A DNA stretch of 59,133 bases from Smithellaceae bacterium (GTDB lineage Bacteria; Desulfobacterota; Syntrophia; Syntrophales; Smithellaceae): contig JAUYFM010000007.1 in the NCBI GenBank assembly GCA_030690945.1, forward strand, positions 1 through 59,133. The letters run 5' to 3'. The position numbers and the translations under genes are program-made. Below, piece after piece: positions 1 through 59,133 of this stretch (position 1 is the first letter of the stretch; the number at the start of each line of letters is the position of its first letter). The notes under the pieces are model-generated. The model saw only the letters and a program-made list of their open reading frames with translations. It was not told the origin of the DNA and made no database searches.

Positions 1-1
1 G

Positions 2-349
2 GGCGCTTTGGGCGAGGCGATTCAAGTGGCGATGCTGACACGCGGCATGAGCGAGGACACGGCATTGAAAATCCTGAGCCGGGCGATGGGTTCGACGATC
101 CTTTCCGCATCAACCTCCGTGCAGGAAGCGCTGGAGGGCTACAATGGACACGGGCTCTTCACCTATGTGCTGACCGAAGGATTGAAAGGCAAGGCGGATA
201 AAGGGAAGACCGGTTACATCAAGACCACGGATCTTGCCGATTATGTGGATAATGAAGTGCCCATCCTGGCGGAGAAGGTGTTCAAACGCGCCCAATATCC
301 GACCATCTCCATCAGCGGCCAGGCGTTTCCCATTGGTAAAGTGCAATGA
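2..349 (+). CDS. Caspase-like (peptidase C14) protein, C-terminal fragment
   Basis: The reading frame is already open at the window edge and ends at a TGA at 347-349, so only the last 115 residues of a longer protein are visible. They align throughout with the C-terminus of the caspase-like protein encoded at 920-4384: both share a VGS/MGS-x-SAS segment, an ALEGY-GHGLFTYVL block and a closing FPIGKV/FPIGRV tail. By comparison with that paralog, the catalytic Cys lies only a few residues before the edge, so neither catalytic residue can be seen. ALEGYNGHGLFTY is typical of the C14 fold in bacterial WD40-caspase proteins. It is the first of three tandem C14 genes. The TTG at position 8 is not the real start. 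Confidence 0.85.
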   Translation, partial: GALGEAIQVAMLTRGMSEDTALKILSRAMGSTILSASTSVQEALEGYNGHGLFTYVLTEGLKGKADKGKTGYIKTTDLADYVDNEVPILAEKVFKRAQYPTISISGQAFPIGKVQ

Positions 350-379
350 GGTGTTTTGTCGATAAAAAGGAAGGTTAAG

Positions 380-832
380 ATGAAAACCATAAAACGTTTT
401 GCAGGATTATTGTTGCTGCTTGCCTTGGGAATGTGTCTTTACTCCTGCATCGGACCGGTTCCGGTCGATGTGGTGATGATCGACAATGAATTGTATTTTG
501 TGCTGGAAGAAGAGCGGAATATTGCCGCGATCCAGGTGGCGGTTTTCAACGCTGGCAAGAAGATACAGGATGGGGAAACCATGTGGGCGCTGAATCACGA
601 TCTGGGCACTGAAGTGAAAAAAAGAAAATATCCAAATCTGAAACAGATAAAATACGGGCAGATATTGGATGAGTTTCCGCGCGTCATCGGACCGGCTCCA
701 TTAAAAAGAAATGTGGAATATTGGGTCGGCATGAACATGGGGGATAGATTTGCCGGAGAGGTCTTTATCATTAAGGACGATAATAAAGTTGTGATGCCCC
801 GTCGAAAAATTAAAGAGGGAAGTGTCAAATAA
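380..832 (+). CDS. Putative lipoprotein of unknown function
   Basis: This encodes a 150-residue exported protein. I chose the ATG at 380 over an upstream TTG at 356 because AAGGAAGG sits just before it and the product then begins with a clean signal peptide (KR, a Leu-rich core, then LYSC at about residues 18-21). LYSC is an imperfect lipobox, so lipidation on that Cys is likely but not certain. The mature part has no recognised domain; it is mixed alpha/beta in character with a basic C-terminus. It lies between two caspase-like genes on the same strand, 30 bases after the first, so co-transcription is plausible. Function is unknown. Confidence 0.7.
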   Translation: MKTIKRFAGLLLLLALGMCLYSCIGPVPVDVVMIDNELYFVLEEERNIAAIQVAVFNAGKKIQDGETMWALNHDLGTEVKKRKYPNLKQIKYGQILDEFPRVIGPAPLKRNVEYWVGMNMGDRFAGEVFIIKDDNKVVMPRRKIKEGSVK

Positions 833-919
833 CGGTCCGGGAAAGACGACAGGAAAACTAAAGAAAGGCCTTGGTAGCTTAACGGGGAAAGTATTTGATA
901 AGCTTTAAGAGGAGAAAAT

Positions 920-3900
920 ATGCTCAGATTTAAGTACCTGTGGCGCTCACTGTTCGCCTCGTTGGGAATGATCGTCATCCTGTCAGTAAGCCTTGTCTTT
1001 GCCGCTGAAAAGCTTGTTCCAGCCGCAAGTCAGCAGGGGCCGGAGATATTCCTTCAGCTTGGCCATAGTGCCTGGGTTCAAACCTTAGACATGTCCAAGG
1101 ACGGTAAATATTTATTGTCAGGCGCCTGGGGTGGTGCCGTCAAACTGTGGGATGTGCAGACCGGCCGAGAGATCCGTACCTTATCAGGACACAAATCCGC
1201 CCCCTCTCTGGCCTTCGCTCCCGATGGGCTTCACGCCGTTTCCTTTGAGGAGGGAGCGGACGGGGGAATCATCAGGTTGTGGGATCTGCCAAGCGGTCAT
1301 GAGATATACACCTTTACCAAGAAGGGACTCAGTCTTCTCATGCCACCCATAACTTTCGTGTCCAGAGGAAAGTACTTCATGATTGCCGATACACTCCGCC
1401 TGAAAGTGCATTTATGGGAAACCTCCACCGGACGCGAAATGGGAGGACTTGATCTGAAAGATGTCCGCACAGAAATGATCGCATCCCCTGATGGCCGCTT
1501 CGTCCTGACTCAGGAGCCGGGAGAGATGAGGCTTATGGGATATGTCTCGAAGCCGACGATGCTCTGGAACCTGCTGACCGGAAGGGTCATAAACGAATTC
1601 AAAAAGGATATTTCAAAGTTTAACTCCGCCTTTACGCCGGACGGCAGTCATGTCTTATCCTATAACGACAATAGTTTGGAATTGTGGGATGTTGCCACAA
1701 AAAGAGTGCTCTGGTTCGTGAAAGGGGGACATACCGGTTCCGTTGATTTCATCTCGATTGCCGATAACGGAGCCGTCGCTCTGACGGCAGGCAATGATGG
1801 AACGGTCAGGGTCTGGGATATAGCTACCGGACGAGTAGTTAAAGTTATTGCATCGCCCAGGGGATTCAAGCCAAACAAACTTTCGCCGGATGGCCGGAAA
1901 CTTCTTTTCGGGGATGGAGATGGAGGACATATTACCCTTAGCAAAACGGTTAAGCTATTCGACACAGTGACGGGCCAGGAAATAAAAACGCTGAAAAAAG
2001 ACGGGGCAATTCCTTTTAAAAACATGTCTTTTGCCCCTGACGGCCAAAGACTGTTGTTGATGCGTCTTGATGGAGGGGTTACCCTTTGGGATATAGCCAC
2101 TGATCGGGAGGTGCAACGCTTCGAAGGCAGAGGACAAACCATTACCAGTGTAAATTTTGCGCCGCGCAGGAACATTGCCGCCATCGTCGGGCGTAAAGAT
2201 GTAGCCCTCTGGGATATTGCGACCGGCGAGCGTGTTATGGTCCTGAAGGGTCACGGGCAGGATGTTTCATCCACAGCTTTCTCGCCCACAACGGACACCC
2301 TCGTTACGGGGAGCCTCGATACGACGCTGCGCTTCTGGGATCTCAAATCGGGCAAGGAGAAATTATCCGTACCCGGACATAACGGAGGGGTCCTCTCGGT
2401 GGCCTATTCGCCCGACGGGCGGTACCTGGCGTCGGCGGGAAATGATGCCCAAGTCAAGCTTCGGAACGGTTCAACCGGTGCGCTGCTGAAAACATTTACC
2501 GGGCACATTCAGGGGAAGGGGAGTGCTATCTACGGAGCCTTCAACGGGGTTTATGACGTCAGGTTCAGCCCGGACGGGAAAACGATTGCTTCTGCAGGGA
2601 CAGACGGCACCGCAAGATTGTGGGACATCGCAACCGGCAAAGAAATCAAGAGTCTGCGCGGGCACGACGGGAATGTGATTTCGGTTGCTTTTTCACCCGA
2701 TGGACGTTTTCTGGCATCGGGTGGCTACGATGGTACAGTCCGGCTATGGGATGCGAAGTCGGGAAAAGAACTGAAGGCGCTGAACAAGGATAATCATGAT
2801 GGGTCAGTCACATTTGTCGGTTATTCGCCTGACGGCAAATATGTCTTCGCTCGAGGGAAAGATGAGATCGTAAGGCTCTGGAGTGCAGAAAACGGGCAGG
2901 AGATCAAACAGTTTGCCGGCATGAGGACTCTCACGACAATGGTAGGTACTATGAATTCCGCCTCTGTTTCTCCCGACTCCCGTTACCTGCTCACCAATGA
3001 CGGCCCCGGGGCAGTGAGCCGTGTCTGGGATATTGCGGCAGGCAGGGAGATTACCCATCTCATCAGCTTCACCGACGGCGAATGGATTGCCATTACCCCG
3101 GAAGGCTATTTCAATGCTTCGCGAAACGGAGCAAAGCATCTCAATGTACGGGTTGGCAACCAAGTCTATGGCATCGATCAGTTTTATGCAAAGTTTTACC
3201 GGCCGGAGCTTGTCGCCCTGGCCCTGACCGGCAAGGCAATGCCCAAAGGCGAGTTGATTACGGATATTGCCGCTCAAAAACCCGCGCCCAAGGTTCAGAT
3301 TCTGTCACCGGTCGCCAACAGCTCCGTGGATCAGGATAGCGTTGCCGTTACGCTCAAGATTACGGACAGTGGCGGCGGAATCGGCAGCGTGAATATTTAT
3401 CTCAACGGCGCTCAGGTGGCCAATGATACGCGGGGCGTCATCGTCTTGGGCAAGGCAGCGGCCAACGAAAAGATACTGTCGTTTACTATTCCGCTCATCA
3501 AAGGGCAAAACGAAATTCGGGCCGTCGCTTTTAATGGTGAGAATTCCATGGAGTCGAATCCCGCCCGGATCAGCGTTATGTCCAGGGCCGTGTTGCGGAA
3601 ACCCGATCTCTATGCCCTGGTGATCGGCATCAATACTTACAAGAACCAATCCATTTCGTTGACCTACGCGGTTCCCGATGCCATCGCTTTTGCGGGGACG
3701 CTGCAGAAAGTTGTAACCCCTTTATTTGAAAAGGCGGATATCCGAACGCTGACGACGCCTGCTGCCACAACGAAAGAAGCCATCACCAAAGCCTTTGAGG
3801 AAATCCGGCAGTTGGTTAAGCCCAATGATCTTTTTATATTTTACAATGCTTCCCACGGCATGGTTGACGTGGTGAACGGCGAAGAGCAATATTTTTTACT

Positions 3901-4384
3901 GACGAGTAATGTCCGGCTCCTTTCCTCCCAGCATATCGGCAAAGATGCCCTGAGTCACAAAGACCTGGTGAGCCTGATCGGAAGCATCCCGGCGCAGAAG
4001 AAGCTGGTGATTCTCGACACCTGCAATGCCGGCAAAGGGGGCAAGGAAATCCAGATAGCCCTTCTGCAACAGACGAGAGGCCTCACCGACGCCACGGCGG
4101 TCAAGCTCCTGCAGCGGGCGGTCGGTTCCTCCGTCTTTTCCGCTTCTTCTGACACGCAACAGGCCCTGGAAGGGTATAAAGGACATGGCTTATTCACCTA
4201 TGTTCTCCTGGAAGGATTACAGGGGGAGGCGGACTTCAAGAAAGACGGATTCATTACCGTGAAGGGTCTTGCCCTGCATACAGAGGAGCGAGTGATGACG
4301 CTCTCCGAGGAAGTCTTCAAGCGTCAACAGAATCCGATGATCGAGACGGGTGCAAATGATTTTCCCATCGGGCGGGTGAAATGA
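920..4384 (+). CDS. Secreted WD40-repeat caspase-like protease (C14)
   Basis: A 1154-residue protein starts with a signal peptide (about residues 1-29, cleavage after VFA). About 15 WD-type beta-propeller blades follow to roughly residue 690, recognisable by repeated LWD-type strand ends such as VKLWDV, VRVWDIA and VRLWDAK; that is enough for two propellers. An Ig-like linker leads into a C-terminal peptidase C14 domain at about 900-1154. The dyad is visible: His979 in NASHG and Cys1035 in DTCNAG. In known bacterial proteins of this architecture the propeller is thought to bind partners and the caspase fold to cleave after basic residues; the target here is unknown. GAGGAG precedes the start. 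The stop overlaps the next reading frame, and a C14 paralog ends upstream. Confidence 0.92.
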   Translation: MLRFKYLWRSLFASLGMIVILSVSLVFAAEKLVPAASQQGPEIFLQLGHSAWVQTLDMSKDGKYLLSGAWGGAVKLWDVQTGREIRTLSGHKSAPSLAFAPDGLHAVSFEEGADGGIIRLWDLPSGHEIYTFTKKGLSLLMPPITFVSRGKYFMIADTLRLKVHLWETSTGREMGGLDLKDVRTEMIASPDGRFVLTQEPGEMRLMGYVSKPTMLWNLLTGRVINEFKKDISKFNSAFTPDGSHVLSYNDNSLELWDVATKRVLWFVKGGHTGSVDFISIADNGAVALTAGNDGTVRVWDIATGRVVKVIASPRGFKPNKLSPDGRKLLFGDGDGGHITLSKTVKLFDTVTGQEIKTLKKDGAIPFKNMSFAPDGQRLLLMRLDGGVTLWDIATDREVQRFEGRGQTITSVNFAPRRNIAAIVGRKDVALWDIATGERVMVLKGHGQDVSSTAFSPTTDTLVTGSLDTTLRFWDLKSGKEKLSVPGHNGGVLSVAYSPDGRYLASAGNDAQVKLRNGSTGALLKTFTGHIQGKGSAIYGAFNGVYDVRFSPDGKTIASAGTDGTARLWDIATGKEIKSLRGHDGNVISVAFSPDGRFLASGGYDGTVRLWDAKSGKELKALNKDNHDGSVTFVGYSPDGKYVFARGKDEIVRLWSAENGQEIKQFAGMRTLTTMVGTMNSASVSPDSRYLLTNDGPGAVSRVWDIAAGREITHLISFTDGEWIAITPEGYFNASRNGAKHLNVRVGNQVYGIDQFYAKFYRPELVALALTGKAMPKGELITDIAAQKPAPKVQILSPVANSSVDQDSVAVTLKITDSGGGIGSVNIYLNGAQVANDTRGVIVLGKAAANEKILSFTIPLIKGQNEIRAVAFNGENSMESNPARISVMSRAVLRKPDLYALVIGINTYKNQSISLTYAVPDAIAFAGTLQKVVTPLFEKADIRTLTTPAATTKEAITKAFEEIRQLVKPNDLFIFYNASHGMVDVVNGEEQYFLLTSNVRLLSSQHIGKDALSHKDLVSLIGSIPAQKKLVILDTCNAGKGGKEIQIALLQQTRGLTDATAVKLLQRAVGSSVFSASSDTQQALEGYKGHGLFTYVLLEGLQGEADFKKDGFITVKGLALHTEERVMTLSEEVFKRQQNPMIETGANDFPIGRVK

Positions 4385-4413
4385 CTTTTTTCAGTTCAGG
4401 TAAGGACATAAAA

Positions 4414-7400
4414 ATGGACAGCAAACGGTTGGGTATGATTCATAGTATCATTCTTCTTCTGCTTCTGGCATCAGCATCTGTTTGGGCGGCCGAGCGGGCG
4501 TCATTTGGCGTGATGATCGGGGCTGTTACGGCTGAATATGCGCAATTCATCGGTCTCACCACGCCGGAGGGCGCCTACGTCGTTTCGACATCAGCTGCAG
4601 GCGACCTGCGGCCCGGTGATGTCATTCTGAAGGTTGATGACAGGAATATCAGTGTGCCTGCTGATCTGCGAGAGGTCACAAAGCAATATCAGCCGGGTGA
4701 TCAGGTGCAGTTGCAGATTGCGCGGAGTAAGGAGCGCATCCAGATCAGCTACACCCTGAAGAGGGCTGCCGTTTCACAAGGTACGGTTCGTCCTGGTCAG
4801 CCAACCCGGGCTACGGTCGGATTAGGCTTTATCCCTACCATAGAAAGTGCGCGCTTTGAACAGGAGGTGTTGAAGTCTGACCAGCCGGTGCTGGCCTATT
4901 TCTATGCAAACTGGTGTGCACCCTGCAAAATGTACCTGCCGGTCCTGCAACAGACCATGGATCGGTATCCCGAGATTAAAATTGTCGGCATTGATGTCGA
5001 TAAAAGCGGTGATATCGTCGCTCATTATGGCATTTCCAGAGTTCTGCCAACCGTAATCCTGTTCAATGGTGGCAGGGAAGTTGACAAGTTTTCGGGTGGG
5101 GTGTCGCGTAAGCAGGTAGATGAACTGGTGGCAAAAACACGTAACGACAGCAACGAGATTGAAGTATTTCCTTCCGTCGGCAGGGGGGACTACATTGTGC
5201 AGGTTGCTTTTATCAAGAATAGTCCGTTGATTGCTGCCAGAGATGACGGTCAGAGGGTTTTTGTCTGGAATTATCAGCAGGGCGCTCTGGTGAGAACTTA
5301 TCGTGCAGCGGCAACAGGCTTGTCGCCCGATGGGGCCTATGCAGCCTTGACCGATAAGAAACGGACCGCCGTGCAGATTGTGGATATCGTGCAACAGCAG
5401 CAGAAAACCATCCAGACACAACAGTTTGTTGAAAAATTGGCGATATCACCGCTGGGCACTGTGGTTGCCAACTTCGGCGCAGACCAGAGCGGTCAATTCA
5501 GTGTCGACATCTGGAACCCGGCGAACAAGCTTATCAAATCCATTCCGGTGGACCATACAACCAATCCAAAGTCGGTGATGTTTGTCTTTTCGCCTGATGG
5601 CGCTCACTTTGCGCTTTCCACCTTGAACAAACTTGAACTGTTCTCCACAGAAAACTGGGTGTGCGAAACGGTTGTCCCGATGAAAGGTACAGCGGCGGTA
5701 TTGCAGTTTACGTCCGACAGCAAGGCCGTCTCGATCCCGGGGAAAGATGAAGGATTGATCGACCTGCAAGGAAAGACACAGCGGGGGTTTAACGGACGCG
5801 TGGTTATTGGCAGACCTGATGATCGTCTGTTTGTTGTGGGTGATGGCGATAACTCATTTCGTCTGGTGAGTGACCGGTCCTTCGGAAAGGGACTTCGTTT
5901 TGTCGGTCATCGGGCAGGAGTCACTGCGGCGGCGGTCGGCGATGCGGTTCCGTGGCTGGCCAGCGGCAGTCCAGATGGAACCGTCAGGTTGTGGGATCCG
6001 GCAACCGGCAGGGCGGTTGGGCAGTTTGTTGGCTTTGCCAATGGCGAATGGATTGTGATCACGCCGGAAGGATACTATAACTCCTCGGCCCGGGGTCATG
6101 AATACCTCAGCATCCGCCGCGGCAACAAGGTCTACGGTATTGACCAGTTTTATGATGTCTTTTACCGGCCTGACATTGTTTCGGCAAAGCTCAAAGGCGA
6201 GGATATTACGGGTCTGGTCACTCTGACGGTGGAAGAAGCGATCAAGAATCCTCCTCCGGCAGTCAAGTTTTCTACCGTTCCCAACCAGACCAGCGACCCA
6301 AAAGTGAAGGTCTGTTATCAGGTGCAAAGCACCGGTGGCGGTATTGGGGAAGTACGCTTGTTCCAGAATGGCAAATTAATCAAGTCCGACGGATTCTATC
6401 GCGATGTTGCGGCGCAGAGTACAGCGGCAACCATGAAGCTGGCTCAAGTAAACAGCAGGGCTGTTTATCAGGATATGCGCTCCCTGACCATCAGGGAGAA
6501 ACAGAGTCCCGGCGCTGTCGTTAACCGGGCAAAGGGTGAGTTAGTTGACGAATGCGTGGAGATGGAAACGATTGCCGGTGAGAACGAGATTAGTCTGACC
6601 GCCTTCAACGCCCCTAACACTGTGCAGAGCGTGATGGGCACAGCCCGTTTCATCTCTACCAGAGCGCCCGATGAACCACGGCTGTATATTCTGGCGGTCG
6701 GCATTGACCGGTATCGCGACGCTTCCATCAATTTGAAATACGCCGCCAAGGATGCCCGGGACTTCATCGCACAACTGTCAGACAAGGCTAAAACCATCTA
6801 TCATCCATCCAACATCCATTTGACCACCCTGGTCAATGAGCAGGCCGGTAAACCCAACATTCTGGCAGCCATCGATAAACTGGCCGCACAGGTGAAACAT
6901 GGCGACAGCTTCATTTTCTTCAACGCCTCCCACGGGTTGCTTTTGCAAAGCCAGTACTACATCGTCACCGGCAGTTTCGCAGGCTCTCTGGACAGAAGCG
7001 CAAGTCTGATCAGCTCCAATGAGATTGTTGAGATGTCCAAAAAGATCAAAGCCTTGTCGCAACTTTTTATTTTTGATACGTGCCATGCCGGTGGTGTTGA
7101 CACCATTGTCAGTGGCCTGTATGATGCTCGCATGTCCGTACTGGCTAAAAAGATGGGGCTGCACATCTATGCCTCGGCAGGCTCCGTCGAGACCGCTCTG
7201 GACGGCTATCAGGGCAACGGTTTATATACCCATTCTCTTTTGGAGGGATTGAAAAACGGCGAGGCGGTGGACAAAAACAAGAGCGGCATGGTAACGGTTA
7301 AAAGTCTGGGAATATACTCCAGGGAGATGACCGCAGAAATTTCCAATAAACTCGGCCATCCGCAAATACCAGTGATCATTAATTTTGGGAAGGACAGTTC

Positions 7401-7419
7401 GTTGTTCATTGTGCGCTAG
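4414..7419 (+). CDS. PDZ-thioredoxin-WD40-caspase fusion protein, exported
   Basis: From the ATG at 4414 (AGGTAAGGA eight bases upstream) the product has 1001 residues and a clear signal peptide. An in-frame ATG at 4381 overlaps the previous stop but would add an odd N-terminus. Domain order: PDZ (about 28-110, with the LRPGDVILKVDD core); thioredoxin (about 135-240) with Cys168-Ala-Pro-Cys171 in WCAPCK; a degenerate WD40 propeller (about 255-545, one clear VRLWDPATG blade); an Ig-like linker; and a C14 domain with His840 (NASHG) and Cys890 (DTCHAG). The thioredoxin active site is complete, so disulfide chemistry coupled to a periplasmic caspase-like protease is plausible. I do not recall this four-domain order as standard. 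It is the third C14 gene in a row. Confidence 0.9.
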   Translation: MDSKRLGMIHSIILLLLLASASVWAAERASFGVMIGAVTAEYAQFIGLTTPEGAYVVSTSAAGDLRPGDVILKVDDRNISVPADLREVTKQYQPGDQVQLQIARSKERIQISYTLKRAAVSQGTVRPGQPTRATVGLGFIPTIESARFEQEVLKSDQPVLAYFYANWCAPCKMYLPVLQQTMDRYPEIKIVGIDVDKSGDIVAHYGISRVLPTVILFNGGREVDKFSGGVSRKQVDELVAKTRNDSNEIEVFPSVGRGDYIVQVAFIKNSPLIAARDDGQRVFVWNYQQGALVRTYRAAATGLSPDGAYAALTDKKRTAVQIVDIVQQQQKTIQTQQFVEKLAISPLGTVVANFGADQSGQFSVDIWNPANKLIKSIPVDHTTNPKSVMFVFSPDGAHFALSTLNKLELFSTENWVCETVVPMKGTAAVLQFTSDSKAVSIPGKDEGLIDLQGKTQRGFNGRVVIGRPDDRLFVVGDGDNSFRLVSDRSFGKGLRFVGHRAGVTAAAVGDAVPWLASGSPDGTVRLWDPATGRAVGQFVGFANGEWIVITPEGYYNSSARGHEYLSIRRGNKVYGIDQFYDVFYRPDIVSAKLKGEDITGLVTLTVEEAIKNPPPAVKFSTVPNQTSDPKVKVCYQVQSTGGGIGEVRLFQNGKLIKSDGFYRDVAAQSTAATMKLAQVNSRAVYQDMRSLTIREKQSPGAVVNRAKGELVDECVEMETIAGENEISLTAFNAPNTVQSVMGTARFISTRAPDEPRLYILAVGIDRYRDASINLKYAAKDARDFIAQLSDKAKTIYHPSNIHLTTLVNEQAGKPNILAAIDKLAAQVKHGDSFIFFNASHGLLLQSQYYIVTGSFAGSLDRSASLISSNEIVEMSKKIKALSQLFIFDTCHAGGVDTIVSGLYDARMSVLAKKMGLHIYASAGSVETALDGYQGNGLYTHSLLEGLKNGEAVDKNKSGMVTVKSLGIYSREMTAEISNKLGHPQIPVIINFGKDSSLFIVR

Positions 7420-7528
7420 GCGTATTGTTTTCAAGAAGTTATTGTGGTACTTGCGAAAAATAAAAAATAATTTTGGAACTTTTGTCGTTGCAGATTTGTC
7501 AAAACAGAAAACAGGAGGGTTACATATT

Positions 7529-7750
7529 ATGGGTATTGGAATATACGAATTAATAGTTCTTTTTGTTATCATTAGCATTCTGGCGCTTCCGTTCTGGATT
7601 ATTTCATTGATTGATATCCTGAAAAGCAAGTTTGAAGGGAACGACAAGATCGTCTGGCTCCTTGTGCTCATCTTTTTAGGTATTCCGGGCATGATACTTT
7701 ATCGGGTTATCGGAAAGAAACAGAAGATCATCATTCAGGAGAAGAGGTAA
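7529..7750 (+). CDS. Small two-TM protein, PLDc_N-like
   Basis: This encodes 73 residues, starting at an ATG with GGAGG nine bases upstream. Two hydrophobic helices are joined by a short polar loop (DILKSKFEGNDK), followed by a WLLVLIFLGIPGMILY helix and a Lys-rich tail. This matches the stand-alone phospholipase D N-terminal (PLDc_N) membrane domain family, whose members are small inner-membrane proteins of unsettled role. It ends two bases before the next gene and probably shares its mRNA. Confidence 0.75.
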   Translation: MGIGIYELIVLFVIISILALPFWIISLIDILKSKFEGNDKIVWLLVLIFLGIPGMILYRVIGKKQKIIIQEKR

Positions 7751-7752
7751 AC

Positions 7753-8418
7753 ATGAAAATCAAATCAACGTGGATCACATTATGCATGATCGCTATTGTT
7801 GCCATGATGGGGACAACACTCGCCATAGCTGGACCCAACGGAATCGGCAAGGATGTTGAAAATCCTGATTATTACGGCCTCTTAAAAACATTAAAGAATA
7901 ACGATATGGATATTGATTTTCGAGCCCTGAGGCTTTCTTACACAAAAACTAAAAACTATAAGCCATACGGTGCTGATGACAAAGCAAAGGATGCGGCATT
8001 TGATGCCCTGAATAAAAAGAATTATGTGGAAGCCATAATAAAGGCCGAATCTGTTCTGGAGAAGAATTATGTTGATCTGGATATCCATCTATTATGCAGA
8101 ATTGCGTACAGGGAAATGGGGAATTCAGAAAAATACGCCTTTCATAATGCTGTTTTAAAAGGGCTTGTTGGTTCGTTATATGCCTCGGGCGACGGGCTGA
8201 CCCCGGAGCAGGCTATTGTCGTCATATCTGTTTCGGAAGAATATTTTCTTCTGAATGCAAACGGACTGAAAACGATTAATAGTAGTTCGGTGACGGCCAA
8301 TGGCCATCATTACGACAAGATGGATGTTGAGAATAAAAAGACTGCCGAAAAAACGGTTCTTTATTTTAATATTGATATCCCTTTCAGCTGGTTGAATAAA
8401 AGCCTTCAGAAAGAATAA
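7753..8418 (+). CDS. DUF4919-like exported protein
   Basis: A 221-residue protein with an N-terminal signal peptide (cleavage near AIA-GP). The body resembles DUF4919: YYGLLKTLKNNDMDIDF, then LRLSYTKTKNYKPYG, a helical A-rich repeat (TPR-like) in the middle, GDGLTPEQAIVVISVSEEY, and a YDKMDV / YFNIDIPF close. The family has no established function and is found in periplasmic or secreted proteins. The gene follows the small PLDc_N-like protein by two bases with GAGAAGAGG as ribosome site. The link to the neighbouring proteases is positional only. Confidence 0.72.
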   Translation: MKIKSTWITLCMIAIVAMMGTTLAIAGPNGIGKDVENPDYYGLLKTLKNNDMDIDFRALRLSYTKTKNYKPYGADDKAKDAAFDALNKKNYVEAIIKAESVLEKNYVDLDIHLLCRIAYREMGNSEKYAFHNAVLKGLVGSLYASGDGLTPEQAIVVISVSEEYFLLNANGLKTINSSSVTANGHHYDKMDVENKKTAEKTVLYFNIDIPFSWLNKSLQKE

Positions 8419-8517
8419 CCGGTGGAACGTTTGCTGATTATGATGATAGCAAGTCTTGGTAATTATGGACAGCGGCTTACGTAAAACTTTAACAGAAACA
8501 AGCTTTTGGAGGATAAA

Positions 8518-8964
8518 ATGAAAAAGTTGATAGCAATGAAATCTCTGGCCATGGTAACACTCCTTGTTGCGTTTCTATTTAGTTTTGAAGCTTTTGCCGA
8601 AGGATTTAAGGTGCAGGATGCTCAAAGAGGATATGTTACCAAAATTGTTACAGCTGAAAACGTAAAAGGTGTCGAAGTCAGCCTGTCAAAAGAAATAATT
8701 CGCGATGATTGCAATACACGCACGATCTCTCTATCTAATGTCCTGGTTTCAGGGGACGGCGATGGCTGGCATGACAAATATTTTTTTGATGCACAGATGA
8801 CACAGACAAAAATGTTCTGTCCTTTGGATAAACCGGTCAACGAGACGATCTACTCCAAACCGGTCTTTATTAAGTCGTTTGCAAACGAAAACGTGAATAA
8901 TAAAGTCGTGGTTTCAATGGTCATCCCGGATGGATATAAACTGGACGTGCGTGTGGTTAAGTGA
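8518..8964 (+). CDS. Secreted protein of unknown function
   Basis: A 148-residue protein. The start at 8518 is fixed by TTTTGGAGG just upstream. A signal peptide of about 28 residues ends at AFA. The mature part is beta-rich in pattern, with two Cys (in RDDCNTR and KMFCPLD) that could form one disulfide. No family is recognised. Its stop overlaps the GTG start of the Kunitz gene by four bases (GTGA), so the two are almost certainly translated together; it could be a partner or carrier of the inhibitor. Confidence 0.7.
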   Translation: MKKLIAMKSLAMVTLLVAFLFSFEAFAEGFKVQDAQRGYVTKIVTAENVKGVEVSLSKEIIRDDCNTRTISLSNVLVSGDGDGWHDKYFFDAQMTQTKMFCPLDKPVNETIYSKPVFIKSFANENVNNKVVVSMVIPDGYKLDVRVVK

Positions 8965-9332
8965 AGATAAAAGTATTCAGCATGGCGCTGCTCATCCTCT
9001 TTGCGCTGATGATTCAACCTGTGTGGCCCCATCACGCTGCGGTTGACATGGGCAGAATATATGCAAACGATGCACAAGCCAACGTATCTCCTCCCGCTAT
9101 TGGATATGCGGAGGAACACCAGGGCAGTCCGTGGATGTTTCCCATGGACGAGTTAATTAAAGACATGAAAGAAAGATGCGGTCTGAAGCCTGAAAAAGGC
9201 CCTTGCAAGGCCATTTATGATAAATACTATTTTGATCCTGAAAGTAGAAAATGCAAGAAATTTACCTGGGGCGGTTGCGATGGCGTTGTGCCGTTTGAGG
9301 TTGAAAAAGATTGCAGGGAGCTATGCCAGTGA
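8961..9332 (+). CDS. Kunitz/BPTI-type protease inhibitor, secreted
   Basis: This encodes 123 residues from a GTG start coupled to the previous stop. A signal peptide covers about residues 1-27. The C-terminal 50 residues are a textbook Kunitz domain: Cys73, 82, 98, 106, 118 and 122 with spacings 9, 16, 8, 12 and 4, against 9, 16, 8, 13 and 4 in bovine BPTI, plus the conserved GPC, YYFD and F-x-x-GGC blocks. The predicted reactive-site P1 residue is Lys83 followed by Ala, the same pair as BPTI, which suggests inhibition of trypsin-like proteases. Kunitz domains are mostly animal proteins and uncommon in bacteria. The next gene is a radical SAM maturase. Confidence 0.93.
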   Translation: MKIKVFSMALLILFALMIQPVWPHHAAVDMGRIYANDAQANVSPPAIGYAEEHQGSPWMFPMDELIKDMKERCGLKPEKGPCKAIYDKYYFDPESRKCKKFTWGGCDGVVPFEVEKDCRELCQ

Positions 9333-9440
9333 ATACAGGAAAGATAGTTGAGATGGACAAAGTGGGAACGTTTTAGCCTTTAGCTTTGTCTAATATTAAA
9401 AAGGAGACAACCAACTACAAGCAGAAAGGTAATTAGGTCC

Positions 9441-10802
9441 ATGATACGCGTTAGCAGCTATTTGAACAATGTCGATATCGGCAATGGGACCTCCTTGCTT
9501 TTTAACGGATCAACACTATGCATTGATCAGGTGCCGACAAAATATGCACATCAGATGTCCAATGGCGACGATTTATCTTTTCTTTCTCTTGAAGAGAGAC
9601 AACATCTTTTAAACCGTGGGCATCTGACTACTTTCACGCCAAGAAAAGAGCTTGGTGAGTTCAGAAAACTGGTGCGTCTTATTTCGGAGAAGAGCGCCGA
9701 GGTGGGCAAAAAACAGGAATTTGGAAATCTTAGTTTTATCTTGACCTACAAGTGCAATCTTTCGTGCAGTTATTGTTTCCAGAAATCATTGAGTGACAAG
9801 TCGAAAACGGCTGTAATGAGCGGAGAATTTGTTGACGACTTCTTTTCAAATTATTTTCGACAATTGTTCCCAAAGGCTCCTAAAAATCTTTCTATCACCT
9901 TGTTTGGCGGGGAGCCTTTGCTTCCCGCCAACCGGGAGGCGATAGCGCGGATTCTTGCTTACGCAAAAAAACATTCTTCTGCAAAGGTTTTTGTGGCGAC
10001 CAATGCGACCACTTTATCCGCAATGGCTGATTTAATTGGTCCGGAAAGAGGAAAGATTCAAAGCGTTCAGGTGACCTTCGACGGAGATCGTCTTCTGCAT
10101 GACGAGAATCGAATCCCCGTTTCCGGTAAACCGACATTCGATGCCATGATTGCCTCGGTAAGACACCTGATGCAATTGAAGGTGGGGGTCGGTATTCGTG
10201 TGCACATCCATCACGGAAGGTTGGAAGCAGCGAGAAAATTTGTTGAGTATCTGGAAAAGGAAAAGATATTGGGCCACCCACATGTCCACATTTATTTTTC
10301 GCCGATCAACACCTTTTCCAGCGAACAAAACACAGTGGAAGATTTTGATACTTTCTGCCAGACCTTTCAGGAAGTGGCTGCCAAGACTAATTTCCCCCCC
10401 TCCAGTTTTGATTATATGAATAGCTTTCTGGAAATGCAGACAAAAAAAATCCTTCCCAAGGTAAGATACTGTGGGTTGGGAAGCGGCAAATTCCACATTG
10501 TGGATCCCTTTGGGGATATCTATAATTGCTATGAAGAAGCCGGGCATAAGAACAGGCGTATCGGATCCTGCTCTCAGGGAAAGCTAAAGCGGTTTGAGTT
10601 GAACAAAACATATGCCAAGCGCCATCTCCTTAATCTTCCTGAATGCATCAGATGTTCTGCTGCGCTTTTTTGCGGCGGCGGATGCCCCAATGAAGCCAGA
10701 ATTCAGAATGGCTCAATTTTTAAATCTTATTGCCATCAAAACAAGGAATTTATCGCTCAGACGTTGAAAGCGTTCTTTATCAGAAAGGAGGTGAAAATAT
10801 GA
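9441..10802 (+). CDS. Radical SAM/SPASM peptide-modifying enzyme
   Basis: A 453-residue protein. After a roughly 95-residue N-terminal region comes the radical SAM core with Cys105, Cys109 and Cys112 (YKCNLSCSYC), which bind the SAM-cleaving 4Fe-4S cluster, and the FGGEPLL SAM-binding motif. The C-terminus has SPASM-type Cys: RYCGLGSG, a Cys in DIYNCYEE, and CIRCSAALFCGGGC. Such enzymes modify ribosomal peptides, often making thioether or C-C crosslinks, in the cytoplasm. Its stop overlaps the start of a 64-residue Cys-containing peptide gene (ATGA), the best substrate candidate; the Kunitz proteins on both sides are alternatives. AAAGG precedes the start. Confidence 0.9.
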   Translation: MIRVSSYLNNVDIGNGTSLLFNGSTLCIDQVPTKYAHQMSNGDDLSFLSLEERQHLLNRGHLTTFTPRKELGEFRKLVRLISEKSAEVGKKQEFGNLSFILTYKCNLSCSYCFQKSLSDKSKTAVMSGEFVDDFFSNYFRQLFPKAPKNLSITLFGGEPLLPANREAIARILAYAKKHSSAKVFVATNATTLSAMADLIGPERGKIQSVQVTFDGDRLLHDENRIPVSGKPTFDAMIASVRHLMQLKVGVGIRVHIHHGRLEAARKFVEYLEKEKILGHPHVHIYFSPINTFSSEQNTVEDFDTFCQTFQEVAAKTNFPPSSFDYMNSFLEMQTKKILPKVRYCGLGSGKFHIVDPFGDIYNCYEEAGHKNRRIGSCSQGKLKRFELNKTYAKRHLLNLPECIRCSAALFCGGGCPNEARIQNGSIFKSYCHQNKEFIAQTLKAFFIRKEVKI

Positions 10803-10993
10803 AAAATTCAAAAGTGGCGAATGCTGTTGTTACAGTTGCGACCGGCGTAACCCTGGCTGTCATGGTTGGCCAGATTATACCCGTGAATCTGCTTTCCGGT
10901 TCTACGGACTTTTCTCTTACGCAGGTTAACGCAGATTGTTGCGGGCCGCATCCAATGACAGGATGTCCGGACATGGTCCCTATAACAAAATAA
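10799..10993 (+). CDS. Short exported Cys-rich peptide, candidate maturase substrate
   Basis: This encodes 64 residues, starting inside the stop of the radical SAM gene (ATGA overlap) with AAAGGAGGTG as ribosome site. The N-terminal two thirds look like a signal or leader sequence with a hydrophobic stretch (VVTVATGVTLAVMVGQIIPV). The C-terminus after about VNA is short and Cys-rich: DCCGPHPMTGC then PDMVPITK, with three Cys. Position, size and Cys content fit a RiPP-type precursor of the adjacent enzyme. No leader family is recognised and there is no PqqD-type protein next to it, so the assignment is inference. A strong hairpin follows the gene. Confidence 0.65.
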   Translation: MKNSKVANAVVTVATGVTLAVMVGQIIPVNLLSGSTDFSLTQVNADCCGPHPMTGCPDMVPITK

Positions 10994-11004
10994 TCACCGT
11001 GTGA

Positions 11005-11051
11005 AACAGCACAGGTTGGGATCGTTTTTTGCACGCTCAACCTGTGCTGTT
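11005..11051 (+). terminator. Intercistronic hairpin after peptide gene
   Basis: A perfect 14-bp stem (AACAGCACAGGTTG at 11005-11018 pairing with 11038-11051) encloses a 19-base loop that contains six T. It lies between the short peptide gene and the second Kunitz gene and runs straight into the latter's AAGGAG ribosome site. There is no T-run after the stem, so it may act as a partial terminator, an mRNA stabiliser or a translation control rather than a classical terminator. Confidence 0.6.
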
Positions 11052-11064
11052 GTAAGGAGTTGTT

Positions 11065-11469
11065 ATGAAAAAAAGAATGGTTCAAATCGGTAAAAAGACC
11101 GGACTCGATGCAAAAGAGATTAATAATCTTACGAAAATAGAGATATCAGGACTGCTTGCCCTCTGTTTTTCGGCTTTCACCGGCATCGTCACCGCAAACG
11201 CCGCAGATCCAGTTCGCCCACCCGATAACATACCGCCCGGGTCGATGACAGCCGAAACAAAATGCAGGGCAACCCCGAAGGAATCCAATTGCAAGGGACT
11301 TTTCACGACGTATTATTTTGATTCCAAAACCAATACGTGCATGAAAGCTCAAGGTTGTGTCACGTCTGTTTTTGACAGCAAAAAAGAGTGCGAAAATGCA
11401 TGCATTGGCACATACCCCGTTTCAAAATATGGCGGCGTTGGTCTGCGCGATTTTGATAATGCCAAATAA
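11065..11469 (+). CDS. Second Kunitz-type protease inhibitor, secreted
   Basis: This encodes 134 residues with AAGGAG before the ATG. A long polar N-terminus precedes a hydrophobic export signal (about 28-46, ending NAA). The Kunitz domain spans about residues 65-115: Cys67, 76, 92, 98, 109 and 113, spacings 9, 16, 6, 11 and 4, with YYFD conserved. The third-to-fourth Cys loop is two residues shorter than in BPTI and its GG is reduced to a single G. Predicted P1 is Lys77 followed by Gly. A 20-residue tail follows the last Cys. It lies between two radical SAM genes, the second starting inside its own 3' end. Confidence 0.85.
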   Translation: MKKRMVQIGKKTGLDAKEINNLTKIEISGLLALCFSAFTGIVTANAADPVRPPDNIPPGSMTAETKCRATPKESNCKGLFTTYYFDSKTNTCMKAQGCVTSVFDSKKECENACIGTYPVSKYGGVGLRDFDNAK

Positions 11470-12556
11470 ATACATTTTAACAAGTACGGTCTGGGAATTT
11501 ACCCTTGACTGTAATCTTAACTGCATACATTGCGGATCAAACGCCGGCAGAAAAAGAGGCGATGAACTTACGACTTCTGAAGCCGAAAGGGTCTGCCATG
11601 ATCTGAGAAAAACGGGCTGTCGCCGGATTGCATTAATGGGCGGTGAACCTTTATTACGGAAAGACTTCTGGCACATAGCGTCACTGATCAAAGAACTCGG
11701 CATGGAACTTTCCGTGATAACCAATGGGACTGTCTATGATCAGGAAACTTTTAAAAAACTAAGATCGTTGGATCTGATAGCCGTTGCCGTAAGTCTCGAT
11801 GCATCAAAGCCCGAGCTCCACGATCAAATACGCTGCAAGCGCGGCGCTTTTGAGAAAACACGCAATTTTATTGATGTTGCTCTAAAAGAAGGATTGCCGG
11901 TAAGCATTATCACGACTGTCCATAAAATGAACTTAATGGAACTTCCTTCCATAAGAGCGCTGCTGCTGGGCAGAAATATTGCCTGGCAGATACAGGTTGC
12001 CGGATCTGAAGGCAGACGATTTCCGAAAGAACTTCTCCTTGATGATGAGGAGTTTTATTCTGTGGGAATGTTTATTGCCTCCACAAGAAAAGAATATCCT
12101 GTCCAACAGATGCCTGTTACGGGAGCACATGACCTCGGTTTCAATTCAATGATGCTGAATAACGTATCTCTCTCTCCTGCGTGGACCGGATGCCAGGCGG
12201 GCATCTCGGTACTGGGGATACAGAGTAATGGAAACATAAAAGGCTGCCTGTCCATGACCGATGCGACAATCGAAAGGAATGTCAGAGATATAGACATTTA
12301 TGATATCTGGAACAACGATAGCGCCTTTTCTTATTCGCGGCAATTTACCCCCGCAGACGCAGGAGAGCACTGTGCCGATTGCCAATACCTGAAAGACTGC
12401 AAGGGCGGATGCAATGAGATGTCTCTGATGAAGACAGGGAGATTACATAATGATCCCTACTGTTTTAACAGGATCGAACAGCGCCTTTTCAGCAAAGAAC
12501 TGAAAAACCCGTTCTATAAACTTGCACTCAAAGCAAGGAAGAGACTGAATGATTAA
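11459..12556 (+). CDS. Radical SAM/SPASM enzyme
   Basis: A 365-residue protein. I chose the ATG at 11459, inside the end of the Kunitz gene, because the radical SAM motif then sits at its usual distance: Cys18, Cys22 and Cys25 (LDCNLNCIHC). The longer open frame upstream only reads the Kunitz gene out of phase. The MGGEPLL SAM motif follows, and the C-terminal SPASM Cys include GCQAG, KGCLSM and CADCQYLKDCKGGC. The fold is that of the heme d1/PqqE-like SPASM enzymes. It could act on the same exported peptide as the first enzyme or on a Kunitz precursor. Translational coupling to the Kunitz gene is visible in the 11-base overlap. Confidence 0.88.
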   Translation: MPNKYILTSTVWEFTLDCNLNCIHCGSNAGRKRGDELTTSEAERVCHDLRKTGCRRIALMGGEPLLRKDFWHIASLIKELGMELSVITNGTVYDQETFKKLRSLDLIAVAVSLDASKPELHDQIRCKRGAFEKTRNFIDVALKEGLPVSIITTVHKMNLMELPSIRALLLGRNIAWQIQVAGSEGRRFPKELLLDDEEFYSVGMFIASTRKEYPVQQMPVTGAHDLGFNSMMLNNVSLSPAWTGCQAGISVLGIQSNGNIKGCLSMTDATIERNVRDIDIYDIWNNDSAFSYSRQFTPADAGEHCADCQYLKDCKGGCNEMSLMKTGRLHNDPYCFNRIEQRLFSKELKNPFYKLALKARKRLND

Positions 12557-12572
12557 AGTATAGGAGGAAGCG

Positions 12573-13157
12573 ATGATAAAGGCCGCATTGATTGAAAATG
12601 AAGAATATTTGCGAAGAGTGAGAGTACAAATAAATGTCAAAAATATTATTATTTTCTGTATTTTCTCCATCCTGCTTCTGGTCGTATCAGCTAATGTTGG
12701 CATGGCTGAAGAAAGATACATGGGCAAACTTATTGTTGATAAGGGTGGAAAATATGAAATTGATAATAAAGATTATGTAGAACTGGTTCTTGATAAAGAT
12801 ATCGTAATATCAATCAGGTTGCATACAAAAGCGGCCCATAAAGATGTAAAATTTTCTGATTGCCGGAAGTTAGAAGACGACGGTAGCAACTTTACGAAAT
12901 GGTATTCTATTGAATGTCGTAATATAAAGTCATACGATGGCAAATCTGCTGCATGGCTTGAGTATTATTTTGCGGGTGCTTATGTCGGAATATCGCCGGA
13001 AATAACACCGCAATATTCCATGTACAAAACGCTAAAAGAGATATCAGGTGGACTTGGCCTGGATGTCCCATCAAGGACATTTATAATTTATGCCGACAAC
13101 GAGCCTATATTTGAATTTTTTTGTTATCCCGAAAATATTAAAAATGTCCAAGAATGA
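12573..13157 (+). CDS. Membrane-anchored or exported protein of unknown function
   Basis: A 194-residue protein from an ATG preceded by AGGAGG. One hydrophobic segment at about residues 23-42 (NIIIFCIFSILLLVVSAN) could be a late signal peptide or an anchor, leaving a beta-rich outer part with Cys in SDCRK, IECRN and FFCYP. No domain is recognised. It is the last gene of the Kunitz/radical SAM run on this strand, 16 bases after the enzyme. Codon use is more AT-rich than in the caspase genes. About 210 bases without a recognisable feature follow. Confidence 0.65.
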   Translation: MIKAALIENEEYLRRVRVQINVKNIIIFCIFSILLLVVSANVGMAEERYMGKLIVDKGGKYEIDNKDYVELVLDKDIVISIRLHTKAAHKDVKFSDCRKLEDDGSNFTKWYSIECRNIKSYDGKSAAWLEYYFAGAYVGISPEITPQYSMYKTLKEISGGLGLDVPSRTFIIYADNEPIFEFFCYPENIKNVQE

Positions 13158-13368
13158 ATTAGAATTTCAAACATGAATGAGGCGATAGACATTTTTTATT
13201 TAGAATCTGCTATTTTCGACACTGGGAAAACTGCACATATGGAAAGGAAATTATTAAGTATAAAATTCATGTATTGAAATATTTTTGATACTTCGGGAAC
13301 AAAATTGATCATGAAGTTGTCTAAAGTGTAAAGCAGTATAATCAATATCAAACTGGAAGGAGTAAGAG

Positions 13369-13917
13369 ATGAAGAGACAAAATTTTGTAAAGACAATAAT
13401 GGTAATATTAATGGCAATCGCTTTCATCGTCCCATCGCTGGCAGGAGCGGCCGAGCAGAGCAAAAAGAAGACTGTACCGGCTTTAGAAACATCAAAGACG
13501 ACGATGGGTTCGGAGGTCGTCAATCAGGAAGTGATTCAGATCCTGAGAAAAGGGGAAATGGCCAAAGTTATACTGAACATTGTCGGCCAACCTGGCGTTT
13601 ACTTCAAAGTGCAGTATAGCGCGACGGGAGCGGAAGACAGCTACGCTCTGGTGCCGAAAGGTAAAGGCGTGATCGGGGCAAACGGTCTCGGAATGGTGAG
13701 TTTTGATCTCAGGAAGCTTAGCAAGGAGGAGGTCTACCTGAAAGTGACGACATCGGACACGGCAGATTTTGCAAAGCCTCGTGTGGTGCCGAAGCCCATA
13801 GTGCTTGCAGTAGAACAGGTCAAGATTAAGGATCGTGGCGCGATGAACGATCTCATAAGGATTGAGCGTGAAGGGGGATGTACTGGTGGGCAATGTTTTG
13901 CTCCGCCGCCCCGTTAG
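13369..13917 (+). CDS. Small secreted protein, copy 1 of a duplicated pair
   Basis: A 182-residue protein with a signal peptide ending AGA-AEQ. The mature domain is very similar across its length to the product of 17399-17917: shared blocks include LETSKTTMGSEV, QEVIQILRKGEMA, QPGVYFKVQYS, VSFDLRKL and KEEVYLKVTTSD. Strand spacing suggests an Ig-like beta-sandwich, but no family is recognised. The ribosome site and the bases before the start are also similar in the two copies. Unlike copy 2, this one has a divergent tail with two Cys (GGCTGGQCF). The copies bracket the CHAT protease, which suggests a functional unit or a duplication around it. Confidence 0.75.
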   Translation: MKRQNFVKTIMVILMAIAFIVPSLAGAAEQSKKKTVPALETSKTTMGSEVVNQEVIQILRKGEMAKVILNIVGQPGVYFKVQYSATGAEDSYALVPKGKGVIGANGLGMVSFDLRKLSKEEVYLKVTTSDTADFAKPRVVPKPIVLAVEQVKIKDRGAMNDLIRIEREGGCTGGQCFAPPPR

Positions 13918-14016
13918 AATTTAAAATAGCTGTAGCTATGCAGTTTCGGAAGTGGAGGATGATGATGCCAAAAGCAAAGCATCATCTTCCTCCACGATTA
14001 TTCGTTCGGAGAGGCT

Positions 14017-17000
14017 ATGATTTTTTTGAAGACCCTGAAGGACAATTCTGTTGGCGACAAGAAGACACGCATTCCTGCGCCTGATGAAATTGCCGGAAAA
14101 CCATTCATCTTAAAAAGCCTTAACAAATGTTGGCTTTTGATGTTGCTGCTCGTTTGCGTTCTTTTTGCCGGTCAGGCATGGGCAAACGAACCGGCAGCCC
14201 TGATATTGCAGGACTTCAGGTCGAGTTTTGAAGGCGCCTTTGCAAAAAAAGATTTTCCTGCCATGAAGAAATTGGCCGGGGCGCACCCGGAAAAACTGCG
14301 CATCTTAATTGACAATATTTTATCCGAGTATTCCAGGGCCGCGGCCCAATCCCGCACAGTGGATGCAGAAAAGGCGTGTGACCTGGCAGCGGCGGCCGCC
14401 GGCCTCTCGCAGGAACTGTTCGATGATCCTTTCCCTGCAAATCAGGTCAATCTATATAAATCATGGAGCCGCAGTGACCATAACAGGAAGGTCACTGCCG
14501 ATGTATTTTTGAAAGAAACCCAAGCGGCCTTTGATGAGGGACGTTACGGCGATGTGCTCGCGCCGGGGAACTCCGCTCTGGAGATTTACACTGCCCTCAA
14601 GGACGAGGCAGGGCAGGGGAAGGTGCTTCATGACATGGGACAGGCCGAGCGGAGACTCGCTAACTATCCGGATGCCCTGTCGCTGCACCATCAGGCACTG
14701 GTTCTGGCGACGCAGGCGTCGGACCGTTTGCATCATGGACGGGCGCTTATTGACATAGGCGATGTCCATGAGAGAAAAAAAGAACCGGAAAAAGCAATCA
14801 AATTCTACACGGAAGCGATTCAGGTACTGAAATCCCCGGCGGATTGGCAGGAGGCGGCCCGCGCACTCCGGCAGCTGGGAGATGTGTATGTAGCGACAGG
14901 GAGTTTCGAGAGCGCTTACAGGGCATACAATCAGGCGCTTCAACATGCCGAAAAGGCCAAGGACATGCGGCATGTCGCCGAATTTAATGATTACATTGGC
15001 TTTTGTCACCGAAGGCTGGGCGACTACAGGATGGCTATGGGGTATCACCAGGTCGCCCTTAAAAGTGCGGAAATGATTGTATCGGCTGATGACCGGTTGC
15101 GGGCCCGCGCAAGGTCGCTAAATCATCTGGGTCTCTGCATCTCAAAACTGGCCGAGGAAGACGCGGTAAATGGCAAGACGGGGCAGGCAGCGGAAGGATA
15201 TCGTGTGGCCATTGCTTACGAAGAAAAGGCTCTGGAACTTGCTGTTAAAGTACAGGATCGGTGGCGTCAGGGCTATGTGCTGCGGGCGCTGTCTCTTATG
15301 CATCGCGAACGGGGTGTCCTTTTCAAGGGACAGGAGGCGATTCAGGCGTTTCAGCTTTCGCTTGGCCGGGCGGACGAAGCCCTCAAACTTGGCATCGGCA
15401 TGAAAGAAAAGGAATGGCAGGGTCTTGCCCTGCATGACAAAGCTCTGGTGCTTGTTTTGCTGGACCGGGAGCAGGAAGGTCTTAAAACCTTTCAACAGGC
15501 GCTCGACTTGTGGGAGCAGATGGGAGATCTTCAGTCGGCCGGATATGCGCACCAGTTTGTGGCCCGGCAGTTCCACGAAGCGAGAGGCAGACTGGCTGAG
15601 GCGGAAGCTTCTTATGAACGCGCGATACTTGCTTTTGGAAAAATCGGAGATGTCGAGTCGCAAGGCTTCACCATACTGGACAAGGCGCGGGTACAGGCAC
15701 TGCAGGGACAGAAGGAAAATGCGGCAAACCTCTATGCTCTGGGTATCTCAAAACTGGAGACCGTGCGGACAAAGGCGGGGTTCCCCGAGTTCAGGAAGGC
15801 CTTCATGGGGAAAATCTACGACCGCTATGAAGAGGCCGCGCTATTTGCGCTTGGACATGGTTTCAACGACCGGGCGTTGCTGTATGTCGAAAGTATGAAG
15901 GCCAGGGCCTTCCTCGACCAATTGGCGGAGGGGCGCGTCGAAGTGGAGAAGGGTATCGACTCTGATCTCAAGGTCAAGCGGGACCAACTGGAGAGTGCCA
16001 TCTCTGCCGAGACCGACAAGATCGCAGAAGAGTTAAGAAAACCTGCTCTGGATGATAAAGCGCTTGCCGCGGTGCGTGCCAAAGCAGAAAATCTGTCAGT
16101 GGAACGAAACCGGGTGATCAAACAGATCCGATTACAGAACCCCCATTATGCCTCGGTGAGGTATCCGGTTCCTGTAACGGTGGCCGAGCTTCAGGGCAGG
16201 GTGCTCGCTAGAGGTGAAGTCCTCCTGGAATATTTCATTACGTCGCAGGGTATTTATTGCTTTATTGTCACCACCAACAGCTTCGAAGTTGTGAAGCTGT
16301 CCATCGGTGAGTCAGACCTCCGAAAAAGGGTAGGGGAACTTCTCGAAAATATACAATCGGGACCTGCCAGGGGTGAGGGATATGATCGGGTTTCGGCGGG
16401 CCAGCTTTACGACATCCTGATGAAACCCTTCGAGAAGGCCATAGCGGGCAAGGCACTGATTATTGTGCCGGACGGTTTTCTTGCAAGACTTCCCTTCGAA
16501 GCCCTGGTTATCGTGAAAGAAGGAAAGCGCTCTTATCTGCTCGAAAAGTATGTTGTAAAATATATACAGTCTGCTTCCGTCCTCGCCCTGCTGAGGGCTC
16601 ATGGCAACGCTGGGCAGGCGAGCGAGCGGTTCATCGGCTTCGGCGACCCGGTCTACGACTACGAAAGCTTCAAACGGGGGAAACAGGAGGGTGCAGTCGG
16701 TCTCTCCGGACGAGGCAGTGACGAGATGGTGAAAACACGTTATGCCGGACTGGCTTACGGGCTGAGTCGTCTGGAAGCGAGCGGTGACGAGATCAGGGCA
16801 ATCAAACGACTTTTTCAGAAGAAAAAGATAATGGGAAAGACTCTTCTTCGGGAAGAAGCCAAAGAGGACTATGCCAAAGGAGTCGGGATGGATCAGTACG
16901 GTTACATACACTTCTCGATGCATGGCATCGTCACACCAAAACTGCAGGCGATTATCTTCAGTCAGATACCAGGTAATGGTGAAGACGGCCTGCTCACGGT

Positions 17001-17322
17001 GAGCGAGATCATGAACCTTCGCTACAATGCCCGACTCGTGGTTCTTTCCGCCTGTCAGACCGGCCTCGGGAGAATGGAGCGCGGTGAAGGTGTCACCGGG
17101 CTTACCCGGGCTGTGATGTATGCAGGGAGCTCCGCAACGGCAGTCAGCCTGTGGAACGTTGATGATGCCGCAACCCGGGAGTTGATGACGTGGTTTTACA
17201 AAGGTGTGATCCAGGAACAGGCGGGCAAGGCAGATTCCCTCCGCCAGGCGAAGCAGTCCTTGCTCAAGACGCGCTATCGTCATCCTTATTTCTGGGCTGC
17301 TTTTGTCATGTACGGAGAGTGA
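14017..17322 (+). CDS. Exported TPR-CHAT caspase-like protease
   Basis: A 1101-residue protein. GGAGAGG precedes the ATG. A hydrophobic segment at about residues 38-57 ending AWA-NEP is a signal peptide with a long n-region. Tetratricopeptide repeats cover roughly 160-620, and a CHAT (separase/caspase-fold) domain occupies about 760-1101. The catalytic pair is visible: His969 in HFSMHG and Cys1013 in LSACQTG; GEGVTGLTRA and SLWNV are also typical. CHAT proteases with TPRs act in regulated proteolysis, the best-known case being the TPR-CHAT protease of type III-E CRISPR, but no CRISPR array lies nearby. Export points to a periplasmic role. Duplicated small secreted proteins flank it. Confidence 0.92.
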   Translation: MIFLKTLKDNSVGDKKTRIPAPDEIAGKPFILKSLNKCWLLMLLLVCVLFAGQAWANEPAALILQDFRSSFEGAFAKKDFPAMKKLAGAHPEKLRILIDNILSEYSRAAAQSRTVDAEKACDLAAAAAGLSQELFDDPFPANQVNLYKSWSRSDHNRKVTADVFLKETQAAFDEGRYGDVLAPGNSALEIYTALKDEAGQGKVLHDMGQAERRLANYPDALSLHHQALVLATQASDRLHHGRALIDIGDVHERKKEPEKAIKFYTEAIQVLKSPADWQEAARALRQLGDVYVATGSFESAYRAYNQALQHAEKAKDMRHVAEFNDYIGFCHRRLGDYRMAMGYHQVALKSAEMIVSADDRLRARARSLNHLGLCISKLAEEDAVNGKTGQAAEGYRVAIAYEEKALELAVKVQDRWRQGYVLRALSLMHRERGVLFKGQEAIQAFQLSLGRADEALKLGIGMKEKEWQGLALHDKALVLVLLDREQEGLKTFQQALDLWEQMGDLQSAGYAHQFVARQFHEARGRLAEAEASYERAILAFGKIGDVESQGFTILDKARVQALQGQKENAANLYALGISKLETVRTKAGFPEFRKAFMGKIYDRYEEAALFALGHGFNDRALLYVESMKARAFLDQLAEGRVEVEKGIDSDLKVKRDQLESAISAETDKIAEELRKPALDDKALAAVRAKAENLSVERNRVIKQIRLQNPHYASVRYPVPVTVAELQGRVLARGEVLLEYFITSQGIYCFIVTTNSFEVVKLSIGESDLRKRVGELLENIQSGPARGEGYDRVSAGQLYDILMKPFEKAIAGKALIIVPDGFLARLPFEALVIVKEGKRSYLLEKYVVKYIQSASVLALLRAHGNAGQASERFIGFGDPVYDYESFKRGKQEGAVGLSGRGSDEMVKTRYAGLAYGLSRLEASGDEIRAIKRLFQKKKIMGKTLLREEAKEDYAKGVGMDQYGYIHFSMHGIVTPKLQAIIFSQIPGNGEDGLLTVSEIMNLRYNARLVVLSACQTGLGRMERGEGVTGLTRAVMYAGSSATAVSLWNVDDAATRELMTWFYKGVIQEQAGKADSLRQAKQSLLKTRYRHPYFWAAFVMYGE

Positions 17323-17398
17323 GCCCGAAAACGGGGGTCGCACTATCGGTATCTCCAAGTAAAAGCAGGGAAGAATATCAATCTGAAGGGAGTAAAAG

Positions 17399-17917
17399 AT
17401 GAAAAAACACAATTTTGTAAGTACACTGATAATAGGATTAATGGCCATCGTCTTCATTATCCCCTCGCTGGCAAACGCGGGCGAACAAAGCAAGAAGAAG
17501 TCCGAGCCGGTGCTGGAGACATCGAAGACTACAATGGGTTCAGAGGTTATCAATCAGGAAGTGATCCAGATATTAAGGAAAGGTGAGATGGCCAGAGTTA
17601 CGCTCAACATTGCAGGTCAGCCCGGCGTTTACTTCAAGGTTCAATATAGTCAGACAGGAGTGGAAGACAGCTACGCCCTGTTACCGAAGGGTAAAGGCGT
17701 GATAGGCGACAATGGTTTTGGGTCAGTGAGTTTTGATCTGAGGAAACTGGGGAAGGAGGAGGTCTACCTGAAGGTGACGACATCAGACATGGCAGATTTC
17801 TCAAAGCCGCGCGTGATGCCGAAGCCACTGGTGCTTGCAGTGGATCAGGTCAAGATCAAGGATCGGGGGTTCCTGGAAAAGATCAAACGGACTGAGATCG
17901 AAGAGTGGCGACCATAA
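17399..17917 (+). CDS. Small secreted protein, copy 2 of a duplicated pair
   Basis: A 172-residue paralog of the product of 13369-13917, with a signal peptide ending ANA-GEQ. Identity is high along the beta-rich core and the C-terminus differs (LEKIKRTEIEEWRP, no Cys). AAGGGAG lies before the start. It is 76 bases after the CHAT gene and probably in the same transcript. Retention of two intact copies with mainly conservative substitutions implies both are functional. It could be a substrate, activator or inhibitor of the protease between the copies; there is no direct evidence for any of these. Confidence 0.75.
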   Translation: MKKHNFVSTLIIGLMAIVFIIPSLANAGEQSKKKSEPVLETSKTTMGSEVINQEVIQILRKGEMARVTLNIAGQPGVYFKVQYSQTGVEDSYALLPKGKGVIGDNGFGSVSFDLRKLGKEEVYLKVTTSDMADFSKPRVMPKPLVLAVDQVKIKDRGFLEKIKRTEIEEWRP

Positions 17918-17981
17918 GGTGAACAGGCGGTGTATGGTGGTACAGGATCCGCATACCTATTCAATGGAGAGGGTTAATGTC

Positions 17982-18353
17982 ATGAGTCCAAAAGCATATG
18001 TGCGACCAGGGAAGATGGCATCCGTCATCGGGATAATCGCCGCGGGTGTTATGCTTATTTTCGGCATTGTATTTTTCGGTCTTCTTCAGCAGGAGGAGGG
18101 CAGCGGCATCGGACAGATATTTATGGTATTCTGGATGCTGATTGTCATCCTCATGATTGCCTATTACGTGTACAATCTGATGTCAGGAAAGGCTTCCTCC
18201 TCTGCGATGGCGGAGATTGACCTGGAGACGCCGGAGAGCGGCCCTACTGTGGAAGAAAAACTGCACAGCCTGGAGAGGCTGAAAAAGGATCGATTGATTA
18301 CAGAAGAAGAGTATCTGCAAAAGCGGAAAGAAATCATGCAGCAGAAATGGTAA
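17982..18353 (+). CDS. Two-TM protein with SHOCT domain
   Basis: This encodes 123 residues from an ATG with GGAGAGGG about nine bases upstream. Two transmembrane segments (about 13-35 and 47-66) are followed by a C-terminal SHOCT motif: EEKLHSLERLKKDRLITEEEYLQKRKEI, read as two blocks around LITEEEY. SHOCT domains are short oligomerisation elements found on many bacterial membrane proteins. An open frame begins upstream at 17835 but overlaps the preceding gene and lacks a ribosome site. Confidence 0.78.
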   Translation: MSPKAYVRPGKMASVIGIIAAGVMLIFGIVFFGLLQQEEGSGIGQIFMVFWMLIVILMIAYYVYNLMSGKASSSAMAEIDLETPESGPTVEEKLHSLERLKKDRLITEEEYLQKRKEIMQQKW

Positions 18354-18421
18354 GAATTCAGGAAATGGGGAAATGAGAAAATTAACAAGAGATACGGAAG
18401 AACGGAAGAACGAGAGAAAAC

Positions 18422-19012
18422 ATGATCATCTATATTCCTTTCGCGATAATGCTGGCTTTTGTTTTTGCCTACTATTTCGCTTTTGAATACTGCCGCTACA
18501 AAAATGCCAGGATGATGGCGGAGGGACTTGGCGGGAGAGCGGTGTTCAAGTTAGGCGGGTCATATATGAGGCGCAATCATGACGGCGTGGAGGAGAGAGC
18601 CTGGATCGAGCCGGATGATAAGATGGCCTGGGGCAGCCTTCGATCGGCATTGAGCCCTCCTTTGGGCAAGCTTTTTTTGCAGAGGAATAAGGGCCCCGGC
18701 TTCCGCTTTGATATCGAGCCCAAGACCGGAATACTCTTTCGGACCTTATCCCTGGACACACTCAAAGAAGCCGATTTCAATGTGCCCCAACTGGATAGTA
18801 GCCTGCGGCTGCGGACCAATAAACATGACGATGCGGGTCGCTACTTCTTCGCGCCTGAAAAACAGCAATCATTAACTGCTCTTTTCCTTGCGGGGTTCTC
18901 CCGGCTTAAAGGCGACCATGGCGGTATCCTTGCGACAATGCAAGGCATCACCACCGAAGATCTCAGTCCGGAAAGAATCGGGCTTTTCTTTAAGCATCTG
19001 CGCAGCTTTTAG
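18422..19012 (+). CDS. Membrane-anchored protein of unknown function
   Basis: This encodes 196 residues with GAACGAGAG before the ATG. An N-terminal anchor (IIYIPFAIMLAFVFAYYFAF) leads to a soluble domain of about 170 residues rich in charged and aromatic residues (WIEPDDKMAWG, FRFDIEPKTG). No family is recognised. It sits between the SHOCT protein and the serpin on the same strand. Because the N-terminus lacks a cleavage site it is more likely an anchored inner-membrane protein than a secreted one. Confidence 0.68.
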   Translation: MIIYIPFAIMLAFVFAYYFAFEYCRYKNARMMAEGLGGRAVFKLGGSYMRRNHDGVEERAWIEPDDKMAWGSLRSALSPPLGKLFLQRNKGPGFRFDIEPKTGILFRTLSLDTLKEADFNVPQLDSSLRLRTNKHDDAGRYFFAPEKQQSLTALFLAGFSRLKGDHGGILATMQGITTEDLSPERIGLFFKHLRSF

Positions 19013-19199
19013 GGATGATTGAGTATAGAAGGGGAGCACCTGCAAAAGTATATAGAAATCATGCACAGAGGCAGCGAGTTAAAAAACAATTTCCTTCCGG
19101 GAACAAACGTGCAATTGCAGTTGTCTCACACTTGAAATCAGGATGATTTCGATTGCCGGGGAAAATAAAATATGAACGGCAGACTTACAAGGAGAGCAT

Positions 19200-20408
19200 A
19201 TGAATCGATTATTACAAGTATTGTCGGGAATCTTCACGATCGCCTTATTTTCGGTAATTTCGGCCACATCCGTGGAGGCTTCCATCTTCGGGACGTCAGC
19301 GCAGGAAAACCTTGTACAAGGGAACACGGCTTTTGCCGTACAATTGTATCAGGAACTTGGCGCCAGGGAAGGGAATCTCTTCTTTTCGCCCTATAGCGTT
19401 TCATCGGCCCTGGGCATGACCTACGCCGGCGCCCGTGGGAATACGGAAAAAGAAATGAAGGATGTTCTGCATTTTCCATTGGATCAAGCGCAACTGCATC
19501 CCGCATTCAGAAAACTGAACAGAGAACTGGCCGCCACTGCCCAAAAAAGCGGACAGAAACTAAACATTGCTAACGCATTGGTCCTCACCGGCGGCGATGT
19601 GAGCGGTGGGTTCAAGACTCTCCTGAAAGACAACTATGACGCTGAGGTCTTCGGTGGAGGGCTGGATGTGATCAACGGCTGGGTCAAGCGAAAAACAGAA
19701 GGAAAGATCGAGAAAATACTCGAAGAGCTGGATGTCAATTCCGTCTGCGTTTTGCTCAACGCCATTTATTTCAAGGGAACATGGGCCAGTCCATTTCAGA
19801 AAAGTCGCACGCAGGACGGGCCATTCAACGTGTCGGCAGGCAAAAAGATAATCGTTCCCTTCATGCGCCAGAAAAGTGAATTCAAAATCATGACCAAGGA
19901 TGATTTCCAGGCCATTTTGATCCCGTACGAAGGGCAGAATCTGTCCATGGTCATCTTGCTTCCCCAGGCTGTAGATGGTTTGGCTAAACTGGAAAAGCAA
20001 TTATCCATCCAAAACCTGAATGAATGGTTGGCGAAACTGGACGAGAGTCAAGCCCAGGAGATTAATCTCTATCTGCCGAAATTCAAACTCGAAACCGGTT
20101 ATGATCTGGTGCCGCCCTGCATGAAAATGGGCATGAAGGATGCGTTTGCCCTGGCCAATGCTGATTTCAGCGGTATGGGATGGCGCAAAGGTTTTCTTTA
20201 CATTTCGCAAATTAAGCATAAGGCTGTTGTCGAAGTTAACGAGGAAGGAACGGAAGCGGCAGCCGCCACGGCCGTGGAGATGGCCACGAAATCAGTCCCT
20301 TTTAATCCGGAGTTTCGCGCGGATCATCCGTTCTTCTTTATCATCCGCGACAGTCGAAGCGGCGCCGTTTTGTTTATGGGCAGGATGGTTAATCCCGGCA
20401 TGAAGTAA
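19200..20408 (+). CDS. Serpin with inhibitory hinge and Lys at P1
   Basis: A 402-residue protein with a signal peptide ending VEA-SIF, then a full-length serpin fold ([44 protein letters not shown]). The reactive loop hinge [10 protein letters not shown] (residues 348-357) matches the consensus of inhibitory serpins. Counting from P17 = Glu348 places P1 at Lys364 and P1' at Ser365. The predicted specificity is therefore trypsin-like or metacaspase-like, the same as the two Kunitz proteins. Serpins trap serine proteases and sometimes caspase-fold proteases as covalent complexes. Export places it in the same compartment as the caspase-like proteins. AAGGAGAG precedes the start. Confidence 0.95.
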
Positions 20409-20426
20409 GGGACAAGTAGGTGTGAA

Positions 20427-21671
20427 ATGACCCAGAAGACTTACGTTGTGCAGCGAGGGCGGGACCAGGGACTACCCTGGAAAGGCGCCAGGCCGCGCCT
20501 TGAACAGCTTGACGTGGAATTGACCGAGCGTTGCAATAACGACTGTATTCATTGCTGCATCAACCGTCCGGCAAACGATGCGGTGGCGCGGGCAGGCGAA
20601 ATGACGACGGAGCAGATCCGGGATCTGTTGCGACAAGCCGCCGATCTGGGATGCCTGCAAGTGCGATTCACCGGCGGCGAGCCGCTCCTGCGGCATGATT
20701 TTCAGGAGTTGTACATTTACGCGCGTCGGCTGGGCCTGAAGGTGTTGTTGTTTACCAATGCCTGTCTGATTACCCCCGGCCTGGCCGATCTTTTCCAACG
20801 GATGCCGCCGCTTATAGAAATAGAAGTGACGGTATATGGAATGCACCGGGAATCTTACGAAGCCGTGACCCGAATCCCCGGCTCCTTCGCGCAGTTTCAG
20901 CGCGGCCTGAATCTGTTGCTGGAACGCAATGTCCCGTTTGTCGTAAAGTGGGTTGTCTTGCCTCAAAACAAGCACGAAATGGTCGAATTTGAAGTGTGGG
21001 CCGGGACGATTCCCGCGATGACCAGACCGCCGAGTTATGTGATGTCCCTGGATTTGCGGAATCGCCGCGACGACGAAGAGAAAAATGTCTGCATTCAATC
21101 GCTTCGTTTGACGCCGCATGAATCGCTGGCAATCCTGACTCGCGACGTGGCAGAATACAAACAAAGTATGGAGGCATTTGCCTCGCGGTTCATGGGGCCA
21201 TCCGGTGACAGGCTGTTTAGTTGTGGTGTGGGATGCAGCCTGTGTATCGATGCCTACGGACGCGCCCAGCCATGCATGGGGCTTCGGGCATCGGAATGGA
21301 CGGTCAACCTGAACCCCGATTTAAAATCCGTGCGGGAAGAAGATTCCTTCTCCAGTGTTTCCGTACCAGGGATGCGTCCCGAATGTGCCGGCTTAGAAGA
21401 CGCCCTATCCCAATTTTCCCGACTCTACGACCTGTGTACGACAAACCCTGAATACCTGCGCCGTTGCGCGAGGTGCTTTCTGAAGGGCCTGTGTGAACAA
21501 TGCCCGGCAAAATCGTGGACGGAACACGGAACGATAGATACACCGGTTGCGTATTTGTGTGAGACAGCGCATGTGCAGGCGCGCTATATCGGTTGGCTGG
21601 GCAAAAACGAATATGGATGGGAGGTGATGAACTGGCAGGAAAGAATCAGCGTTCAACATTCGATAAGATAA
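20427..21671 (+). CDS. Radical SAM/SPASM RiPP maturase 1
   Basis: This encodes 414 residues. The radical SAM triad is Cys36, Cys40 and Cys43 (ERCNNDCIHC), with TGGEPLL as the SAM motif. The C-terminal SPASM Cys include FSCGVGCSLC, QPCMG, and CARCFLKGLCEQC. It is closely related to the second enzyme of the cluster (23310-24422), with the same layout and the same IEIEVTVYG-type strand. It starts 18 bases after the serpin gene, so the serpin and RiPP genes may share a transcript. The precursor, PqqD-like, peptidase and exporter genes follow. The exact chemistry (thioether, C-C, or other) cannot be told from sequence. Confidence 0.92.
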   Translation: MTQKTYVVQRGRDQGLPWKGARPRLEQLDVELTERCNNDCIHCCINRPANDAVARAGEMTTEQIRDLLRQAADLGCLQVRFTGGEPLLRHDFQELYIYARRLGLKVLLFTNACLITPGLADLFQRMPPLIEIEVTVYGMHRESYEAVTRIPGSFAQFQRGLNLLLERNVPFVVKWVVLPQNKHEMVEFEVWAGTIPAMTRPPSYVMSLDLRNRRDDEEKNVCIQSLRLTPHESLAILTRDVAEYKQSMEAFASRFMGPSGDRLFSCGVGCSLCIDAYGRAQPCMGLRASEWTVNLNPDLKSVREEDSFSSVSVPGMRPECAGLEDALSQFSRLYDLCTTNPEYLRRCARCFLKGLCEQCPAKSWTEHGTIDTPVAYLCETAHVQARYIGWLGKNEYGWEVMNWQERISVQHSIR

Positions 21672-21735
21672 GCGTTTTAATGTCAACCAACAACAGGTAT
21701 TTATTGAATTTGCAATATGACAAAAGAGGAATAAA

Positions 21736-21921
21736 ATGGAAAAAGATAACAAACAGTGGCAGAAACCGGAATTAATTGCTCTGGTTAGGAGCAAACCCGA
21801 AGAAACCGTACTCATGGGCTGCAAGAGCTGCACCAATCCTCCATCATCGGGGCCTTCAAGGGGGTCTTCCAATTGCGTAACGGGACCACAGCCGTCCTGT
21901 TATAATTGTTACAGATCATAG
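21736..21921 (+). CDS. RiPP precursor peptide with Cys-rich core
   Basis: This encodes 61 residues with GAGGA before the ATG. The N-terminal half is a charged leader (QWQKPELIALVRSKPEETVL, residues 7-26), a pattern seen in precursors of PqqD-dependent radical SAM systems. The core begins near Gly28 and carries five Cys (29, 32, 47, 55 and 58) among Ser, Pro, Gly and Asn: GCKSC, SSNCV, SCYNCY. This is well suited to Cys-alpha-carbon thioether crosslinks by SPASM enzymes (sactipeptide or ranthipeptide style), but that is inference. No double-Gly site is seen; MGC or the Glu-Glu region may mark the leader boundary. Confidence 0.85.
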   Translation: MEKDNKQWQKPELIALVRSKPEETVLMGCKSCTNPPSSGPSRGSSNCVTGPQPSCYNCYRS

Positions 21922-21937
21922 CCGTTGGTCTGCAATA

Positions 21938-21969
21938 TGCCGCATACCCGCAGCTGCGGGTATGCGGCA
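21938..21969 (+). terminator. Perfect 32-bp palindrome after RiPP precursor
   Basis: The stretch is fully palindromic: TGCCGCATACCCGC on the left, AGCT at the centre, and the reverse complement on the right. It folds into a 14-bp GC-rich stem 17 bases after the precursor stop. No T-run follows, so it could be an mRNA 3'-end stabiliser or attenuator that raises precursor output relative to the PqqD and enzyme genes, or a dyad protein-binding site. The short peptide gene at 10799 has a comparable hairpin. Confidence 0.65.
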
Positions 21970-22019
21970 GCTGCAAACTTGTGACCGGCGGAGAATAAAA
22001 TATGGAAAGGGACTAGATT

Positions 22020-22322
22020 ATGGCGACCCAGCTCAGCCTGGATGCTGTGTGTGCATGTTCAGAAAACGTGGTGGCGAGGACCATCGAAGGCGAAGTTGTT
22101 CTCATTCCCCTTATTGCCGGTATCGGTGACGAGGAGGATGAACTCTATACACTCAATGAGACCGGGCAGGCCATTTGGCAAAAATTAGATGGTAAGAAAA
22201 CGCTGAAGGAAGTGGCGGTATCCCTCGCCGAAGTATTTGATGGTCCGGCAAGCGAACTCGAAGCCGATGTGCTTGGTTTTGCAAGTGAGTTGACAAAGCG
22301 CGGCATTCTCGTGGCGAAGTAA
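22020..22322 (+). CDS. PqqD-family RiPP recognition protein
   Basis: This encodes 100 residues and matches the PqqD fold: a beta-hairpin start (ENVVARTIEGEVVLIPL), the LYTLNETGQAIWQKLDG core, and the final winged-helix segment with VFDGPASELEADVLGF. PqqD-type domains bind the leader of the precursor and deliver it to radical SAM enzymes, so this protein is expected to bind the 61-residue peptide's leader for one or both maturases. It is stand-alone rather than fused. A small GGTTTTC hairpin (22338-22360) follows the stop. GGAAAGGGA provides the ribosome site. Confidence 0.92.
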   Translation: MATQLSLDAVCACSENVVARTIEGEVVLIPLIAGIGDEEDELYTLNETGQAIWQKLDGKKTLKEVAVSLAEVFDGPASELEADVLGFASELTKRGILVAK

Positions 22323-22385
22323 AATAAAGAAACAGGTGGTTTTCTTTCGGTCTGAAAACCAAAACAGTTGGCAGGATTCAGGTTT

Positions 22386-23288
22386 ATGCCCCAGATTGTT
22401 CTCGAAAAAAATCATATGACAAAGAGTCTTGTCGGGGTTTCTCTTGATATCGGCCGGGTCCTGGCCGACCGGGATGGTGTAACCTTTCGCGCCGAGGGTA
22501 CGTGCATGTATCCGACCATTCGTCCGGGCGATGTCCTGCGTATCCAGTCGCGCGCTGCGGCCGATGTTTCTCTAGGCGATGTTGTCGTTTGCCGACGCCC
22601 CACCCATTTGTTTTGCCACCGTGTCGTGGCCCGGGGAGCAGAGGAAGGACGCGCCTTCATTGTTACCCGTCAGGACCGCACACCGGACGAGAGCGACGGC
22701 CCCACCTTTGACGAGAACCTGCTCGGCGTTGTGGTTGCCATTGAGCGCGGAGGCAAACCGGTATCGCTTCAACCGGTATCAGCTCCATGGCCACTGCGTT
22801 TTTACTTTGCCTTGCGGCTCAGGCTGATCGAATTTCGACTGCGGATAATTTTGGCCTGGACAGATCTGCTGCCGAAAGTGCAGGCGAACGCCTTTTACCG
22901 CTGGATGATGAAGATATGGCTTACCCTTGCCCATCCGCAAATTTCATACAGGGTACGACTGCCGATGCCCGCCCTGGGTGACGCGGTCTATCGCCAACTG
23001 TCGCCGGAAACCTTCAGTGCGCAAAAGGATTGGCGGGGACGCCCTGTACAGCGCTGGACACTGCTTTTGCACCTGAACGGTTCACATATACCTGCCGCGT
23101 GGCTGACACTGACGCGTGAAGCCGCAGGTGTGTGGCTGGTGGACGAGTCGTTCGTGAGCGCGCGCTATGGTGGCGCAGGACTGGATGCCATGCTGCAAAG
23201 GAAGGCGGAAGCCATCCTGCGAAAGGATCATCCTGAAAAAGAAGAAGTCATGGGCCTCCTGCGAACTTCCCCGGCTTCTCTGAAATAA
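22386..23288 (+). CDS. S26-like signal peptidase with Cys nucleophile, RiPP-associated
   Basis: This encodes 300 residues from an ATG at 22386; a TTG at 22368 and an ATG at 22416 are possible alternatives. The N-terminal 110 residues resemble signal peptidase I of the ER/archaeal (Ser-His) type: GTCMYPTIRPGD, GDVVVCRRP, CHRVVA and RQDRTPDESD. The usual GxSMxPT Ser is Cys40 here, and His78 is the expected general base. The remaining 190 residues, starting with a basic hydrophobic helix, are not recognised. A leader peptidase for the precursor is the natural guess. A regulatory or inactive homolog cannot be excluded because of the Ser-to-Cys change. Confidence 0.8.
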   Translation: MPQIVLEKNHMTKSLVGVSLDIGRVLADRDGVTFRAEGTCMYPTIRPGDVLRIQSRAAADVSLGDVVVCRRPTHLFCHRVVARGAEEGRAFIVTRQDRTPDESDGPTFDENLLGVVVAIERGGKPVSLQPVSAPWPLRFYFALRLRLIEFRLRIILAWTDLLPKVQANAFYRWMMKIWLTLAHPQISYRVRLPMPALGDAVYRQLSPETFSAQKDWRGRPVQRWTLLLHLNGSHIPAAWLTLTREAAGVWLVDESFVSARYGGAGLDAMLQRKAEAILRKDHPEKEEVMGLLRTSPASLK

Positions 23289-23309
23289 AAATACTTAAGG
23301 AATTATTTT

Positions 23310-24422
23310 ATGTCCAAGTCCCATTCTATTGAAATCAAAGAATTTCCGCTCTGGGAGAGGCTCAAAGCCAAGAGCGTCCCGCTTTCGTTTGATATGGAGA
23401 TCACTGCGCGCTGCAACTGCAATTGCCGCCATTGTTACATCAACCTGCCGGTAGGTGACAGGGACGCACAGGCGCGCGAACTATCCCTTGCCGAAATCGG
23501 CGACATCGCACAGCAGGCGGTCAATCTCGGCGCCATGTGGTGTCTCATCACCGGCGGCGAACCGCTGTTACGTCCTGATTTTGCAGAGATTTACACCGGG
23601 CTGCGGCGCAAGGGACTGCTGGTTTCCGTTTTTACCAATGCCACATTAATCAACGAAGATCATATCGCGCTCTTCAAGAAACATCCGCCGCGTGATATTG
23701 AAATAACGGTGTATGGTGTGACGCGCGAAACCTATGAGCGCATCACACGCCGGCCCGGTACGTTTGACAAATTCATGCGCGGGATGAATCTTCTGCTGGA
23801 GAGCGGCGTGCGCATCCGCCTGAAGGCGATGGCGATCCAATCCAATCTGGCTGAGCAGGACGCCATTGCCGATTTCTGCCGCGCCTACACGAAGGATTTC
23901 TATCGTTTCGATCCGCAACTGCATCTGCGTTTTGACGGCAACCGGGAATGCAATAAAGACATTATCGCGGAACGCCTGACGCCGGAACAGATCATCGCGC
24001 TGGAGCAGGCGGACAAGGAGCGGATGCGGGCTATGCAGAAGAATTGCGATACCCTCATCAAAGATGAATTTGCGCATTTCGGCTGCGACCATCTGTTCCA
24101 TTGCGGTGCGGGCAACGGCAGCTTCAATGTCAGTTACGACGGCATGTTCCGGTTGTGTTCATCCTTATGGGCGCCGCCAACGCTTTATGATCTTCGGCGG
24201 GGCAAGCTCGACGATGCCTGGAATCATTTTGTGCCGAAGGTTCGTGATATGCGTTCGACCCGTCAGGAATTTCTCAAGACTTGCCGTGTGTGTCCGCTTG
24301 TCAACCTTTGTCTGTGGTGTCCCGCTCATGCCCATCTCGAAACAGGTGAAATGGATGGCGCCACCCCTTACTTTTGCGCCGTGGCCAAATTAAGAGCAAC
24401 GACTTTACGAAAAACTGAATAA
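23310..24422 (+). CDS. Radical SAM/SPASM RiPP maturase 2
   Basis: This encodes 370 residues. Radical SAM Cys35, Cys39 and Cys42 (ARCNCNCRHC), ITGGEPLL as SAM motif, then SPASM-type Cys: FHCGAGNG, RLCSSLW, CRVCPLVNLCLWC. It is a clear paralog of maturase 1 in this cluster, but shorter and with a Cys-richer first motif. The presence of two related enzymes with one precursor suggests two successive modifications or two regions of the core. AAGGA precedes the start, and the ABC transporter gene begins five bases after its stop. Confidence 0.92.
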   Translation: MSKSHSIEIKEFPLWERLKAKSVPLSFDMEITARCNCNCRHCYINLPVGDRDAQARELSLAEIGDIAQQAVNLGAMWCLITGGEPLLRPDFAEIYTGLRRKGLLVSVFTNATLINEDHIALFKKHPPRDIEITVYGVTRETYERITRRPGTFDKFMRGMNLLLESGVRIRLKAMAIQSNLAEQDAIADFCRAYTKDFYRFDPQLHLRFDGNRECNKDIIAERLTPEQIIALEQADKERMRAMQKNCDTLIKDEFAHFGCDHLFHCGAGNGSFNVSYDGMFRLCSSLWAPPTLYDLRRGKLDDAWNHFVPKVRDMRSTRQEFLKTCRVCPLVNLCLWCPAHAHLETGEMDGATPYFCAVAKLRATTLRKTE

Positions 24423-24427
24423 CCCAA

Positions 24428-26233
24428 ATGTCCCTGAATCTGAAAAAGCCCAAGAAATTGTACCTGCGACGGGCGTTGTCGCTTTTGTGGAAGGCCGCTC
24501 CCGGCTGGGCTGTGCTGAGCACGGTGTTCCTGGTATTGCAGGCCGCCCTACCGCTTGCGCAGCTTTACCTCATGAAGTTGACGGTGGATGCGGTAACCGT
24601 GGGCATTACGTCGCCGGGCAAGGACATCGTCATGAGTCATGTCCTCACGCTCATCGGCCTTTTGGGCGCTTCGGCCCTGGCTGCTGTTTTTCTGGCTTCG
24701 GCGGCGAAAGTCGTGGGGCAGGCCCAGGCCCAGATCATTACCGATCATGTTCAGAGTGTGCTGCACGGCAAGTCCGTCGCTCTGGATATGGAATATTATG
24801 AAAATGCCGGCTTCTACGACACCCTGCACCGGGCTCAGCAGGAAGCCCCCCACCGTCCGACCAGTATTCTCAATGGTCTTATCCAGGTCGTCCAGAGCGG
24901 TGTCACACTCGTCGGGATTGCGACGTTATTATTTTCCGTCCACTGGGGAATTGCCGCAGTATTGTGCGCATCCCTGATTCCCGGACTTTTCTTTCGTATA
25001 AAATATGCGGACAGGATGTTTCAATGGCAGTCCGACCGATCAGCAACAGATCGCGCGGCGACTTATTTTAACTGGCTTATTACCAGTCAGTACTATGCCA
25101 AGGAAGTCCGACTGTATGACCTTGGTCCCCTGTTTATTAAGCGTTTTCGGGATCTGCGCCAATTGCTCCGGCGGGAAAAAATCGGCATCGCTTTCCGGTA
25201 CGCCCTGACGGAGCTGGTTGCTGAGGCTTTTGCGACCCTTGCCATATTCGGTTCTCTGGCCTTTATCGCCTACCGGACTGTGCAGGGTATGATGACCCTG
25301 GGGGACATGGTGATGTATTATCAGGCCTTTCAGCGGGCGCAAGGCTATCTGAAGGAGATGTTGAACGGTTTGGCGAGTCTCTATGAAGACAACCTGTTTC
25401 TTTCCAATTTTTATGATTTTCTCGATTTGAAACCGACCATCATCGAACCAGCCAAACCCGAGCCGGTTCCAAGGCCCATGCAGAAAGGGATTGTTTTTGA
25501 CCATATCGATTTCCGATACCCGACGGGAGAGGCGATGGTCCTCAAGGATATCAACATCAGCATTCGTCCGGGGCAGGTCGTGGCTCTGGTCGGGGAAAAC
25601 GGGTCGGGGAAAACAACGCTGGTGAAACTGCTGTGCCGGCTTTATGACCCCACAGCCGGGAAGATTACCGTGGATGGCATTGATCTTAGCAACTTCGATA
25701 CAACCGCATTACGCCGCGAAATCGGCATCATTTTTCAAGACTACGTCCAATACCAGATGACAGTCCGCGAAAATATCTGGATGGGAAATACAAGGCTCGC
25801 TCCCGATGATGAGAAGATCGTTGCCGCGGCCAAGTATTCCGGCGCTGATGACGTTATCGCGGGGCTTCCCCTGGGTTATGAAACTATGCTGGGCAAATGG
25901 TTCGGCAACGGGGCGGAACTGAGCATCGGCCAATGGCAGAAGGTGGCGCTGGCGCGGGCCTTCCTGCGCGACGCGCAAATTATCGTGCTCGATGAACCGA
26001 CCAGCTCGATGGACGCCAAAGCCGAATATGCGGTTTTTCAGAACCTGCGTGAATTGGCCCAAGGCCGCACCGTTATCTTTATCAGTCATCGCTTTTCCAC
26101 CATCCGAATGGCCGACTGCATCTATGTCCTGAAGGATGGAGGGATCGCCGAAGAAGGCACGCATGAAGAACTGGTTCATTTAGATGGAATATATGCCCAC
26201 TTGTTTGAAATCCAGGCCAAATATTACAGGTGA
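24428..26233 (+). CDS. Exporter-type ABC transporter (fused TMD-NBD)
   Basis: This encodes 601 residues. A six-helix transmembrane half (about 25-310) is followed by an ATPase domain with Walker A GENGSGKTT (about residue 389), the signature LSIGQWQ, Walker B IIVLDEPTSS and the H-loop ISHRFST. There is no N-terminal C39 peptidase, which agrees with a separate S26-like protease in the cluster. As a homodimer in the inner membrane it would export the modified peptide. Spacing of five bases to the second maturase indicates one operon from 20427 to here. It ends the RiPP cluster. Confidence 0.92.
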   Translation: MSLNLKKPKKLYLRRALSLLWKAAPGWAVLSTVFLVLQAALPLAQLYLMKLTVDAVTVGITSPGKDIVMSHVLTLIGLLGASALAAVFLASAAKVVGQAQAQIITDHVQSVLHGKSVALDMEYYENAGFYDTLHRAQQEAPHRPTSILNGLIQVVQSGVTLVGIATLLFSVHWGIAAVLCASLIPGLFFRIKYADRMFQWQSDRSATDRAATYFNWLITSQYYAKEVRLYDLGPLFIKRFRDLRQLLRREKIGIAFRYALTELVAEAFATLAIFGSLAFIAYRTVQGMMTLGDMVMYYQAFQRAQGYLKEMLNGLASLYEDNLFLSNFYDFLDLKPTIIEPAKPEPVPRPMQKGIVFDHIDFRYPTGEAMVLKDINISIRPGQVVALVGENGSGKTTLVKLLCRLYDPTAGKITVDGIDLSNFDTTALRREIGIIFQDYVQYQMTVRENIWMGNTRLAPDDEKIVAAAKYSGADDVIAGLPLGYETMLGKWFGNGAELSIGQWQKVALARAFLRDAQIIVLDEPTSSMDAKAEYAVFQNLRELAQGRTVIFISHRFSTIRMADCIYVLKDGGIAEEGTHEELVHLDGIYAHLFEIQAKYYR

Positions 26234-26238
26234 AGGTT

Positions 26239-26352
26239 ATGACCAACGTAGAAGAGCAGTTGCCAGAAATCATAAAAAAGTATAAACAGGAAGCTCAGTA
26301 TCCCGTGGTGGATTCACGGGGGATGGATTTTCCGCTTGTTATCGCCAAGTAG
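26239..26352 (+). pseudogene. Remnant of caspase-like C-terminus (37 codons)
   Basis: A 37-codon frame right after the ABC gene reads EEQLPEIIKKYKQEAQYP then VVDSRGMDFPLVIAK-stop. It resembles the end of the caspase-like proteins in this window, for example EKVFKRAQYPTISISGQAFP of 2-349: AQYP, a Gly, and a closing hydrophobic tail after FP. I read it as the last piece of a lost C14 gene. Its last 30 bases recur at 27044-27073 beyond the RAYT element. A genuine small gene coupled to the transporter is the alternative. Confidence 0.45.
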
Positions 26353-26359
26353 AGGGTTT

Positions 26360-26382
26360 GTAGTGCGGACATTCATGTCCGC
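26360..26382 (+). repeat. GTAG-type REP hairpin, left of RAYT
   Basis: GTAG at 26360-26363 is followed by an 8-bp perfect stem GCGGACAT-TC-ATGTCCGC (26365-26382). The GTAG head plus palindrome is the known layout of REP sequences mobilised by RAYT transposases. It lies 18 bases before the transposase start and pairs in inverted orientation with the copy at 27006-27028. Confidence 0.7.
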
Positions 26383-26399
26383 GAAATCATTTACGCCGG

Positions 26400-26894
26400 A
26401 TGGTCGGACCCATGCCTTTCAAACGCAAGCCGAGACTGCCGGACTTCGACTACCGAGGTTGTCACCGCTATTTCGTGACGATTTGCACGGATGGAAAACA
26501 GCTATTATTTGTCGATGACACGAAGGTGAAGAAAATCCTCGATGTTCTGGCTGATGAATCCCGGAAGCATGGTTTTGTCGTTTGGGGCTATTGTTTCATG
26601 CCGGAGCATTTACATCTTCTGTTGGAAGGTGAGGGACCAGATGCGGACATGAAAGCGTTCGTCAAGATTTTTAAACAGAAAACGGGGTATCAGCATCGTA
26701 AAGAAACAACGAGGATTACAGACAGATTGTGGCAGCCAAGTTATTACGACCGGGTTTTACGCGGAGATGAGGACCTTTATGGCGCATTGCGGTATATCCT
26801 CAACAATCCAGTAAGGAAAGGGTTGGTCAGCCATTTTGCGGATTACCGGTATCTGGGATCATTTGCCGTGGATGTCCGTGACATCGCGTTTTGA
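26400..26894 (+). mobile_element. REP-associated tyrosine transposase (RAYT, Y1/HUH)
   Basis: This encodes 164 residues (153-160 if an internal ATG at 26412 is used). It carries the HUH motif as His70-Leu-His72 in MPEHLHLLLEG and the Tyr nucleophile in WQPSYYDRVLR (Tyr115/Tyr116), followed by ALRYILNNPVRKGLV, all typical of RAYT/IS200-like enzymes. They nick single-stranded DNA at REP sequences. GTAG-type REP hairpins lie on both sides in inverted orientation, so this is an autonomous RAYT-REP unit. It sits between two remnants of the same coding 3' end, which marks the insertion or rearrangement site. Confidence 0.9.
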
Positions 26895-27005
26895 AGGTAA
26901 TGCATATAATGTAGTGCGTAGCTCGTGTGACCTTTAGACACAATGGTTCTTAGATGTGCTGTTGTATCCGGATATTAATATTTGCTGAAGAGACAGGGGC
27001 GGATG

Positions 27006-27028
27006 GCGGGTTTAAAAACCCGCACTAC
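27006..27028 (-). repeat. GTAG-type REP hairpin, right of RAYT (inverted)
   Basis: On the minus strand the sequence reads GTAG, one base, then GCGGGTTT-TT-AAACCCGC, the same head and stem layout as the REP at 26360-26382 but with a different stem interior. A degenerate third copy of the head (GTAGTGCG then TCGTGTGACCTT) occurs near 26912 and resembles the start of the larger repeats at 28496 and 36045. Confidence 0.65.
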
Positions 27029-27034
27029 GTTAAA

Positions 27035-27073
27035 ATGACGGGAATGGATTTTCCGCTGGTGATTGCCAAGTAG
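27035..27073 (+). pseudogene. Second remnant of the caspase-like 3' end
   Basis: The last codons read MTGMDFPLVIAK-stop. The final 30 bases match 26323-26352 at 27 of 30 positions, and all three differences are at third codon positions without changing the amino acid. This pattern means both copies were once under protein-level selection as ends of paralogous genes, not a simple target duplication. It lies 20 bases before the DUF4384 gene. Confidence 0.5.
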
Positions 27074-27093
27074 ACAACAAATGGAGGTTTTAT

Positions 27094-27969
27094 ATGCGCA
27101 AGATTTTGTTTTTTATTGCTTTGTGTATCTTTATGGCCGCGCCGCTTTACGCCGCACAATCCACGATTAAGATAGCGGAAGGCTCCGCCTGCATGGGGGA
27201 TGACAAATCGCGCAAGCAAACCGAAACCGCGGCGATGGCCGACGCCAAGAGAAACGCCGTCGAATCGGTTAAGACCTATGTGTCGTCCGCAACCGAAGTG
27301 AAAGACTTTGAGGTTCAGAAAGATCTTGTGTCCGCTTATGCCAACGCCACCGTCGAAGTGATCGGGACACTCGAAAAAAGTTGGTACAAAGATACGGCGC
27401 TGGGCGACTGCTATAAGGTCAAACTGAATACGGAAGTTATTCCGGATGAAAAGGCCATGAAGAAAGCCCAGGAGAAAGCCCAGGAGAAAGCCCAGGATAC
27501 CGTGCTGGATGATCCGTCTTTTCCGCTTAGCGTAAAAGTCTGGACGGATAAGGCAACCTATCGCGATGGCGAGAAAATTAAAATTTATCTCAAGGGCAAT
27601 AAACCTTTCTTTGCCCGGGTGATTTATCGCGACACGGCAAAAAATAATCTTCAGTTGCTGCCCAATCCCTATCGCCAGGACAATTACTTTCAGGGCGGCG
27701 TGATTTATGAAATCCCGTCTGGAAATGATAAATTTGAACTGGAAGTGAACCCGCCCTTCGGTGATGAAAGCATTATCGTCTATGCCAGCGTCTCGGAGCT
27801 GGGCGATTTGAATCTGAAAGAAGAAGGCAGTGTCTATGCCGTAAAAACCAAAACGAAAGATATTGGCATCAAGACCAGAAGCATTAAAGTTAAGGCGGTT
27901 TCCACGGGAGGAGCCGAACAACCGGCAGAATTCTCCGAGGGCGCCGTGGTGGTTAAGACAAAAAGATAG
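27094..27969 (+). CDS. Exported DUF4384 protein
   Basis: A 291-residue protein with a signal peptide ending LYA-AQS. The N-terminal part (GSACMGDDKSRKQTETAAMA) is like the FlgT-N/LPP20-type domain. A KAQEKAQEKAQD linker follows at about residue 127, then DUF4384 at about 148-230: VWTDKATYRDGEKIKIYLKG, PFFARVIYRD, LLPNPY. DUF4384 is often encoded beside or fused to caspase-like proteins in bacteria. The remnants of a C14 C-terminus directly upstream fit that association and suggest its partner was lost here. GGAGG precedes the start. Confidence 0.82.
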   Translation: MRKILFFIALCIFMAAPLYAAQSTIKIAEGSACMGDDKSRKQTETAAMADAKRNAVESVKTYVSSATEVKDFEVQKDLVSAYANATVEVIGTLEKSWYKDTALGDCYKVKLNTEVIPDEKAMKKAQEKAQEKAQDTVLDDPSFPLSVKVWTDKATYRDGEKIKIYLKGNKPFFARVIYRDTAKNNLQLLPNPYRQDNYFQGGVIYEIPSGNDKFELEVNPPFGDESIIVYASVSELGDLNLKEEGSVYAVKTKTKDIGIKTRSIKVKAVSTGGAEQPAEFSEGAVVVKTKR

Positions 27970-28052
27970 CAGGTTACAATCATCAACAAGAGCAATATGA
28001 ACAGGGGACAAGGCCTACCGTCAGGGAAACTGCCTTCCTTTTCATGGTCCGT

Positions 28053-28379
28053 CTATGTCCCGGACCCGTCATCCGGCCCCTTGAGTTTGTATTCACTGCA
28101 CAGGTAATACCGTCCTCCTTCCAGCATCCGGACGATGTCTTGTTTCAAGAGTTCTTCAATCGCCCGGGGGCGGTAATCCCGTAAACCGACATTCAGCATC
28201 CGGACTTTGGTGTAAGGCAGCTCCACCGCCGAAGCGGGATCGAACGCCTTTTTCAGTTTCAGATCGCGGATGATAAAATCGGCGGCCTTTTTCATCTTCC
28301 AGCCGGTGATGCGCAGGGCAAAAAATAAGGCCCCGATCACAATAAAAATCATCAAAATGATTTTAAGGGTTTCGGGCAT
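28053..28379 (-). CDS. Small membrane-anchored protein of unknown function
   Basis: This encodes 108 residues from an ATG with AGGAG upstream; a longer frame to 28439 lacks a ribosome site. One N-terminal transmembrane helix (IILMIFIVIGALFFALRI) is followed by a basic soluble part with VELPYTKVRMLNVGLRDYRPRAIEELL, which looks like a short winged-helix-type segment. No family is recognised. It is convergent with the DUF4384 gene and downstream of a palindromic repeat. Confidence 0.65.
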   Translation of the reverse strand: MPETLKIILMIFIVIGALFFALRITGWKMKKAADFIIRDLKLKKAFDPASAVELPYTKVRMLNVGLRDYRPRAIEELLKQDIVRMLEGGRYYLCSEYKLKGPDDGSGT

Positions 28380-28495
28380 GGCTTTAATCTCCTGTGTCGC
28401 TCGTGAAGCGTGTTTGATTTCGTGCTTGTATATCACCAAGGGAAATGAGGGGTCAAGGAAATGATGATGACTGACCCATCATCAAACATTAAACA

Positions 28496-28584
28496 GTAGT
28501 ACGGGTCGCTTGTGACCTTCAGGTTATTAGACCCGTTGAACAGGCGAACCTAATAACCTGAAGGTCACTCGAGGTTCGGACTAC
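28496..28584. repeat. GTAG-CTAC palindromic repeat, intact copy
   Basis: An 89-bp element begins GTAG and ends CTAC. Inside is a perfect 19-bp inverted repeat: GTGACCTTCAGGTTATTAG (28512-28530) pairs with 28550-28568. The flanks (ATCAAACATTAAACA before, ATTGCCTCGTTAT after) are shared with a second copy at 36045-36115. It lies between two minus-strand genes and is probably a non-autonomous REP/MITE-type element. The RAYT at 26400 is a possible driver because of the shared GTAG head. Confidence 0.7.
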
Positions 28585-28624
28585 ATTGCCTCGTTATCAT
28601 TTGATAGCGAAATGGTATCAGTCT

Positions 28625-30067
28625 TCAGACTAGCCCGTACTTTTTTATTTTTTTATACAGATGGGTGCGGTGAATCCCCAGGATGCGGGCTGCCCGGGCT
28701 TTATTGTGGCCGGCTTCCTCTATGGCCTGGCGGATGGCCCGGGCCTCGGCGTGGGCATGGATCTCCCGCATGGGCGAGTTCTTTTCGGTGGGCAACATCT
28801 CCAATCGTGGTTTCAGGTAGAAAGGCAAGTCTCTGTCCCGAATGCAATTGCCTTCCAGCGAGGATAGTGTCCATTCCAGCGTATTAGACAGTTCTCTGAT
28901 GTTTCCGGGCCAGCCATGTTCCATGAGGATTTTGTGGGCGCTGCTGTCGAGGCGGATGTCGAAAAGAGCGGCTTCCTCCGATAATTTCTGTAAAAGGTGC
29001 ATAAAAACAGGAATAATATCTTCCCGACGTTCCCTCAAGGGGGGAATCGTAACGGGAAAAACATTTAGCCGGTAAAAGAGGTCTTTGCGGAAGCGTCCGT
29101 CCCGGACCATGGCGTCCAGATCCTGATTGGTGGCGGCGATCAGGCGGAAATTCGAACGAATCACCTGCGTGCCGCCTACGCGCTCGAATTCCTTTTCTTC
29201 AAGAACGCGCAGGAGCTTCGGTTGCATGGAGATGGGCAGTTCTCCGATTTCGTCGAGGAAGATGGTCCCCTGGTGGGCCAGTTCAAATTTGCCGGGCTTT
29301 CCTTCCAATTTTGCGCCGGTGAAGGCGCCCTTCTCATAACCGAACAGTTCCGATTCGAAAAGGTCTTTGGGGATGGTGGCGCAATTGATGCGCACGAAGG
29401 GATAAATCTTACGCGGGCCGGCCTGGTGAATGGCCTGCGCGAACAATTCCTTTCCCGTGCCGCTTTCACCGGAGATCAACACGGGGAAATGACTCGCGGC
29501 GGCCTTCAGAGCCTGTGCTTTCAGGGAGGCGATGCTGTCACTCACGCCGACAATGCTATCCAGTGTATAGCGCGTAGAGCGCAAGGCCAGCAGTTCGGCC
29601 TCATAAAGCTTTACCTTGGATTCGAGCAGGGAGAGTTCCTTGGCCAGCTTGCTCACGTCGCGAACATCCTTGAAGAGGACTTGGCCGAAGACGGCGATTA
29701 CCTTGCCGTCTTTTTTGATGGGGATGCGGTGCACCACCATGTTTTGGCCTTTGATGCGCTGGCTGTCGCTGAAATCAGGTTTGCCCGATTTGGCGACGAT
29801 ATGCATGCGACTGTTTTCTATCACTTCAGTGCAATGCTTGCCGATTTGGGCCTGAGGATCCAAATTCAGAAAAAGCCCGTAAGGTTTGTTGAAATGCGTG
29901 ACGTAGCCCTTGCTGTCGGTAACGAGGCCGCCGTAATGAATACTTTCAAAAATCAACTCATACATTTCCAACCGTTGCCGCAGTTTATCGACTTCCCGGA
30001 TATCGATGGTTGAAAGATTATCTTTTGGCGGATGTGTTTTCAATGACGGATGATCATTCTTTTTCAT
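28625..30067 (-). CDS. PAS-domain sigma-54-dependent activator
   Basis: This encodes 480 residues. An N-terminal PAS domain (about 30-145) senses a signal, followed by a coiled segment, an AAA+ domain (about 165-400) with Walker A GESGTGKE, the sigma-54 contact GAFTGA and Walker B TIFLDEIGELP, and a Fis-type helix-turn-helix at the end (KARAARILGIHRTHLYKKIK). It is divergent from the CoA-transferase/TRAP genes with a -24/-12 promoter between them, so it is their likely activator. The effector could be an organic acid or a redox state; the sequence does not say. Confidence 0.95.
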   Translation of the reverse strand: MKKNDHPSLKTHPPKDNLSTIDIREVDKLRQRLEMYELIFESIHYGGLVTDSKGYVTHFNKPYGLFLNLDPQAQIGKHCTEVIENSRMHIVAKSGKPDFSDSQRIKGQNMVVHRIPIKKDGKVIAVFGQVLFKDVRDVSKLAKELSLLESKVKLYEAELLALRSTRYTLDSIVGVSDSIASLKAQALKAAASHFPVLISGESGTGKELFAQAIHQAGPRKIYPFVRINCATIPKDLFESELFGYEKGAFTGAKLEGKPGKFELAHQGTIFLDEIGELPISMQPKLLRVLEEKEFERVGGTQVIRSNFRLIAATNQDLDAMVRDGRFRKDLFYRLNVFPVTIPPLRERREDIIPVFMHLLQKLSEEAALFDIRLDSSAHKILMEHGWPGNIRELSNTLEWTLSSLEGNCIRDRDLPFYLKPRLEMLPTEKNSPMREIHAHAEARAIRQAIEEAGHNKARAARILGIHRTHLYKKIKKYGLV

Positions 30068-30197
30068 GCTTTGACCGTATCCTCATAGATACATGTATAA
30101 TTTTTGATACGAAATTTGATTCACATATATAGGATTGCGCATCGTTTGTCTAGAAAAAACATCCGGGCTTTAATATTTGCAATTATTTGATATTACA

Positions 30198-30213
30198 AAG
30201 TAATTAATTACTT
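30198..30213. promoter_or_regulatory. 16-bp palindrome, candidate activator site
   Basis: AAGTAATTAATTACTT is a perfect palindrome centred 38 bases upstream of the -24 element. Sigma-54 activators bind paired sites at roughly such or greater distances, so this is a candidate enhancer for the divergent regulator. A second smaller palindrome, ATACATGTAT, lies at 30089-30098 near the regulator's own start. AT-rich chance palindromes are possible. Confidence 0.45.
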
Positions 30214-30242
30214 ATATTTAAAATTTTTTTAATAGCGGCAGA

Positions 30243-30257
30243 TGGTCTCGTTTTTGC
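30243..30257 (+). promoter_or_regulatory. Sigma-54 (-24/-12) promoter
   Basis: TGGTCTCGTTTTTGC has GG and GC separated by exactly ten bases, the invariant spacing of sigma-54 promoters (consensus TGGCAC-N5-TTGC). It lies about 145 bases before the CoA-transferase start and would begin transcription near 30269. The sigma-54 activator gene directly opposite supports it. Confidence 0.72.
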
Positions 30258-30403
30258 TTTACAAATTGAATTCTGCATGGCCGAACCATCAGGACATGTT
30301 TTTCAACCGTTGTTTATAGTACTGTGGACGCAGAAATAAAAACCAAACAGAGTTATTTTATTGCCAGGCTGCCGTTTTGGCAATCTGAGAAAAGAGAGCC
30401 ACT

Positions 30404-32044
30404 ATGAATCAAGAATTACCCAAGGGTGTTTACCCCGTGCTGTCGCAACTCTCCGCCCAACGCGTGAAGAAGGGCAAAGTGGTTTCAACCGAGGAGGCCG
30501 TTCGCATGATCCGCGACGGAGATACCATTGCTACTGAAGGATTTTGCGGGGCCTGCTTTGCCGAAGAGATTGCGATTGGTCTGGAAAAGCATTTTCTGGC
30601 GACAGGCACACCGCGAAATCTGACCCTTGTTTACGCCGCCGGTCAGGGAGACGGTAAAGACAGAGGCTTGAACCATCTCGGGCACGAAGGTCTTATCGGG
30701 ACTGTTATCGGTGGCCATATCGGTCTGGCGCCGAAACTGCAGAGATTAGTCCGGGAAAATCTGATTTTTGGATACAACATGCCCCAGGGGGTGATTGCCC
30801 ATCTATTCCGTGATATTGCAGCCCACAAGCCGGGCACCATCACACAAGTAGGGATGGGAACATTCATTGATCCCCGGATTGACGGGGGCAAACTTAATGA
30901 AAAAACATTCAAAGAGGGCAGGAATCTCATTGACCTGATCCAGATCAACGGCGAGGAATACCTTCTCTATAAATCCTTCCCGATTAATGTCGCTATTATC
31001 AGGGGGACAACGGCGGACACGGACGGCAATATCACGATGGAGAAGGAGCCCCTGACTCTGGAGTCCTTGGCTATGGCCATGGCGGCAAAGAATTCCGGCG
31101 GCCTCGTCATTGCCCAGGTGGAACGGATAGCGGACCGGGGGACACTCAACAGCCGTGAGGTGAAGATTCCGGGGATCCTGGTGGATTATATCGTTGTGGC
31201 GCCGCCTGAGAATCACTGGCAGACGTTTGCCGAATACTACAACCCCTCTTTCAGCGGAGAAATCAAAATTCCCATGCAGTCTATTCCGCCTATGGAACTG
31301 GGCCCCAGAAAAATCATCGCCCGCCGGGCAGCTTTCGAGCTCACGCCGAACAGTATCGTCAATCTTGGTATCGGCATGCCCGAAGGCGTGGCGAGTGTGG
31401 CTAATGAAGAAAAAGTCATTGATTATCTGACCCTGACGACGGAGCCCGGCACCATCGGCGGCATGCCCAACGGAGGGCTGAACTTCGGGACGTCGACCAA
31501 CATGGCCTGCCTGATCGATCAACCCTACCAGTTCGATTTTTATGACGGCGGCGGATTGGATACAGCCTTTCTCGGTGCAGCGGAAGCGGATGAGGAGGGC
31601 AATGTCAATGTCAGCAAGTTCGGCCCGAGGTTTGTCGGTCCCGGCGGATTCATCAACATCAGCCAGAAAGCAAAGAAGGTGGTTTTCGTGGGAACCTTCA
31701 CGGCCGGAGGTCTCCAGGTGTCCATAGTTGAGGGAAAACTCCGTATCGATCAGGAGGGAAAAGAAAAAAAGTTCATCAAGCAGGTTGAACAGAAAACCTT
31801 CAGCGGCCGTTTTGCGGCACAGAATAAAAAACCAGTTCTCTTTGTAACTGAGCGATGTGTCTTCAATCTGACGGAAGAGGGAATGGAATTGATCGAGATA
31901 GCCCCGGGGATTGACCTGCAAAAGGATATCCTCGATCAGATGGGCTTCCGGCCTATTATCAAGGGAACACCGAAACTAATGGATGCCCGGATCTTCAGTG
32001 TCGGGTCCATGGATCTGAAGGAGGAACTGTTAAGAAATTCTTAG
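30404..32044 (+). CDS. Acyl-CoA:acetate/3-ketoacid CoA-transferase
   Basis: This encodes 546 residues with alpha- and beta-type halves fused, the length of propionate/acetate CoA-transferases (YdiF/Pct type). The first half has RMIRDGDTIATEGFCGACFAEE; the second has PNSIVNLGIGMPEGVA and TEPGTIGGMPNGG, where the Glu is the expected CoA-thioester nucleophile. It swaps CoA between a carboxylate and an acyl-CoA, activating a fermentation or uptake substrate without ATP. AGAGAG lies before the start, and the TRAP transporter follows after 176 bases, so an imported acid is a natural substrate. Confidence 0.92.
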   Translation: MNQELPKGVYPVLSQLSAQRVKKGKVVSTEEAVRMIRDGDTIATEGFCGACFAEEIAIGLEKHFLATGTPRNLTLVYAAGQGDGKDRGLNHLGHEGLIGTVIGGHIGLAPKLQRLVRENLIFGYNMPQGVIAHLFRDIAAHKPGTITQVGMGTFIDPRIDGGKLNEKTFKEGRNLIDLIQINGEEYLLYKSFPINVAIIRGTTADTDGNITMEKEPLTLESLAMAMAAKNSGGLVIAQVERIADRGTLNSREVKIPGILVDYIVVAPPENHWQTFAEYYNPSFSGEIKIPMQSIPPMELGPRKIIARRAAFELTPNSIVNLGIGMPEGVASVANEEKVIDYLTLTTEPGTIGGMPNGGLNFGTSTNMACLIDQPYQFDFYDGGGLDTAFLGAAEADEEGNVNVSKFGPRFVGPGGFINISQKAKKVVFVGTFTAGGLQVSIVEGKLRIDQEGKEKKFIKQVEQKTFSGRFAAQNKKPVLFVTERCVFNLTEEGMELIEIAPGIDLQKDILDQMGFRPIIKGTPKLMDARIFSVGSMDLKEELLRNS

Positions 32045-32220
32045 AAAAATAATTGATTTACAATGCGGAGGAAATTGGATAAGTAAGCGAAAACAGAAGG
32101 CCGAAGCACTATGTCGGAAGGATTTTAAACGGATGACGATATTTTCAAGGTTGATTTTTGGAAAAATTGTCGCATAACCAGTAACCCGAATAACTTAAAG
32201 AAAGAAAGAGGAGGGGAAAA

Positions 32221-33291
32221 ATGAAAAAAAGAAAAGTAATTTTTATTTTTGTCATGATGATGGTGTGTTCTTTTGTGTTGGCAGGGTTTAGCTACGCTGC
32301 CGAGCTGCCCAAAGTAAGATGGACCATGCAGACCACCTGGGCTAAAGGCTGGTTGATTCATGAAATGGCCGAAGATTTTGCCAAACGCGTAAGTGACATG
32401 AGCGGCGGCAATTTTGTGATCAAAGTCCTTCCCGCCGGCGCTGTTGTCGGAGCCATGGAGAATATGGATGCGACGTCCAAAGGCACGCTTGACGCCTGGC
32501 ACAGCTGGACCGGTTATTGGCAGGGCAAGCATCCGTCGGCGAATTTCTTTGCTTCCATTCCCATGCATCTGGAACCGACCATGTACGTCATGTGGATGTA
32601 TTACGGCGGCGGCAAGGAACTGATGCAGGAAATGTATGATGAAATGAAAATGAACGTCGTTGTTATTCCCGGCGGCTTGACGCATCCGGAAATCCTGGCC
32701 ATGTCCAACAAGCCTCTGAAAAATATCAAAGATTTTAAAGGCCTGAAATACAGAACTCCGGGCTGGTGGGCGGAAATTCTTAAGGCCAATGGCGTCGCCG
32801 TTACCATGCTGCCCGGCACGGAACTGTATCCCGCTCTGCAGAAAGGCATTATTGACGCCACAGAGTTTTCCTCGCCGATCGTGAATTGGCAGCAGGGGTT
32901 CCATGAAGTGACCAAATATGTCGCCGGCCCCGGCATGCATCAGCCGGCCTGCTACTTTGAGCTGGGTTTCAATAAAGACAAGTATAATGCGCTGCCCCCC
33001 GAATACAAAGCCATGATTCAGAATGCCGCAATGGCCATGACGATTCAGAAATGGTCCGAGGATGTCGTCAAGGGTATCGATGTGCTGGATAAATATAAAA
33101 AGATGGGCAAAACGTTGACCCGCGTTGACGACGCCTCCCAGAGAGAGTTCCGCAAGCAGGCCTGGACTTTTATTGATAGTGAAGTGCAGAGGATCAACAG
33201 ACCCCATACCACCAAAACATGGGCTTCCGCACAAAAATTCTGGACCCAATTTTCCGACTATGAGTATTTCATGGTGCCTGTTCGCAAGTAA
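32221..33291 (+). CDS. TRAP transporter solute-binding protein (DctP family)
   Basis: A 356-residue protein with AGGAGGGG before the ATG and a signal peptide ending SYA-AEL. The mature part is a DctP-type binding protein: RWTMQTTWAKGW, LDAWHSWTGYW, and the LKGLKYRTPG-like segment (FKGLKYRTPG) whose Arg in this family binds the carboxylate of the ligand. GIIDATEFSSP follows. It probably binds a carboxylic or keto acid in the periplasm and passes it to the Q/M membrane pair encoded next. Members close to this type are often mannitol/chloroaromatic-like, so the ligand is open. Confidence 0.92.
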   Translation: MKKRKVIFIFVMMMVCSFVLAGFSYAAELPKVRWTMQTTWAKGWLIHEMAEDFAKRVSDMSGGNFVIKVLPAGAVVGAMENMDATSKGTLDAWHSWTGYWQGKHPSANFFASIPMHLEPTMYVMWMYYGGGKELMQEMYDEMKMNVVVIPGGLTHPEILAMSNKPLKNIKDFKGLKYRTPGWWAEILKANGVAVTMLPGTELYPALQKGIIDATEFSSPIVNWQQGFHEVTKYVAGPGMHQPACYFELGFNKDKYNALPPEYKAMIQNAAMAMTIQKWSEDVVKGIDVLDKYKKMGKTLTRVDDASQREFRKQAWTFIDSEVQRINRPHTTKTWASAQKFWTQFSDYEYFMVPVRK

Positions 33292-33332
33292 GTTTATTTT
33301 CTTTACCTGATGCTGTTTTTCTGCTGCGCTGT

Positions 33333-33360
33333 CCGGCCTGAGCCTTTTGCTCAGCGCCGG
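33333..33360 (+). promoter_or_regulatory. Hairpin between dctP and dctQ
   Basis: CCGGC-CTGAGC pairs with GCTCAG-C-GCCGG around a five-base loop with one bulge. No T-run follows. It sits in the 137-base gap after the binding-protein gene, the usual place of an mRNA-stabilising or partial-termination hairpin that gives more binding protein than permease. Confidence 0.55.
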
Positions 33361-33428
33361 GCCCGCGGCTGAACCAGGCCAAAGTCCTTATTCTAAGGAA
33401 CGAGAAATTTGTTTGAGGAGTGTTGTTT

Positions 33429-33947
33429 ATGAAAACCGTTATTGCTATTATGAAGGTTATCAATATCGTCAATGCGAAAATAGCCAGGATTGTTTCTTAT
33501 TGCATGCCTTTGTTTATTCTTTCGCTGGTCTATGAAGTCTTTGCGCGTTATGTCTTCGGCGCGCCGACGACCTGGAGCTTTGATGCGACGTATTTTCTCT
33601 GCAGTCTGGCCATGATGCTGACGATGGCTTATACCTGGCAGATGAACGGCCATGTCGGCGTGGATATTTTTCTGAAAAAGATGCCGGTTAAAGTGCAGGC
33701 TGCCTGGTTGAGCGTTTGTTTGATTCTCCTGTTCTTTGTGAGCTGGCTGATGATTATCGGGGTCATGTTTTCTGATGTTGTTAATGCCTGGAGGATCTTG
33801 GAACATTCCACCATCGGTTTTTTGCCCCCCATCTATCCTTTTAAAACATGGATCCTGATCGGCACCATTATGCTGACGTTTCAGGGTTTCAATGTTTTAG
33901 TCAAGGAACTGTACCTGCTGATTAACGGGAAGGAGCTGATCGTATGA
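33429..33947 (+). CDS. TRAP transporter small permease (DctQ family)
   Basis: This encodes 172 residues. GAGGAG ends eight bases before the ATG at 33429; the GTG at 33420 is less likely. Four transmembrane helices are seen, with the family's RYVFGAPTTWSFDATYFL and TWQMNGHVGVDIF segments between helices 2 and 3. It pairs with the large permease encoded next, which overlaps it by four bases. Together they drive sodium- or proton-coupled uptake of the ligand bound by the DctP protein. Confidence 0.92.
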   Translation: MKTVIAIMKVINIVNAKIARIVSYCMPLFILSLVYEVFARYVFGAPTTWSFDATYFLCSLAMMLTMAYTWQMNGHVGVDIFLKKMPVKVQAAWLSVCLILLFFVSWLMIIGVMFSDVVNAWRILEHSTIGFLPPIYPFKTWILIGTIMLTFQGFNVLVKELYLLINGKELIV

Positions 33948-35266
33948 GTATTGAATTAATCACTTTTTTAATGCTGGCCATTTTGATCGGGATCATCATG
34001 CTGGGTTTCCCGATCGGCTTTTCCATGGCCGGCGTCGCGACGTTTTTCGGCATCGCTTTCATCGGGCCGCAGGTCAGCAATCTTTTCATGCTGCGCATGT
34101 ATTATTACCTTTCCGATTATACGCTGATTGCCATTCCGCTGTTTATTTTTCTGGGGGTGGTCATAGAAAAATCGGGAATTGCTACAAGGCTCTATGACGC
34201 CATGTACGCCATTTTGGGCGGATTGCGGGGCGGTCTTGCCATGGCGACCATTGTAGCCAGCACGATTTTTGCGGCGGCAACCGGCGTGGTCGGGGCCACC
34301 GTCACCACGATGGGTATCATTGCGCTGCCGGCGATGTTGAAATATAAATACGACAAAGCTCTGGCCACCGGCGCCATCTGTGCGGGCGGCGCTTTAGGCA
34401 TTTTGATTCCGCCCAGCATCATGATTCTGGTCTATGCGCCCACCGCCAATGTTTCCGTTGGCGCCATGCTGATCGGCTGCTTCCTGCCGGGCTTTATTCT
34501 GTCGGCGTTGTATCTCATTTATACCGCCTATCAGTGTTATATGCATCCCGAGAAGGGGCCGGCCATTGAATTAGAGAACCGGGTGACGATCGACGTGAAG
34601 ATGAAGATGCTGGTGACATCCGTATTGCCCGTGTGTATCTTGATTCTGGCCGTTCTGGGAACCATCTTCTTCGGCCTCGCGGCACCGACTGAAGCCGCCG
34701 CCTTTGGCGCTTTTTGCTCCGTCATTCTCGCCGCCTGCTATAAAAAATTGACCTGGCAGGTCATCAAGGATGCATCCATAGCCACGACCAAGGTATCCGC
34801 CATGGTTTACATGGTTGTCATCGGCTCCTCGTTTTTCACGAGCGTTTTCATGCGGCTGGGTTGCGGCGACTTTGTCGATGAGCTGGTTATGGGCTTGCCT
34901 TTCGGCAGGTGGGGCGCCCTGATCCTGATGTGGATCATCATCGTCATCATGGGCTGCTTCCTCGACTGGATCGGTATTGTGATGATTGTCGTTCCGATCT
35001 TTTCACCCATTGTTGTCAAGCTGGGCTTTGACCCCATCTGGTTTGCCCTGATGAATATGGTCGTGCTGCAGACGTCGTTTTTGACCCCGCCCTTTGCCTA
35101 TACGATTTTCTACCTCAAAGGGGTAGCGCCCCCCGAGGTAACACTGAAGGATATCTACAGGGGGGTTGTTCCTTTTATCATGCTGATGCTCCTGGCCGTG
35201 GCTCTTTTTGCCATTTTCCCGGACATCTTAATGTGGCCGGTAAGGATGGCTGGCCTTGCGGGTTAA
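33944..35266 (+). CDS. TRAP transporter large permease (DctM family)
   Basis: A 440-residue inner-membrane protein with about 12-13 helices. Family marks include GFPIGFSMAG, YTLIAIPLFIFLG, the GALGILIPPSIMILVYA segment, AAPTEAAAFGA and LDWIGIVMI. It is the ion-coupled transport subunit. It starts inside the dctQ stop (ATGA). The order P-Q-M behind the CoA-transferase and a sigma-54 promoter suggests an inducible uptake and activation unit. Confidence 0.95.
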   Translation: MSIELITFLMLAILIGIIMLGFPIGFSMAGVATFFGIAFIGPQVSNLFMLRMYYYLSDYTLIAIPLFIFLGVVIEKSGIATRLYDAMYAILGGLRGGLAMATIVASTIFAAATGVVGATVTTMGIIALPAMLKYKYDKALATGAICAGGALGILIPPSIMILVYAPTANVSVGAMLIGCFLPGFILSALYLIYTAYQCYMHPEKGPAIELENRVTIDVKMKMLVTSVLPVCILILAVLGTIFFGLAAPTEAAAFGAFCSVILAACYKKLTWQVIKDASIATTKVSAMVYMVVIGSSFFTSVFMRLGCGDFVDELVMGLPFGRWGALILMWIIIVIMGCFLDWIGIVMIVVPIFSPIVVKLGFDPIWFALMNMVVLQTSFLTPPFAYTIFYLKGVAPPEVTLKDIYRGVVPFIMLMLLAVALFAIFPDILMWPVRMAGLAG

Positions 35267-35352
35267 GGCAATACAAAATTTTTCAGTTAAACCGGATGAA
35301 CTAAACTTAAATCCGGGCTACATGTTTGTTCAATTTACAAAAGGAGATCAGC

Positions 35353-35760
35353 ATGGGATTCATGGATGCAGTAAAAGGCTTTTTTAAAAGTGACGATACG
35401 GAGAGCTCTACCAAGCTGATCATTATCGTCGCAAACATGATTGCAGACCCGAAAAGCGGAGGTGTGAAGGGGCTGGTCAAGTTATTTCAGGACAACGGTT
35501 CTGGTGAACAAGTTAAATCGTGGGTGAGCACCGAAGCAAACCTGCCGATTTCCGCCGAGCAGATTAAGAAAGTGTTCGGCCGCGGTCAACTGGTGCAGGA
35601 CATCGCGAGCGCGCTGGGGGTATCGGAAGACGAGGCAGCGGGTAAATTGGCGGCTATGCTGCCCGATGTGATCGATAAGCTGACCATGTATGGACAAATA
35701 CCCGAAGGCGAGTTGCTGGAGCAGAGATTGAGCATCGTGAAAGGTGATGCCGCCTGGTGA
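35353..35760 (+). CDS. YidB/DUF937-like protein
   Basis: This encodes 135 residues from an ATG preceded by AAGGAG. It resembles the E. coli YidB/DUF937 family: a Gly-rich helix (GGVKGLVKLFQDNGSGEQV), then KSWVSTEANLPIS, VFGRGQLVQDIASALG, and a LPDVIDKLTMYGQIP end. The family is soluble and helical, of unknown function. It follows the TRAP operon by 86 bases. Confidence 0.78.
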   Translation: MGFMDAVKGFFKSDDTESSTKLIIIVANMIADPKSGGVKGLVKLFQDNGSGEQVKSWVSTEANLPISAEQIKKVFGRGQLVQDIASALGVSEDEAAGKLAAMLPDVIDKLTMYGQIPEGELLEQRLSIVKGDAAW

Positions 35761-35811
35761 TTGTGAACCACAAGGGTTCATGGTTTTTTGTGCGGGTCTG
35801 GCCTGACAAAA

Positions 35812-35847
35812 CCGGATTGAGACGACTGTATGGTCGTCTCAATCCGG
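35812..35847. terminator. Perfect 15-bp inverted repeat after yidB-like gene
   Basis: CCGGATTGAGACGAC at 35812-35826 pairs with 35833-35847 around a six-base loop. It is 52 bases after the preceding stop and has no T-run. It could end transcription of the plus-strand unit or be a short repeat element. The rest of the gap to 36044 shows no coding signal. Confidence 0.5.
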
Positions 35848-36044
35848 GGTTCATAGCCCTGCAGGCGCGTTATCCTTTAAATGCAACTTGTTACCTCATC
35901 GGCTTGTCGCCAAACGCCAGGAGATTCAGCCGGGCGAACAAAATTTTCGGCTACAACTTCCCCTGGAATAATCCCGTCCCTGTGTGGATATCGTCCAACA
36001 GAAATTGATTCGCCTTATACCAAGTCGCTATCAAACATTAAACA

Positions 36045-36115
36045 GTAGTACGGGTCGCTTGTGACCTTCAGGTTATTAGACCCGTTGAACAGGCGAACCT
36101 AAAGGTTCGGACTAC
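36045..36115. repeat. GTAG-CTAC repeat, copy with deleted right arm
   Basis: This is nearly identical to 28496-28584, including the flanks, but lacks about 18 bases that form the right arm of the 19-bp inverted repeat. The copy therefore cannot fold into the long hairpin. It lies just before the end of the ddl gene. Two copies 7.5 kb apart with shared flanks suggest the mobile unit is longer than the GTAG-CTAC core. Confidence 0.7.
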
Positions 36116-36187
36116 ATTGCCTCGTTATGCTTTGAAAGCGAAACTGTTGACTTTTGACGGCGACTTGGTATCAGAAATTGATTCGCC

Positions 36188-37318
36188 TTAATCCGTTTTA
36201 ATCGCCGATTTTTCCCGATGACGTTGAAGCGCAAGATCGACCAGCTGGTCGAGTAGTTTGCCGTAGGGAAGGCCGGTGGCCTCCCAGAGCTTGGGATACA
36301 TGCTGATGCTGGTAAAGCCGGGTAGCGTGTTGATTTCGTTAAGATAAAACTGGCCCGTCTTTTTATCCAGAAAGAAATCCACGCGCGCCATGGAATTGCA
36401 ATTGAGCGCTTTGAAGCCGGCGACGGCGCACTGGCGAAGGGCGGCGGATAGTCTGGCAGGAATCTTCGCGGGGATGTTCATCTTGGCGCCCTGGGGGTCA
36501 AGATACTTGGCTTCGTAGGAATAAAATTCATGAGTGGGAAGGATCTCGCCCGGGACGGACGCCTGCGGACGCTCGTTTCCCAGTACGGCGCATTCGATTT
36601 CCCGGCAGTCGATGCCTGTTTCAATCATAATCCTGGTGTCGAACTGAAAGGCGTAATCAATGGCCGAGGCCAGCTCTTTTTTTTCTTTTACCTTTTTGAT
36701 TCCCACGGAAGAACCGGTGCATAAAGGCTTGACAAAAAGCGGCAGGGTTAGCTCTTTTGCAGCCTTCCTCAGAATCTTTTCAGGCTGCTCGCGCCACTCA
36801 TGCCTGCCCACCGTGATCCAGGGAACAACGGGGATGCCGGCTTCTTTCAATAATCGCTTGGCGACGTCCTTATCCATGCCGATGGCGGAGCCGGCCACAT
36901 CCACGCCCACATAGGGAACCATGGCCAGTTCCAGAAGCCCCTGCAGGGTGCCGTCTTCGCCGTATGTGCCGTGCAAAACGGGGAAAATCAGATCGACAAC
37001 CACCTTTTCTCCGCTCGCTTCCAGATTGTACAGATGCAGCTTGTTTTGCTGTTCGAAATGATTGACCAGCCACAAGCCCCGCTTCTTTAAGGATAGAATT
37101 TTGCCGAAGGCTTTATCCGCGACAACTTCCGGTTGGTCCTGAACGTACCAGCGACCGTCGCGATCGATGCCGATGGCGACAACGTCGTATTTGGATTTAT
37201 CCAGCGCCGCGACAACGGATGCCGCCGAACAAAGCGATACATGATGTTCGCCGGATCGACCGCCGTACAAAACGCCGATTTTCAATTTTGATTTGGGTTT
37301 GGATTTTTTAAGCGACAT
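36188..37318 (-). CDS. ddl: D-alanine--D-alanine ligase
   Basis: This encodes 376 residues and joins two D-Ala with ATP for the peptidoglycan stem peptide. N-terminal GVLYGGRSGEHHVSL is the Ddl substrate-binding start; the ATP-grasp domain shows FVKPLCTGSSVGIKKV and ends with ARVDFFLDKK and NEINTLPGFTSISMYPKLW, the metal- and substrate-binding block. Length is that of the longer DdlA type. A Lys/Ser-rich start (MSLKKSKPKSK) is odd but short. The following minus-strand cell-envelope genes are upstream of it. Confidence 0.96.
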   Translation of the reverse strand: MSLKKSKPKSKLKIGVLYGGRSGEHHVSLCSAASVVAALDKSKYDVVAIGIDRDGRWYVQDQPEVVADKAFGKILSLKKRGLWLVNHFEQQNKLHLYNLEASGEKVVVDLIFPVLHGTYGEDGTLQGLLELAMVPYVGVDVAGSAIGMDKDVAKRLLKEAGIPVVPWITVGRHEWREQPEKILRKAAKELTLPLFVKPLCTGSSVGIKKVKEKKELASAIDYAFQFDTRIMIETGIDCREIECAVLGNERPQASVPGEILPTHEFYSYEAKYLDPQGAKMNIPAKIPARLSAALRQCAVAGFKALNCNSMARVDFFLDKKTGQFYLNEINTLPGFTSISMYPKLWEATGLPYGKLLDQLVDLALQRHREKSAIKTD

Positions 37319-37362
37319 GCCGGATCCTTTTGTGTCGTGTAAGAGACCTTCTTTTAATGAAA

Positions 37363-38145
37363 TTAATAGGTATAGGTAATGGCCGATCCGACAGAGAACC
37401 GGCCTGTATATTGCCCCTCCATATTCAGCCGAAATCCCTTGGCGAGTGGTATGTCAACTCCTAAAAATCCTCCCGCCGTGGATTTGTTCTTCCATAAGAC
37501 TTTTTCGGTTCCGGATTGAATTCCCGGAATAGCGGAGGAAAGATACGCGTCGGCCTCCGCATAATAAACATAGGGGCCGGTATATAGTTTTATACCGTAG
37601 GGGGCCGTGGCCTGCAATCCGACGCCGAAATTGACATCCCAGAGATTTTTAATCTTCAAATCGGCAAGGAAAGGCGTTGTGTTGTGAATTCCGGAGATGT
37701 CATCCGTAAAATTGCTGAAATTGTAGCTTGCCTGAAAGAAGGCGCCAATGCCGAATATGTTGTTGATTGGATAAAATCCTTTGGCTCCCAGCGTCCCGAA
37801 AAATTTCCAGTTCTCTTCAAAATTATTTTTATCAGTTGTCGTCAGGGCGCTGGTGGAGTGGAAAGCGTCAAATATTTTCAGATCGGATATCCCGATGCGT
37901 CCGTAGATTTCCCACCGGTTTTTGGCGCCATACGCTACCTGAGAATAAATTTGATTTTGCCGGACAACATGATCCGTATCACTCGTGAACGTATCTTCAT
38001 GATACTGGTAACCGATCGCCGTGTTCAGGCCGCCGGCTTCCCTGGAAACGGTTTGCGGCGGACCAAACAGTCCACCCGCGGCGGCAACCGAGTTCATGGA
38101 CAGAATCCATAAGGCTGATATCGAGATAATGATTAACTTCTTCGT
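37363..38145 (-). CDS. Outer-membrane beta-barrel protein, apparent ACG start
   Basis: Read from 38145 the product has 260 residues: KKLIIISISALWILSMNSVA forms a proper signal peptide followed by a beta-barrel pattern of alternating aromatic strands ending in TYTY. The first in-frame ATG (38097) falls inside the signal peptide, while AAAGGAG stands eight bases before ACG at 38145-38143. So the start is either a rare ACG, a recent ATG-to-ACG mutation, or a base error. No conventional start lies upstream in frame. It is downstream of mlaA, and may be a lipid-transport-linked OMP. The barrel family is not recognised. Confidence 0.72.
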   Translation of the reverse strand, partial: TKKLIIISISALWILSMNSVAAAGGLFGPPQTVSREAGGLNTAIGYQYHEDTFTSDTDHVVRQNQIYSQVAYGAKNRWEIYGRIGISDLKIFDAFHSTSALTTTDKNNFEENWKFFGTLGAKGFYPINNIFGIGAFFQASYNFSNFTDDISGIHNTTPFLADLKIKNLWDVNFGVGLQATAPYGIKLYTGPYVYYAEADAYLSSAIPGIQSGTEKVLWKNKSTAGGFLGVDIPLAKGFRLNMEGQYTGRFSVGSAITYTY

Positions 38146-38168
38146 AAGGATTTCTCCTTTCTCCCCAA

Positions 38169-39098
38169 TTATTTTTCCGGCTGGGACAGACCCTTCGCCG
38201 TTTGGTCTCCGCCGGTGTTTTTAAACAGCACGGACCTGGCCTGGCGTGCTTTTACTTCCTTCATACGGTATTGGATATAGGCATCGCGGATCGACACATA
38301 GGGATCAATGGCGGCCCCGATGAGTGATTCATAATCCCCGATCCTCAGGGATGCATGATTGATTTTTTCGTATGCCCAGACGCCCCGGTTGATATACCAG
38401 GGATAAATATACGAAGGGGGATATAAAAATTGGTCACCGATTATCGTTACCGAATCCCGCGGACTCGACGGTCCATAGACCGGCCAGACGATATAGAAAC
38501 CATGCCCCACACCATAAACGCCCAGGGTCTGACCCAGATCGGCATCCTGTTTCTGGAGATCCAGTTCCTTACCGGCAGCAGGATCCATCAGTCCTCCAAT
38601 ACCCCAGACGGTGTTAATAGTAAAACGGCCGGTTTCCGTGGCGGCGCCCGCAAAATCAGACTGAAGCAGACAACTGACAAAACGCGCCGGAAATTTCAGG
38701 TTGGAAAAGAAATTCTTCACGCTGATCCGGGCTGGTTCAGGAACGACCATTTTGTACCCCTGGGCAACCGGCTTGAGCGCCCAGAAATACAGTTTATCAT
38801 TGAATTGGTGCATGGCCCGGTTGAAGGGTTCTATGGGATCGGCAATCGTGATTCTTTCTTCCTTGGAAAGTTCGTCGTCGTAATCGAGGTTCTTATCATC
38901 ATTATATTCATCCTGGATAGCGTTATCCGGCTTTTTTGGTGATGTCGCCGGGATGTCGCTTGTCCGGGCAGGCAAAACCGATTGAGGCGATAAAGCGTCC
39001 GCCGGCGCTCCGATCGGCCGAGCGGCCAGGCAGAGGCCGGGGGCGCTCCCCGCGGACAGAATAAGGAACAATACAATCCAGGATATGTAAACCTTCAT
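38169..39098 (-). CDS. mlaA: MlaA/VacJ-family phospholipid-transport protein
   Basis: This encodes 309 residues. An N-terminal signal (ending LCLA-ARP, no firm lipobox) is followed by a low-complexity acidic stretch (DEYNDDKNLDYDDEL), then the MlaA domain from about residue 85: DPIEPFNRAMHQFNDKLY, NFFSNLKFPARFV, RFTINTVWGIGGLMDPA, LGVYGVGHGFYIVWPVYGPS. MlaA sits in the outer membrane and removes mislocalised phospholipid from the outer leaflet. It is in one minus-strand run with mlaE, F, D and C. Confidence 0.95.
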   Translation of the reverse strand: MKVYISWIVLFLILSAGSAPGLCLAARPIGAPADALSPQSVLPARTSDIPATSPKKPDNAIQDEYNDDKNLDYDDELSKEERITIADPIEPFNRAMHQFNDKLYFWALKPVAQGYKMVVPEPARISVKNFFSNLKFPARFVSCLLQSDFAGAATETGRFTINTVWGIGGLMDPAAGKELDLQKQDADLGQTLGVYGVGHGFYIVWPVYGPSSPRDSVTIIGDQFLYPPSYIYPWYINRGVWAYEKINHASLRIGDYESLIGAAIDPYVSIRDAYIQYRMKEVKARQARSVLFKNTGGDQTAKGLSQPEK

Positions 39099-39118
39099 GA
39101 TAGGGTGTCCATTATTTC

Positions 39119-39715
39119 TTAATGAGCTTTTACCTTCTTGCGCAAGATCTCCAGCAGCTGTTCGGGCGTATTGCCGGCCAAAATTTCATTGAACTGGGTT
39201 CGGTAGTTCTGAACCAGACTCACATTCTCCACAACCACATCGTAAACTTTCCATTTGCCGTCTTTGAGAATCATTCGGTAGAAAATGGGAATTTCCTTGG
39301 AGGACGTGATAATCTTCGACTGAATTTCCGCCTGGTTCTCCGAGACCATCGTTTCTTTATAAAAAACGATTTTTTCGCTGGAGTAGTCCAATATCTTATC
39401 AATATATGTTTTTTCCATAACCCGTTCAAACAAATCTACAAATTCTTTTCGCTGCGCAGGCGTAAACTTATTCCAGTTGCGCGTCAGCGTGCGCTTGGAA
39501 AATTCCATTTCATCAAACATGTCTTTGTAGATCACGCGGAGCTTTTCTGTCTTGGTTTCCTTGGCGGCCGGGCTTTTAAGACTTGGATCGCGTAGTACGT
39601 CGAGCACTCTGTTGACGGTGGTCTCAACGACAGTCATCGGCGCTCCGGCGTAAACCGGAACAGATAATATAAAAATAATCAATAGACCGAAGAATACTGT
39701 AAACCGTTTTTGCAT
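39119..39715 (-). CDS. mlaC: MlaC/Ttg2D-family periplasmic lipid carrier
   Basis: A 198-residue protein with a signal peptide ending VYA-GAP. The MlaC fold is marked by FSKRTLTRNWNKFTPAQRKEFVDLF, TYIDKILDYS and a C-terminal GKWKVYDVVVENVSLVQNYR followed by RTQFNEIL. It shuttles phospholipid between MlaA and the MlaFED complex in the inner membrane. It is 18 bases after mlaD on the same strand. Confidence 0.95.
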   Translation of the reverse strand: MQKRFTVFFGLLIIFILSVPVYAGAPMTVVETTVNRVLDVLRDPSLKSPAAKETKTEKLRVIYKDMFDEMEFSKRTLTRNWNKFTPAQRKEFVDLFERVMEKTYIDKILDYSSEKIVFYKETMVSENQAEIQSKIITSSKEIPIFYRMILKDGKWKVYDVVVENVSLVQNYRTQFNEILAGNTPEQLLEILRKKVKAH

Positions 39716-39733
39716 GGGTTGGCCTCCTGTAGC

Positions 39734-40195
39734 CTATTTCTTTCCCTTTTTTACTTCACCAAAGGCATATTTGCTGATCATCGCCTCAATATCCACTGCC
39801 GCCTGTGTATCGATGATGATGCCGTTGGGCTTCAGGAGGTCGCCTCCGCCACCCGGGTCAATACTGAGATACTTGTCACCAATGAGTCCTTCCGTTTTGA
39901 TAGAGGCGATGGCATCATCATAGATTTTGATGTCTTTTTTTATTTTTATTTCCACAACCGCCTTCTGGTTTACCTGGTCCATAGTGATTTGTTCCACGCG
40001 TCCGACATGAATCCCCAGAATATTCACCGGATTGCCGATTCTCAGGCCTGCCGCCGAATTGAACTTGGCCATCAGTGAGTAGGAATCATTACTCCAAAAA
40101 TTAACTTTGCCGAGTTTCACGGTCATGTATCCAACGCAGAGTAGTCCGAAAACGACAAAGATGCCGACTATTGTCTCCATGGTATACTTTTTCAT
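39734..40195 (-). CDS. mlaD: MlaD-family MCE protein
   Basis: This encodes 153 residues from the ATG at 40195 (four bases after the mlaF stop). A single N-terminal helix (ETIVGIFVVFGLLCVGYM) anchors an MCE domain: FNSAAGLRIGNPVNILGIHVGRVE, then GLIGDKYLSIDPGG. MlaD forms the hexameric lipid-binding ring of the MlaFEDB complex on the periplasmic face. No mlaB (STAS) gene lies in this operon. Confidence 0.95.
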   Translation of the reverse strand: MKKYTMETIVGIFVVFGLLCVGYMTVKLGKVNFWSNDSYSLMAKFNSAAGLRIGNPVNILGIHVGRVEQITMDQVNQKAVVEIKIKKDIKIYDDAIASIKTEGLIGDKYLSIDPGGGGDLLKPNGIIIDTQAAVDIEAMISKYAFGEVKKGKK

Positions 40196-40199
40196 TTGC

Positions 40200-41441
40200 T
40201 CACTCCCCGGCGGCGCAATGCAGCCGCCCAATTTCTTTTTGTTGAGATTTTGCCAAAGCTATAACAGAATCTATGTTGCTGGTTGATTGACCCTGGGCAA
40301 CTCCAGCCATGATCGTCAATTCGGTGGGTTCGCCCAAAACTGATTTGCAGGCTACCGCCTGAATGGTGCGAGTGACTTGTTCATGAAAATCCTGAACAAA
40401 ATCTTGTATAATGCTTTCCGCTTCGCTAAGATTCGCATAGGGAAGCATTGTAATAAGTTCGTTGGTGTCCCGGCGGGTGGAAAAGCCGCCAATAGCGCCA
40501 AAATGCTTATCAATATATAATCCCATATCCCGCAGAACATCCTGCGCTGCGTCGTGCCCAAATTTTGTAATGATCGTGTTCAGTTCCTGCAGACTGAAAA
40601 ACACAATGCAATAAAATTCTCCAGCCGTGCTCCTCTTCATTTGAACATGGTTGAAAATCTTAAACTGGCGCTTGGAGTATAGACCGGTTAATTCTTTTTG
40701 CAACGATTCCATGCTGCTGATGACTTCATCTGTGAACGGGTGGTCAAAATTTTCCAGTTCCTCCGGTGTTCCCTGAAAAACAATCCGGCAATCATATAAG
40801 GCTAGAATACGATTGGAGATAAAATACACGTCGGGAATTTCATGGCTGACCAGGATGGCTGTAAAGTTAAATTTTCTCTGATACTGGGCAATCATACTTA
40901 AAATAGCATTTTTCCGAACAGGGTCCTGGCCGGAAGTCGGCTCGTCAAAAAGGACGATTTGCGGATCGGTGATCAAAGCGCGGGCAAGCGCTGCTCTCTT
41001 TTGCATGCCTCCGGAAAGCTCCGAAGGATAGCGGTGGGCTGCTTCGGTGAGTTCCGTTTGCTCAATTCTGGCCATCACCCGGCGGTCAATTTCCGCTTTC
41101 TTTAAATTGGTAGTTTCCCTGAGGGGCAGCGCGATATTATCATAGACAGTCAGGGAATCGAACAGCGCATTACCTTGAAACATGTAGCTCATTTGCGCGA
41201 AGGATGTGGCGATCTCTGTTCTTTTCATCTCTGCGATCGGTTTGCCGCGGAAAAAAATGGCGCCTTCGTCAGGCTGGATCAGTCCAATGATGTGTTTGAG
41301 AATCAGACTCTTACCCGCGCCACTGAGGCCGATGATGGTTGTGATCTGTCCTTCGTAGATTTGCAAATTAACACGTTCCAGCACGGTTCGATTGCCGAAG
41401 CGTTTGGTGACATCTTTGAATTCAATCAGTGGTGTATCCAT
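40200..41441 (-). CDS. mlaF: MlaF-type ABC ATPase fused to degenerate GGDEF domain
   Basis: This encodes 413 residues against about 270 for usual MlaF. The ATPase part (1-250) is complete: Walker A GLSGAGKS, signature LSGGMQKRAALARAL, Walker B IVLFDEPTSGQDP, H-loop VSHEIPD. Residues from about 270 to 413 look like a diguanylate-cyclase fold: TKFGHDAAQDVLRDMG corresponds to the FGHxxGD helix, RRDTNELITMLP stands where RYGGDEFavLLP is expected, and TIMAGVAQG plays the role of the SiGvA strand. The catalytic GGDEF is lost, so the tail should be a sensing or dimerising module. Confidence 0.88.
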   Translation of the reverse strand: MDTPLIEFKDVTKRFGNRTVLERVNLQIYEGQITTIIGLSGAGKSLILKHIIGLIQPDEGAIFFRGKPIAEMKRTEIATSFAQMSYMFQGNALFDSLTVYDNIALPLRETTNLKKAEIDRRVMARIEQTELTEAAHRYPSELSGGMQKRAALARALITDPQIVLFDEPTSGQDPVRKNAILSMIAQYQRKFNFTAILVSHEIPDVYFISNRILALYDCRIVFQGTPEELENFDHPFTDEVISSMESLQKELTGLYSKRQFKIFNHVQMKRSTAGEFYCIVFFSLQELNTIITKFGHDAAQDVLRDMGLYIDKHFGAIGGFSTRRDTNELITMLPYANLSEAESIIQDFVQDFHEQVTRTIQAVACKSVLGEPTELTIMAGVAQGQSTSNIDSVIALAKSQQKEIGRLHCAAGE

Positions 41442-41450
41442 CTCGCCTCT

Positions 41451-42299
41451 CTATATCAGCAGTGAAGTCACGACGTAGTCCGAAACCAGGATCAGCACGC
41501 AGGAAAGCACGACAGCCGAAGTTGTCGCCAGGCCGACGGCCTGGGCGCCATGGCTGTCCTTGCGCATGTGCGCAAAATAGCCCTGGTAACAACAGACGGT
41601 GGAAACAATCACTGCAAAAACGATCACTTTAATAAAGCCGTTGATTATGTCCCTCAAGTCAACGTAGGTCTGTATGCTGTGTAAGTAGACGCCGGCATTT
41701 ACGCCCAGCAGTACCACCCCGGATATGTAGCCGCCGATGATGCCGACGAGGTCAAACACAGCCGTGAGCAGCGGAAAGCTGATGATCGCTGCGATAATTT
41801 TGGGGCTGACGAGATACCGAAGCGGATTGATGCGCATGGTGTGCAGAGCGTCGATCTGCTCGCTGATGCGCTGGATGCCGATCTCGGCCGTTATCGCCGA
41901 GCCGGCCCGGGCTGTAATCATAATGGCCGTCAGCACCGGCCCCAGTTCCATGATCAGCGAAAGGGATACCAGGGAGCCCAGTGCGCCTTGCGCGCCGAAT
42001 TTAACCAGAGCATGGTAAGATTGCAACCCCAGAACCATGCCGGTGAACAAACTCACCAGCATGATGATGGTGATGGATCTTGCTCCGATGTAATAGATCT
42101 GCTCGACTATTTTGAATAGCTGCTTGCGCCCGAACGTTTTTGTGAGCGCAGTAAAGAGAAAAATGGTTGCCGCGCCAAGATTATCGACCCAGTCGATGAC
42201 CGTCCGGCCGACGAAGGCGAAGGGTCGCAGCACAAGCGTACCCGGTCCCCCTTTTGTTTCATTTTTAGATCCGCTCTGACTATTTGCGATGAACGCCAT
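41451..42299 (-). CDS. mlaE: MlaE-family ABC permease
   Basis: This encodes 282 residues, of which the first 20 are a polar extension. The permease domain has 5-6 helices and the family segments GLQSYHALVKFGAQGALGSLV, ELGPVLTAIMITARAGSAITAEIG, and EQIDALHTMRINPLRYLVSP. It is the membrane subunit of the Mla retrograde/anterograde lipid transporter. It is the first gene of the minus-strand operon; its promoter region (42300-42400) borders a repeat. Confidence 0.95.
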   Translation of the reverse strand: MAFIANSQSGSKNETKGGPGTLVLRPFAFVGRTVIDWVDNLGAATIFLFTALTKTFGRKQLFKIVEQIYYIGARSITIIMLVSLFTGMVLGLQSYHALVKFGAQGALGSLVSLSLIMELGPVLTAIMITARAGSAITAEIGIQRISEQIDALHTMRINPLRYLVSPKIIAAIISFPLLTAVFDLVGIIGGYISGVVLLGVNAGVYLHSIQTYVDLRDIINGFIKVIVFAVIVSTVCCYQGYFAHMRKDSHGAQAVGLATTSAVVLSCVLILVSDYVVTSLLI

Positions 42300-42385
42300 G
42301 AACAGGTTCCCTTTATTATTGTAGTTATAATAGAACGTTTGCGGATACTAACATCGGCAACTTCATTTGACAAGAACTTCCTTTT

Positions 42386-42401
42386 GAGACTGTGTCGCAA
42401 T
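42386..42401 (+). repeat. Solo end of the GACTGTGTCGCAA element
   Basis: GAGACTGTGTCGCAAT repeats the terminal sequence of the 131-bp MITE at 42498-42628, in the same orientation as its left end, but with no matching right end between them. It is probably an older or truncated copy upstream of mlaE. Confidence 0.55.
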
Positions 42402-42497
42402 CACAACTTCGTCATAACCTTTCAGGTCACACGTTCCGTACAAGCGAAGCGCGATACGGAATCCAGTAATTTCAATAAGTTCTGGATACCGGCTTTC

Positions 42498-42628
42498 GAG
42501 ACTGTGTCGCAATTATAACAATTGTCATTCCGAACGTATGTGAGGAATCTTAATACCTTGAATTTATTAAAAACAAGATTTCTCGCTTTGCTTCGAAATG
42601 ACATGAAGATGAATTGCGACACAGTCTC
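42498..42628. mobile_element. 131-bp MITE with perfect 17-bp terminal inverted repeats
   Basis: GAGACTGTGTCGCAATT at 42498-42514 is the exact reverse complement of 42612-42628. The interior contains a GTCATTCCGAACGTATGTGAGG-like motif (split: GTCATTCCGAACG then TATGTGAGGAATC), typical of repeated non-coding elements in bacterial genomes, and its own partial inverse (ATTTCTCGCTTTGCTTCGAAATGAC). There is no transposase. It lies between the divergent mlaE and metallopeptidase-like genes. Confidence 0.75.
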
Positions 42629-42709
42629 TTTGCCGGGAGGGAGTATTGACACCGTGCACATAAATGGATATATTACTTACGAATTTGCTGATGTTATTAT
42701 GGTGTTTTT

Positions 42710-43246
42710 ATGGTTCGATGTTTTAATAAAGAGCAGATACCGATGGCGGCCAGGGCGTTTAACGATGCGGAAAAACTGGTGTCGCGTCATTTTCGAATGA
42801 GCGAACTTGATCTGCGAAAAAACAAGTATGACGTAAAAACACTTGCATTTTTAGAAGAGCATGAAGTAAAAGACGGCGCGTTTGCGCATCTTTGTAAGTA
42901 TTCTTACGAAAAGCCTTCCGATTTGAGGCCGGAGGGCAAGGAAGGTTTTGATTTTTACCGGGTGTGCTTGCAGGACAACATGATTCTGGATGCGGTGGAT
43001 CGGGCGAACACATTTATAAAATTCAGCCCTTTGATGTTATACATTGCCGTTCATGAGTTGATTCACGTACTTCGGTTTGGAAACGGCGCCGTTGATTTTA
43101 ACGCGTTACAGGAAGAAAAAGAGCAGGAAGAAAAGATTGTCCACAAGCTGACCCGAAGCGCTTTGCAGCAGGTTCAGCAAAATGATCTGGAAATCGTTTT
43201 GGACTGCTTCTCGAGTGAGTTTGCGATCAGTGATTTATATAATTAA
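42710..43246 (+). CDS. Putative zinc metallopeptidase-like protein (HELIH)
   Basis: This encodes 178 residues; an ATG at 42743 is an alternative start since neither has a strong ribosome site. The only firm motif is AVHELIHVLRFGNG at about residue 113, a HExxH zinc-binding site inside a helix, followed 20 or more residues later by Glu-rich sequence (EEKEQEEKIVHKL) that could give the third ligand. No signal peptide is seen, so it is cytoplasmic. No family is recognised with certainty. It is 17 bases from the FmdB gene. Confidence 0.7.
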   Translation: MVRCFNKEQIPMAARAFNDAEKLVSRHFRMSELDLRKNKYDVKTLAFLEEHEVKDGAFAHLCKYSYEKPSDLRPEGKEGFDFYRVCLQDNMILDAVDRANTFIKFSPLMLYIAVHELIHVLRFGNGAVDFNALQEEKEQEEKIVHKLTRSALQQVQQNDLEIVLDCFSSEFAISDLYN

Positions 43247-43263
43247 TTTCAGGAGATTTTACC

Positions 43264-43554
43264 ATGCCTATTTACGAATATCAGTGTAAGAAATGCGGTA
43301 AACAATTTGAAGCGTTTCAAGGAATTACCGAGCCGGATTTAAAAACATGCAAGTTCTGTAAGGGGAAAGTTCATAAAATGATGTCGCTGTCGTCTTTCAG
43401 CCTGAAAGGCGCCGGCTGGTACGCGACGGACTACGCCGGGAAAAAATCCATAGCGACAGAAAAAAAGGAAAAAACAGAAACCACGCCGTCTGTTACGGAG
43501 AGTGCTGTAAAAGAAACGCCGGCAGCTGCAAGCACCAGCAGCAAAGAAGATTAG
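43264..43554 (+). CDS. FmdB-family zinc-ribbon protein
   Basis: This encodes 96 residues. MPIYEYQCKKCGKQFE and TCKFCKGKVHKMMS give the two CxxC pairs of the FmdB regulatory zinc ribbon. The C-terminal half is a low-complexity Lys/Glu/Thr/Ala tail. The family occurs widely in anaerobes; a transcription-regulating role has been proposed for one member only. AGGAG precedes the ATG, and a terminator follows. Confidence 0.9.
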   Translation: MPIYEYQCKKCGKQFEAFQGITEPDLKTCKFCKGKVHKMMSLSSFSLKGAGWYATDYAGKKSIATEKKEKTETTPSVTESAVKETPAAASTSSKED

Positions 43555-43573
43555 TAAAATTATCCATTTTCAT

Positions 43574-43606
43574 AAAAAAGGTGGCTTTTAAAAGGCCACC
43601 TTTTTT
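43574..43606 (+). terminator. Rho-independent terminator after fmdB
   Basis: AAAAAAGGTGGC pairs with GCCACCTTTTTT around a nine-base loop, and the U-run is part of the right arm. It lies 20 bases after the FmdB stop and, being A/T-flanked on both sides, may serve both strands. Confidence 0.9.
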
Positions 43607-43826
43607 ATTTTATGCCTCATAATCCTGAAATATACATTTTGTGCTTGTCGGAGCAGTTCATTGATAACCGAATGTAAGTTGTAAAATTCAACGTATGATT
43701 TTCGATTCAGCGTTCATCTACGATCTACGTATAGCTTCCTCCTCTTCTACACAACAGCCTGTCTTGCCTGAATTTGCATGATTACAAATGGTAAAATTGT
43801 TTCCGAAGGCAAAACTGGCAAGTGAT

Positions 43827-44435
43827 TTAGTGCTGGATTATGGCTTCTCGGTAAATCTGCCAGAGAGAGTTGTACTTATCAACCAGCTTGAAGCTACCCT
43901 CATTGAGGGCCCACATGTTCACGAGTCCCTGAATAAGAGTAAAGAGCAATGTTGCTGAAGCCTCTAGATCGATGTCTTTGCGGATGTGTCCATGCCTAAC
44001 TCCATCGGAAAGGAGTTCCATTAGAGAGAAAATGTATTTGTCGATCGTCTGAGCTGCCTGTTTATTTAGTTTGCGATCGCCAAGGCTGACTATCTCAGCG
44101 ATGACTTGAAAGGAAAGCCCTTTGCGCATGTCGATCATGGAAAAATGCATCTGGATGATTTCATTAATTGTGTTAAGTGTCACCACTTTGGTCCTTATTT
44201 TTCCCTGCGAAATGTCGCTTAGGAGCAATTTTTCGATATGGGAGAGAAGTAAGGAAAGAATGCTTTTCTTGTTCTTGAAGTGGCGATATATTGCCGCTTC
44301 GGAAATGCCTACCATTGCAGCGATCTTGTTGACCGTGAGATGTTCACTCCCATATTTGAAGATTAGTTTCTGTGCTGCTTCAATAATTTGCTTTTGTCTG
44401 ACTTCTGTATTTTCTTTCTTCATGGTTTTTGCCAT
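43827..44435 (-). CDS. TetR/AcrR-family regulator
   Basis: This encodes 202 residues from the ATG at 44435 (the open frame extends to 44477). The N-terminal DNA-binding domain is QKQIIEAAQKLIFKYGSEHL, then TVNKIAAMVGISEAAIYRHF and KNKKSILSLL, typical TetR. The C-terminal ligand domain is helical and unassigned (RKGLSFQVIAEIVS, LIQGLVNMWALNEG), the kind seen in fatty-acid or drug-responsive members. No target operon is adjacent. A dyad 50 bases upstream of the start is a good autoregulation site. Confidence 0.9.
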   Translation of the reverse strand: MAKTMKKENTEVRQKQIIEAAQKLIFKYGSEHLTVNKIAAMVGISEAAIYRHFKNKKSILSLLLSHIEKLLLSDISQGKIRTKVVTLNTINEIIQMHFSMIDMRKGLSFQVIAEIVSLGDRKLNKQAAQTIDKYIFSLMELLSDGVRHGHIRKDIDLEASATLLFTLIQGLVNMWALNEGSFKLVDKYNSLWQIYREAIIQH

Positions 44436-44484
44436 TGCAGCCTTAAATCCCCCTAAATTATCATCAAAAAAGAACAACTATAGA

Positions 44485-44520
44485 AAACGATTTCTTAAAG
44501 ATTATTTTAAGTACTCGTTT
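44485..44520. promoter_or_regulatory. Candidate TetR operator dyad
   Basis: AAACGA-N3-CTTAAA-N6-TTTAAG-N3-TCGTTT is a symmetric two-block dyad of 36 bp located 50-85 bases upstream of the TetR-type start. Long two-part palindromes of this sort are usual operators for TetR dimers, here probably for autoregulation. Confidence 0.55.
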
Positions 44521-44738
44521 CGATTTATAAAACAGTCTTATTTGTTTTATAATGAATTTTAGACGAAAAATCAATTAAATATTAGAGATTATTTGTTAAC
44601 TGGCAAACATATCGCAGCAGCTCATCAACAATCAGCAGCCAGGAGAAATATCTAACCCGAGAAATATGTCATTCACCGTTAGCGCCTGGTACCCGTGTTA
44701 ATTCACTTTACTATCAGCGGATATAGTAAACGTCAATA

Positions 44739-44779
44739 CACCGGTATTTGGACGGCTTCGTCGTTACCGGTGATTTTTT
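44739..44779 (+). terminator. Terminator-like hairpin without an upstream gene
   Basis: CACCGGTA (44739-44746) pairs with TACCGGTG (44765-44772) and is followed by ATTTTTTA. The loop contains a smaller GACG/CGTC stem. No plus-strand gene is recognisable before it, so it may be left from a decayed gene. Confidence 0.5.
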
Positions 44780-44838
44780 AACAAAAAAGAATGCTGATTA
44801 GTGCGCCAAGTTACCGAGACCACGAATATCGGTTTTTC

Positions 44839-45030
44839 CTATGGCGCGTCTTTATTTTCCGAAGAAGGACTTGGCGCAGTAAAGCCCCACGTCAATGCAA
44901 ATAAAAACAGACACACTGCAATAAGTACTAATATAACTGTCACAAAATTAGGCACAGCCGGTATTTTTGCAATTACAATCAGGCCAATAGCACAAATTAT
45001 AGTAACGACCCCTATTATCTTTTTTTTCAT
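44839..45030 (-). CDS. Small two-TM protein of unknown function
   Basis: This encodes 63 residues. A strong AAAAGGAGG ribosome site lies seven bases before the ATG at 45030, which makes this a real gene despite its size. Two hydrophobic helices (IIGVVTIICAIGLIVIAKI and VTVILVLIAVCLFLFALTW) are linked by a short VPNF turn; the C-terminus is polar (SPSSENKDAP). No family is recognised. Confidence 0.7.
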   Translation of the reverse strand: MKKKIIGVVTIICAIGLIVIAKIPAVPNFVTVILVLIAVCLFLFALTWGFTAPSPSSENKDAP

Positions 45031-45389
45031 TTTTTGCCTCCTTTTAAGTTAAAGTAGTAGTTACAGAGAAATACATCGAATAAATATTTTGTTAGGAATG
45101 TCTTATTAATCATTTTGCTAACATACTTTGAAGACCAGAAGGATTGAATAATTATCAAAGGATTCCTACCTTTCAATCATCTTTCAAATATTATCAAGTT
45201 AATATTCACTAACATAATAGTTAATAGTAACTTACATGTCAAGAAATAGTTCAATATAGAACTTTTTTAAGGTTACTAATTATATATGCGGAATTCCTTT
45301 GATATTACTAAAATGTGCAGTTTGTTGCTTCTCTTTCAACACTTAATCAATAATTTAATCTTTTGAAAAAAGATACCTCATGCTATTAA
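45031..45389. other. AT-rich gap, no feature seen
   Basis: About 360 bases of AT-rich sequence with many stops in all frames. I see no gene, RNA or clear hairpin other than AT-rich micro-palindromes. It separates the small membrane gene from the purD-like remnant. Confidence 0.6.
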
Positions 45390-45555
45390 TATCCAGTCCT
45401 AAGCCCGGGTTTCGAAGAAGTGTTAGTCAAAAAGGACAAAGGAAAGAAAGTCTATTATATTGCCGGTGATTCAGGTTATGTTTTTTATATAACTGGACTT
45501 GGCAAGACTGTCCATGTGGCGCGAAAACGGGCATATGATATTATTAACAAAATAA
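45390..45555 (+). pseudogene. purD-like C-terminal remnant cut by IS end
   Basis: The frame reads KGKKVYYIAGDSGYVFYITG then LGKTVHVARKRAYDIINKI. The segment GYVFYITGLGKTVHVARKRAYD is like the last domain of phosphoribosylamine-glycine ligase (GRVL-x-VTGLG-x-TLEEA-x-x-RAYE). The rest of the gene is missing upstream. The terminal inverted repeat of the IS starts at 45556 exactly where the family's tail (Pro-Gly-x-x-Tyr-Arg-x-Asp) should follow. The match is short, so the identification is tentative; the stop now used (45594-45596) lies inside the IS. Confidence 0.45.
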
Positions 45556-47176
45556 TTCCCGACTTTGACAGCAGAAAAAATAATATTCAGTTATAAAGAA
45601 GAGTTGCAGACACACGTCAAGCTTGTGCCACTACATTTTCACTTTTTGTCAGACGAAGCACTTTAGGAGGTGGCTTAAGACCGATTGCCGAAAAGAGTTT
45701 ATGAGCATTGCCGTTAATATCTGTGCGCACCCACATGGTTGTAGAACGTACCTTAACCGGAACGGCTCGCACCTCTTGAAGTTCCCTCATGGCTTCAACC
45801 ACGGTGAGCGGACGAGGCTTGATGGCATCTTCAGCGATCGCGGGACTTTCTAACATCAATTTCTTTTCCCGAAGCGCCTTGGTCATCAGCGACTCGCAAT
45901 AGTAAGCGATGAAACACAAGGTGAGATGTCCCACGATGCGGGGATCGGTCCAATGAAAAATAGGACGGGCCCTTAGCGTCCCTTTGATCTCGCCAAACGC
46001 ATCTTCCACAATCCACAGCGTCTTGTAGTTCTCAATAATCTCTTTTGCATCCATGTCCAGGACATTGGTGACCACGCCGAAATAACCGTCCCGCATGGCG
46101 TCTTGCGCGATCGCTTTTTCGTTGAGGGTAAATTCCTTGTTGTCGTTCAACCCGACAACATACCGCTGATAGGTTGTATTGGAGACAAACTCTTTTGCCG
46201 TAATCTTCTTCTTGGATAACTTTTTACGAATCTTATCCAGAACATCTTCACGCGCTTTTCTGTCCCGCTCTGCCCGGACTCGAGACCACGTGATGATGCA
46301 CCGATCCTCTTCATGGCTTGTCTCATACACTGCCAGGTCGGCGTTGATCCATTGGTACCGTCGGATATCGTAAAATTCCTCATGACGTTTTTTAAACACG
46401 GCCAGCTTCATCCCGACGATAAACTCGCCTACTTTGTTTTCGCCGCGCAGTGCCGTCAGATTTTGCTTCGAAAATAGTCCCCGATCCCCCACAAAGATAA
46501 ATCGCCGGATACTGAACTTTTCCCGTAATTTGGCAACAATGTCCTTGATGGTTTTACCTTCAAACGTATTGCCGGGATACACCTCAAAGCCGATCGGGAT
46601 GCCTTCTGGTGTTACCAGTAAGCCTAACACCACCTGGGTGCAATCGCTGCGACGCTCTTTGCTGTAACCGAATTGCCGCAGTTCACCCAAATCGGTCCGG
46701 GTGCTTTCAAACCGGAGTGTGGTCAGATCATACAAGATCACATCCACCTCCCGGCTCAATAAATCGCGGTCGCGCCAAAACAAGTCTTTCTCAATTTCAT
46801 CTTTATGAGCTGCCAGTAAGTCCAGTGTTCGATACAAATGATGAAGGCCAATATCTGGGGTAACCATCTCCGGATAGAAGCGCTTTTGCCAATGTTCGAA
46901 AACCTTGAGCTTGGAGCCCGGTTGCACAAAGCGAGCGGCGGCCAGGGTAAACACAAGTCCCCGTAAATCGAATTCCAGTTTGGGATGCTTGGCGGTAACG
47001 GATTCCAAAATATGGTTCATGCCGCTCTTTTCAAATAAACGTTCTAAAACCAACAGCGGACCAAGAATATAGGTTTCTTTTATGTCAACACATTTTGCCA
47101 ATTCCAATAAGGACACTTTCGCTGATATTATTGATGATTTTTAGCGGTTAATCTCATTATCTGTCAAAGTCGGGAA
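45556..47176 (-). mobile_element. IS1634-type insertion sequence
   Basis: TTCCCGACTTTGACAG (45556-45571) is the exact reverse complement of 47161-47176, giving a 16-bp terminal inverted repeat around one transposase gene. The total of about 1.62 kb fits the IS1634 group. I see no clear target duplication directly outside, so the flanks may have rearranged or the true ends may differ by a base or two. Confidence 0.82.
45617..47116 (-). CDS. IS1634-family DDE transposase
   Basis: This encodes 499 intact residues. The catalytic acidic residues can be placed: Asp in DVILYDLTTLRFES, Asp in FIFVGDRGLFSKQN, and Glu in LWIVEDAFGEIKGTL, the IS4-superfamily arrangement with a beta-rich insertion between the second Asp and the Glu. 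HLTLCFIAYYCES near the end is typical. The frame is unbroken, so the element may be active. It reads opposite to the purD-like remnant it terminates. Confidence 0.93.
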   Translation of the reverse strand: MSLLELAKCVDIKETYILGPLLVLERLFEKSGMNHILESVTAKHPKLEFDLRGLVFTLAAARFVQPGSKLKVFEHWQKRFYPEMVTPDIGLHHLYRTLDLLAAHKDEIEKDLFWRDRDLLSREVDVILYDLTTLRFESTRTDLGELRQFGYSKERRSDCTQVVLGLLVTPEGIPIGFEVYPGNTFEGKTIKDIVAKLREKFSIRRFIFVGDRGLFSKQNLTALRGENKVGEFIVGMKLAVFKKRHEEFYDIRRYQWINADLAVYETSHEEDRCIITWSRVRAERDRKAREDVLDKIRKKLSKKKITAKEFVSNTTYQRYVVGLNDNKEFTLNEKAIAQDAMRDGYFGVVTNVLDMDAKEIIENYKTLWIVEDAFGEIKGTLRARPIFHWTDPRIVGHLTLCFIAYYCESLMTKALREKKLMLESPAIAEDAIKPRPLTVVEAMRELQEVRAVPVKVRSTTMWVRTDINGNAHKLFSAIGLKPPPKVLRLTKSENVVAQA

Positions 47177-47200
47177 AGGCGGCCCTTTAAAGCCGCCTTT
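47175..47200. terminator. Rho-independent terminator at IS right edge
   Basis: AAAGGCGGC pairs with GCCGCCTTT around an eight-base loop and is followed by CTTTAT. It overlaps the last bases of the IS end. It may belong to the gene that was interrupted by the IS. Confidence 0.8.
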
Positions 47201-47224
47201 CTTTATATTTGAAAATACGGCTTC

Positions 47225-47335
47225 ATGCTGGTTGCTCCGAAATATTCTGATTCAATCATGTTGATTGAATCATTTATTTGATCATGCTATGAATACAGAA
47301 GAATTCGGGTTCAATCTGCAAAATTGAACCAGCAT
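47225..47335. repeat. Nested inverted repeats upstream of mntA-like gene
   Basis: ATGCTGGTT (47225-47233) is inverted at 47327-47335. Inside lie two hairpins: TGATTCAAT-N7-ATTGAATCA (47248-47272) and GGTTCAAT-N7-ATTGAACC (47308-47330), sharing the word TTCAAT. The block ends 11 bases before the nucleotidyltransferase start, so an operator for the toxin-antitoxin pair or a small mobile repeat are both possible. Confidence 0.5.
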
Positions 47336-47346
47336 AAAGTGATGTG

Positions 47347-47640
47347 ATGATGGACAAAAAAGAAATTATCGAAATTATTCAAAACAGAAAACCTGAGTTA
47401 ACGTTGCGCTATGGCGTCAGGCGCCTTGGCCTTTTTGGTTCATACGTTAAAAATCAGCAGCGCAAAAAGAGCGACATTGATATTCTTGTGCAATTCAATC
47501 GAGATATTGATCTTTTCGATTTTATCGACTTGCGTGAATACCTTGAAAGTCAACTCAATACGAAAGTCGATCTGGTCATGGAATCCGCACTTAAACCCAA
47601 CCTTGGGAAACGAATTCTTGCAGAGGTTGAATATGTATAA
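47347..47640 (+). CDS. MntA-like minimal nucleotidyltransferase (antitoxin)
   Basis: This encodes 97 residues. LGLFGSYVKNQQRKKSDIDILV is the GSx10DxD nucleotidyltransferase site with both metal-binding Asp (SDIDI); the third acidic residue is in KVDLVMES. MntA proteins AMPylate and neutralise the HEPN toxin HepT encoded next. Here the hepT start overlaps the mntA stop, as usual, but hepT is truncated, so the antitoxin is probably an orphan. An ATG at 47350 is equally possible as start. Confidence 0.88.
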   Translation: MMDKKEIIEIIQNRKPELTLRYGVRRLGLFGSYVKNQQRKKSDIDILVQFNRDIDLFDFIDLREYLESQLNTKVDLVMESALKPNLGKRILAEVEYV

Positions 47641-47881
47641 AAACAGAGATGTGTCCGATTATATCAACGACATATTAACGGCCATCTCTGATGTTGAATC
47701 TTTTACCAGAGGCATGTCCCGTTTAATGGCCAACATGCCTGATAAAACTCTGTCAAATGTTTTCATTACCTCTCCTGCCGGGAACTTTTATTATGGTGTC
47801 ATGAAATACGGCTGCAATTCTTTGCACAACTGTTCCGGCACGACGGGACAGATGATTTCATTGTGCAGCTTTTCAAAATAG
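47633..47881 (+). pseudogene. Truncated hepT-like HEPN toxin gene
   Basis: The frame begins MYKNRDVSDYINDILTAISD then VESFTRGMS, the normal start of HepT. After about 33 residues the similarity stops, and the frame runs into the 3' end of the opposite galT-like gene. The family's RX4HXY catalytic motif, expected near residue 100, is absent. The toxin is thus inactive, likely by a deletion that joined it to the neighbouring gene. Confidence 0.7.
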
Positions 47882-48831
47882 TTCAAGTCGCTTGTGCCCA
47901 GAGGATTGATTTCAAAACGCGGCACGATTTTTCCCTGTATCCAGAAGTTTTTCTCCGGTGTCATAGTCGCATAGAGGGACAGATTAAAACTCATGAAATT
48001 GTTGACATACAGATGAAGAAAGACCCGGGACAGGCCTTGCAGCAGTTCATCAAAGTTGGCTTCCGTCAGATCAAAAAATGATGTCTTTTCCTTGAAATAA
48101 AAATCGATTTCTCCCGCCATGCCCTTGGGCGAAAATGCGGTAAGCCAGGAAATGACGCCGGTTGTGGCGATAAAGCGCTCCCCGGCTTCCTGCTCCATCA
48201 CCAGAATATTTCTCCATAGGTTGCCGCCGCCTGCCGCCGCCTCGTAATTTTGCGCGCTGGCCAAAAGCTGCCGCATGAAATTGGTCGGCTTTTTGCTCAC
48301 AAGCGTCTGCAAGTGAGGATGAATCAGGCCGCCTCCCGAAGGCGGCATGTAGTTCCAGTTGATCGAACAGTATTGATACCCTTTTTGCAGTTCGGCGATA
48401 CGGTAAAAATAATCGCGGCAGACGGCAAAGCCGCCGCGCATCGCTTCGGGAGTCAACTGATCAAGCCCGATGAAGTGGCGTGATGAAAAAATAGCGACCG
48501 TATTGGTGGCGTCATAAGGAAACGCATTGGGAAACAAATACGCCTCGCCTCTTTTAAATTTCCCCTCCGTGATAATGTCCGGCGTAAATTTCGGCGTGAT
48601 CTTATCGAAGAGTCCGGGACAAAACGGACAAATGGATTCGGGCGACTTTTCCAAATAGGCATTGGTGTCCGGTTTTTGAGCGGGCCGCACCCGGTAGGGC
48701 AGAATGCGGCTGGCCACGCCGGTGGTTTCATCGTAGCGCTCTTCGATGGGAATGTCTTTCGGTGCAAAGCCGTCAAAGGGATTGAGGTAATGTCCGGTGG
48801 TGATCTCTTTGTGAAATCCGATGTCTCTCAT
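47791..48831 (-). CDS. Galactose-1-phosphate uridylyltransferase-like protein
   Basis: This encodes 346 residues from the ATG at 48831, which overlaps the stop of the DHH gene (ATGA). The GalT/HIT fold is visible: zinc-type Cys in SICPFCPG, NAFPYDATNTVAIFSSRHF, and the nucleotidyl His motif GLIHPHLQTL. GalT moves UMP between UDP-glucose and galactose 1-phosphate, but members this divergent in anaerobes often have other substrates, so the exact reaction is not assigned. Its 3' end overlaps the truncated hepT frame. Confidence 0.82.
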   Translation of the reverse strand: MRDIGFHKEITTGHYLNPFDGFAPKDIPIEERYDETTGVASRILPYRVRPAQKPDTNAYLEKSPESICPFCPGLFDKITPKFTPDIITEGKFKRGEAYLFPNAFPYDATNTVAIFSSRHFIGLDQLTPEAMRGGFAVCRDYFYRIAELQKGYQYCSINWNYMPPSGGGLIHPHLQTLVSKKPTNFMRQLLASAQNYEAAAGGGNLWRNILVMEQEAGERFIATTGVISWLTAFSPKGMAGEIDFYFKEKTSFFDLTEANFDELLQGLSRVFLHLYVNNFMSFNLSLYATMTPEKNFWIQGKIVPRFEINPLGTSDLNYFEKLHNEIICPVVPEQLCKELQPYFMTP

Positions 48832-49898
48832 GTTTTTTCCATCTCCATTTTTGTCGCCGGGGTATCTTCTTTTACGAGATTGCCTTTTTTGAGGCATTGA
48901 TGAAGAAAATGATCAACGCTTTGCTGGGATAAATCCCCTTTTAATTCTGTTTTTAAAACGTCCAGCGCGATTTCAATGCGGGCGGCGCTGCGGTGCCCGC
49001 CCCCCTGGCCGAAAAGGCCGCAGACGCCTTGAGCGATCGCGCCGCAGTCCTGCCGGTAGCCGTCGCCCCGGAAAATAATGATCAGTTTATCGTTGACGAT
49101 GCCCGCAACGACCACATAATACGTGCCGATCAGACGTAAATAGAAATCCGCCACCTGCACGCAAACATCCGGACTTTCCACGTGTCCCAGAAAACCAACG
49201 CGGCGGCCGCGATAATGCTTCATGGTATGAAAGGCATGATCGAAATATTTCAAGTAACTCATTGGCGTCTGATTGAGTTCAATGCGGCGGATCAGCCGCA
49301 TATTGGCGCGCCTGGTGTGATACGTGTAGGCGCGGATGTCTTCAGCCAGCGTTTCGCGGTCGAAATTGTCCGTGTCCGTTTTGATGCCGTAAAGAAGCGC
49401 CGTGTGCAGATTGCGGGGAATCCGAATGCGGGCGCAAAGCAGATATTCCGTTAAAACAGTGGAGAGTGCTCCATAGTGCGGACGGATGTCCGTCAGTTCT
49501 GCCTGCCAGTCGCCCTTGCGTGGATGATGATCAAAGACGATAGTCGGTTTGATCATCTGGCGTTGATCACCGAAAAAAGAAGGTTGCGCGTCCACCAGCG
49601 CGATGAGCCGGTAGTCATTGACATCCACCTGAATCAACAATCGAATGTTGAGGCGCATCGCTTGGGCCAGTTCTTTGTTCTGCTGGCGGCGAAAAGGCTC
49701 CGTTGCCGCAAAAACACATTTGGACAGGCCTTTTTTGCGCAAAAGAAGTTCCCGAAGTGCCATGGCTGAGGCAATTGCGTCCGGGTCGGGGCTGCCATGC
49801 ATCAGCAGAAGCAGCGAATCGTTAGGAAGTGTGAGCTCCAGCAGCTTCTTTAAATTCTGTTGGGTCTCGTTTTTGATGGCAATGGATTCAAACGTCAT
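48828..49898 (-). CDS. DHH-family phosphoesterase (NrnA-like)
   Basis: This encodes 356 residues. The DHH domain has MHGSPDPDAIASAMAL, LVDAQPS and FDHHPRKGD as metal-binding motifs, and the DHHA1 domain closes with GLFGQGGGHRSAARIEI. Family members degrade short RNA (nanoRNA), pAp or cyclic-dinucleotide products such as pApA. A c-di-AMP synthase is encoded nearby at 53478 on the other strand, so turnover of its product is a possible but unproven role. It starts 34 bases after selD. Confidence 0.88.
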   Translation of the reverse strand: MTFESIAIKNETQQNLKKLLELTLPNDSLLLLMHGSPDPDAIASAMALRELLLRKKGLSKCVFAATEPFRRQQNKELAQAMRLNIRLLIQVDVNDYRLIALVDAQPSFFGDQRQMIKPTIVFDHHPRKGDWQAELTDIRPHYGALSTVLTEYLLCARIRIPRNLHTALLYGIKTDTDNFDRETLAEDIRAYTYHTRRANMRLIRRIELNQTPMSYLKYFDHAFHTMKHYRGRRVGFLGHVESPDVCVQVADFYLRLIGTYYVVVAGIVNDKLIIIFRGDGYRQDCGAIAQGVCGLFGQGGGHRSAARIEIALDVLKTELKGDLSQQSVDHFLHQCLKKGNLVKEDTPATKMEMEKT

Positions 49899-49931
49899 GG
49901 TTCACTTGCCTTTGCCGTCTGTTGGATTTTT

Positions 49932-50984
49932 TTACGCCATTAAAATTTTGCCCGGATGTTCGCTGACCACGTCGCCCACGACTGCCGCATCAACCATCCC
50001 CGCTGCACGCAATGTTTCCGTGAGCGCCTGCGCTTTCGCCGCAGGCAGGCTGAAAAACAAACCACCGGCGGTCTGCGGATCAAAACAGACATCAAAAATC
50101 CAATCCGGACACGTCGGTGCTTTTTCGATCTGAGCGATACGGAAGTTACGGTTGCGGTAGAGGCCGCCGGGAAGATAGCCCGCTTCTGCCAGATTCCGGA
50201 CGCCGTCCAGAATCGGTATCGCCGCAGAATTAATCCGCAGGCCGACATTGCTGCCTTCAATCGTTTCACAGGCGTGGCCTAAAAAACCGAATCCGGTAAT
50301 ATCCGTGCAGGAATGAATATCCCCCGCGGCCAGCATTAATTCGCAGGCTTTTTTATTGAGCTCCGTCATACAGACGATAGATTTTTGCAGCAGCGACTCA
50401 TGAACCGCGTTGGCTTTGAGCGCCGTGCTGATAATGCCTGTTCCCAGCGGTTTGGTCAGAATCAGTTTGTCACCTATCCTCGCACCGCGATTGAACAGCA
50501 CTTTATCCGGATGAATCGTGCCGGTTACAGACAGGCCGTACTTAATTTCGCTGTCTTCCACACTGTGGCCGCCGACTAAAAGGACGCCGGCCTCGCGCAT
50601 TTTGTCAAGCCCTCCGCGCAAAACGTCCTTGAGCACGGATTTATCCATCGTCTTGATTGGAAAGCAAACAATGTTCATGGCCGTCAGGGGCTTGCCGCCC
50701 ATCGCGTAAATATCATTGATCGCGTTGGTTGCGGCGATCTGGCCGAAGGTATAGGGATCATCCACGGTCGGCGTAAAAAAATCAACAGTCTGAACCAGCG
50801 CCAGATCGTCGGACATTTTATACACGCCCGCGTCTTCCGCATGTTCATATCCGGTCAGTAAATGGGGATCGGATATGAGCGGCAAATCGCGCAGAATTTC
50901 GGACAGGTCACCCGGACCGATCTTACAGGCTCAACCCGCGCTCTGGACTGTTTCCGTCAAACGGATGGGCTTTTTTTCTTCCAT
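49932..50984 (-). CDS. selD: Selenide, water dikinase; selenoprotein with in-frame UGA
   Basis: A conventional reading would start at 50885 (317 residues) and miss the active site. From the ATG at 50984 the frame reads MEEKKPIRLTETVQSAG, then TGA (50933-50931), then ACKIGPGDLSEIL; E. coli SelD has GAGCGCKISP at this point. The TGA thus encodes the catalytic selenocysteine 18, with Lys21 as the expected second catalytic residue. The full product is 350 residues. A small GGTC-CGGGT-GACC hairpin lies about 13 bases after the TGA, in the place of a bacterial SECIS. The enzyme makes selenophosphate from selenide and ATP. DDLALVQTVDFFTP is the ATP/metal block. Confidence 0.95.
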
Positions 50985-51075
50985 TTTTCCTCAACCTGAA
51001 AATAAAAGTTGTGTCGCTTCCCTCGAAGCGCTTTTCGATTTTTAGCATAGAAGTCGGCATTTTCCAATAATAATA

Positions 51076-51119
51076 GTAGGGACGGTCGCCCGGCATGCGC
51101 CGGGCAAGCGGACCGCTAC
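51076..51119. repeat. GTAG-CTAC REP-like palindrome
   Basis: GTAG at the left and CTAC at the right bound a hairpin with a perfect GCCCGGC-ATGC-GCCGGGC core and imperfect outer arms. It lies between the divergent selD and thrC genes. It shares the GTAG head with the RAYT REPs but not the stem, so a different family is likely. Confidence 0.5.
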
Positions 51120-51200
51120 CCACATGAAAATCGTCATTTTGGTTGATTTATTCGGGTAAATACGCTTAAGGAAGGTGCATTAAGAACAAGGATAATCGGG

Positions 51201-52586
51201 ATGGCCATCAGATATTACAGTACCAATCGTCACGTGAAGAATATGGCGGGAATTACGCCCTTTACCGGAGACGTATCCTTTAAGGAAGCGCTGCTCGCCG
51301 GTCAGGCGCCGGACGAAGGCTTATTTGTTCCCGACTCTATCCCGCAGCTTTCGACAAATGATATCAGCGTGCTGAGGGATAAACCCTATTGGCAGGCTGC
51401 GCTTCTTGTATCGCAAGCCTTTCTGTCAGAAGAATTTTCGCCCGATGTGCTCGAAATGATCGTGAAGGACGCTTATAATTATCCCGTGCCGCTGGAAGCG
51501 GTCTATCCGCGGGCGTTTGTTCTGCGCCTGGATCAGGGTCCTACGGCATCCTTCAAGGATTTTGCAGCCCGGATGATGGCCAGATGGATGAGCCACTGCC
51601 GGCCCGAAGGGGAGAGGCTCAATATTCTGGTGGCAACCTCCGGTGACACCGGAAGCGCCGTGGGTGAAGCTTATAAAGGGGTTCAGGGCATTGACGTAAC
51701 CATTTTATATCCTGCGGGCGAAGTGAGCCTGATGCAGAAAAAGCAGCTCGATACCATCGGCGGCAACGTGCAGGCGATTTGCGTGGATGGGAAATTCGAC
51801 GATTGCCAGAATCTGGTGAAGGAGGCTTTTGCAGACAGAGAGCTTGCCGGATTTAATTTATCGTCGGCCAATTCGATTAACTTTGGCCGTATTCTGCCGC
51901 AGATCGTTTATTACGTTTATGCTTATGCCCAGCTGGCAGAGGCCGGCGAAGAAGTTGTTTTTTCCGTTCCCTCCGGCAATTTTGGAGATGCCCTCGGGTG
52001 CGAATACGCCCGACGGATGGGCCTGCCGGTGGCGAAGCTTGTCATGCCCACCAACGAAAATGATGAATTCCCTGTCTTTCTCACAACAGGAAAATATTCG
52101 AAAGTGTCACCGTCGCGGGCCTGCATTTCCAACGCCATGAACGTGGGGCATCCCAGCAATCTGGCGCGGTTCTTTGACTTATATGGCGGCACCGTCGATC
52201 GCGTGGGCCTTGTCCATCGCTATCCCGATCTCGATGAGATGCGTCGCCGCATTTTCTCCGTGAGCGTTACCGACGAACAAACCCGCCGGACGATTAAGAG
52301 CGTTTATGAGCGCTATCACGTCATTCTTGAACAACACGGCGCCGTAGGCTGGGCCGGACTTGAAGCCTATCTCCAAAAAACCGGAGATAAAAAAACAGCC
52401 ATTTGTCTGGAAACCGCCCATCCGGCCAAGTTTCCGGATGAGATTAAAAATCTTCTGGGGATCGAGCCCGAACCGCCAGAGAGTTTGAAAGGCCTGGCCC
52501 GCCGCGAGGGCGGCGCCATCAACATACCCAAGGACTTTGCGTCATTTAAAAAGTATCTGCAGAGTCATTTAAAGATCAGGAAATAA
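51201..52586 (+). CDS. thrC: Threonine synthase
   Basis: This encodes 461 residues and converts O-phosphohomoserine to threonine with PLP. The long-type layout is seen: RYYSTNRHVKNMAGITPFTG, the PLP lysine in GPTASFKDFAARM, the phosphate-binding ATSGDTGSAVGEA, and FSVPSGNFGDALGCEYA. Length is normal for the class of bacterial enzymes without the ACT extension. It begins a plus-strand run divergent from selD. Confidence 0.96.
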   Translation: MAIRYYSTNRHVKNMAGITPFTGDVSFKEALLAGQAPDEGLFVPDSIPQLSTNDISVLRDKPYWQAALLVSQAFLSEEFSPDVLEMIVKDAYNYPVPLEAVYPRAFVLRLDQGPTASFKDFAARMMARWMSHCRPEGERLNILVATSGDTGSAVGEAYKGVQGIDVTILYPAGEVSLMQKKQLDTIGGNVQAICVDGKFDDCQNLVKEAFADRELAGFNLSSANSINFGRILPQIVYYVYAYAQLAEAGEEVVFSVPSGNFGDALGCEYARRMGLPVAKLVMPTNENDEFPVFLTTGKYSKVSPSRACISNAMNVGHPSNLARFFDLYGGTVDRVGLVHRYPDLDEMRRRIFSVSVTDEQTRRTIKSVYERYHVILEQHGAVGWAGLEAYLQKTGDKKTAICLETAHPAKFPDEIKNLLGIEPEPPESLKGLARREGGAINIPKDFASFKKYLQSHLKIRK

Positions 52587-52632
52587 AGCATTCATGCTCT
52601 CCTGATTATTCAGACAACCACGGTGATGCAGA

Positions 52633-53415
52633 ATGGAATCAGAAAAATGCCATTCCGAAATGAGTGAACTTTGGCGCAATGCGCTGGAGCAAAATTTGTT
52701 TCCGGGTGATTTAATCGTTGAGATTGGCCGGTTTTTCCAGGGTGCGCCATATCAGGCGGGCACCCTGGAGACAGCGGGCAGGGAAAAGCTGGTGATTAAC
52801 CTTGCTGAATTTGATTGTACAACCTTTGTGGAAGCCGTGCTGGCGCTCACCCGATGTTCTGTCGCCTCTGACCTTTCACCGCTTGCCTTCCAAAAAAACG
52901 TGAAATTCATCCGTTACCGTCAGGCGACAATCGATGGTTACGCGTCGCGCCTGCATTATTTTGTCGACTGGCTTCGTGATAATGAAAAAAAGAAAGTATT
53001 GAAAGATGTCTCGGGCCTCCTGGCCGGCAAGCCTACGCGCAAAAAGATCAACTTCATGACCACGCATCGCGACTTATATGCCGGTTTAAAAAATGAAGCA
53101 CAGCTGAGCAGGATGTTGCTTGTGGAAAAAAATCTCTCCCGCAAAAGTTTTTTTATTGTCGGTAAGGACAAGGTGGCGAGACAGCAAGCCGGGATTCAAA
53201 ATGGTGATATGATTGCTTTTGCGACGGATCAGGAGGGACTGGACGTTGCTCATATCGGGTTTGCCGTAAGGCAGGGAAGGCACTTGCATCTACTTCACGC
53301 CTCAAGCAAGGAAGGCGCCGTGGTCATCTCGAAAGAAACGCTGGGGACTTTCCTGAAATCAAATAAGAAGTTTACGGGTATCATCGTTGCGCGTTTTCAT
53401 AACACGCTTCGTTAA
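52633..53415 (+). CDS. DUF1460 amidase-like protein
   Basis: This encodes 260 residues. EFDCTTFVEAVLAL carries the likely nucleophile Cys and AHIGFAVRQ the His of an NlpC/P60-type papain-fold hydrolase, as in DUF1460 (N-acetylmuramoyl-L-alanine amidase-like) proteins. Unlike most relatives, no signal peptide is visible, so it may be cytoplasmic or the true start may be missed. It is 46 bases after thrC. Confidence 0.82.
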   Translation: MESEKCHSEMSELWRNALEQNLFPGDLIVEIGRFFQGAPYQAGTLETAGREKLVINLAEFDCTTFVEAVLALTRCSVASDLSPLAFQKNVKFIRYRQATIDGYASRLHYFVDWLRDNEKKKVLKDVSGLLAGKPTRKKINFMTTHRDLYAGLKNEAQLSRMLLVEKNLSRKSFFIVGKDKVARQQAGIQNGDMIAFATDQEGLDVAHIGFAVRQGRHLHLLHASSKEGAVVISKETLGTFLKSNKKFTGIIVARFHNTLR

Positions 53416-53477
53416 AAAAGAGTTGATTACCGTTATAAGATTCCCAACAATTTCTGGAACACCGGAAAGCATGTCTT

Positions 53478-54929
53478 ATGGAATTAATGTCTGCCGCCGC
53501 CGCGGTGATGAAGAGCATCCGCATTCAGGATGTCCTGGATATGGCGATTATTGCCGCGATGATCTTCGCGCTTTTGATGTGGTTTAAAACCAGGGCGTCC
53601 CGCTATGTTTTAGTCGGCATCCTGCTTTTGGGCGGTGTTTACCTGGCTGCCCGTTTCTTTCAGCTTTATCTGACCGTTATCGTCTTGCAGGGTTTTTTCG
53701 CTATTTTGCTTTTTGTGCTGGTGGTAATCTTTCAGGAAGACTTGCGCGGTTTCTTTGAGCGTATCGCCATGCTCGGTAATCTGCGCAAGGAAGCGCGTCC
53801 CCTGTCGGAACTGGAGAAAGCGGCGGGCATTATTGCTGAAACCTCGTCCAATCTGGCAAAAAAGCGCATCGGTGCTTTAATTGTCATTCAGGGCAATGAT
53901 CCGCTGGACCGGCATTTAAACGGCGGCACGCCATTGGACGGACTGATCAGCGGGTCGCTTCTGGAAAGCATTTTTGATCCTCATTCCCTGGGCCATGACG
54001 GCGCGGTTCTCGTCTGTGGCGACCGGATTAAAATGTTCGGCTGCCATCTGCCTCTGTCGGTGAACATCAAAGCCTATGAGAATATCGGCCTGCGTCATAC
54101 GGCGGCGCTCGGGCTGACGGAACGCTCCGACGCCCTGTGTGTTGTTGTTTCCGAAGAAAGAGGCACCATCTCGCTTAGCCAGTCGGAGTCTCTGACCATT
54201 ATTCCCAACGCATCCGCCCTCCATGAGGCGTTGGAGAAATTCTATATCGCAAACGCGCCCGTGCCAAAATCGCGCCCGGTCTTCCGGTGGTTTCGGGAGA
54301 ACACCAAGGAAAAAATAATCGCTCTCGGGCTGGCCTGTGTTTTATGGGTGGCCTTCGGCTACCAGCGTGACATTGTGCGCCGCGATGTCATCATCCCCCT
54401 CGAGTATAAAAATATTCCGCAAAGCTGGCAGATCGACGAACCCCGATTGACGGAAGTAAAAGTTATTTTTCAGGGACCCGAGCAGGCCTTCCGGCTGCTA
54501 AATGAAAGGTCGCTTCGGCTGTCGCTGGACTTATCCCCGATTGCCGAAAAAAAACGTGAATTTGTTTTGACCCAAGACATGGTCAATGTGCCGTCCAGTT
54601 TATCGGTTGCCGATATCAGTCCCGCTAAAATCCGTGTTTACGCCTCAAGGCTGGTTCCCGCAACGCTGTCGGTCCATGTCGCCACGCGTAACAGACTGCC
54701 TGAGAATATTGCCTTGCAGAGAATCACGCTGAGTCCGGCCACTGTCCGGGTGATGATGGATTCCCGAATGAAGTCCGAAGATATGAAGCTGGAAACGGAG
54801 CCCATCGATCTGCAAAATATATCATCCTCCCTGACGCTGGAGGCGAAAGTGATACAGGCTGCCGGTGTTTCTTTCCCGGACGGGAAATCTCCGTTGGTCC
54901 GCGTTACCATCCGCGTCAAAAAGAAATAA
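53478..54929 (+). CDS. cdaA: Diadenylate cyclase CdaA fused to YbbR (CdaR-like) domains
   Basis: This encodes 483 residues. Three N-terminal helices (about 18-90) are followed by a DAC domain (about 110-255) with HDGAVLVCGDRI and LRHTAALGLTERSDAL; the usual RHR is RHT here. A further helix (IIALGLACVLWVAFGY, about 283) leads to two YbbR-type repeats (about 305-480; PLEYKNIP, VKVIFQGPEQAFRLL). CdaA makes c-di-AMP from two ATP; in Firmicutes the YbbR regulator CdaR is a separate neighbouring protein. Here enzyme and regulator are one chain, which places the YbbR part in the periplasm. Confidence 0.92.
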   Translation: MELMSAAAAVMKSIRIQDVLDMAIIAAMIFALLMWFKTRASRYVLVGILLLGGVYLAARFFQLYLTVIVLQGFFAILLFVLVVIFQEDLRGFFERIAMLGNLRKEARPLSELEKAAGIIAETSSNLAKKRIGALIVIQGNDPLDRHLNGGTPLDGLISGSLLESIFDPHSLGHDGAVLVCGDRIKMFGCHLPLSVNIKAYENIGLRHTAALGLTERSDALCVVVSEERGTISLSQSESLTIIPNASALHEALEKFYIANAPVPKSRPVFRWFRENTKEKIIALGLACVLWVAFGYQRDIVRRDVIIPLEYKNIPQSWQIDEPRLTEVKVIFQGPEQAFRLLNERSLRLSLDLSPIAEKKREFVLTQDMVNVPSSLSVADISPAKIRVYASRLVPATLSVHVATRNRLPENIALQRITLSPATVRVMMDSRMKSEDMKLETEPIDLQNISSSLTLEAKVIQAAGVSFPDGKSPLVRVTIRVKKK

Positions 54930-54942
54930 GGAGAAAAAACCT

Positions 54943-56004
54943 ATGACTTCCGCTTTTAAAAAAAGATCGAAAAAGGCAGGCCTCAGTCCCGGAACTCTGA
55001 TGCACATCGGCAATACCTATGCTGAAAAATCAAAGATTACCGTTATCCGCTATGATGAAAATCTTTTTGAGAAAAAAGAAGTGAGTTCCGCCGCTGATTT
55101 ACGCGGAGAAAAAGACAGGCCGGGCAAGGTATGGATTAACATCGACGGCTTGCAGGATGTGGCGCTGCTGGAAAACGTCGGCAATTTGTTCGGCCTTCAT
55201 CCTCTTATTCTGGAAGATATTCTTAATACGAATCAGCGGCCGAAAATAGAAGATCTCACGGACTATCTCTATATTGTTTTGAGAAATTTTCATCATCATG
55301 AAAACGATACGCTGTATTCGGAGCAGGTGAGCATCGTTTTAGGGAAAAATTTTATTTTGTCTTTTCAGGAAAAAGAAAGCGCGCTTTTTGACAAAGTTCG
55401 GGAGAGGCTCGCAGGCGACAAAGGCAAAATCAGAAAAGCAGGGAGCGATTATCTTGTCCATGCCCTGATTGATAATGTCGTTGATAACTATTTTATCCTG
55501 CTGGAGGATATGGAAGAAAGGATTGAAAAGCTCGAAGATGATCTGGTCAAACAGACCTCACCGGCCAAACTTCAGTCCATTCATATTTTAAAAAGAGAGC
55601 TGATCTTCCTCAGGAAATCGTTGTGGCCGCTTCGGGAAACCATCAGTTCGCTGCAGCGGTCGGATTCCCCCTTGATTGATGAGCCCAATGCCCTTTATTT
55701 CAAAGATATCTTTGACCATATCATCGCCATTATTGATACCGTGGATACTTTTCGTGATATGCTCTCCGGCATGCTCGATATTTATCTTTCTTCCACAAGC
55801 ATGAAACTCAATGAAGTTATGAAAGTTTTAACCATTATCGCGACGATTTTCATGCCGTTGACCTTCCTGGCCGGCGTCTATGGAATGAATTTTAAATATA
55901 TGCCGGAGCTGGAATGGCACTGGGGGTATTTTGGTGTTTGGGTTGTGATGTTGACGATTGCACTGGGAATGCTTAAGTTTTTCCGCAGGAAGCAATGGTT
56001 CTAG
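54943..56004 (+). CDS. corA: CorA-family magnesium/cobalt channel
   Basis: This encodes 353 residues from an ATG with AAGGAG upstream, 13 bases after cdaA. The large N-terminal cytoplasmic funnel is followed by two C-terminal helices, with the diagnostic YGMNFKYMPEL after the first (GMN selectivity filter). Basic residues close the protein (FFRRKQWF). It takes up Mg2+ as a pentamer. c-di-AMP signalling and ion homeostasis are often linked, and close spacing to cdaA may reflect this. Confidence 0.95.
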   Translation: MTSAFKKRSKKAGLSPGTLMHIGNTYAEKSKITVIRYDENLFEKKEVSSAADLRGEKDRPGKVWINIDGLQDVALLENVGNLFGLHPLILEDILNTNQRPKIEDLTDYLYIVLRNFHHHENDTLYSEQVSIVLGKNFILSFQEKESALFDKVRERLAGDKGKIRKAGSDYLVHALIDNVVDNYFILLEDMEERIEKLEDDLVKQTSPAKLQSIHILKRELIFLRKSLWPLRETISSLQRSDSPLIDEPNALYFKDIFDHIIAIIDTVDTFRDMLSGMLDIYLSSTSMKLNEVMKVLTIIATIFMPLTFLAGVYGMNFKYMPELEWHWGYFGVWVVMLTIALGMLKFFRRKQWF

Positions 56005-56086
56005 TATCGCAGTAAAAGGGTTGCATTAGCGGTTAAAATATGTTCAATCTTATCTCAACAATTTAATAATTTCAGGAGGCATCAAT

Positions 56087-56566
56087 ATGCAGGTATTCGC
56101 AGCAAGTGACATCGTCGAAGTCGCGATTAGAATTGAAGAAAACGGGATTAATTTTTACAAGTTTGCCGAACAGCTTGCCAAACAGGAAGATGCAAAAAAA
56201 CTTTTTATCCATTTGGCTGAAGCCGAAGCTGCCCATAAGCGTACATTTGAGAAGCTGTTTGCGGCCATGGAGAAATTCATGCCGCCTGAGCAATATGCCG
56301 GTGAATACAGTGCTTATCTTCGCAGTTACGTGGACAATAACCTTATCTTTACGAAGGAAATCATGGACAAACAATTGGCCAATGTGACGGATACGCCTGC
56401 CGCCTTTGCGTTTGCCATGCAGCGCGAGCTGGATTCCATTTTATATTATCACGAAATCAAGAATCTCGTTCCCGCAGCGCAGCATGAGGCCATTGAAAAG
56501 ATTATCGAAGAAGAGAGAAAGCATTACGCGATCCTGTGCGATATGAAAAAACGTTACACAAAGTAG
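56087..56566 (+). CDS. Ferritin-like di-iron protein (rubrerythrin domain)
   Basis: This encodes 159 residues with AGGAGG before the ATG. A four-helix bundle carries the di-iron ligands RIEENGINFYKFA, LAEAEAAHKRTFE, a Glu in AMQRELDSILYYHE and EEERKHYAIL. It lacks the rubredoxin-like C-terminal domain of full rubrerythrins. Such proteins detoxify peroxide or handle iron in anaerobes. It is 82 bases after corA. Confidence 0.88.
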   Translation: MQVFAASDIVEVAIRIEENGINFYKFAEQLAKQEDAKKLFIHLAEAEAAHKRTFEKLFAAMEKFMPPEQYAGEYSAYLRSYVDNNLIFTKEIMDKQLANVTDTPAAFAFAMQRELDSILYYHEIKNLVPAAQHEAIEKIIEEERKHYAILCDMKKRYTK

Positions 56567-56599
56567 TAGATTCTAAACACGAAAGCATGGAATCGCATC

Positions 56600-59133
56600 A
56601 TGGGCATCAAGACATGGCTGGATCGTTTCTCCATCGAGAATAAAGGACTTTACTACAAGTTTAGCCTGGTTTTCGCCCTTTTTTTCGTCACACCGGTCAT
56701 GGGTTTTCTCTACTTCGCCTTCAAGTACGACATCCTGAACGATGAGTACGTCCCCATTTTCTTCATCGCCCTGCTCCTCATCTTTTTTTTCGGCTCCATG
56801 ATGCTGCGCAAAATTTTCGATAAGATCGGCGCCATCTCCCGGGACATCTCACAGACCATCACGAATGAGTTTTCGGTCGGGCAGATGCCGGCCGTTGCCG
56901 ATGAGCTTCAGGGAATCTTCCGCTCCTTTCGGACCCTGGAGGGGGAGCTAAGGAAAAACTTCGGTTACCTGGAAAAGAAGACGGCGGAGATCGCCACCCT
57001 GAAGGAACTATCGGAGTTGTGCTACATAACCTTCAACCCCGACGACCTTCTGTCTATCACGCTGGAGCGAGCCTTGAAGCTGACGAGTGCGGATGTCGGC
57101 TCGCTTCTGATCCTTACTCCCCAGCGGGATGCCTTCCTTGTACAGGCTGCCATCGGCTTGGGGGGCCATGTCAAGAAAGGCGAACGAGTCGACTATGCGA
57201 CCAGCATCGCCAAATACGCCGTCATCAACAAATCACCCCTTCTGGTGGAAGATATTGAGAAGGATACCCGCTTCGGCCGTTCCTCCCGGCCCCATTACGC
57301 CACCGGCTCGTTTATCTGCATGCCCCTGAAGAGCATCCAGGACATCATTGGCGTCCTGACCATCTCCCGTAAAAGGGAGAATATTCCATTCACCCAGAGC
57401 GACATCGACATTTTGACCCCTCTGGTCAGCGGTGCCGCCTTCACGTACGACAACCTCCGCCTCATCACCGAAGCCAAGGAGCGGAGTGCGGCCATGCAAT
57501 CCATGGAACTCATATCGAAAGCCATCAATTCCAGCCTCAGGGACACTGAGCTCTTCCATGCTATTCTTCAGGAAATCCGAGGCTATGTCCCCTATGATAT
57601 CGCCATCCTCCTGGCTTGGGACAAGACCGCCGCCCGTAATCTAGCCATCCTCGATTTCCTGGCCTTCGTTCCCACACGTCTGACCCTTGGAAACACCTAT
57701 GAATACGAGGGATCGATTATCGACCGGGTCATCAAGCAGCAGAGCACCCTTTTCCTGGATGAAACGAGCACGTTGACCCATCCGCTGGAGAAGGAACTTT
57801 GCGCCCCGGAAGGCGGGGATGGGACGTGTCTGCTCATGCCGCTGAAGGTGGAAGGCCGGATTACGGGCATCCTCCTTTTACGAAACGTGGTTCGTACCAT
57901 CGTCGACCAGCAGTCCGGGCTCCTGTCCATGATGGTGGATAGCCTGTCCCTGGCCATTGAAAAGGAGAAAATGATCACCTCCTTCATCAATCGCAACCAC
58001 CAGCTTGACGCCCTCAGGCAGATTGGCAGCGCCCTGTCCGCCTCGACCTTTGACATCGAGAAAGTCCTGAAATATACGATGGACATGATCCGTATCGCCA
58101 TGAACGTGGAAGCAGGTTCCCTGCTTCTTCTCGTCGACAACGAGCTCCAGTTCAAGATGGCCTTCAATATCGATGTTGCCGCGCTGAAGGGGTTCCGCCT
58201 GAAGTTGGGCCAGGGCATCGCCGGCTATGCCGCCGCCCGGGGAGAGACGATCCTGGTACCGGACGTCAGCCTCTACCCGCACTTCCACCCACAGATAGAC
58301 GACCAGACGGGTTTCCAGACCCGATCCGCCCTGTGCGTCCCGATGGTCTCCCAAGGGAAGGTGATCGGCGTCATCGAGGTCTTAAACAAGATCAACAGCA
58401 CCTTCGACGACAATGACGTCCACCTGCTGCAATCCATCGCAACCTCCGTCGGCATCGCTATGGAAAACGCGCGCCTTTACAAAGAAACGCTAAGCATGGC
58501 CGAAACGGAACGGGGCATCCGCAATATGTTCCAGAAGTTCGTCCCCAAGGAGATCGTGGACAAGATCCTCCTCGGCCGCGAGGCGGAGCGGCCGATCGTC
58601 GAAGAGTTTCGGGCGCTGACGCTCCTGAACATCGACATCCGCGGCTTTTCCCTTCTGTCCAAGAGGATCGGACCACAGAAGTCCGTTGCCATGCTGAACC
58701 ATTTCTTTGCCACGATGGGCGAGATCGTCTTTAGGCACCACGGGATTGTGGACAAGTATCTTGGGGACGGCTTTCTCGCCCTTTTCGGCGCCCCCGTCTC
58801 GAGCGCGATGGATGCGGACAACGCTGTGGCGGCCGCGCTTTCGATGCAGCAGGCCATGAGCCAGCTGAACGAGCACTTTCAGCGGCAATTCGGCGCAGCC
58901 CTGACGATGGGGATCAGCATCCACACGGGCGAAGTCGTCGTGGGAAATATCGGCTTCGAAAAGAAAATGGATTATACGGTCATCGGCGACGCAGTGAATT
59001 TTGTCTTCAAACTCCAGGCCCTTTGCAAGTCCTGGCCTGATAACATCCTTATCAGCGAAAAGACCTGTCATGCCGCCCAGTCCCCCTTGGCCGTTGAAGA
59101 AATCAGCGCTTTCGAGATCGAGCCGCAAACGGA
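56600..59133 (+). CDS. Multi-GAF class III adenylate/guanylate cyclase, 3' end missing
   Basis: The frame is open from the ATG at 56600 to the window edge (844 codons and two bases, no stop). Two helices (about 20-45 and 52-72) bracket a short outer loop. Three GAF-type sensor domains follow (roughly 140-300, 310-450 and 470-625; marks include SFICMPLKS and ALCVPMVSQGKVIGVIEVLNK). A class III cyclase domain starts near 655: LLNIDIRGFSLLSK with the first metal Asp, VDKYLGDGFLALFGAP with the second, and YTVIGDAVNFVFKLQ. The codon set is strongly C-ending compared with the neighbours, which may mean later acquisition. The product may be cAMP or cGMP. Confidence 0.9.
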   Translation, partial: MGIKTWLDRFSIENKGLYYKFSLVFALFFVTPVMGFLYFAFKYDILNDEYVPIFFIALLLIFFFGSMMLRKIFDKIGAISRDISQTITNEFSVGQMPAVADELQGIFRSFRTLEGELRKNFGYLEKKTAEIATLKELSELCYITFNPDDLLSITLERALKLTSADVGSLLILTPQRDAFLVQAAIGLGGHVKKGERVDYATSIAKYAVINKSPLLVEDIEKDTRFGRSSRPHYATGSFICMPLKSIQDIIGVLTISRKRENIPFTQSDIDILTPLVSGAAFTYDNLRLITEAKERSAAMQSMELISKAINSSLRDTELFHAILQEIRGYVPYDIAILLAWDKTAARNLAILDFLAFVPTRLTLGNTYEYEGSIIDRVIKQQSTLFLDETSTLTHPLEKELCAPEGGDGTCLLMPLKVEGRITGILLLRNVVRTIVDQQSGLLSMMVDSLSLAIEKEKMITSFINRNHQLDALRQIGSALSASTFDIEKVLKYTMDMIRIAMNVEAGSLLLLVDNELQFKMAFNIDVAALKGFRLKLGQGIAGYAAARGETILVPDVSLYPHFHPQIDDQTGFQTRSALCVPMVSQGKVIGVIEVLNKINSTFDDNDVHLLQSIATSVGIAMENARLYKETLSMAETERGIRNMFQKFVPKEIVDKILLGREAERPIVEEFRALTLLNIDIRGFSLLSKRIGPQKSVAMLNHFFATMGEIVFRHHGIVDKYLGDGFLALFGAPVSSAMDADNAVAAALSMQQAMSQLNEHFQRQFGAALTMGISIHTGEVVVGNIGFEKKMDYTVIGDAVNFVFKLQALCKSWPDNILISEKTCHAAQSPLAVEEISAFEIEPQT

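Follow-up and report, generated by a model that had tools for sequence, protein, structure and literature searches.

Why do exported caspase-like proteases, Kunitz proteins and a serpin lie side by side in a Smithellaceae bacterium? The window analysed here (59,133 nucleotides) comprises positions 1–59133 of a 124,640-base contig, and window position 1 is the contig end. We delineated 25 genes between 2 and 26233, every one on the + strand, with intergenic gaps of −11 to 211 nt (Table 1).

Gene content of the locus

The initial annotation listed three C14 caspases, a TPR-CHAT protease, two Kunitz proteins and a serpin, nearly all exported, in a single orientation and with Lys at the predicted P1 of the inhibitors. 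Pfam bears out the TPR-CHAT protease, both Kunitz proteins and the serpin. The shared orientation is correct, the N-terminal hydrophobic segments are compatible with export (hydropathy check only), and Lys occupies P1 of KunA, KunB and the serpin in registers counted by eye. Two of the caspases are complete exported genes; of the third, the contig end leaves just the C-terminal 115 aa. Overlooked in that reading were four radical-SAM maturase genes (starting at 9441, 11459, 20427 and 23310), a PqqD gene (22020), an S26-like protease (22368), an ABC exporter (24428) and two small Cys-rich ORFs (10799–10993 and 21736–21921). These genes alter the meaning of the protease/inhibitor cluster, and the maturases are its more informative partners. 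The locus is probably a mosaic in which exported-protein modules surround a conserved RiPP cassette, rather than a single protease-inhibitor system.

Table 1. Features of the locus, in window coordinates.
Positions	Strand	Feature	Basis
2..349	+	WD40-caspase C-terminal piece, truncated by contig end	Similarity to congener G015
920..4384	+	Exported WD40-C14 caspase homologue	Pfam WD40; PF00656 genome search; His-Cys motifs
4381..7419	+	Exported PDZ-thioredoxin-WD40-C14 caspase homologue	Pfam; orthologues in G008, G015
7439..17959	+	First block, missing from G008	blastn; G015 retains only 7573–7781 (209 nt)
8961..9332	+	KunA, exported Kunitz protein, P1 Lys	Pfam Kunitz 50.2 bits
9441..10802	+	rSAM1, radical-SAM, most like SPASM peptide maturases	Pfam, NCBIfam
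10799..10993	+	Candidate 64-aa exported Cys-rich peptide	ORF listing; overlaps rSAM1 stop
11065..11469	+	KunB: conserved leader, export segment, degenerate Kunitz, C-terminal tail KYGGVGLRDFDNAK	Pfam; alignment with KunB'
11459..12556	+	rSAM2, radical-SAM/SPASM maturase	Pfam, NCBIfam; 11-nt overlap with KunB
13369..13917	+	Exported protein, paralogue of 17399–17917 (76% identity)	
14017..17322	+	Exported TPR-CHAT protease homologue	Pfam CHAT 208.6 bits
17399..17917	+	Exported CHAT-partner protein	CHAT + partner-family pair conserved in G112
17982..18353	+	SHOCT-like membrane protein, conserved core gene	Kept in G008 and G015
18360..20414	+	Second block (p18422 + serpin), missing from both congeners	blastn
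18422..19012	+	p18422, N-terminal hydrophobic segment, upstream of serpin	61% identical homologue in L110
19200..20408	+	Exported inhibitory-type serpin, P1 Lys	Pfam 375 bits
20427..21671	+	rSAM3 of conserved RiPP cassette	Pfam/NCBIfam; congener orthology
21736..21921	+	61-aa Cys-rich RiPP precursor	Leader ..W.KPELIALVRSKPEETVL..CK, Cys-rich core
22020..22322	+	PqqD-type RiPP recognition protein	Pfam 56.2 bits, cut-off 23.4
22368..23288	+	S26/S24 signal-peptidase-like protein	Family scores under cut-offs
23310..24422	+	rSAM4 of conserved RiPP cassette	NCBIfam; congener orthology
24428..26233	+	MsbA-like ABC exporter	NCBIfam; congener orthology

Both complete caspases and the CHAT protein combine the class domain with catalytic His and Cys motifs, as members of the C14/CHAT class do. 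The 25 Pfam families listed of 57 for the first caspase are WD40 or beta-propeller models throughout; its C14 domain came from a whole-genome search (PF00656, 58.7 bits at 3611–4348) and bears the motifs NASHG and DTCNAG. The second scores 50.6 bits for C14 and 76.2 bits for thioredoxin, and also has PDZ and WD40 domains. The truncated piece by itself has no Pfam match, and window 1–934 is 83% identical in DNA to the end of a WD40-caspase gene plus following sequence in G015. For the CHAT partner as a possible inhibitor, there was no PDB match at E ≤ 0.001, and the AlphaFold model is weak (mean pLDDT 58.9, two sequences). A PADLOC scan of eight proteins gave no specific defence-system match, only generic caspase, TPR, HEAT-ARM and viperin-like radical-SAM matches, and we dropped anti-phage defence as a candidate on that basis.

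A conserved core and two further blocks

Comparison by blastn with the orthologous loci of two congeners (L083 and L085; genomes G008 and G015) separates a core from two blocks. The core, retained in both at 87–94% DNA identity (81–83% at the end of the first caspase), comprises the WD40-caspase(s), the thioredoxin-caspase, the SHOCT-like gene, rSAM3, the 61-aa precursor, PqqD, S26, rSAM4 and the ABC exporter. The name SHOCT reflects similarity judged by eye, with no Pfam SHOCT match reported; this gene adjoins Kunitz in four loci (L013, L015, L016 and L018). Both inhibitor blocks, together with this CHAT gene, are absent from the orthologous locus in 2/2 congeners. No Kunitz match and no relative of the window serpin turned up in either congener genome, and each has two CHAT matches outside the orthologous locus. 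The serpin occurs in 1/20 genomes of the genus. Evolutionary distances do not decide between insertion and loss of the blocks, because those of the cassette place the window genome nearer G008 and those of the thioredoxin-caspase place G008 nearer G015.

The conserved cassette has the makings of a RiPP cluster: an encoded precursor with a leader and a variable core, and an operon of tailoring enzymes, PqqD-type recognition protein and exporter (rSAM3, PqqD, S26, rSAM4, ABC) conserved in G008 and G015. Judged by its substitution pattern, the 61-aa precursor is coding (9 synonymous and 0 nonsynonymous codon changes versus G015; 4 and 2 versus G008), and loci L091 and L104 encode precursor-type leaders with differing Cys-rich cores. 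We rejected the neighbouring serpin as a substrate of rSAM3, because rSAM3 has its own precursor and in G008 and G015 follows the SHOCT-like gene with no serpin present.

In the first block, KunA has six Cys, a GPCKA loop and no KunB-like C-terminal tail. With N- and C-terminal similarity to proteins of L012, L013 and L015, it looks like a DUF2330-Kunitz relative that has been shortened internally; it had no match in plasmid records at E ≤ 0.01. All 25 NCBIfam models listed for rSAM1 score under their cut-offs, and of its 21 matches in phage records the five listed are 24–26% identical. rSAM1 may act on KunA, but KunA is tailless and a Cys-rich ORF overlaps rSAM1; its substrate may instead be that 64-aa peptide, for which there was no NCBIfam match.

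A KunB-rSAM2 and serpin module in another class

Only two KunB-rSAM2 pairs are known, in the window and in Geomobilimonas luticola (L110), which belongs to another class. The G. luticola KunB' and rSAM2' genes overlap by an identical 11 nt and lie inside 6.3 kb with homologues of p18422 and the serpin, one gene separating the latter two. The two serpins are 68% identical and share a P1 Lys (by eye). The window serpin matches its profile over positions 2–370 of 370 and has a small-residue hinge (P15–P9 read as GTEAAAA), features that predict an inhibitory serpin.

Our preferred reading, which we regard as probable, is that the locus is a mosaic bearing a KunB-rSAM2 and p18422/serpin module, that rSAM2 modifies the KunB tail, and that the inhibitors act outside the cell. 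The added module, KunB-rSAM2 plus p18422 and serpin, recurs in one genome of another class.

A neutral hot spot, in which unrelated exported-protein modules sit beside the RiPP cassette, the tail serves rSAM2 and the neighbours are accidental, would account for the GC contrast (0.35–0.48 for genes at 7.5–13.2 kb versus 0.48–0.57 for most core genes, with p356 at 0.44). It would also fit the separate block boundaries and the module homologues in different lineages, L110 and L206, the latter with a CHAT protein 60% identical to that of the window. The joint recurrence of KunB-rSAM2 and p18422/serpin within 6.3 kb speaks against it, as does a serpin in 2/80 named Kunitz loci, where about 0.05 were expected (0.046, a rough density that extends the Desulfobacterota rate of ~0.1 serpins per genome to all phyla). 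We consider a hot spot unlikely.

The KunB tail as a candidate substrate of rSAM2

Both KunA and KunB have six Cys and Kunitz scores over the Pfam cut-off, KunB barely so (22.5 versus 21 bits). Between KunB and KunB', identity is highest in the tail (11/14) and leader (14/28), compared with the signal (7/19), linker (5/19), Kunitz domain (18/47) and post-Kunitz segment (1/7). The tail consensus of the two pairs is KYGGVG[LI]RDF[DE]NA. The rSAM2 start codon sits within the tail codons, of which, stop included, 5 are identical, 7 differ synonymously and 3 nonsynonymously. Since 7/10 differences are synonymous, selection acts on the tail amino acids. A conserved leader and tail site beside a conserved maturase is the pattern in both pairs (n = 2).

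A YG motif recurs in peptides upstream of 7/10 inspected rSAM2 relatives (background 44/521 ORFs), and the stricter YG.{0,2}G[VILM][RK] in 3/10 (background 2/1119). The ten were taken from the best matches: L110, L211 and eight plasmid records, the latter inspected among 40 listed of 115 at E ≤ 1e-12. The motif is short, is N-terminal in DUF1843 peptides, and is missing from 3/10 relatives and from some peptides of the same set; the upstream peptides of L211 and L214 are unannotated ORFs. An even sample of 395 genomes of the phylum held, besides rSAM2 itself, one relative at 37% identity (E ≤ 1e-60) and none closer. IMG/VR yielded no confirmed rSAM2 relative and no tail pattern.

From these comparisons we infer that rSAM2 modifies the KunB tail, which would make KunB a RiPP-tailed protease inhibitor. 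The enzyme would bind the conserved N-terminal leader and modify the C-terminal consensus in the cytoplasm, after which KunB would be exported. Because Phe-to-Asn crosslinks are known from other maturases, one candidate product is a three-residue cyclophane at F-x-N, with KYGGVGLRDFDNA as the candidate crosslinked tail segment. Outside the cell, KunB and the serpin would block Lys-specific trypsin-like proteases, though KunB may not inhibit, since its Kunitz domain lacks two residues in the region of Cys38. It is conceivable, and we put it forward tentatively, that KunB founds a class of radical-SAM-tailed Kunitz inhibitors, with a crosslinked YGGVGxRDFxNA tail and a two-inhibitor shield formed with the serpin.

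KunB could instead be a passenger, its tail conserved for example for sorting or translational coupling, with rSAM1 and rSAM2 both acting only on the 10799–10993 peptide. That peptide is encoded between rSAM1 and KunB, a small exported Cys-rich protein is encoded upstream of KunB' in L110 too, and the rSAM2 start codon falls inside the tail. Yet by eye no homology is evident between the L110 protein and its window counterpart in position, the KunB leader is conserved as well, and the mostly synonymous tail changes point to selected amino acids; we judge this improbable.

If the tail is modified as we propose, RiPP-type radical chemistry reaches folded protease inhibitors, linking two fields; bacterial Kunitz proteins gain a testable biology; and nature offers a route for grafting a crosslinked tail onto a stable scaffold. 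Judged by titles and the opening lines of abstracts, none of the papers from a full-text search joins Kunitz proteins with radical SAM in this way.

Co-occurrence of proteases and inhibitors

The initial annotation proposed a proteolytic switch, in which exported caspase/CHAT proteases are restrained by matched Kunitz and serpin inhibitors, and a search for such neighbourhoods in related genomes. The one strand, tight spacing, export and Lys P1 suit it, and a distant genome, G351 (L080), holds Kunitz, C14-FGE and CHAT inside 6.3 kb. Of the 15 other Desulfobacterota genomes that carry Kunitz, several of them with short contigs, it is the only one in which C14 and Kunitz are less than 10 kb apart (0.12 expected, P ~0.12). 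C14 or CHAT was found in 0/80 named Kunitz loci with local HMMs. These loci are the best 80 of 102 (1284 kb in total, many ended by contig ends), scanned over all ORFs of at least 60 aa; the local C14 HMM, built from a small seed set, could overlook distant caspases, and Pfam searches back the Desulfobacterota result. Kunitz inhibitors act chiefly on serine proteases. With no conserved co-occurrence above chance in these genomes and loci, and with orthologous caspase loci free of inhibitors in both congeners, we reject the pairing as very improbable, which corrects an attractive but unsupported reading.

The initial annotation also offered another interpretation, in which the inhibitors face trypsin-like proteases and the caspases have a separate role; this fits the sequences better. 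P1 is Lys, and Kunitz and serpin share a 20-kb stretch in which neither C14 nor CHAT was detected, as separate genes in G. luticola and fused into one gene in a Nitrosopumilaceae MAG. On this view neither the exported caspases nor the CHAT protein would need KunB or the serpin.

Radical-SAM genes show no enrichment across the 80 loci (4/80). In a second set of 14 Kunitz loci, which shares contigs with L106, L109, L111 and L122 of the 80, radical SAM lies within 3 kb of Kunitz in 4/6 from the window's order (P ~0.002 at 14 radical-SAM genes per Mb, post hoc). This estimate omits L019 (an uninformative 3-kb contig) and L020 (a weak match with an internal stop), counts G106 and G112 once, and scores G147, on a 5.6-kb contig, as a miss.

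Comparison with known systems

Anaerobic sulfatase maturases and QhpD, acting on QhpC, are radical-SAM/SPASM enzymes that mature whole exported proteins, as rSAM2 would; here the substrate would be a protease inhibitor and the tail lies outside the fold. KunA shares its Cys pattern, loop and P1 Lys with Kunitz/BPTI inhibitors (MEROPS I2), and the PDB relatives listed are, by name, animal Kunitz inhibitors. Unlike these, the bacterial proteins are fused or adjacent to DUF2330, ankyrin or radical SAM, and KunB is shortened near Cys38.

The closest families of rSAM2 are the GDL-peptide/DUF1843 and nif11 maturases, far under cut-off (TIGR03913, 183 versus 592 bits; TIGR04103, 169 versus 725 bits). 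They too have small partner peptides immediately upstream, several with YG; in the window the partner is instead a Kunitz protein, and the motif sits in its C-terminal tail. Radical-SAM/SPASM enzymes form Phe-to-Asn i,i+2 crosslinks (PMC11002830), and F-x-N in the KunB tail is such a known pair of the triceptides (three-residue cyclophanes). Unlike triceptide enzymes, rSAM2 matches no such family at cut-off among the models listed.

The cassette resembles radical-SAM/SPASM RiPP clusters in its one-operon arrangement of rSAM3, precursor, PqqD, S26, rSAM4 and ABC, and in a conserved leader with a variable Cys-rich core among homologues. Its nearest NCBIfam models are SynChlorMet ScmD/ScmE, GeoRSP and PqqD/PqqE; it differs from these curated families in that all models listed score under cut-off and none in NCBIfam matches the 61-aa precursor.

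Serine proteases are the targets of prokaryotic serpins, among which is chloropin (PMC10090351). The window serpin shares the hinge and full-length domain with chloropin and with conserpin, its top PDB match by sequence, and is set apart by p18422, which accompanies it in both loci seen (window and L110). The caspases recall the WD40-containing prokaryotic metacaspases of PMC3501461, which join C14 with WD40 and a likely signal peptide and, as here, can share an operon with several of their kind, in Deltaproteobacteria as in other groups. Against that description, the window stands out for the N-terminal PDZ-thioredoxin of one caspase and for the linkage of caspases to a RiPP cassette, found in 3/3 genomes of the genus with the orthologous cassette.

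Gene content of the locus

The window covers bases 1-59133 of contig C8 (124,640 bases, within a 3.15-Mb assembly) and belongs to the same order as the Syntrophaceae genomes (class Syntrophia). We delineated 25 genes from base 2 to 26233, on the + strand throughout. Domain searches confirmed the protease and inhibitor genes named in the initial annotation, from which four radical-SAM maturase-like genes (rSAM1 to rSAM4), a PqqD gene, an S26-type protease and an ABC exporter, interspersed and downstream, were absent.

Features of the window and of compared loci (L numbers)
Feature	Sequence	Position	Strand
KunA	window	8961-9332	+
rSAM1	window	9441-10802	+
KunB	window	11065-11469	+
rSAM2	window	11459-12556	+
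CHAT	window	14017-17322	+
Direct repeats	window	13344-13643, 17374-17673	
p18422	window	18422-19012	+
SHOCT remnant	window	19017-19065	
Serpin	window	19200-20408	+
61-aa ORF	window	21736-21921	+
REP-associated transposase	window	26400-26894	
Cys-rich protein	L110	9367-9753	
Cys-rich peptides	L012	14836-15661	
Kunitz protein	L015	9242-10906	
Ankyrin protein	L077	10227-12509	
Ankyrin protein	L078	10096-12438	
Ankyrin protein	L084	2-2218	
C14-CHAT-Kunitz cluster	L080	4347-10638	
Kunitz-serpin protein	L138	9788-11317	

KunB and rSAM2 form a conserved pair

The KunB-rSAM2 pair recurs, with an identical 11-nt overlap, in Geomobilimonas luticola (Geobacterales, class Desulfuromonadia), where counterparts of p18422 (61% identical) and the serpin (68%), with one gene between them, follow within 4.8 kb. 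After the Kunitz domain, KunB and its counterpart end in KYGGVGLRDFDNAK and KYGGVGIRDFENAE, respectively; identities are 14/28 in the leader, 7/19 in the export segment, 5/19 in the linker, 18/47 in the Kunitz domain, 1/7 in the post-Kunitz linker and 11/14 in this tail. Across the 15 tail codons, stop included, 5 are identical, 7 synonymous and 3 nonsynonymous (two conservative), which for these two sequences looks like the pattern expected under selection on a modification site; for the same two, overlap with the rSAM2 start codon fails to account for the conservation. Because the Kunitz domain of the window's KunB is shortened near Cys38 while the tail is retained, the tail may be more important than inhibition. 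Upstream of the G. luticola KunB lies a secreted Cys-rich protein with knottin-like spacing (C-C-CC-C-C) at its end.

Peptides upstream of other rSAM2 relatives often carry a YG motif. In genome G383, a relative (37%) is preceded by an unannotated 65-aa ORF with the C-terminal end AYGDGGGGGVGIA; upstream peptides contain MYGTGVRM in Agathobacter (unannotated ORF), PYGPAM, LYGGAM and PYGVAI in two Azospirillum species, PYGAGIREA in Aureibacter and LYGLPP in Nostoc. Several of these peptides have sisters without YG, and no YG peptide was seen upstream of the relatives in Treponema, Tropicibacter and Phocaeicola. Overall, 7 of the 10 relatives inspected, Geomobilimonas included, follow a peptide with YG; for comparison, YG is present in 44 of the 521 ORFs of 40-120 aa taken as background. 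The stricter YG.{0,2}G[VILM][RK] lay upstream of 3/10 (Geomobilimonas, Agathobacter, Aureibacter) versus 2/1119 background ORFs of 40-250 aa. Plasmid-borne relatives were inspected in 8 of 115 records, from the top of the match list. A trypsin-like peptidase gene adjoins the relative in Tropicibacter oceani (L217).

The caspase locus occurs without the inhibitors

The initial annotation had proposed, as one of two readings, exported caspases with matched Kunitz and serpin inhibitors. An orthologous locus in two genomes of the same genus (G008, G015) carries a WD40-caspase gene together with the Trx-PDZ-WD40 caspase, SHOCT, rSAM3, precursor, PqqD, S26, rSAM4 and ABC genes, with DNA identity of 87-94% from the Trx-caspase onward and 81-83% at the WD40-caspase end. 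Both lack 18360-20414 (p18422 and serpin), and G008 lacks the whole of 7439-17959 (KunA, rSAM1, KunB, rSAM2, CHAT and others), of which G015 retains 209 bases; genome-wide, neither yielded a Kunitz match or a serpin relative. Since the caspase locus is kept without them, the caspases are independent of these inhibitors, contrary to that proposal. CHAT genes lie elsewhere in both genomes. Across the genus (20 genomes), a single genome carries the serpin. The two congeners share a similar SHOCT-rSAM3 spacer, and other sequence has taken its place in the window, a pattern that favours insertion in the lineage of the window; pairwise distances group the genomes differently in the cassette and in the Trx-caspase. 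Between p18422 and the serpin lies a decayed copy (80%) of the SHOCT gene's 3' end, perhaps a scar of insertion.

With the window's own genome counted, 10 of 197 relatives have a Kunitz match. Of 395 phylum genomes, 9 have a Kunitz match and 37 a serpin, the window's genome alone being in both of these lists. From 102 Kunitz-like stretches detected across the species genomes of GTDB we retained the best 80 as named loci, which come from Bacteroidota, Gammaproteobacteria, Marinimicrobia and others. When every ORF was scanned with local HMMs, these 80 held neither C14 nor CHAT, a serpin in two (G. luticola and a Nitrosopumilaceae MAG), rSAM in four and SHOCT in four. Among 14 unnamed Desulfobacterota loci, some on the same contigs as named loci, C14 and CHAT occur together in one, rSAM in four and SHOCT in four. 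The single locus with C14 and CHAT (G351, L080) is the best evidence for the caspase-inhibitor idea; the 15 genomes besides the window's that bear Kunitz genes hold 20 C14 matches in 48.3 Mb, a density at which 0.12 cases were expected against one observed (P ~0.12). This distant phylum member has, within 6.3 kb of contig C36, a C14-FGE-sulfatase fusion, a TPR-CHAT gene and an opposite-facing Kunitz gene. In the archaeal Nitrosopumilaceae MAG, a single protein carries a complete serpin after its Kunitz domain.

Neighbouring modules

Between rSAM3 and PqqD we found an unlisted 61-aa ORF whose protein is 100% identical in G015 despite ten base differences (nine codons changed, 9/9 synonymous); against G008, four codons are synonymous and two nonsynonymous. 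The other two frames contain stops, and the changes in them are almost all nonsynonymous. Its homologues share the leader pattern W.kPEl..v.R.KPEE.VL..CK, differ in their Cys-rich cores and adjoin related genes, on the opposite strand in G042 (L091) and on a second G015 contig (L104). The coding pattern and the leader homologues with variable cores argue that rSAM3, precursor, PqqD, S26, rSAM4 and ABC form a RiPP cassette. Another 17 of 149 genomes have more distant S26 relatives and, among the matches listed, several of these relatives adjoin rSAM, PqqD and ABC genes; none of the 17 has C14 on the same contig, contigs often being short. Directly 3' of the exporter is a REP-associated tyrosine transposase (98.5 bits), also in G015 and not seen at that site in G008.

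The window CHAT gene is flanked on either side by partner genes (proteins 76% identical), and a CHAT-exported partner pair is conserved in G112 (60% and 61% identity), with radical-SAM-like ORFs downstream. The direct repeats (78%) around CHAT are these paralogous partner genes; one copy has a Cys-containing tail, GGCTGGQCFAPPPR, and the other has none. KunA resembles the DUF2330-Kunitz proteins found in relatives but lacks their central part, and a 64-aa Cys-rich ORF follows rSAM1. In G084 (L012), an rSAM1-like gene has as neighbours the genes of two exported peptides in which Cys recurs at intervals of a few residues; a DUF2330-Kunitz gene lies 4-5 kb from them. A C-terminal domain, ..EEW..LW..AF.KPAP..DF..Y.VACVFLGH.., is common to a Kunitz protein and ankyrin proteins (table); it may resemble PrcB_C.

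Proposed mechanism and relation to known systems

Beyond the observed gene content, conserved pairs and selection pattern, we infer a sequence in which rSAM2 would recognise the KunB leader and modify the tail, KunB would then be exported, its Kunitz domain would block a Lys-specific protease, and the serpin would be a second line. In the open-access literature searched, at the level of titles and abstract openings, we found no description of this combination (topics covered: Kunitz with radical SAM, bacterial Kunitz, serpin-Kunitz-Geobacter, bacterial or prokaryotic serpins with caspase-like proteins). Kunitz domains of an Acinetobacter protein are the subject of PMC11511053. Other rSAM/SPASM enzymes make Phe-to-Asn three-residue cyclophanes (PMC11002830), and F-D-N or F-E-N in the KunB tails would fit such a cyclophane.
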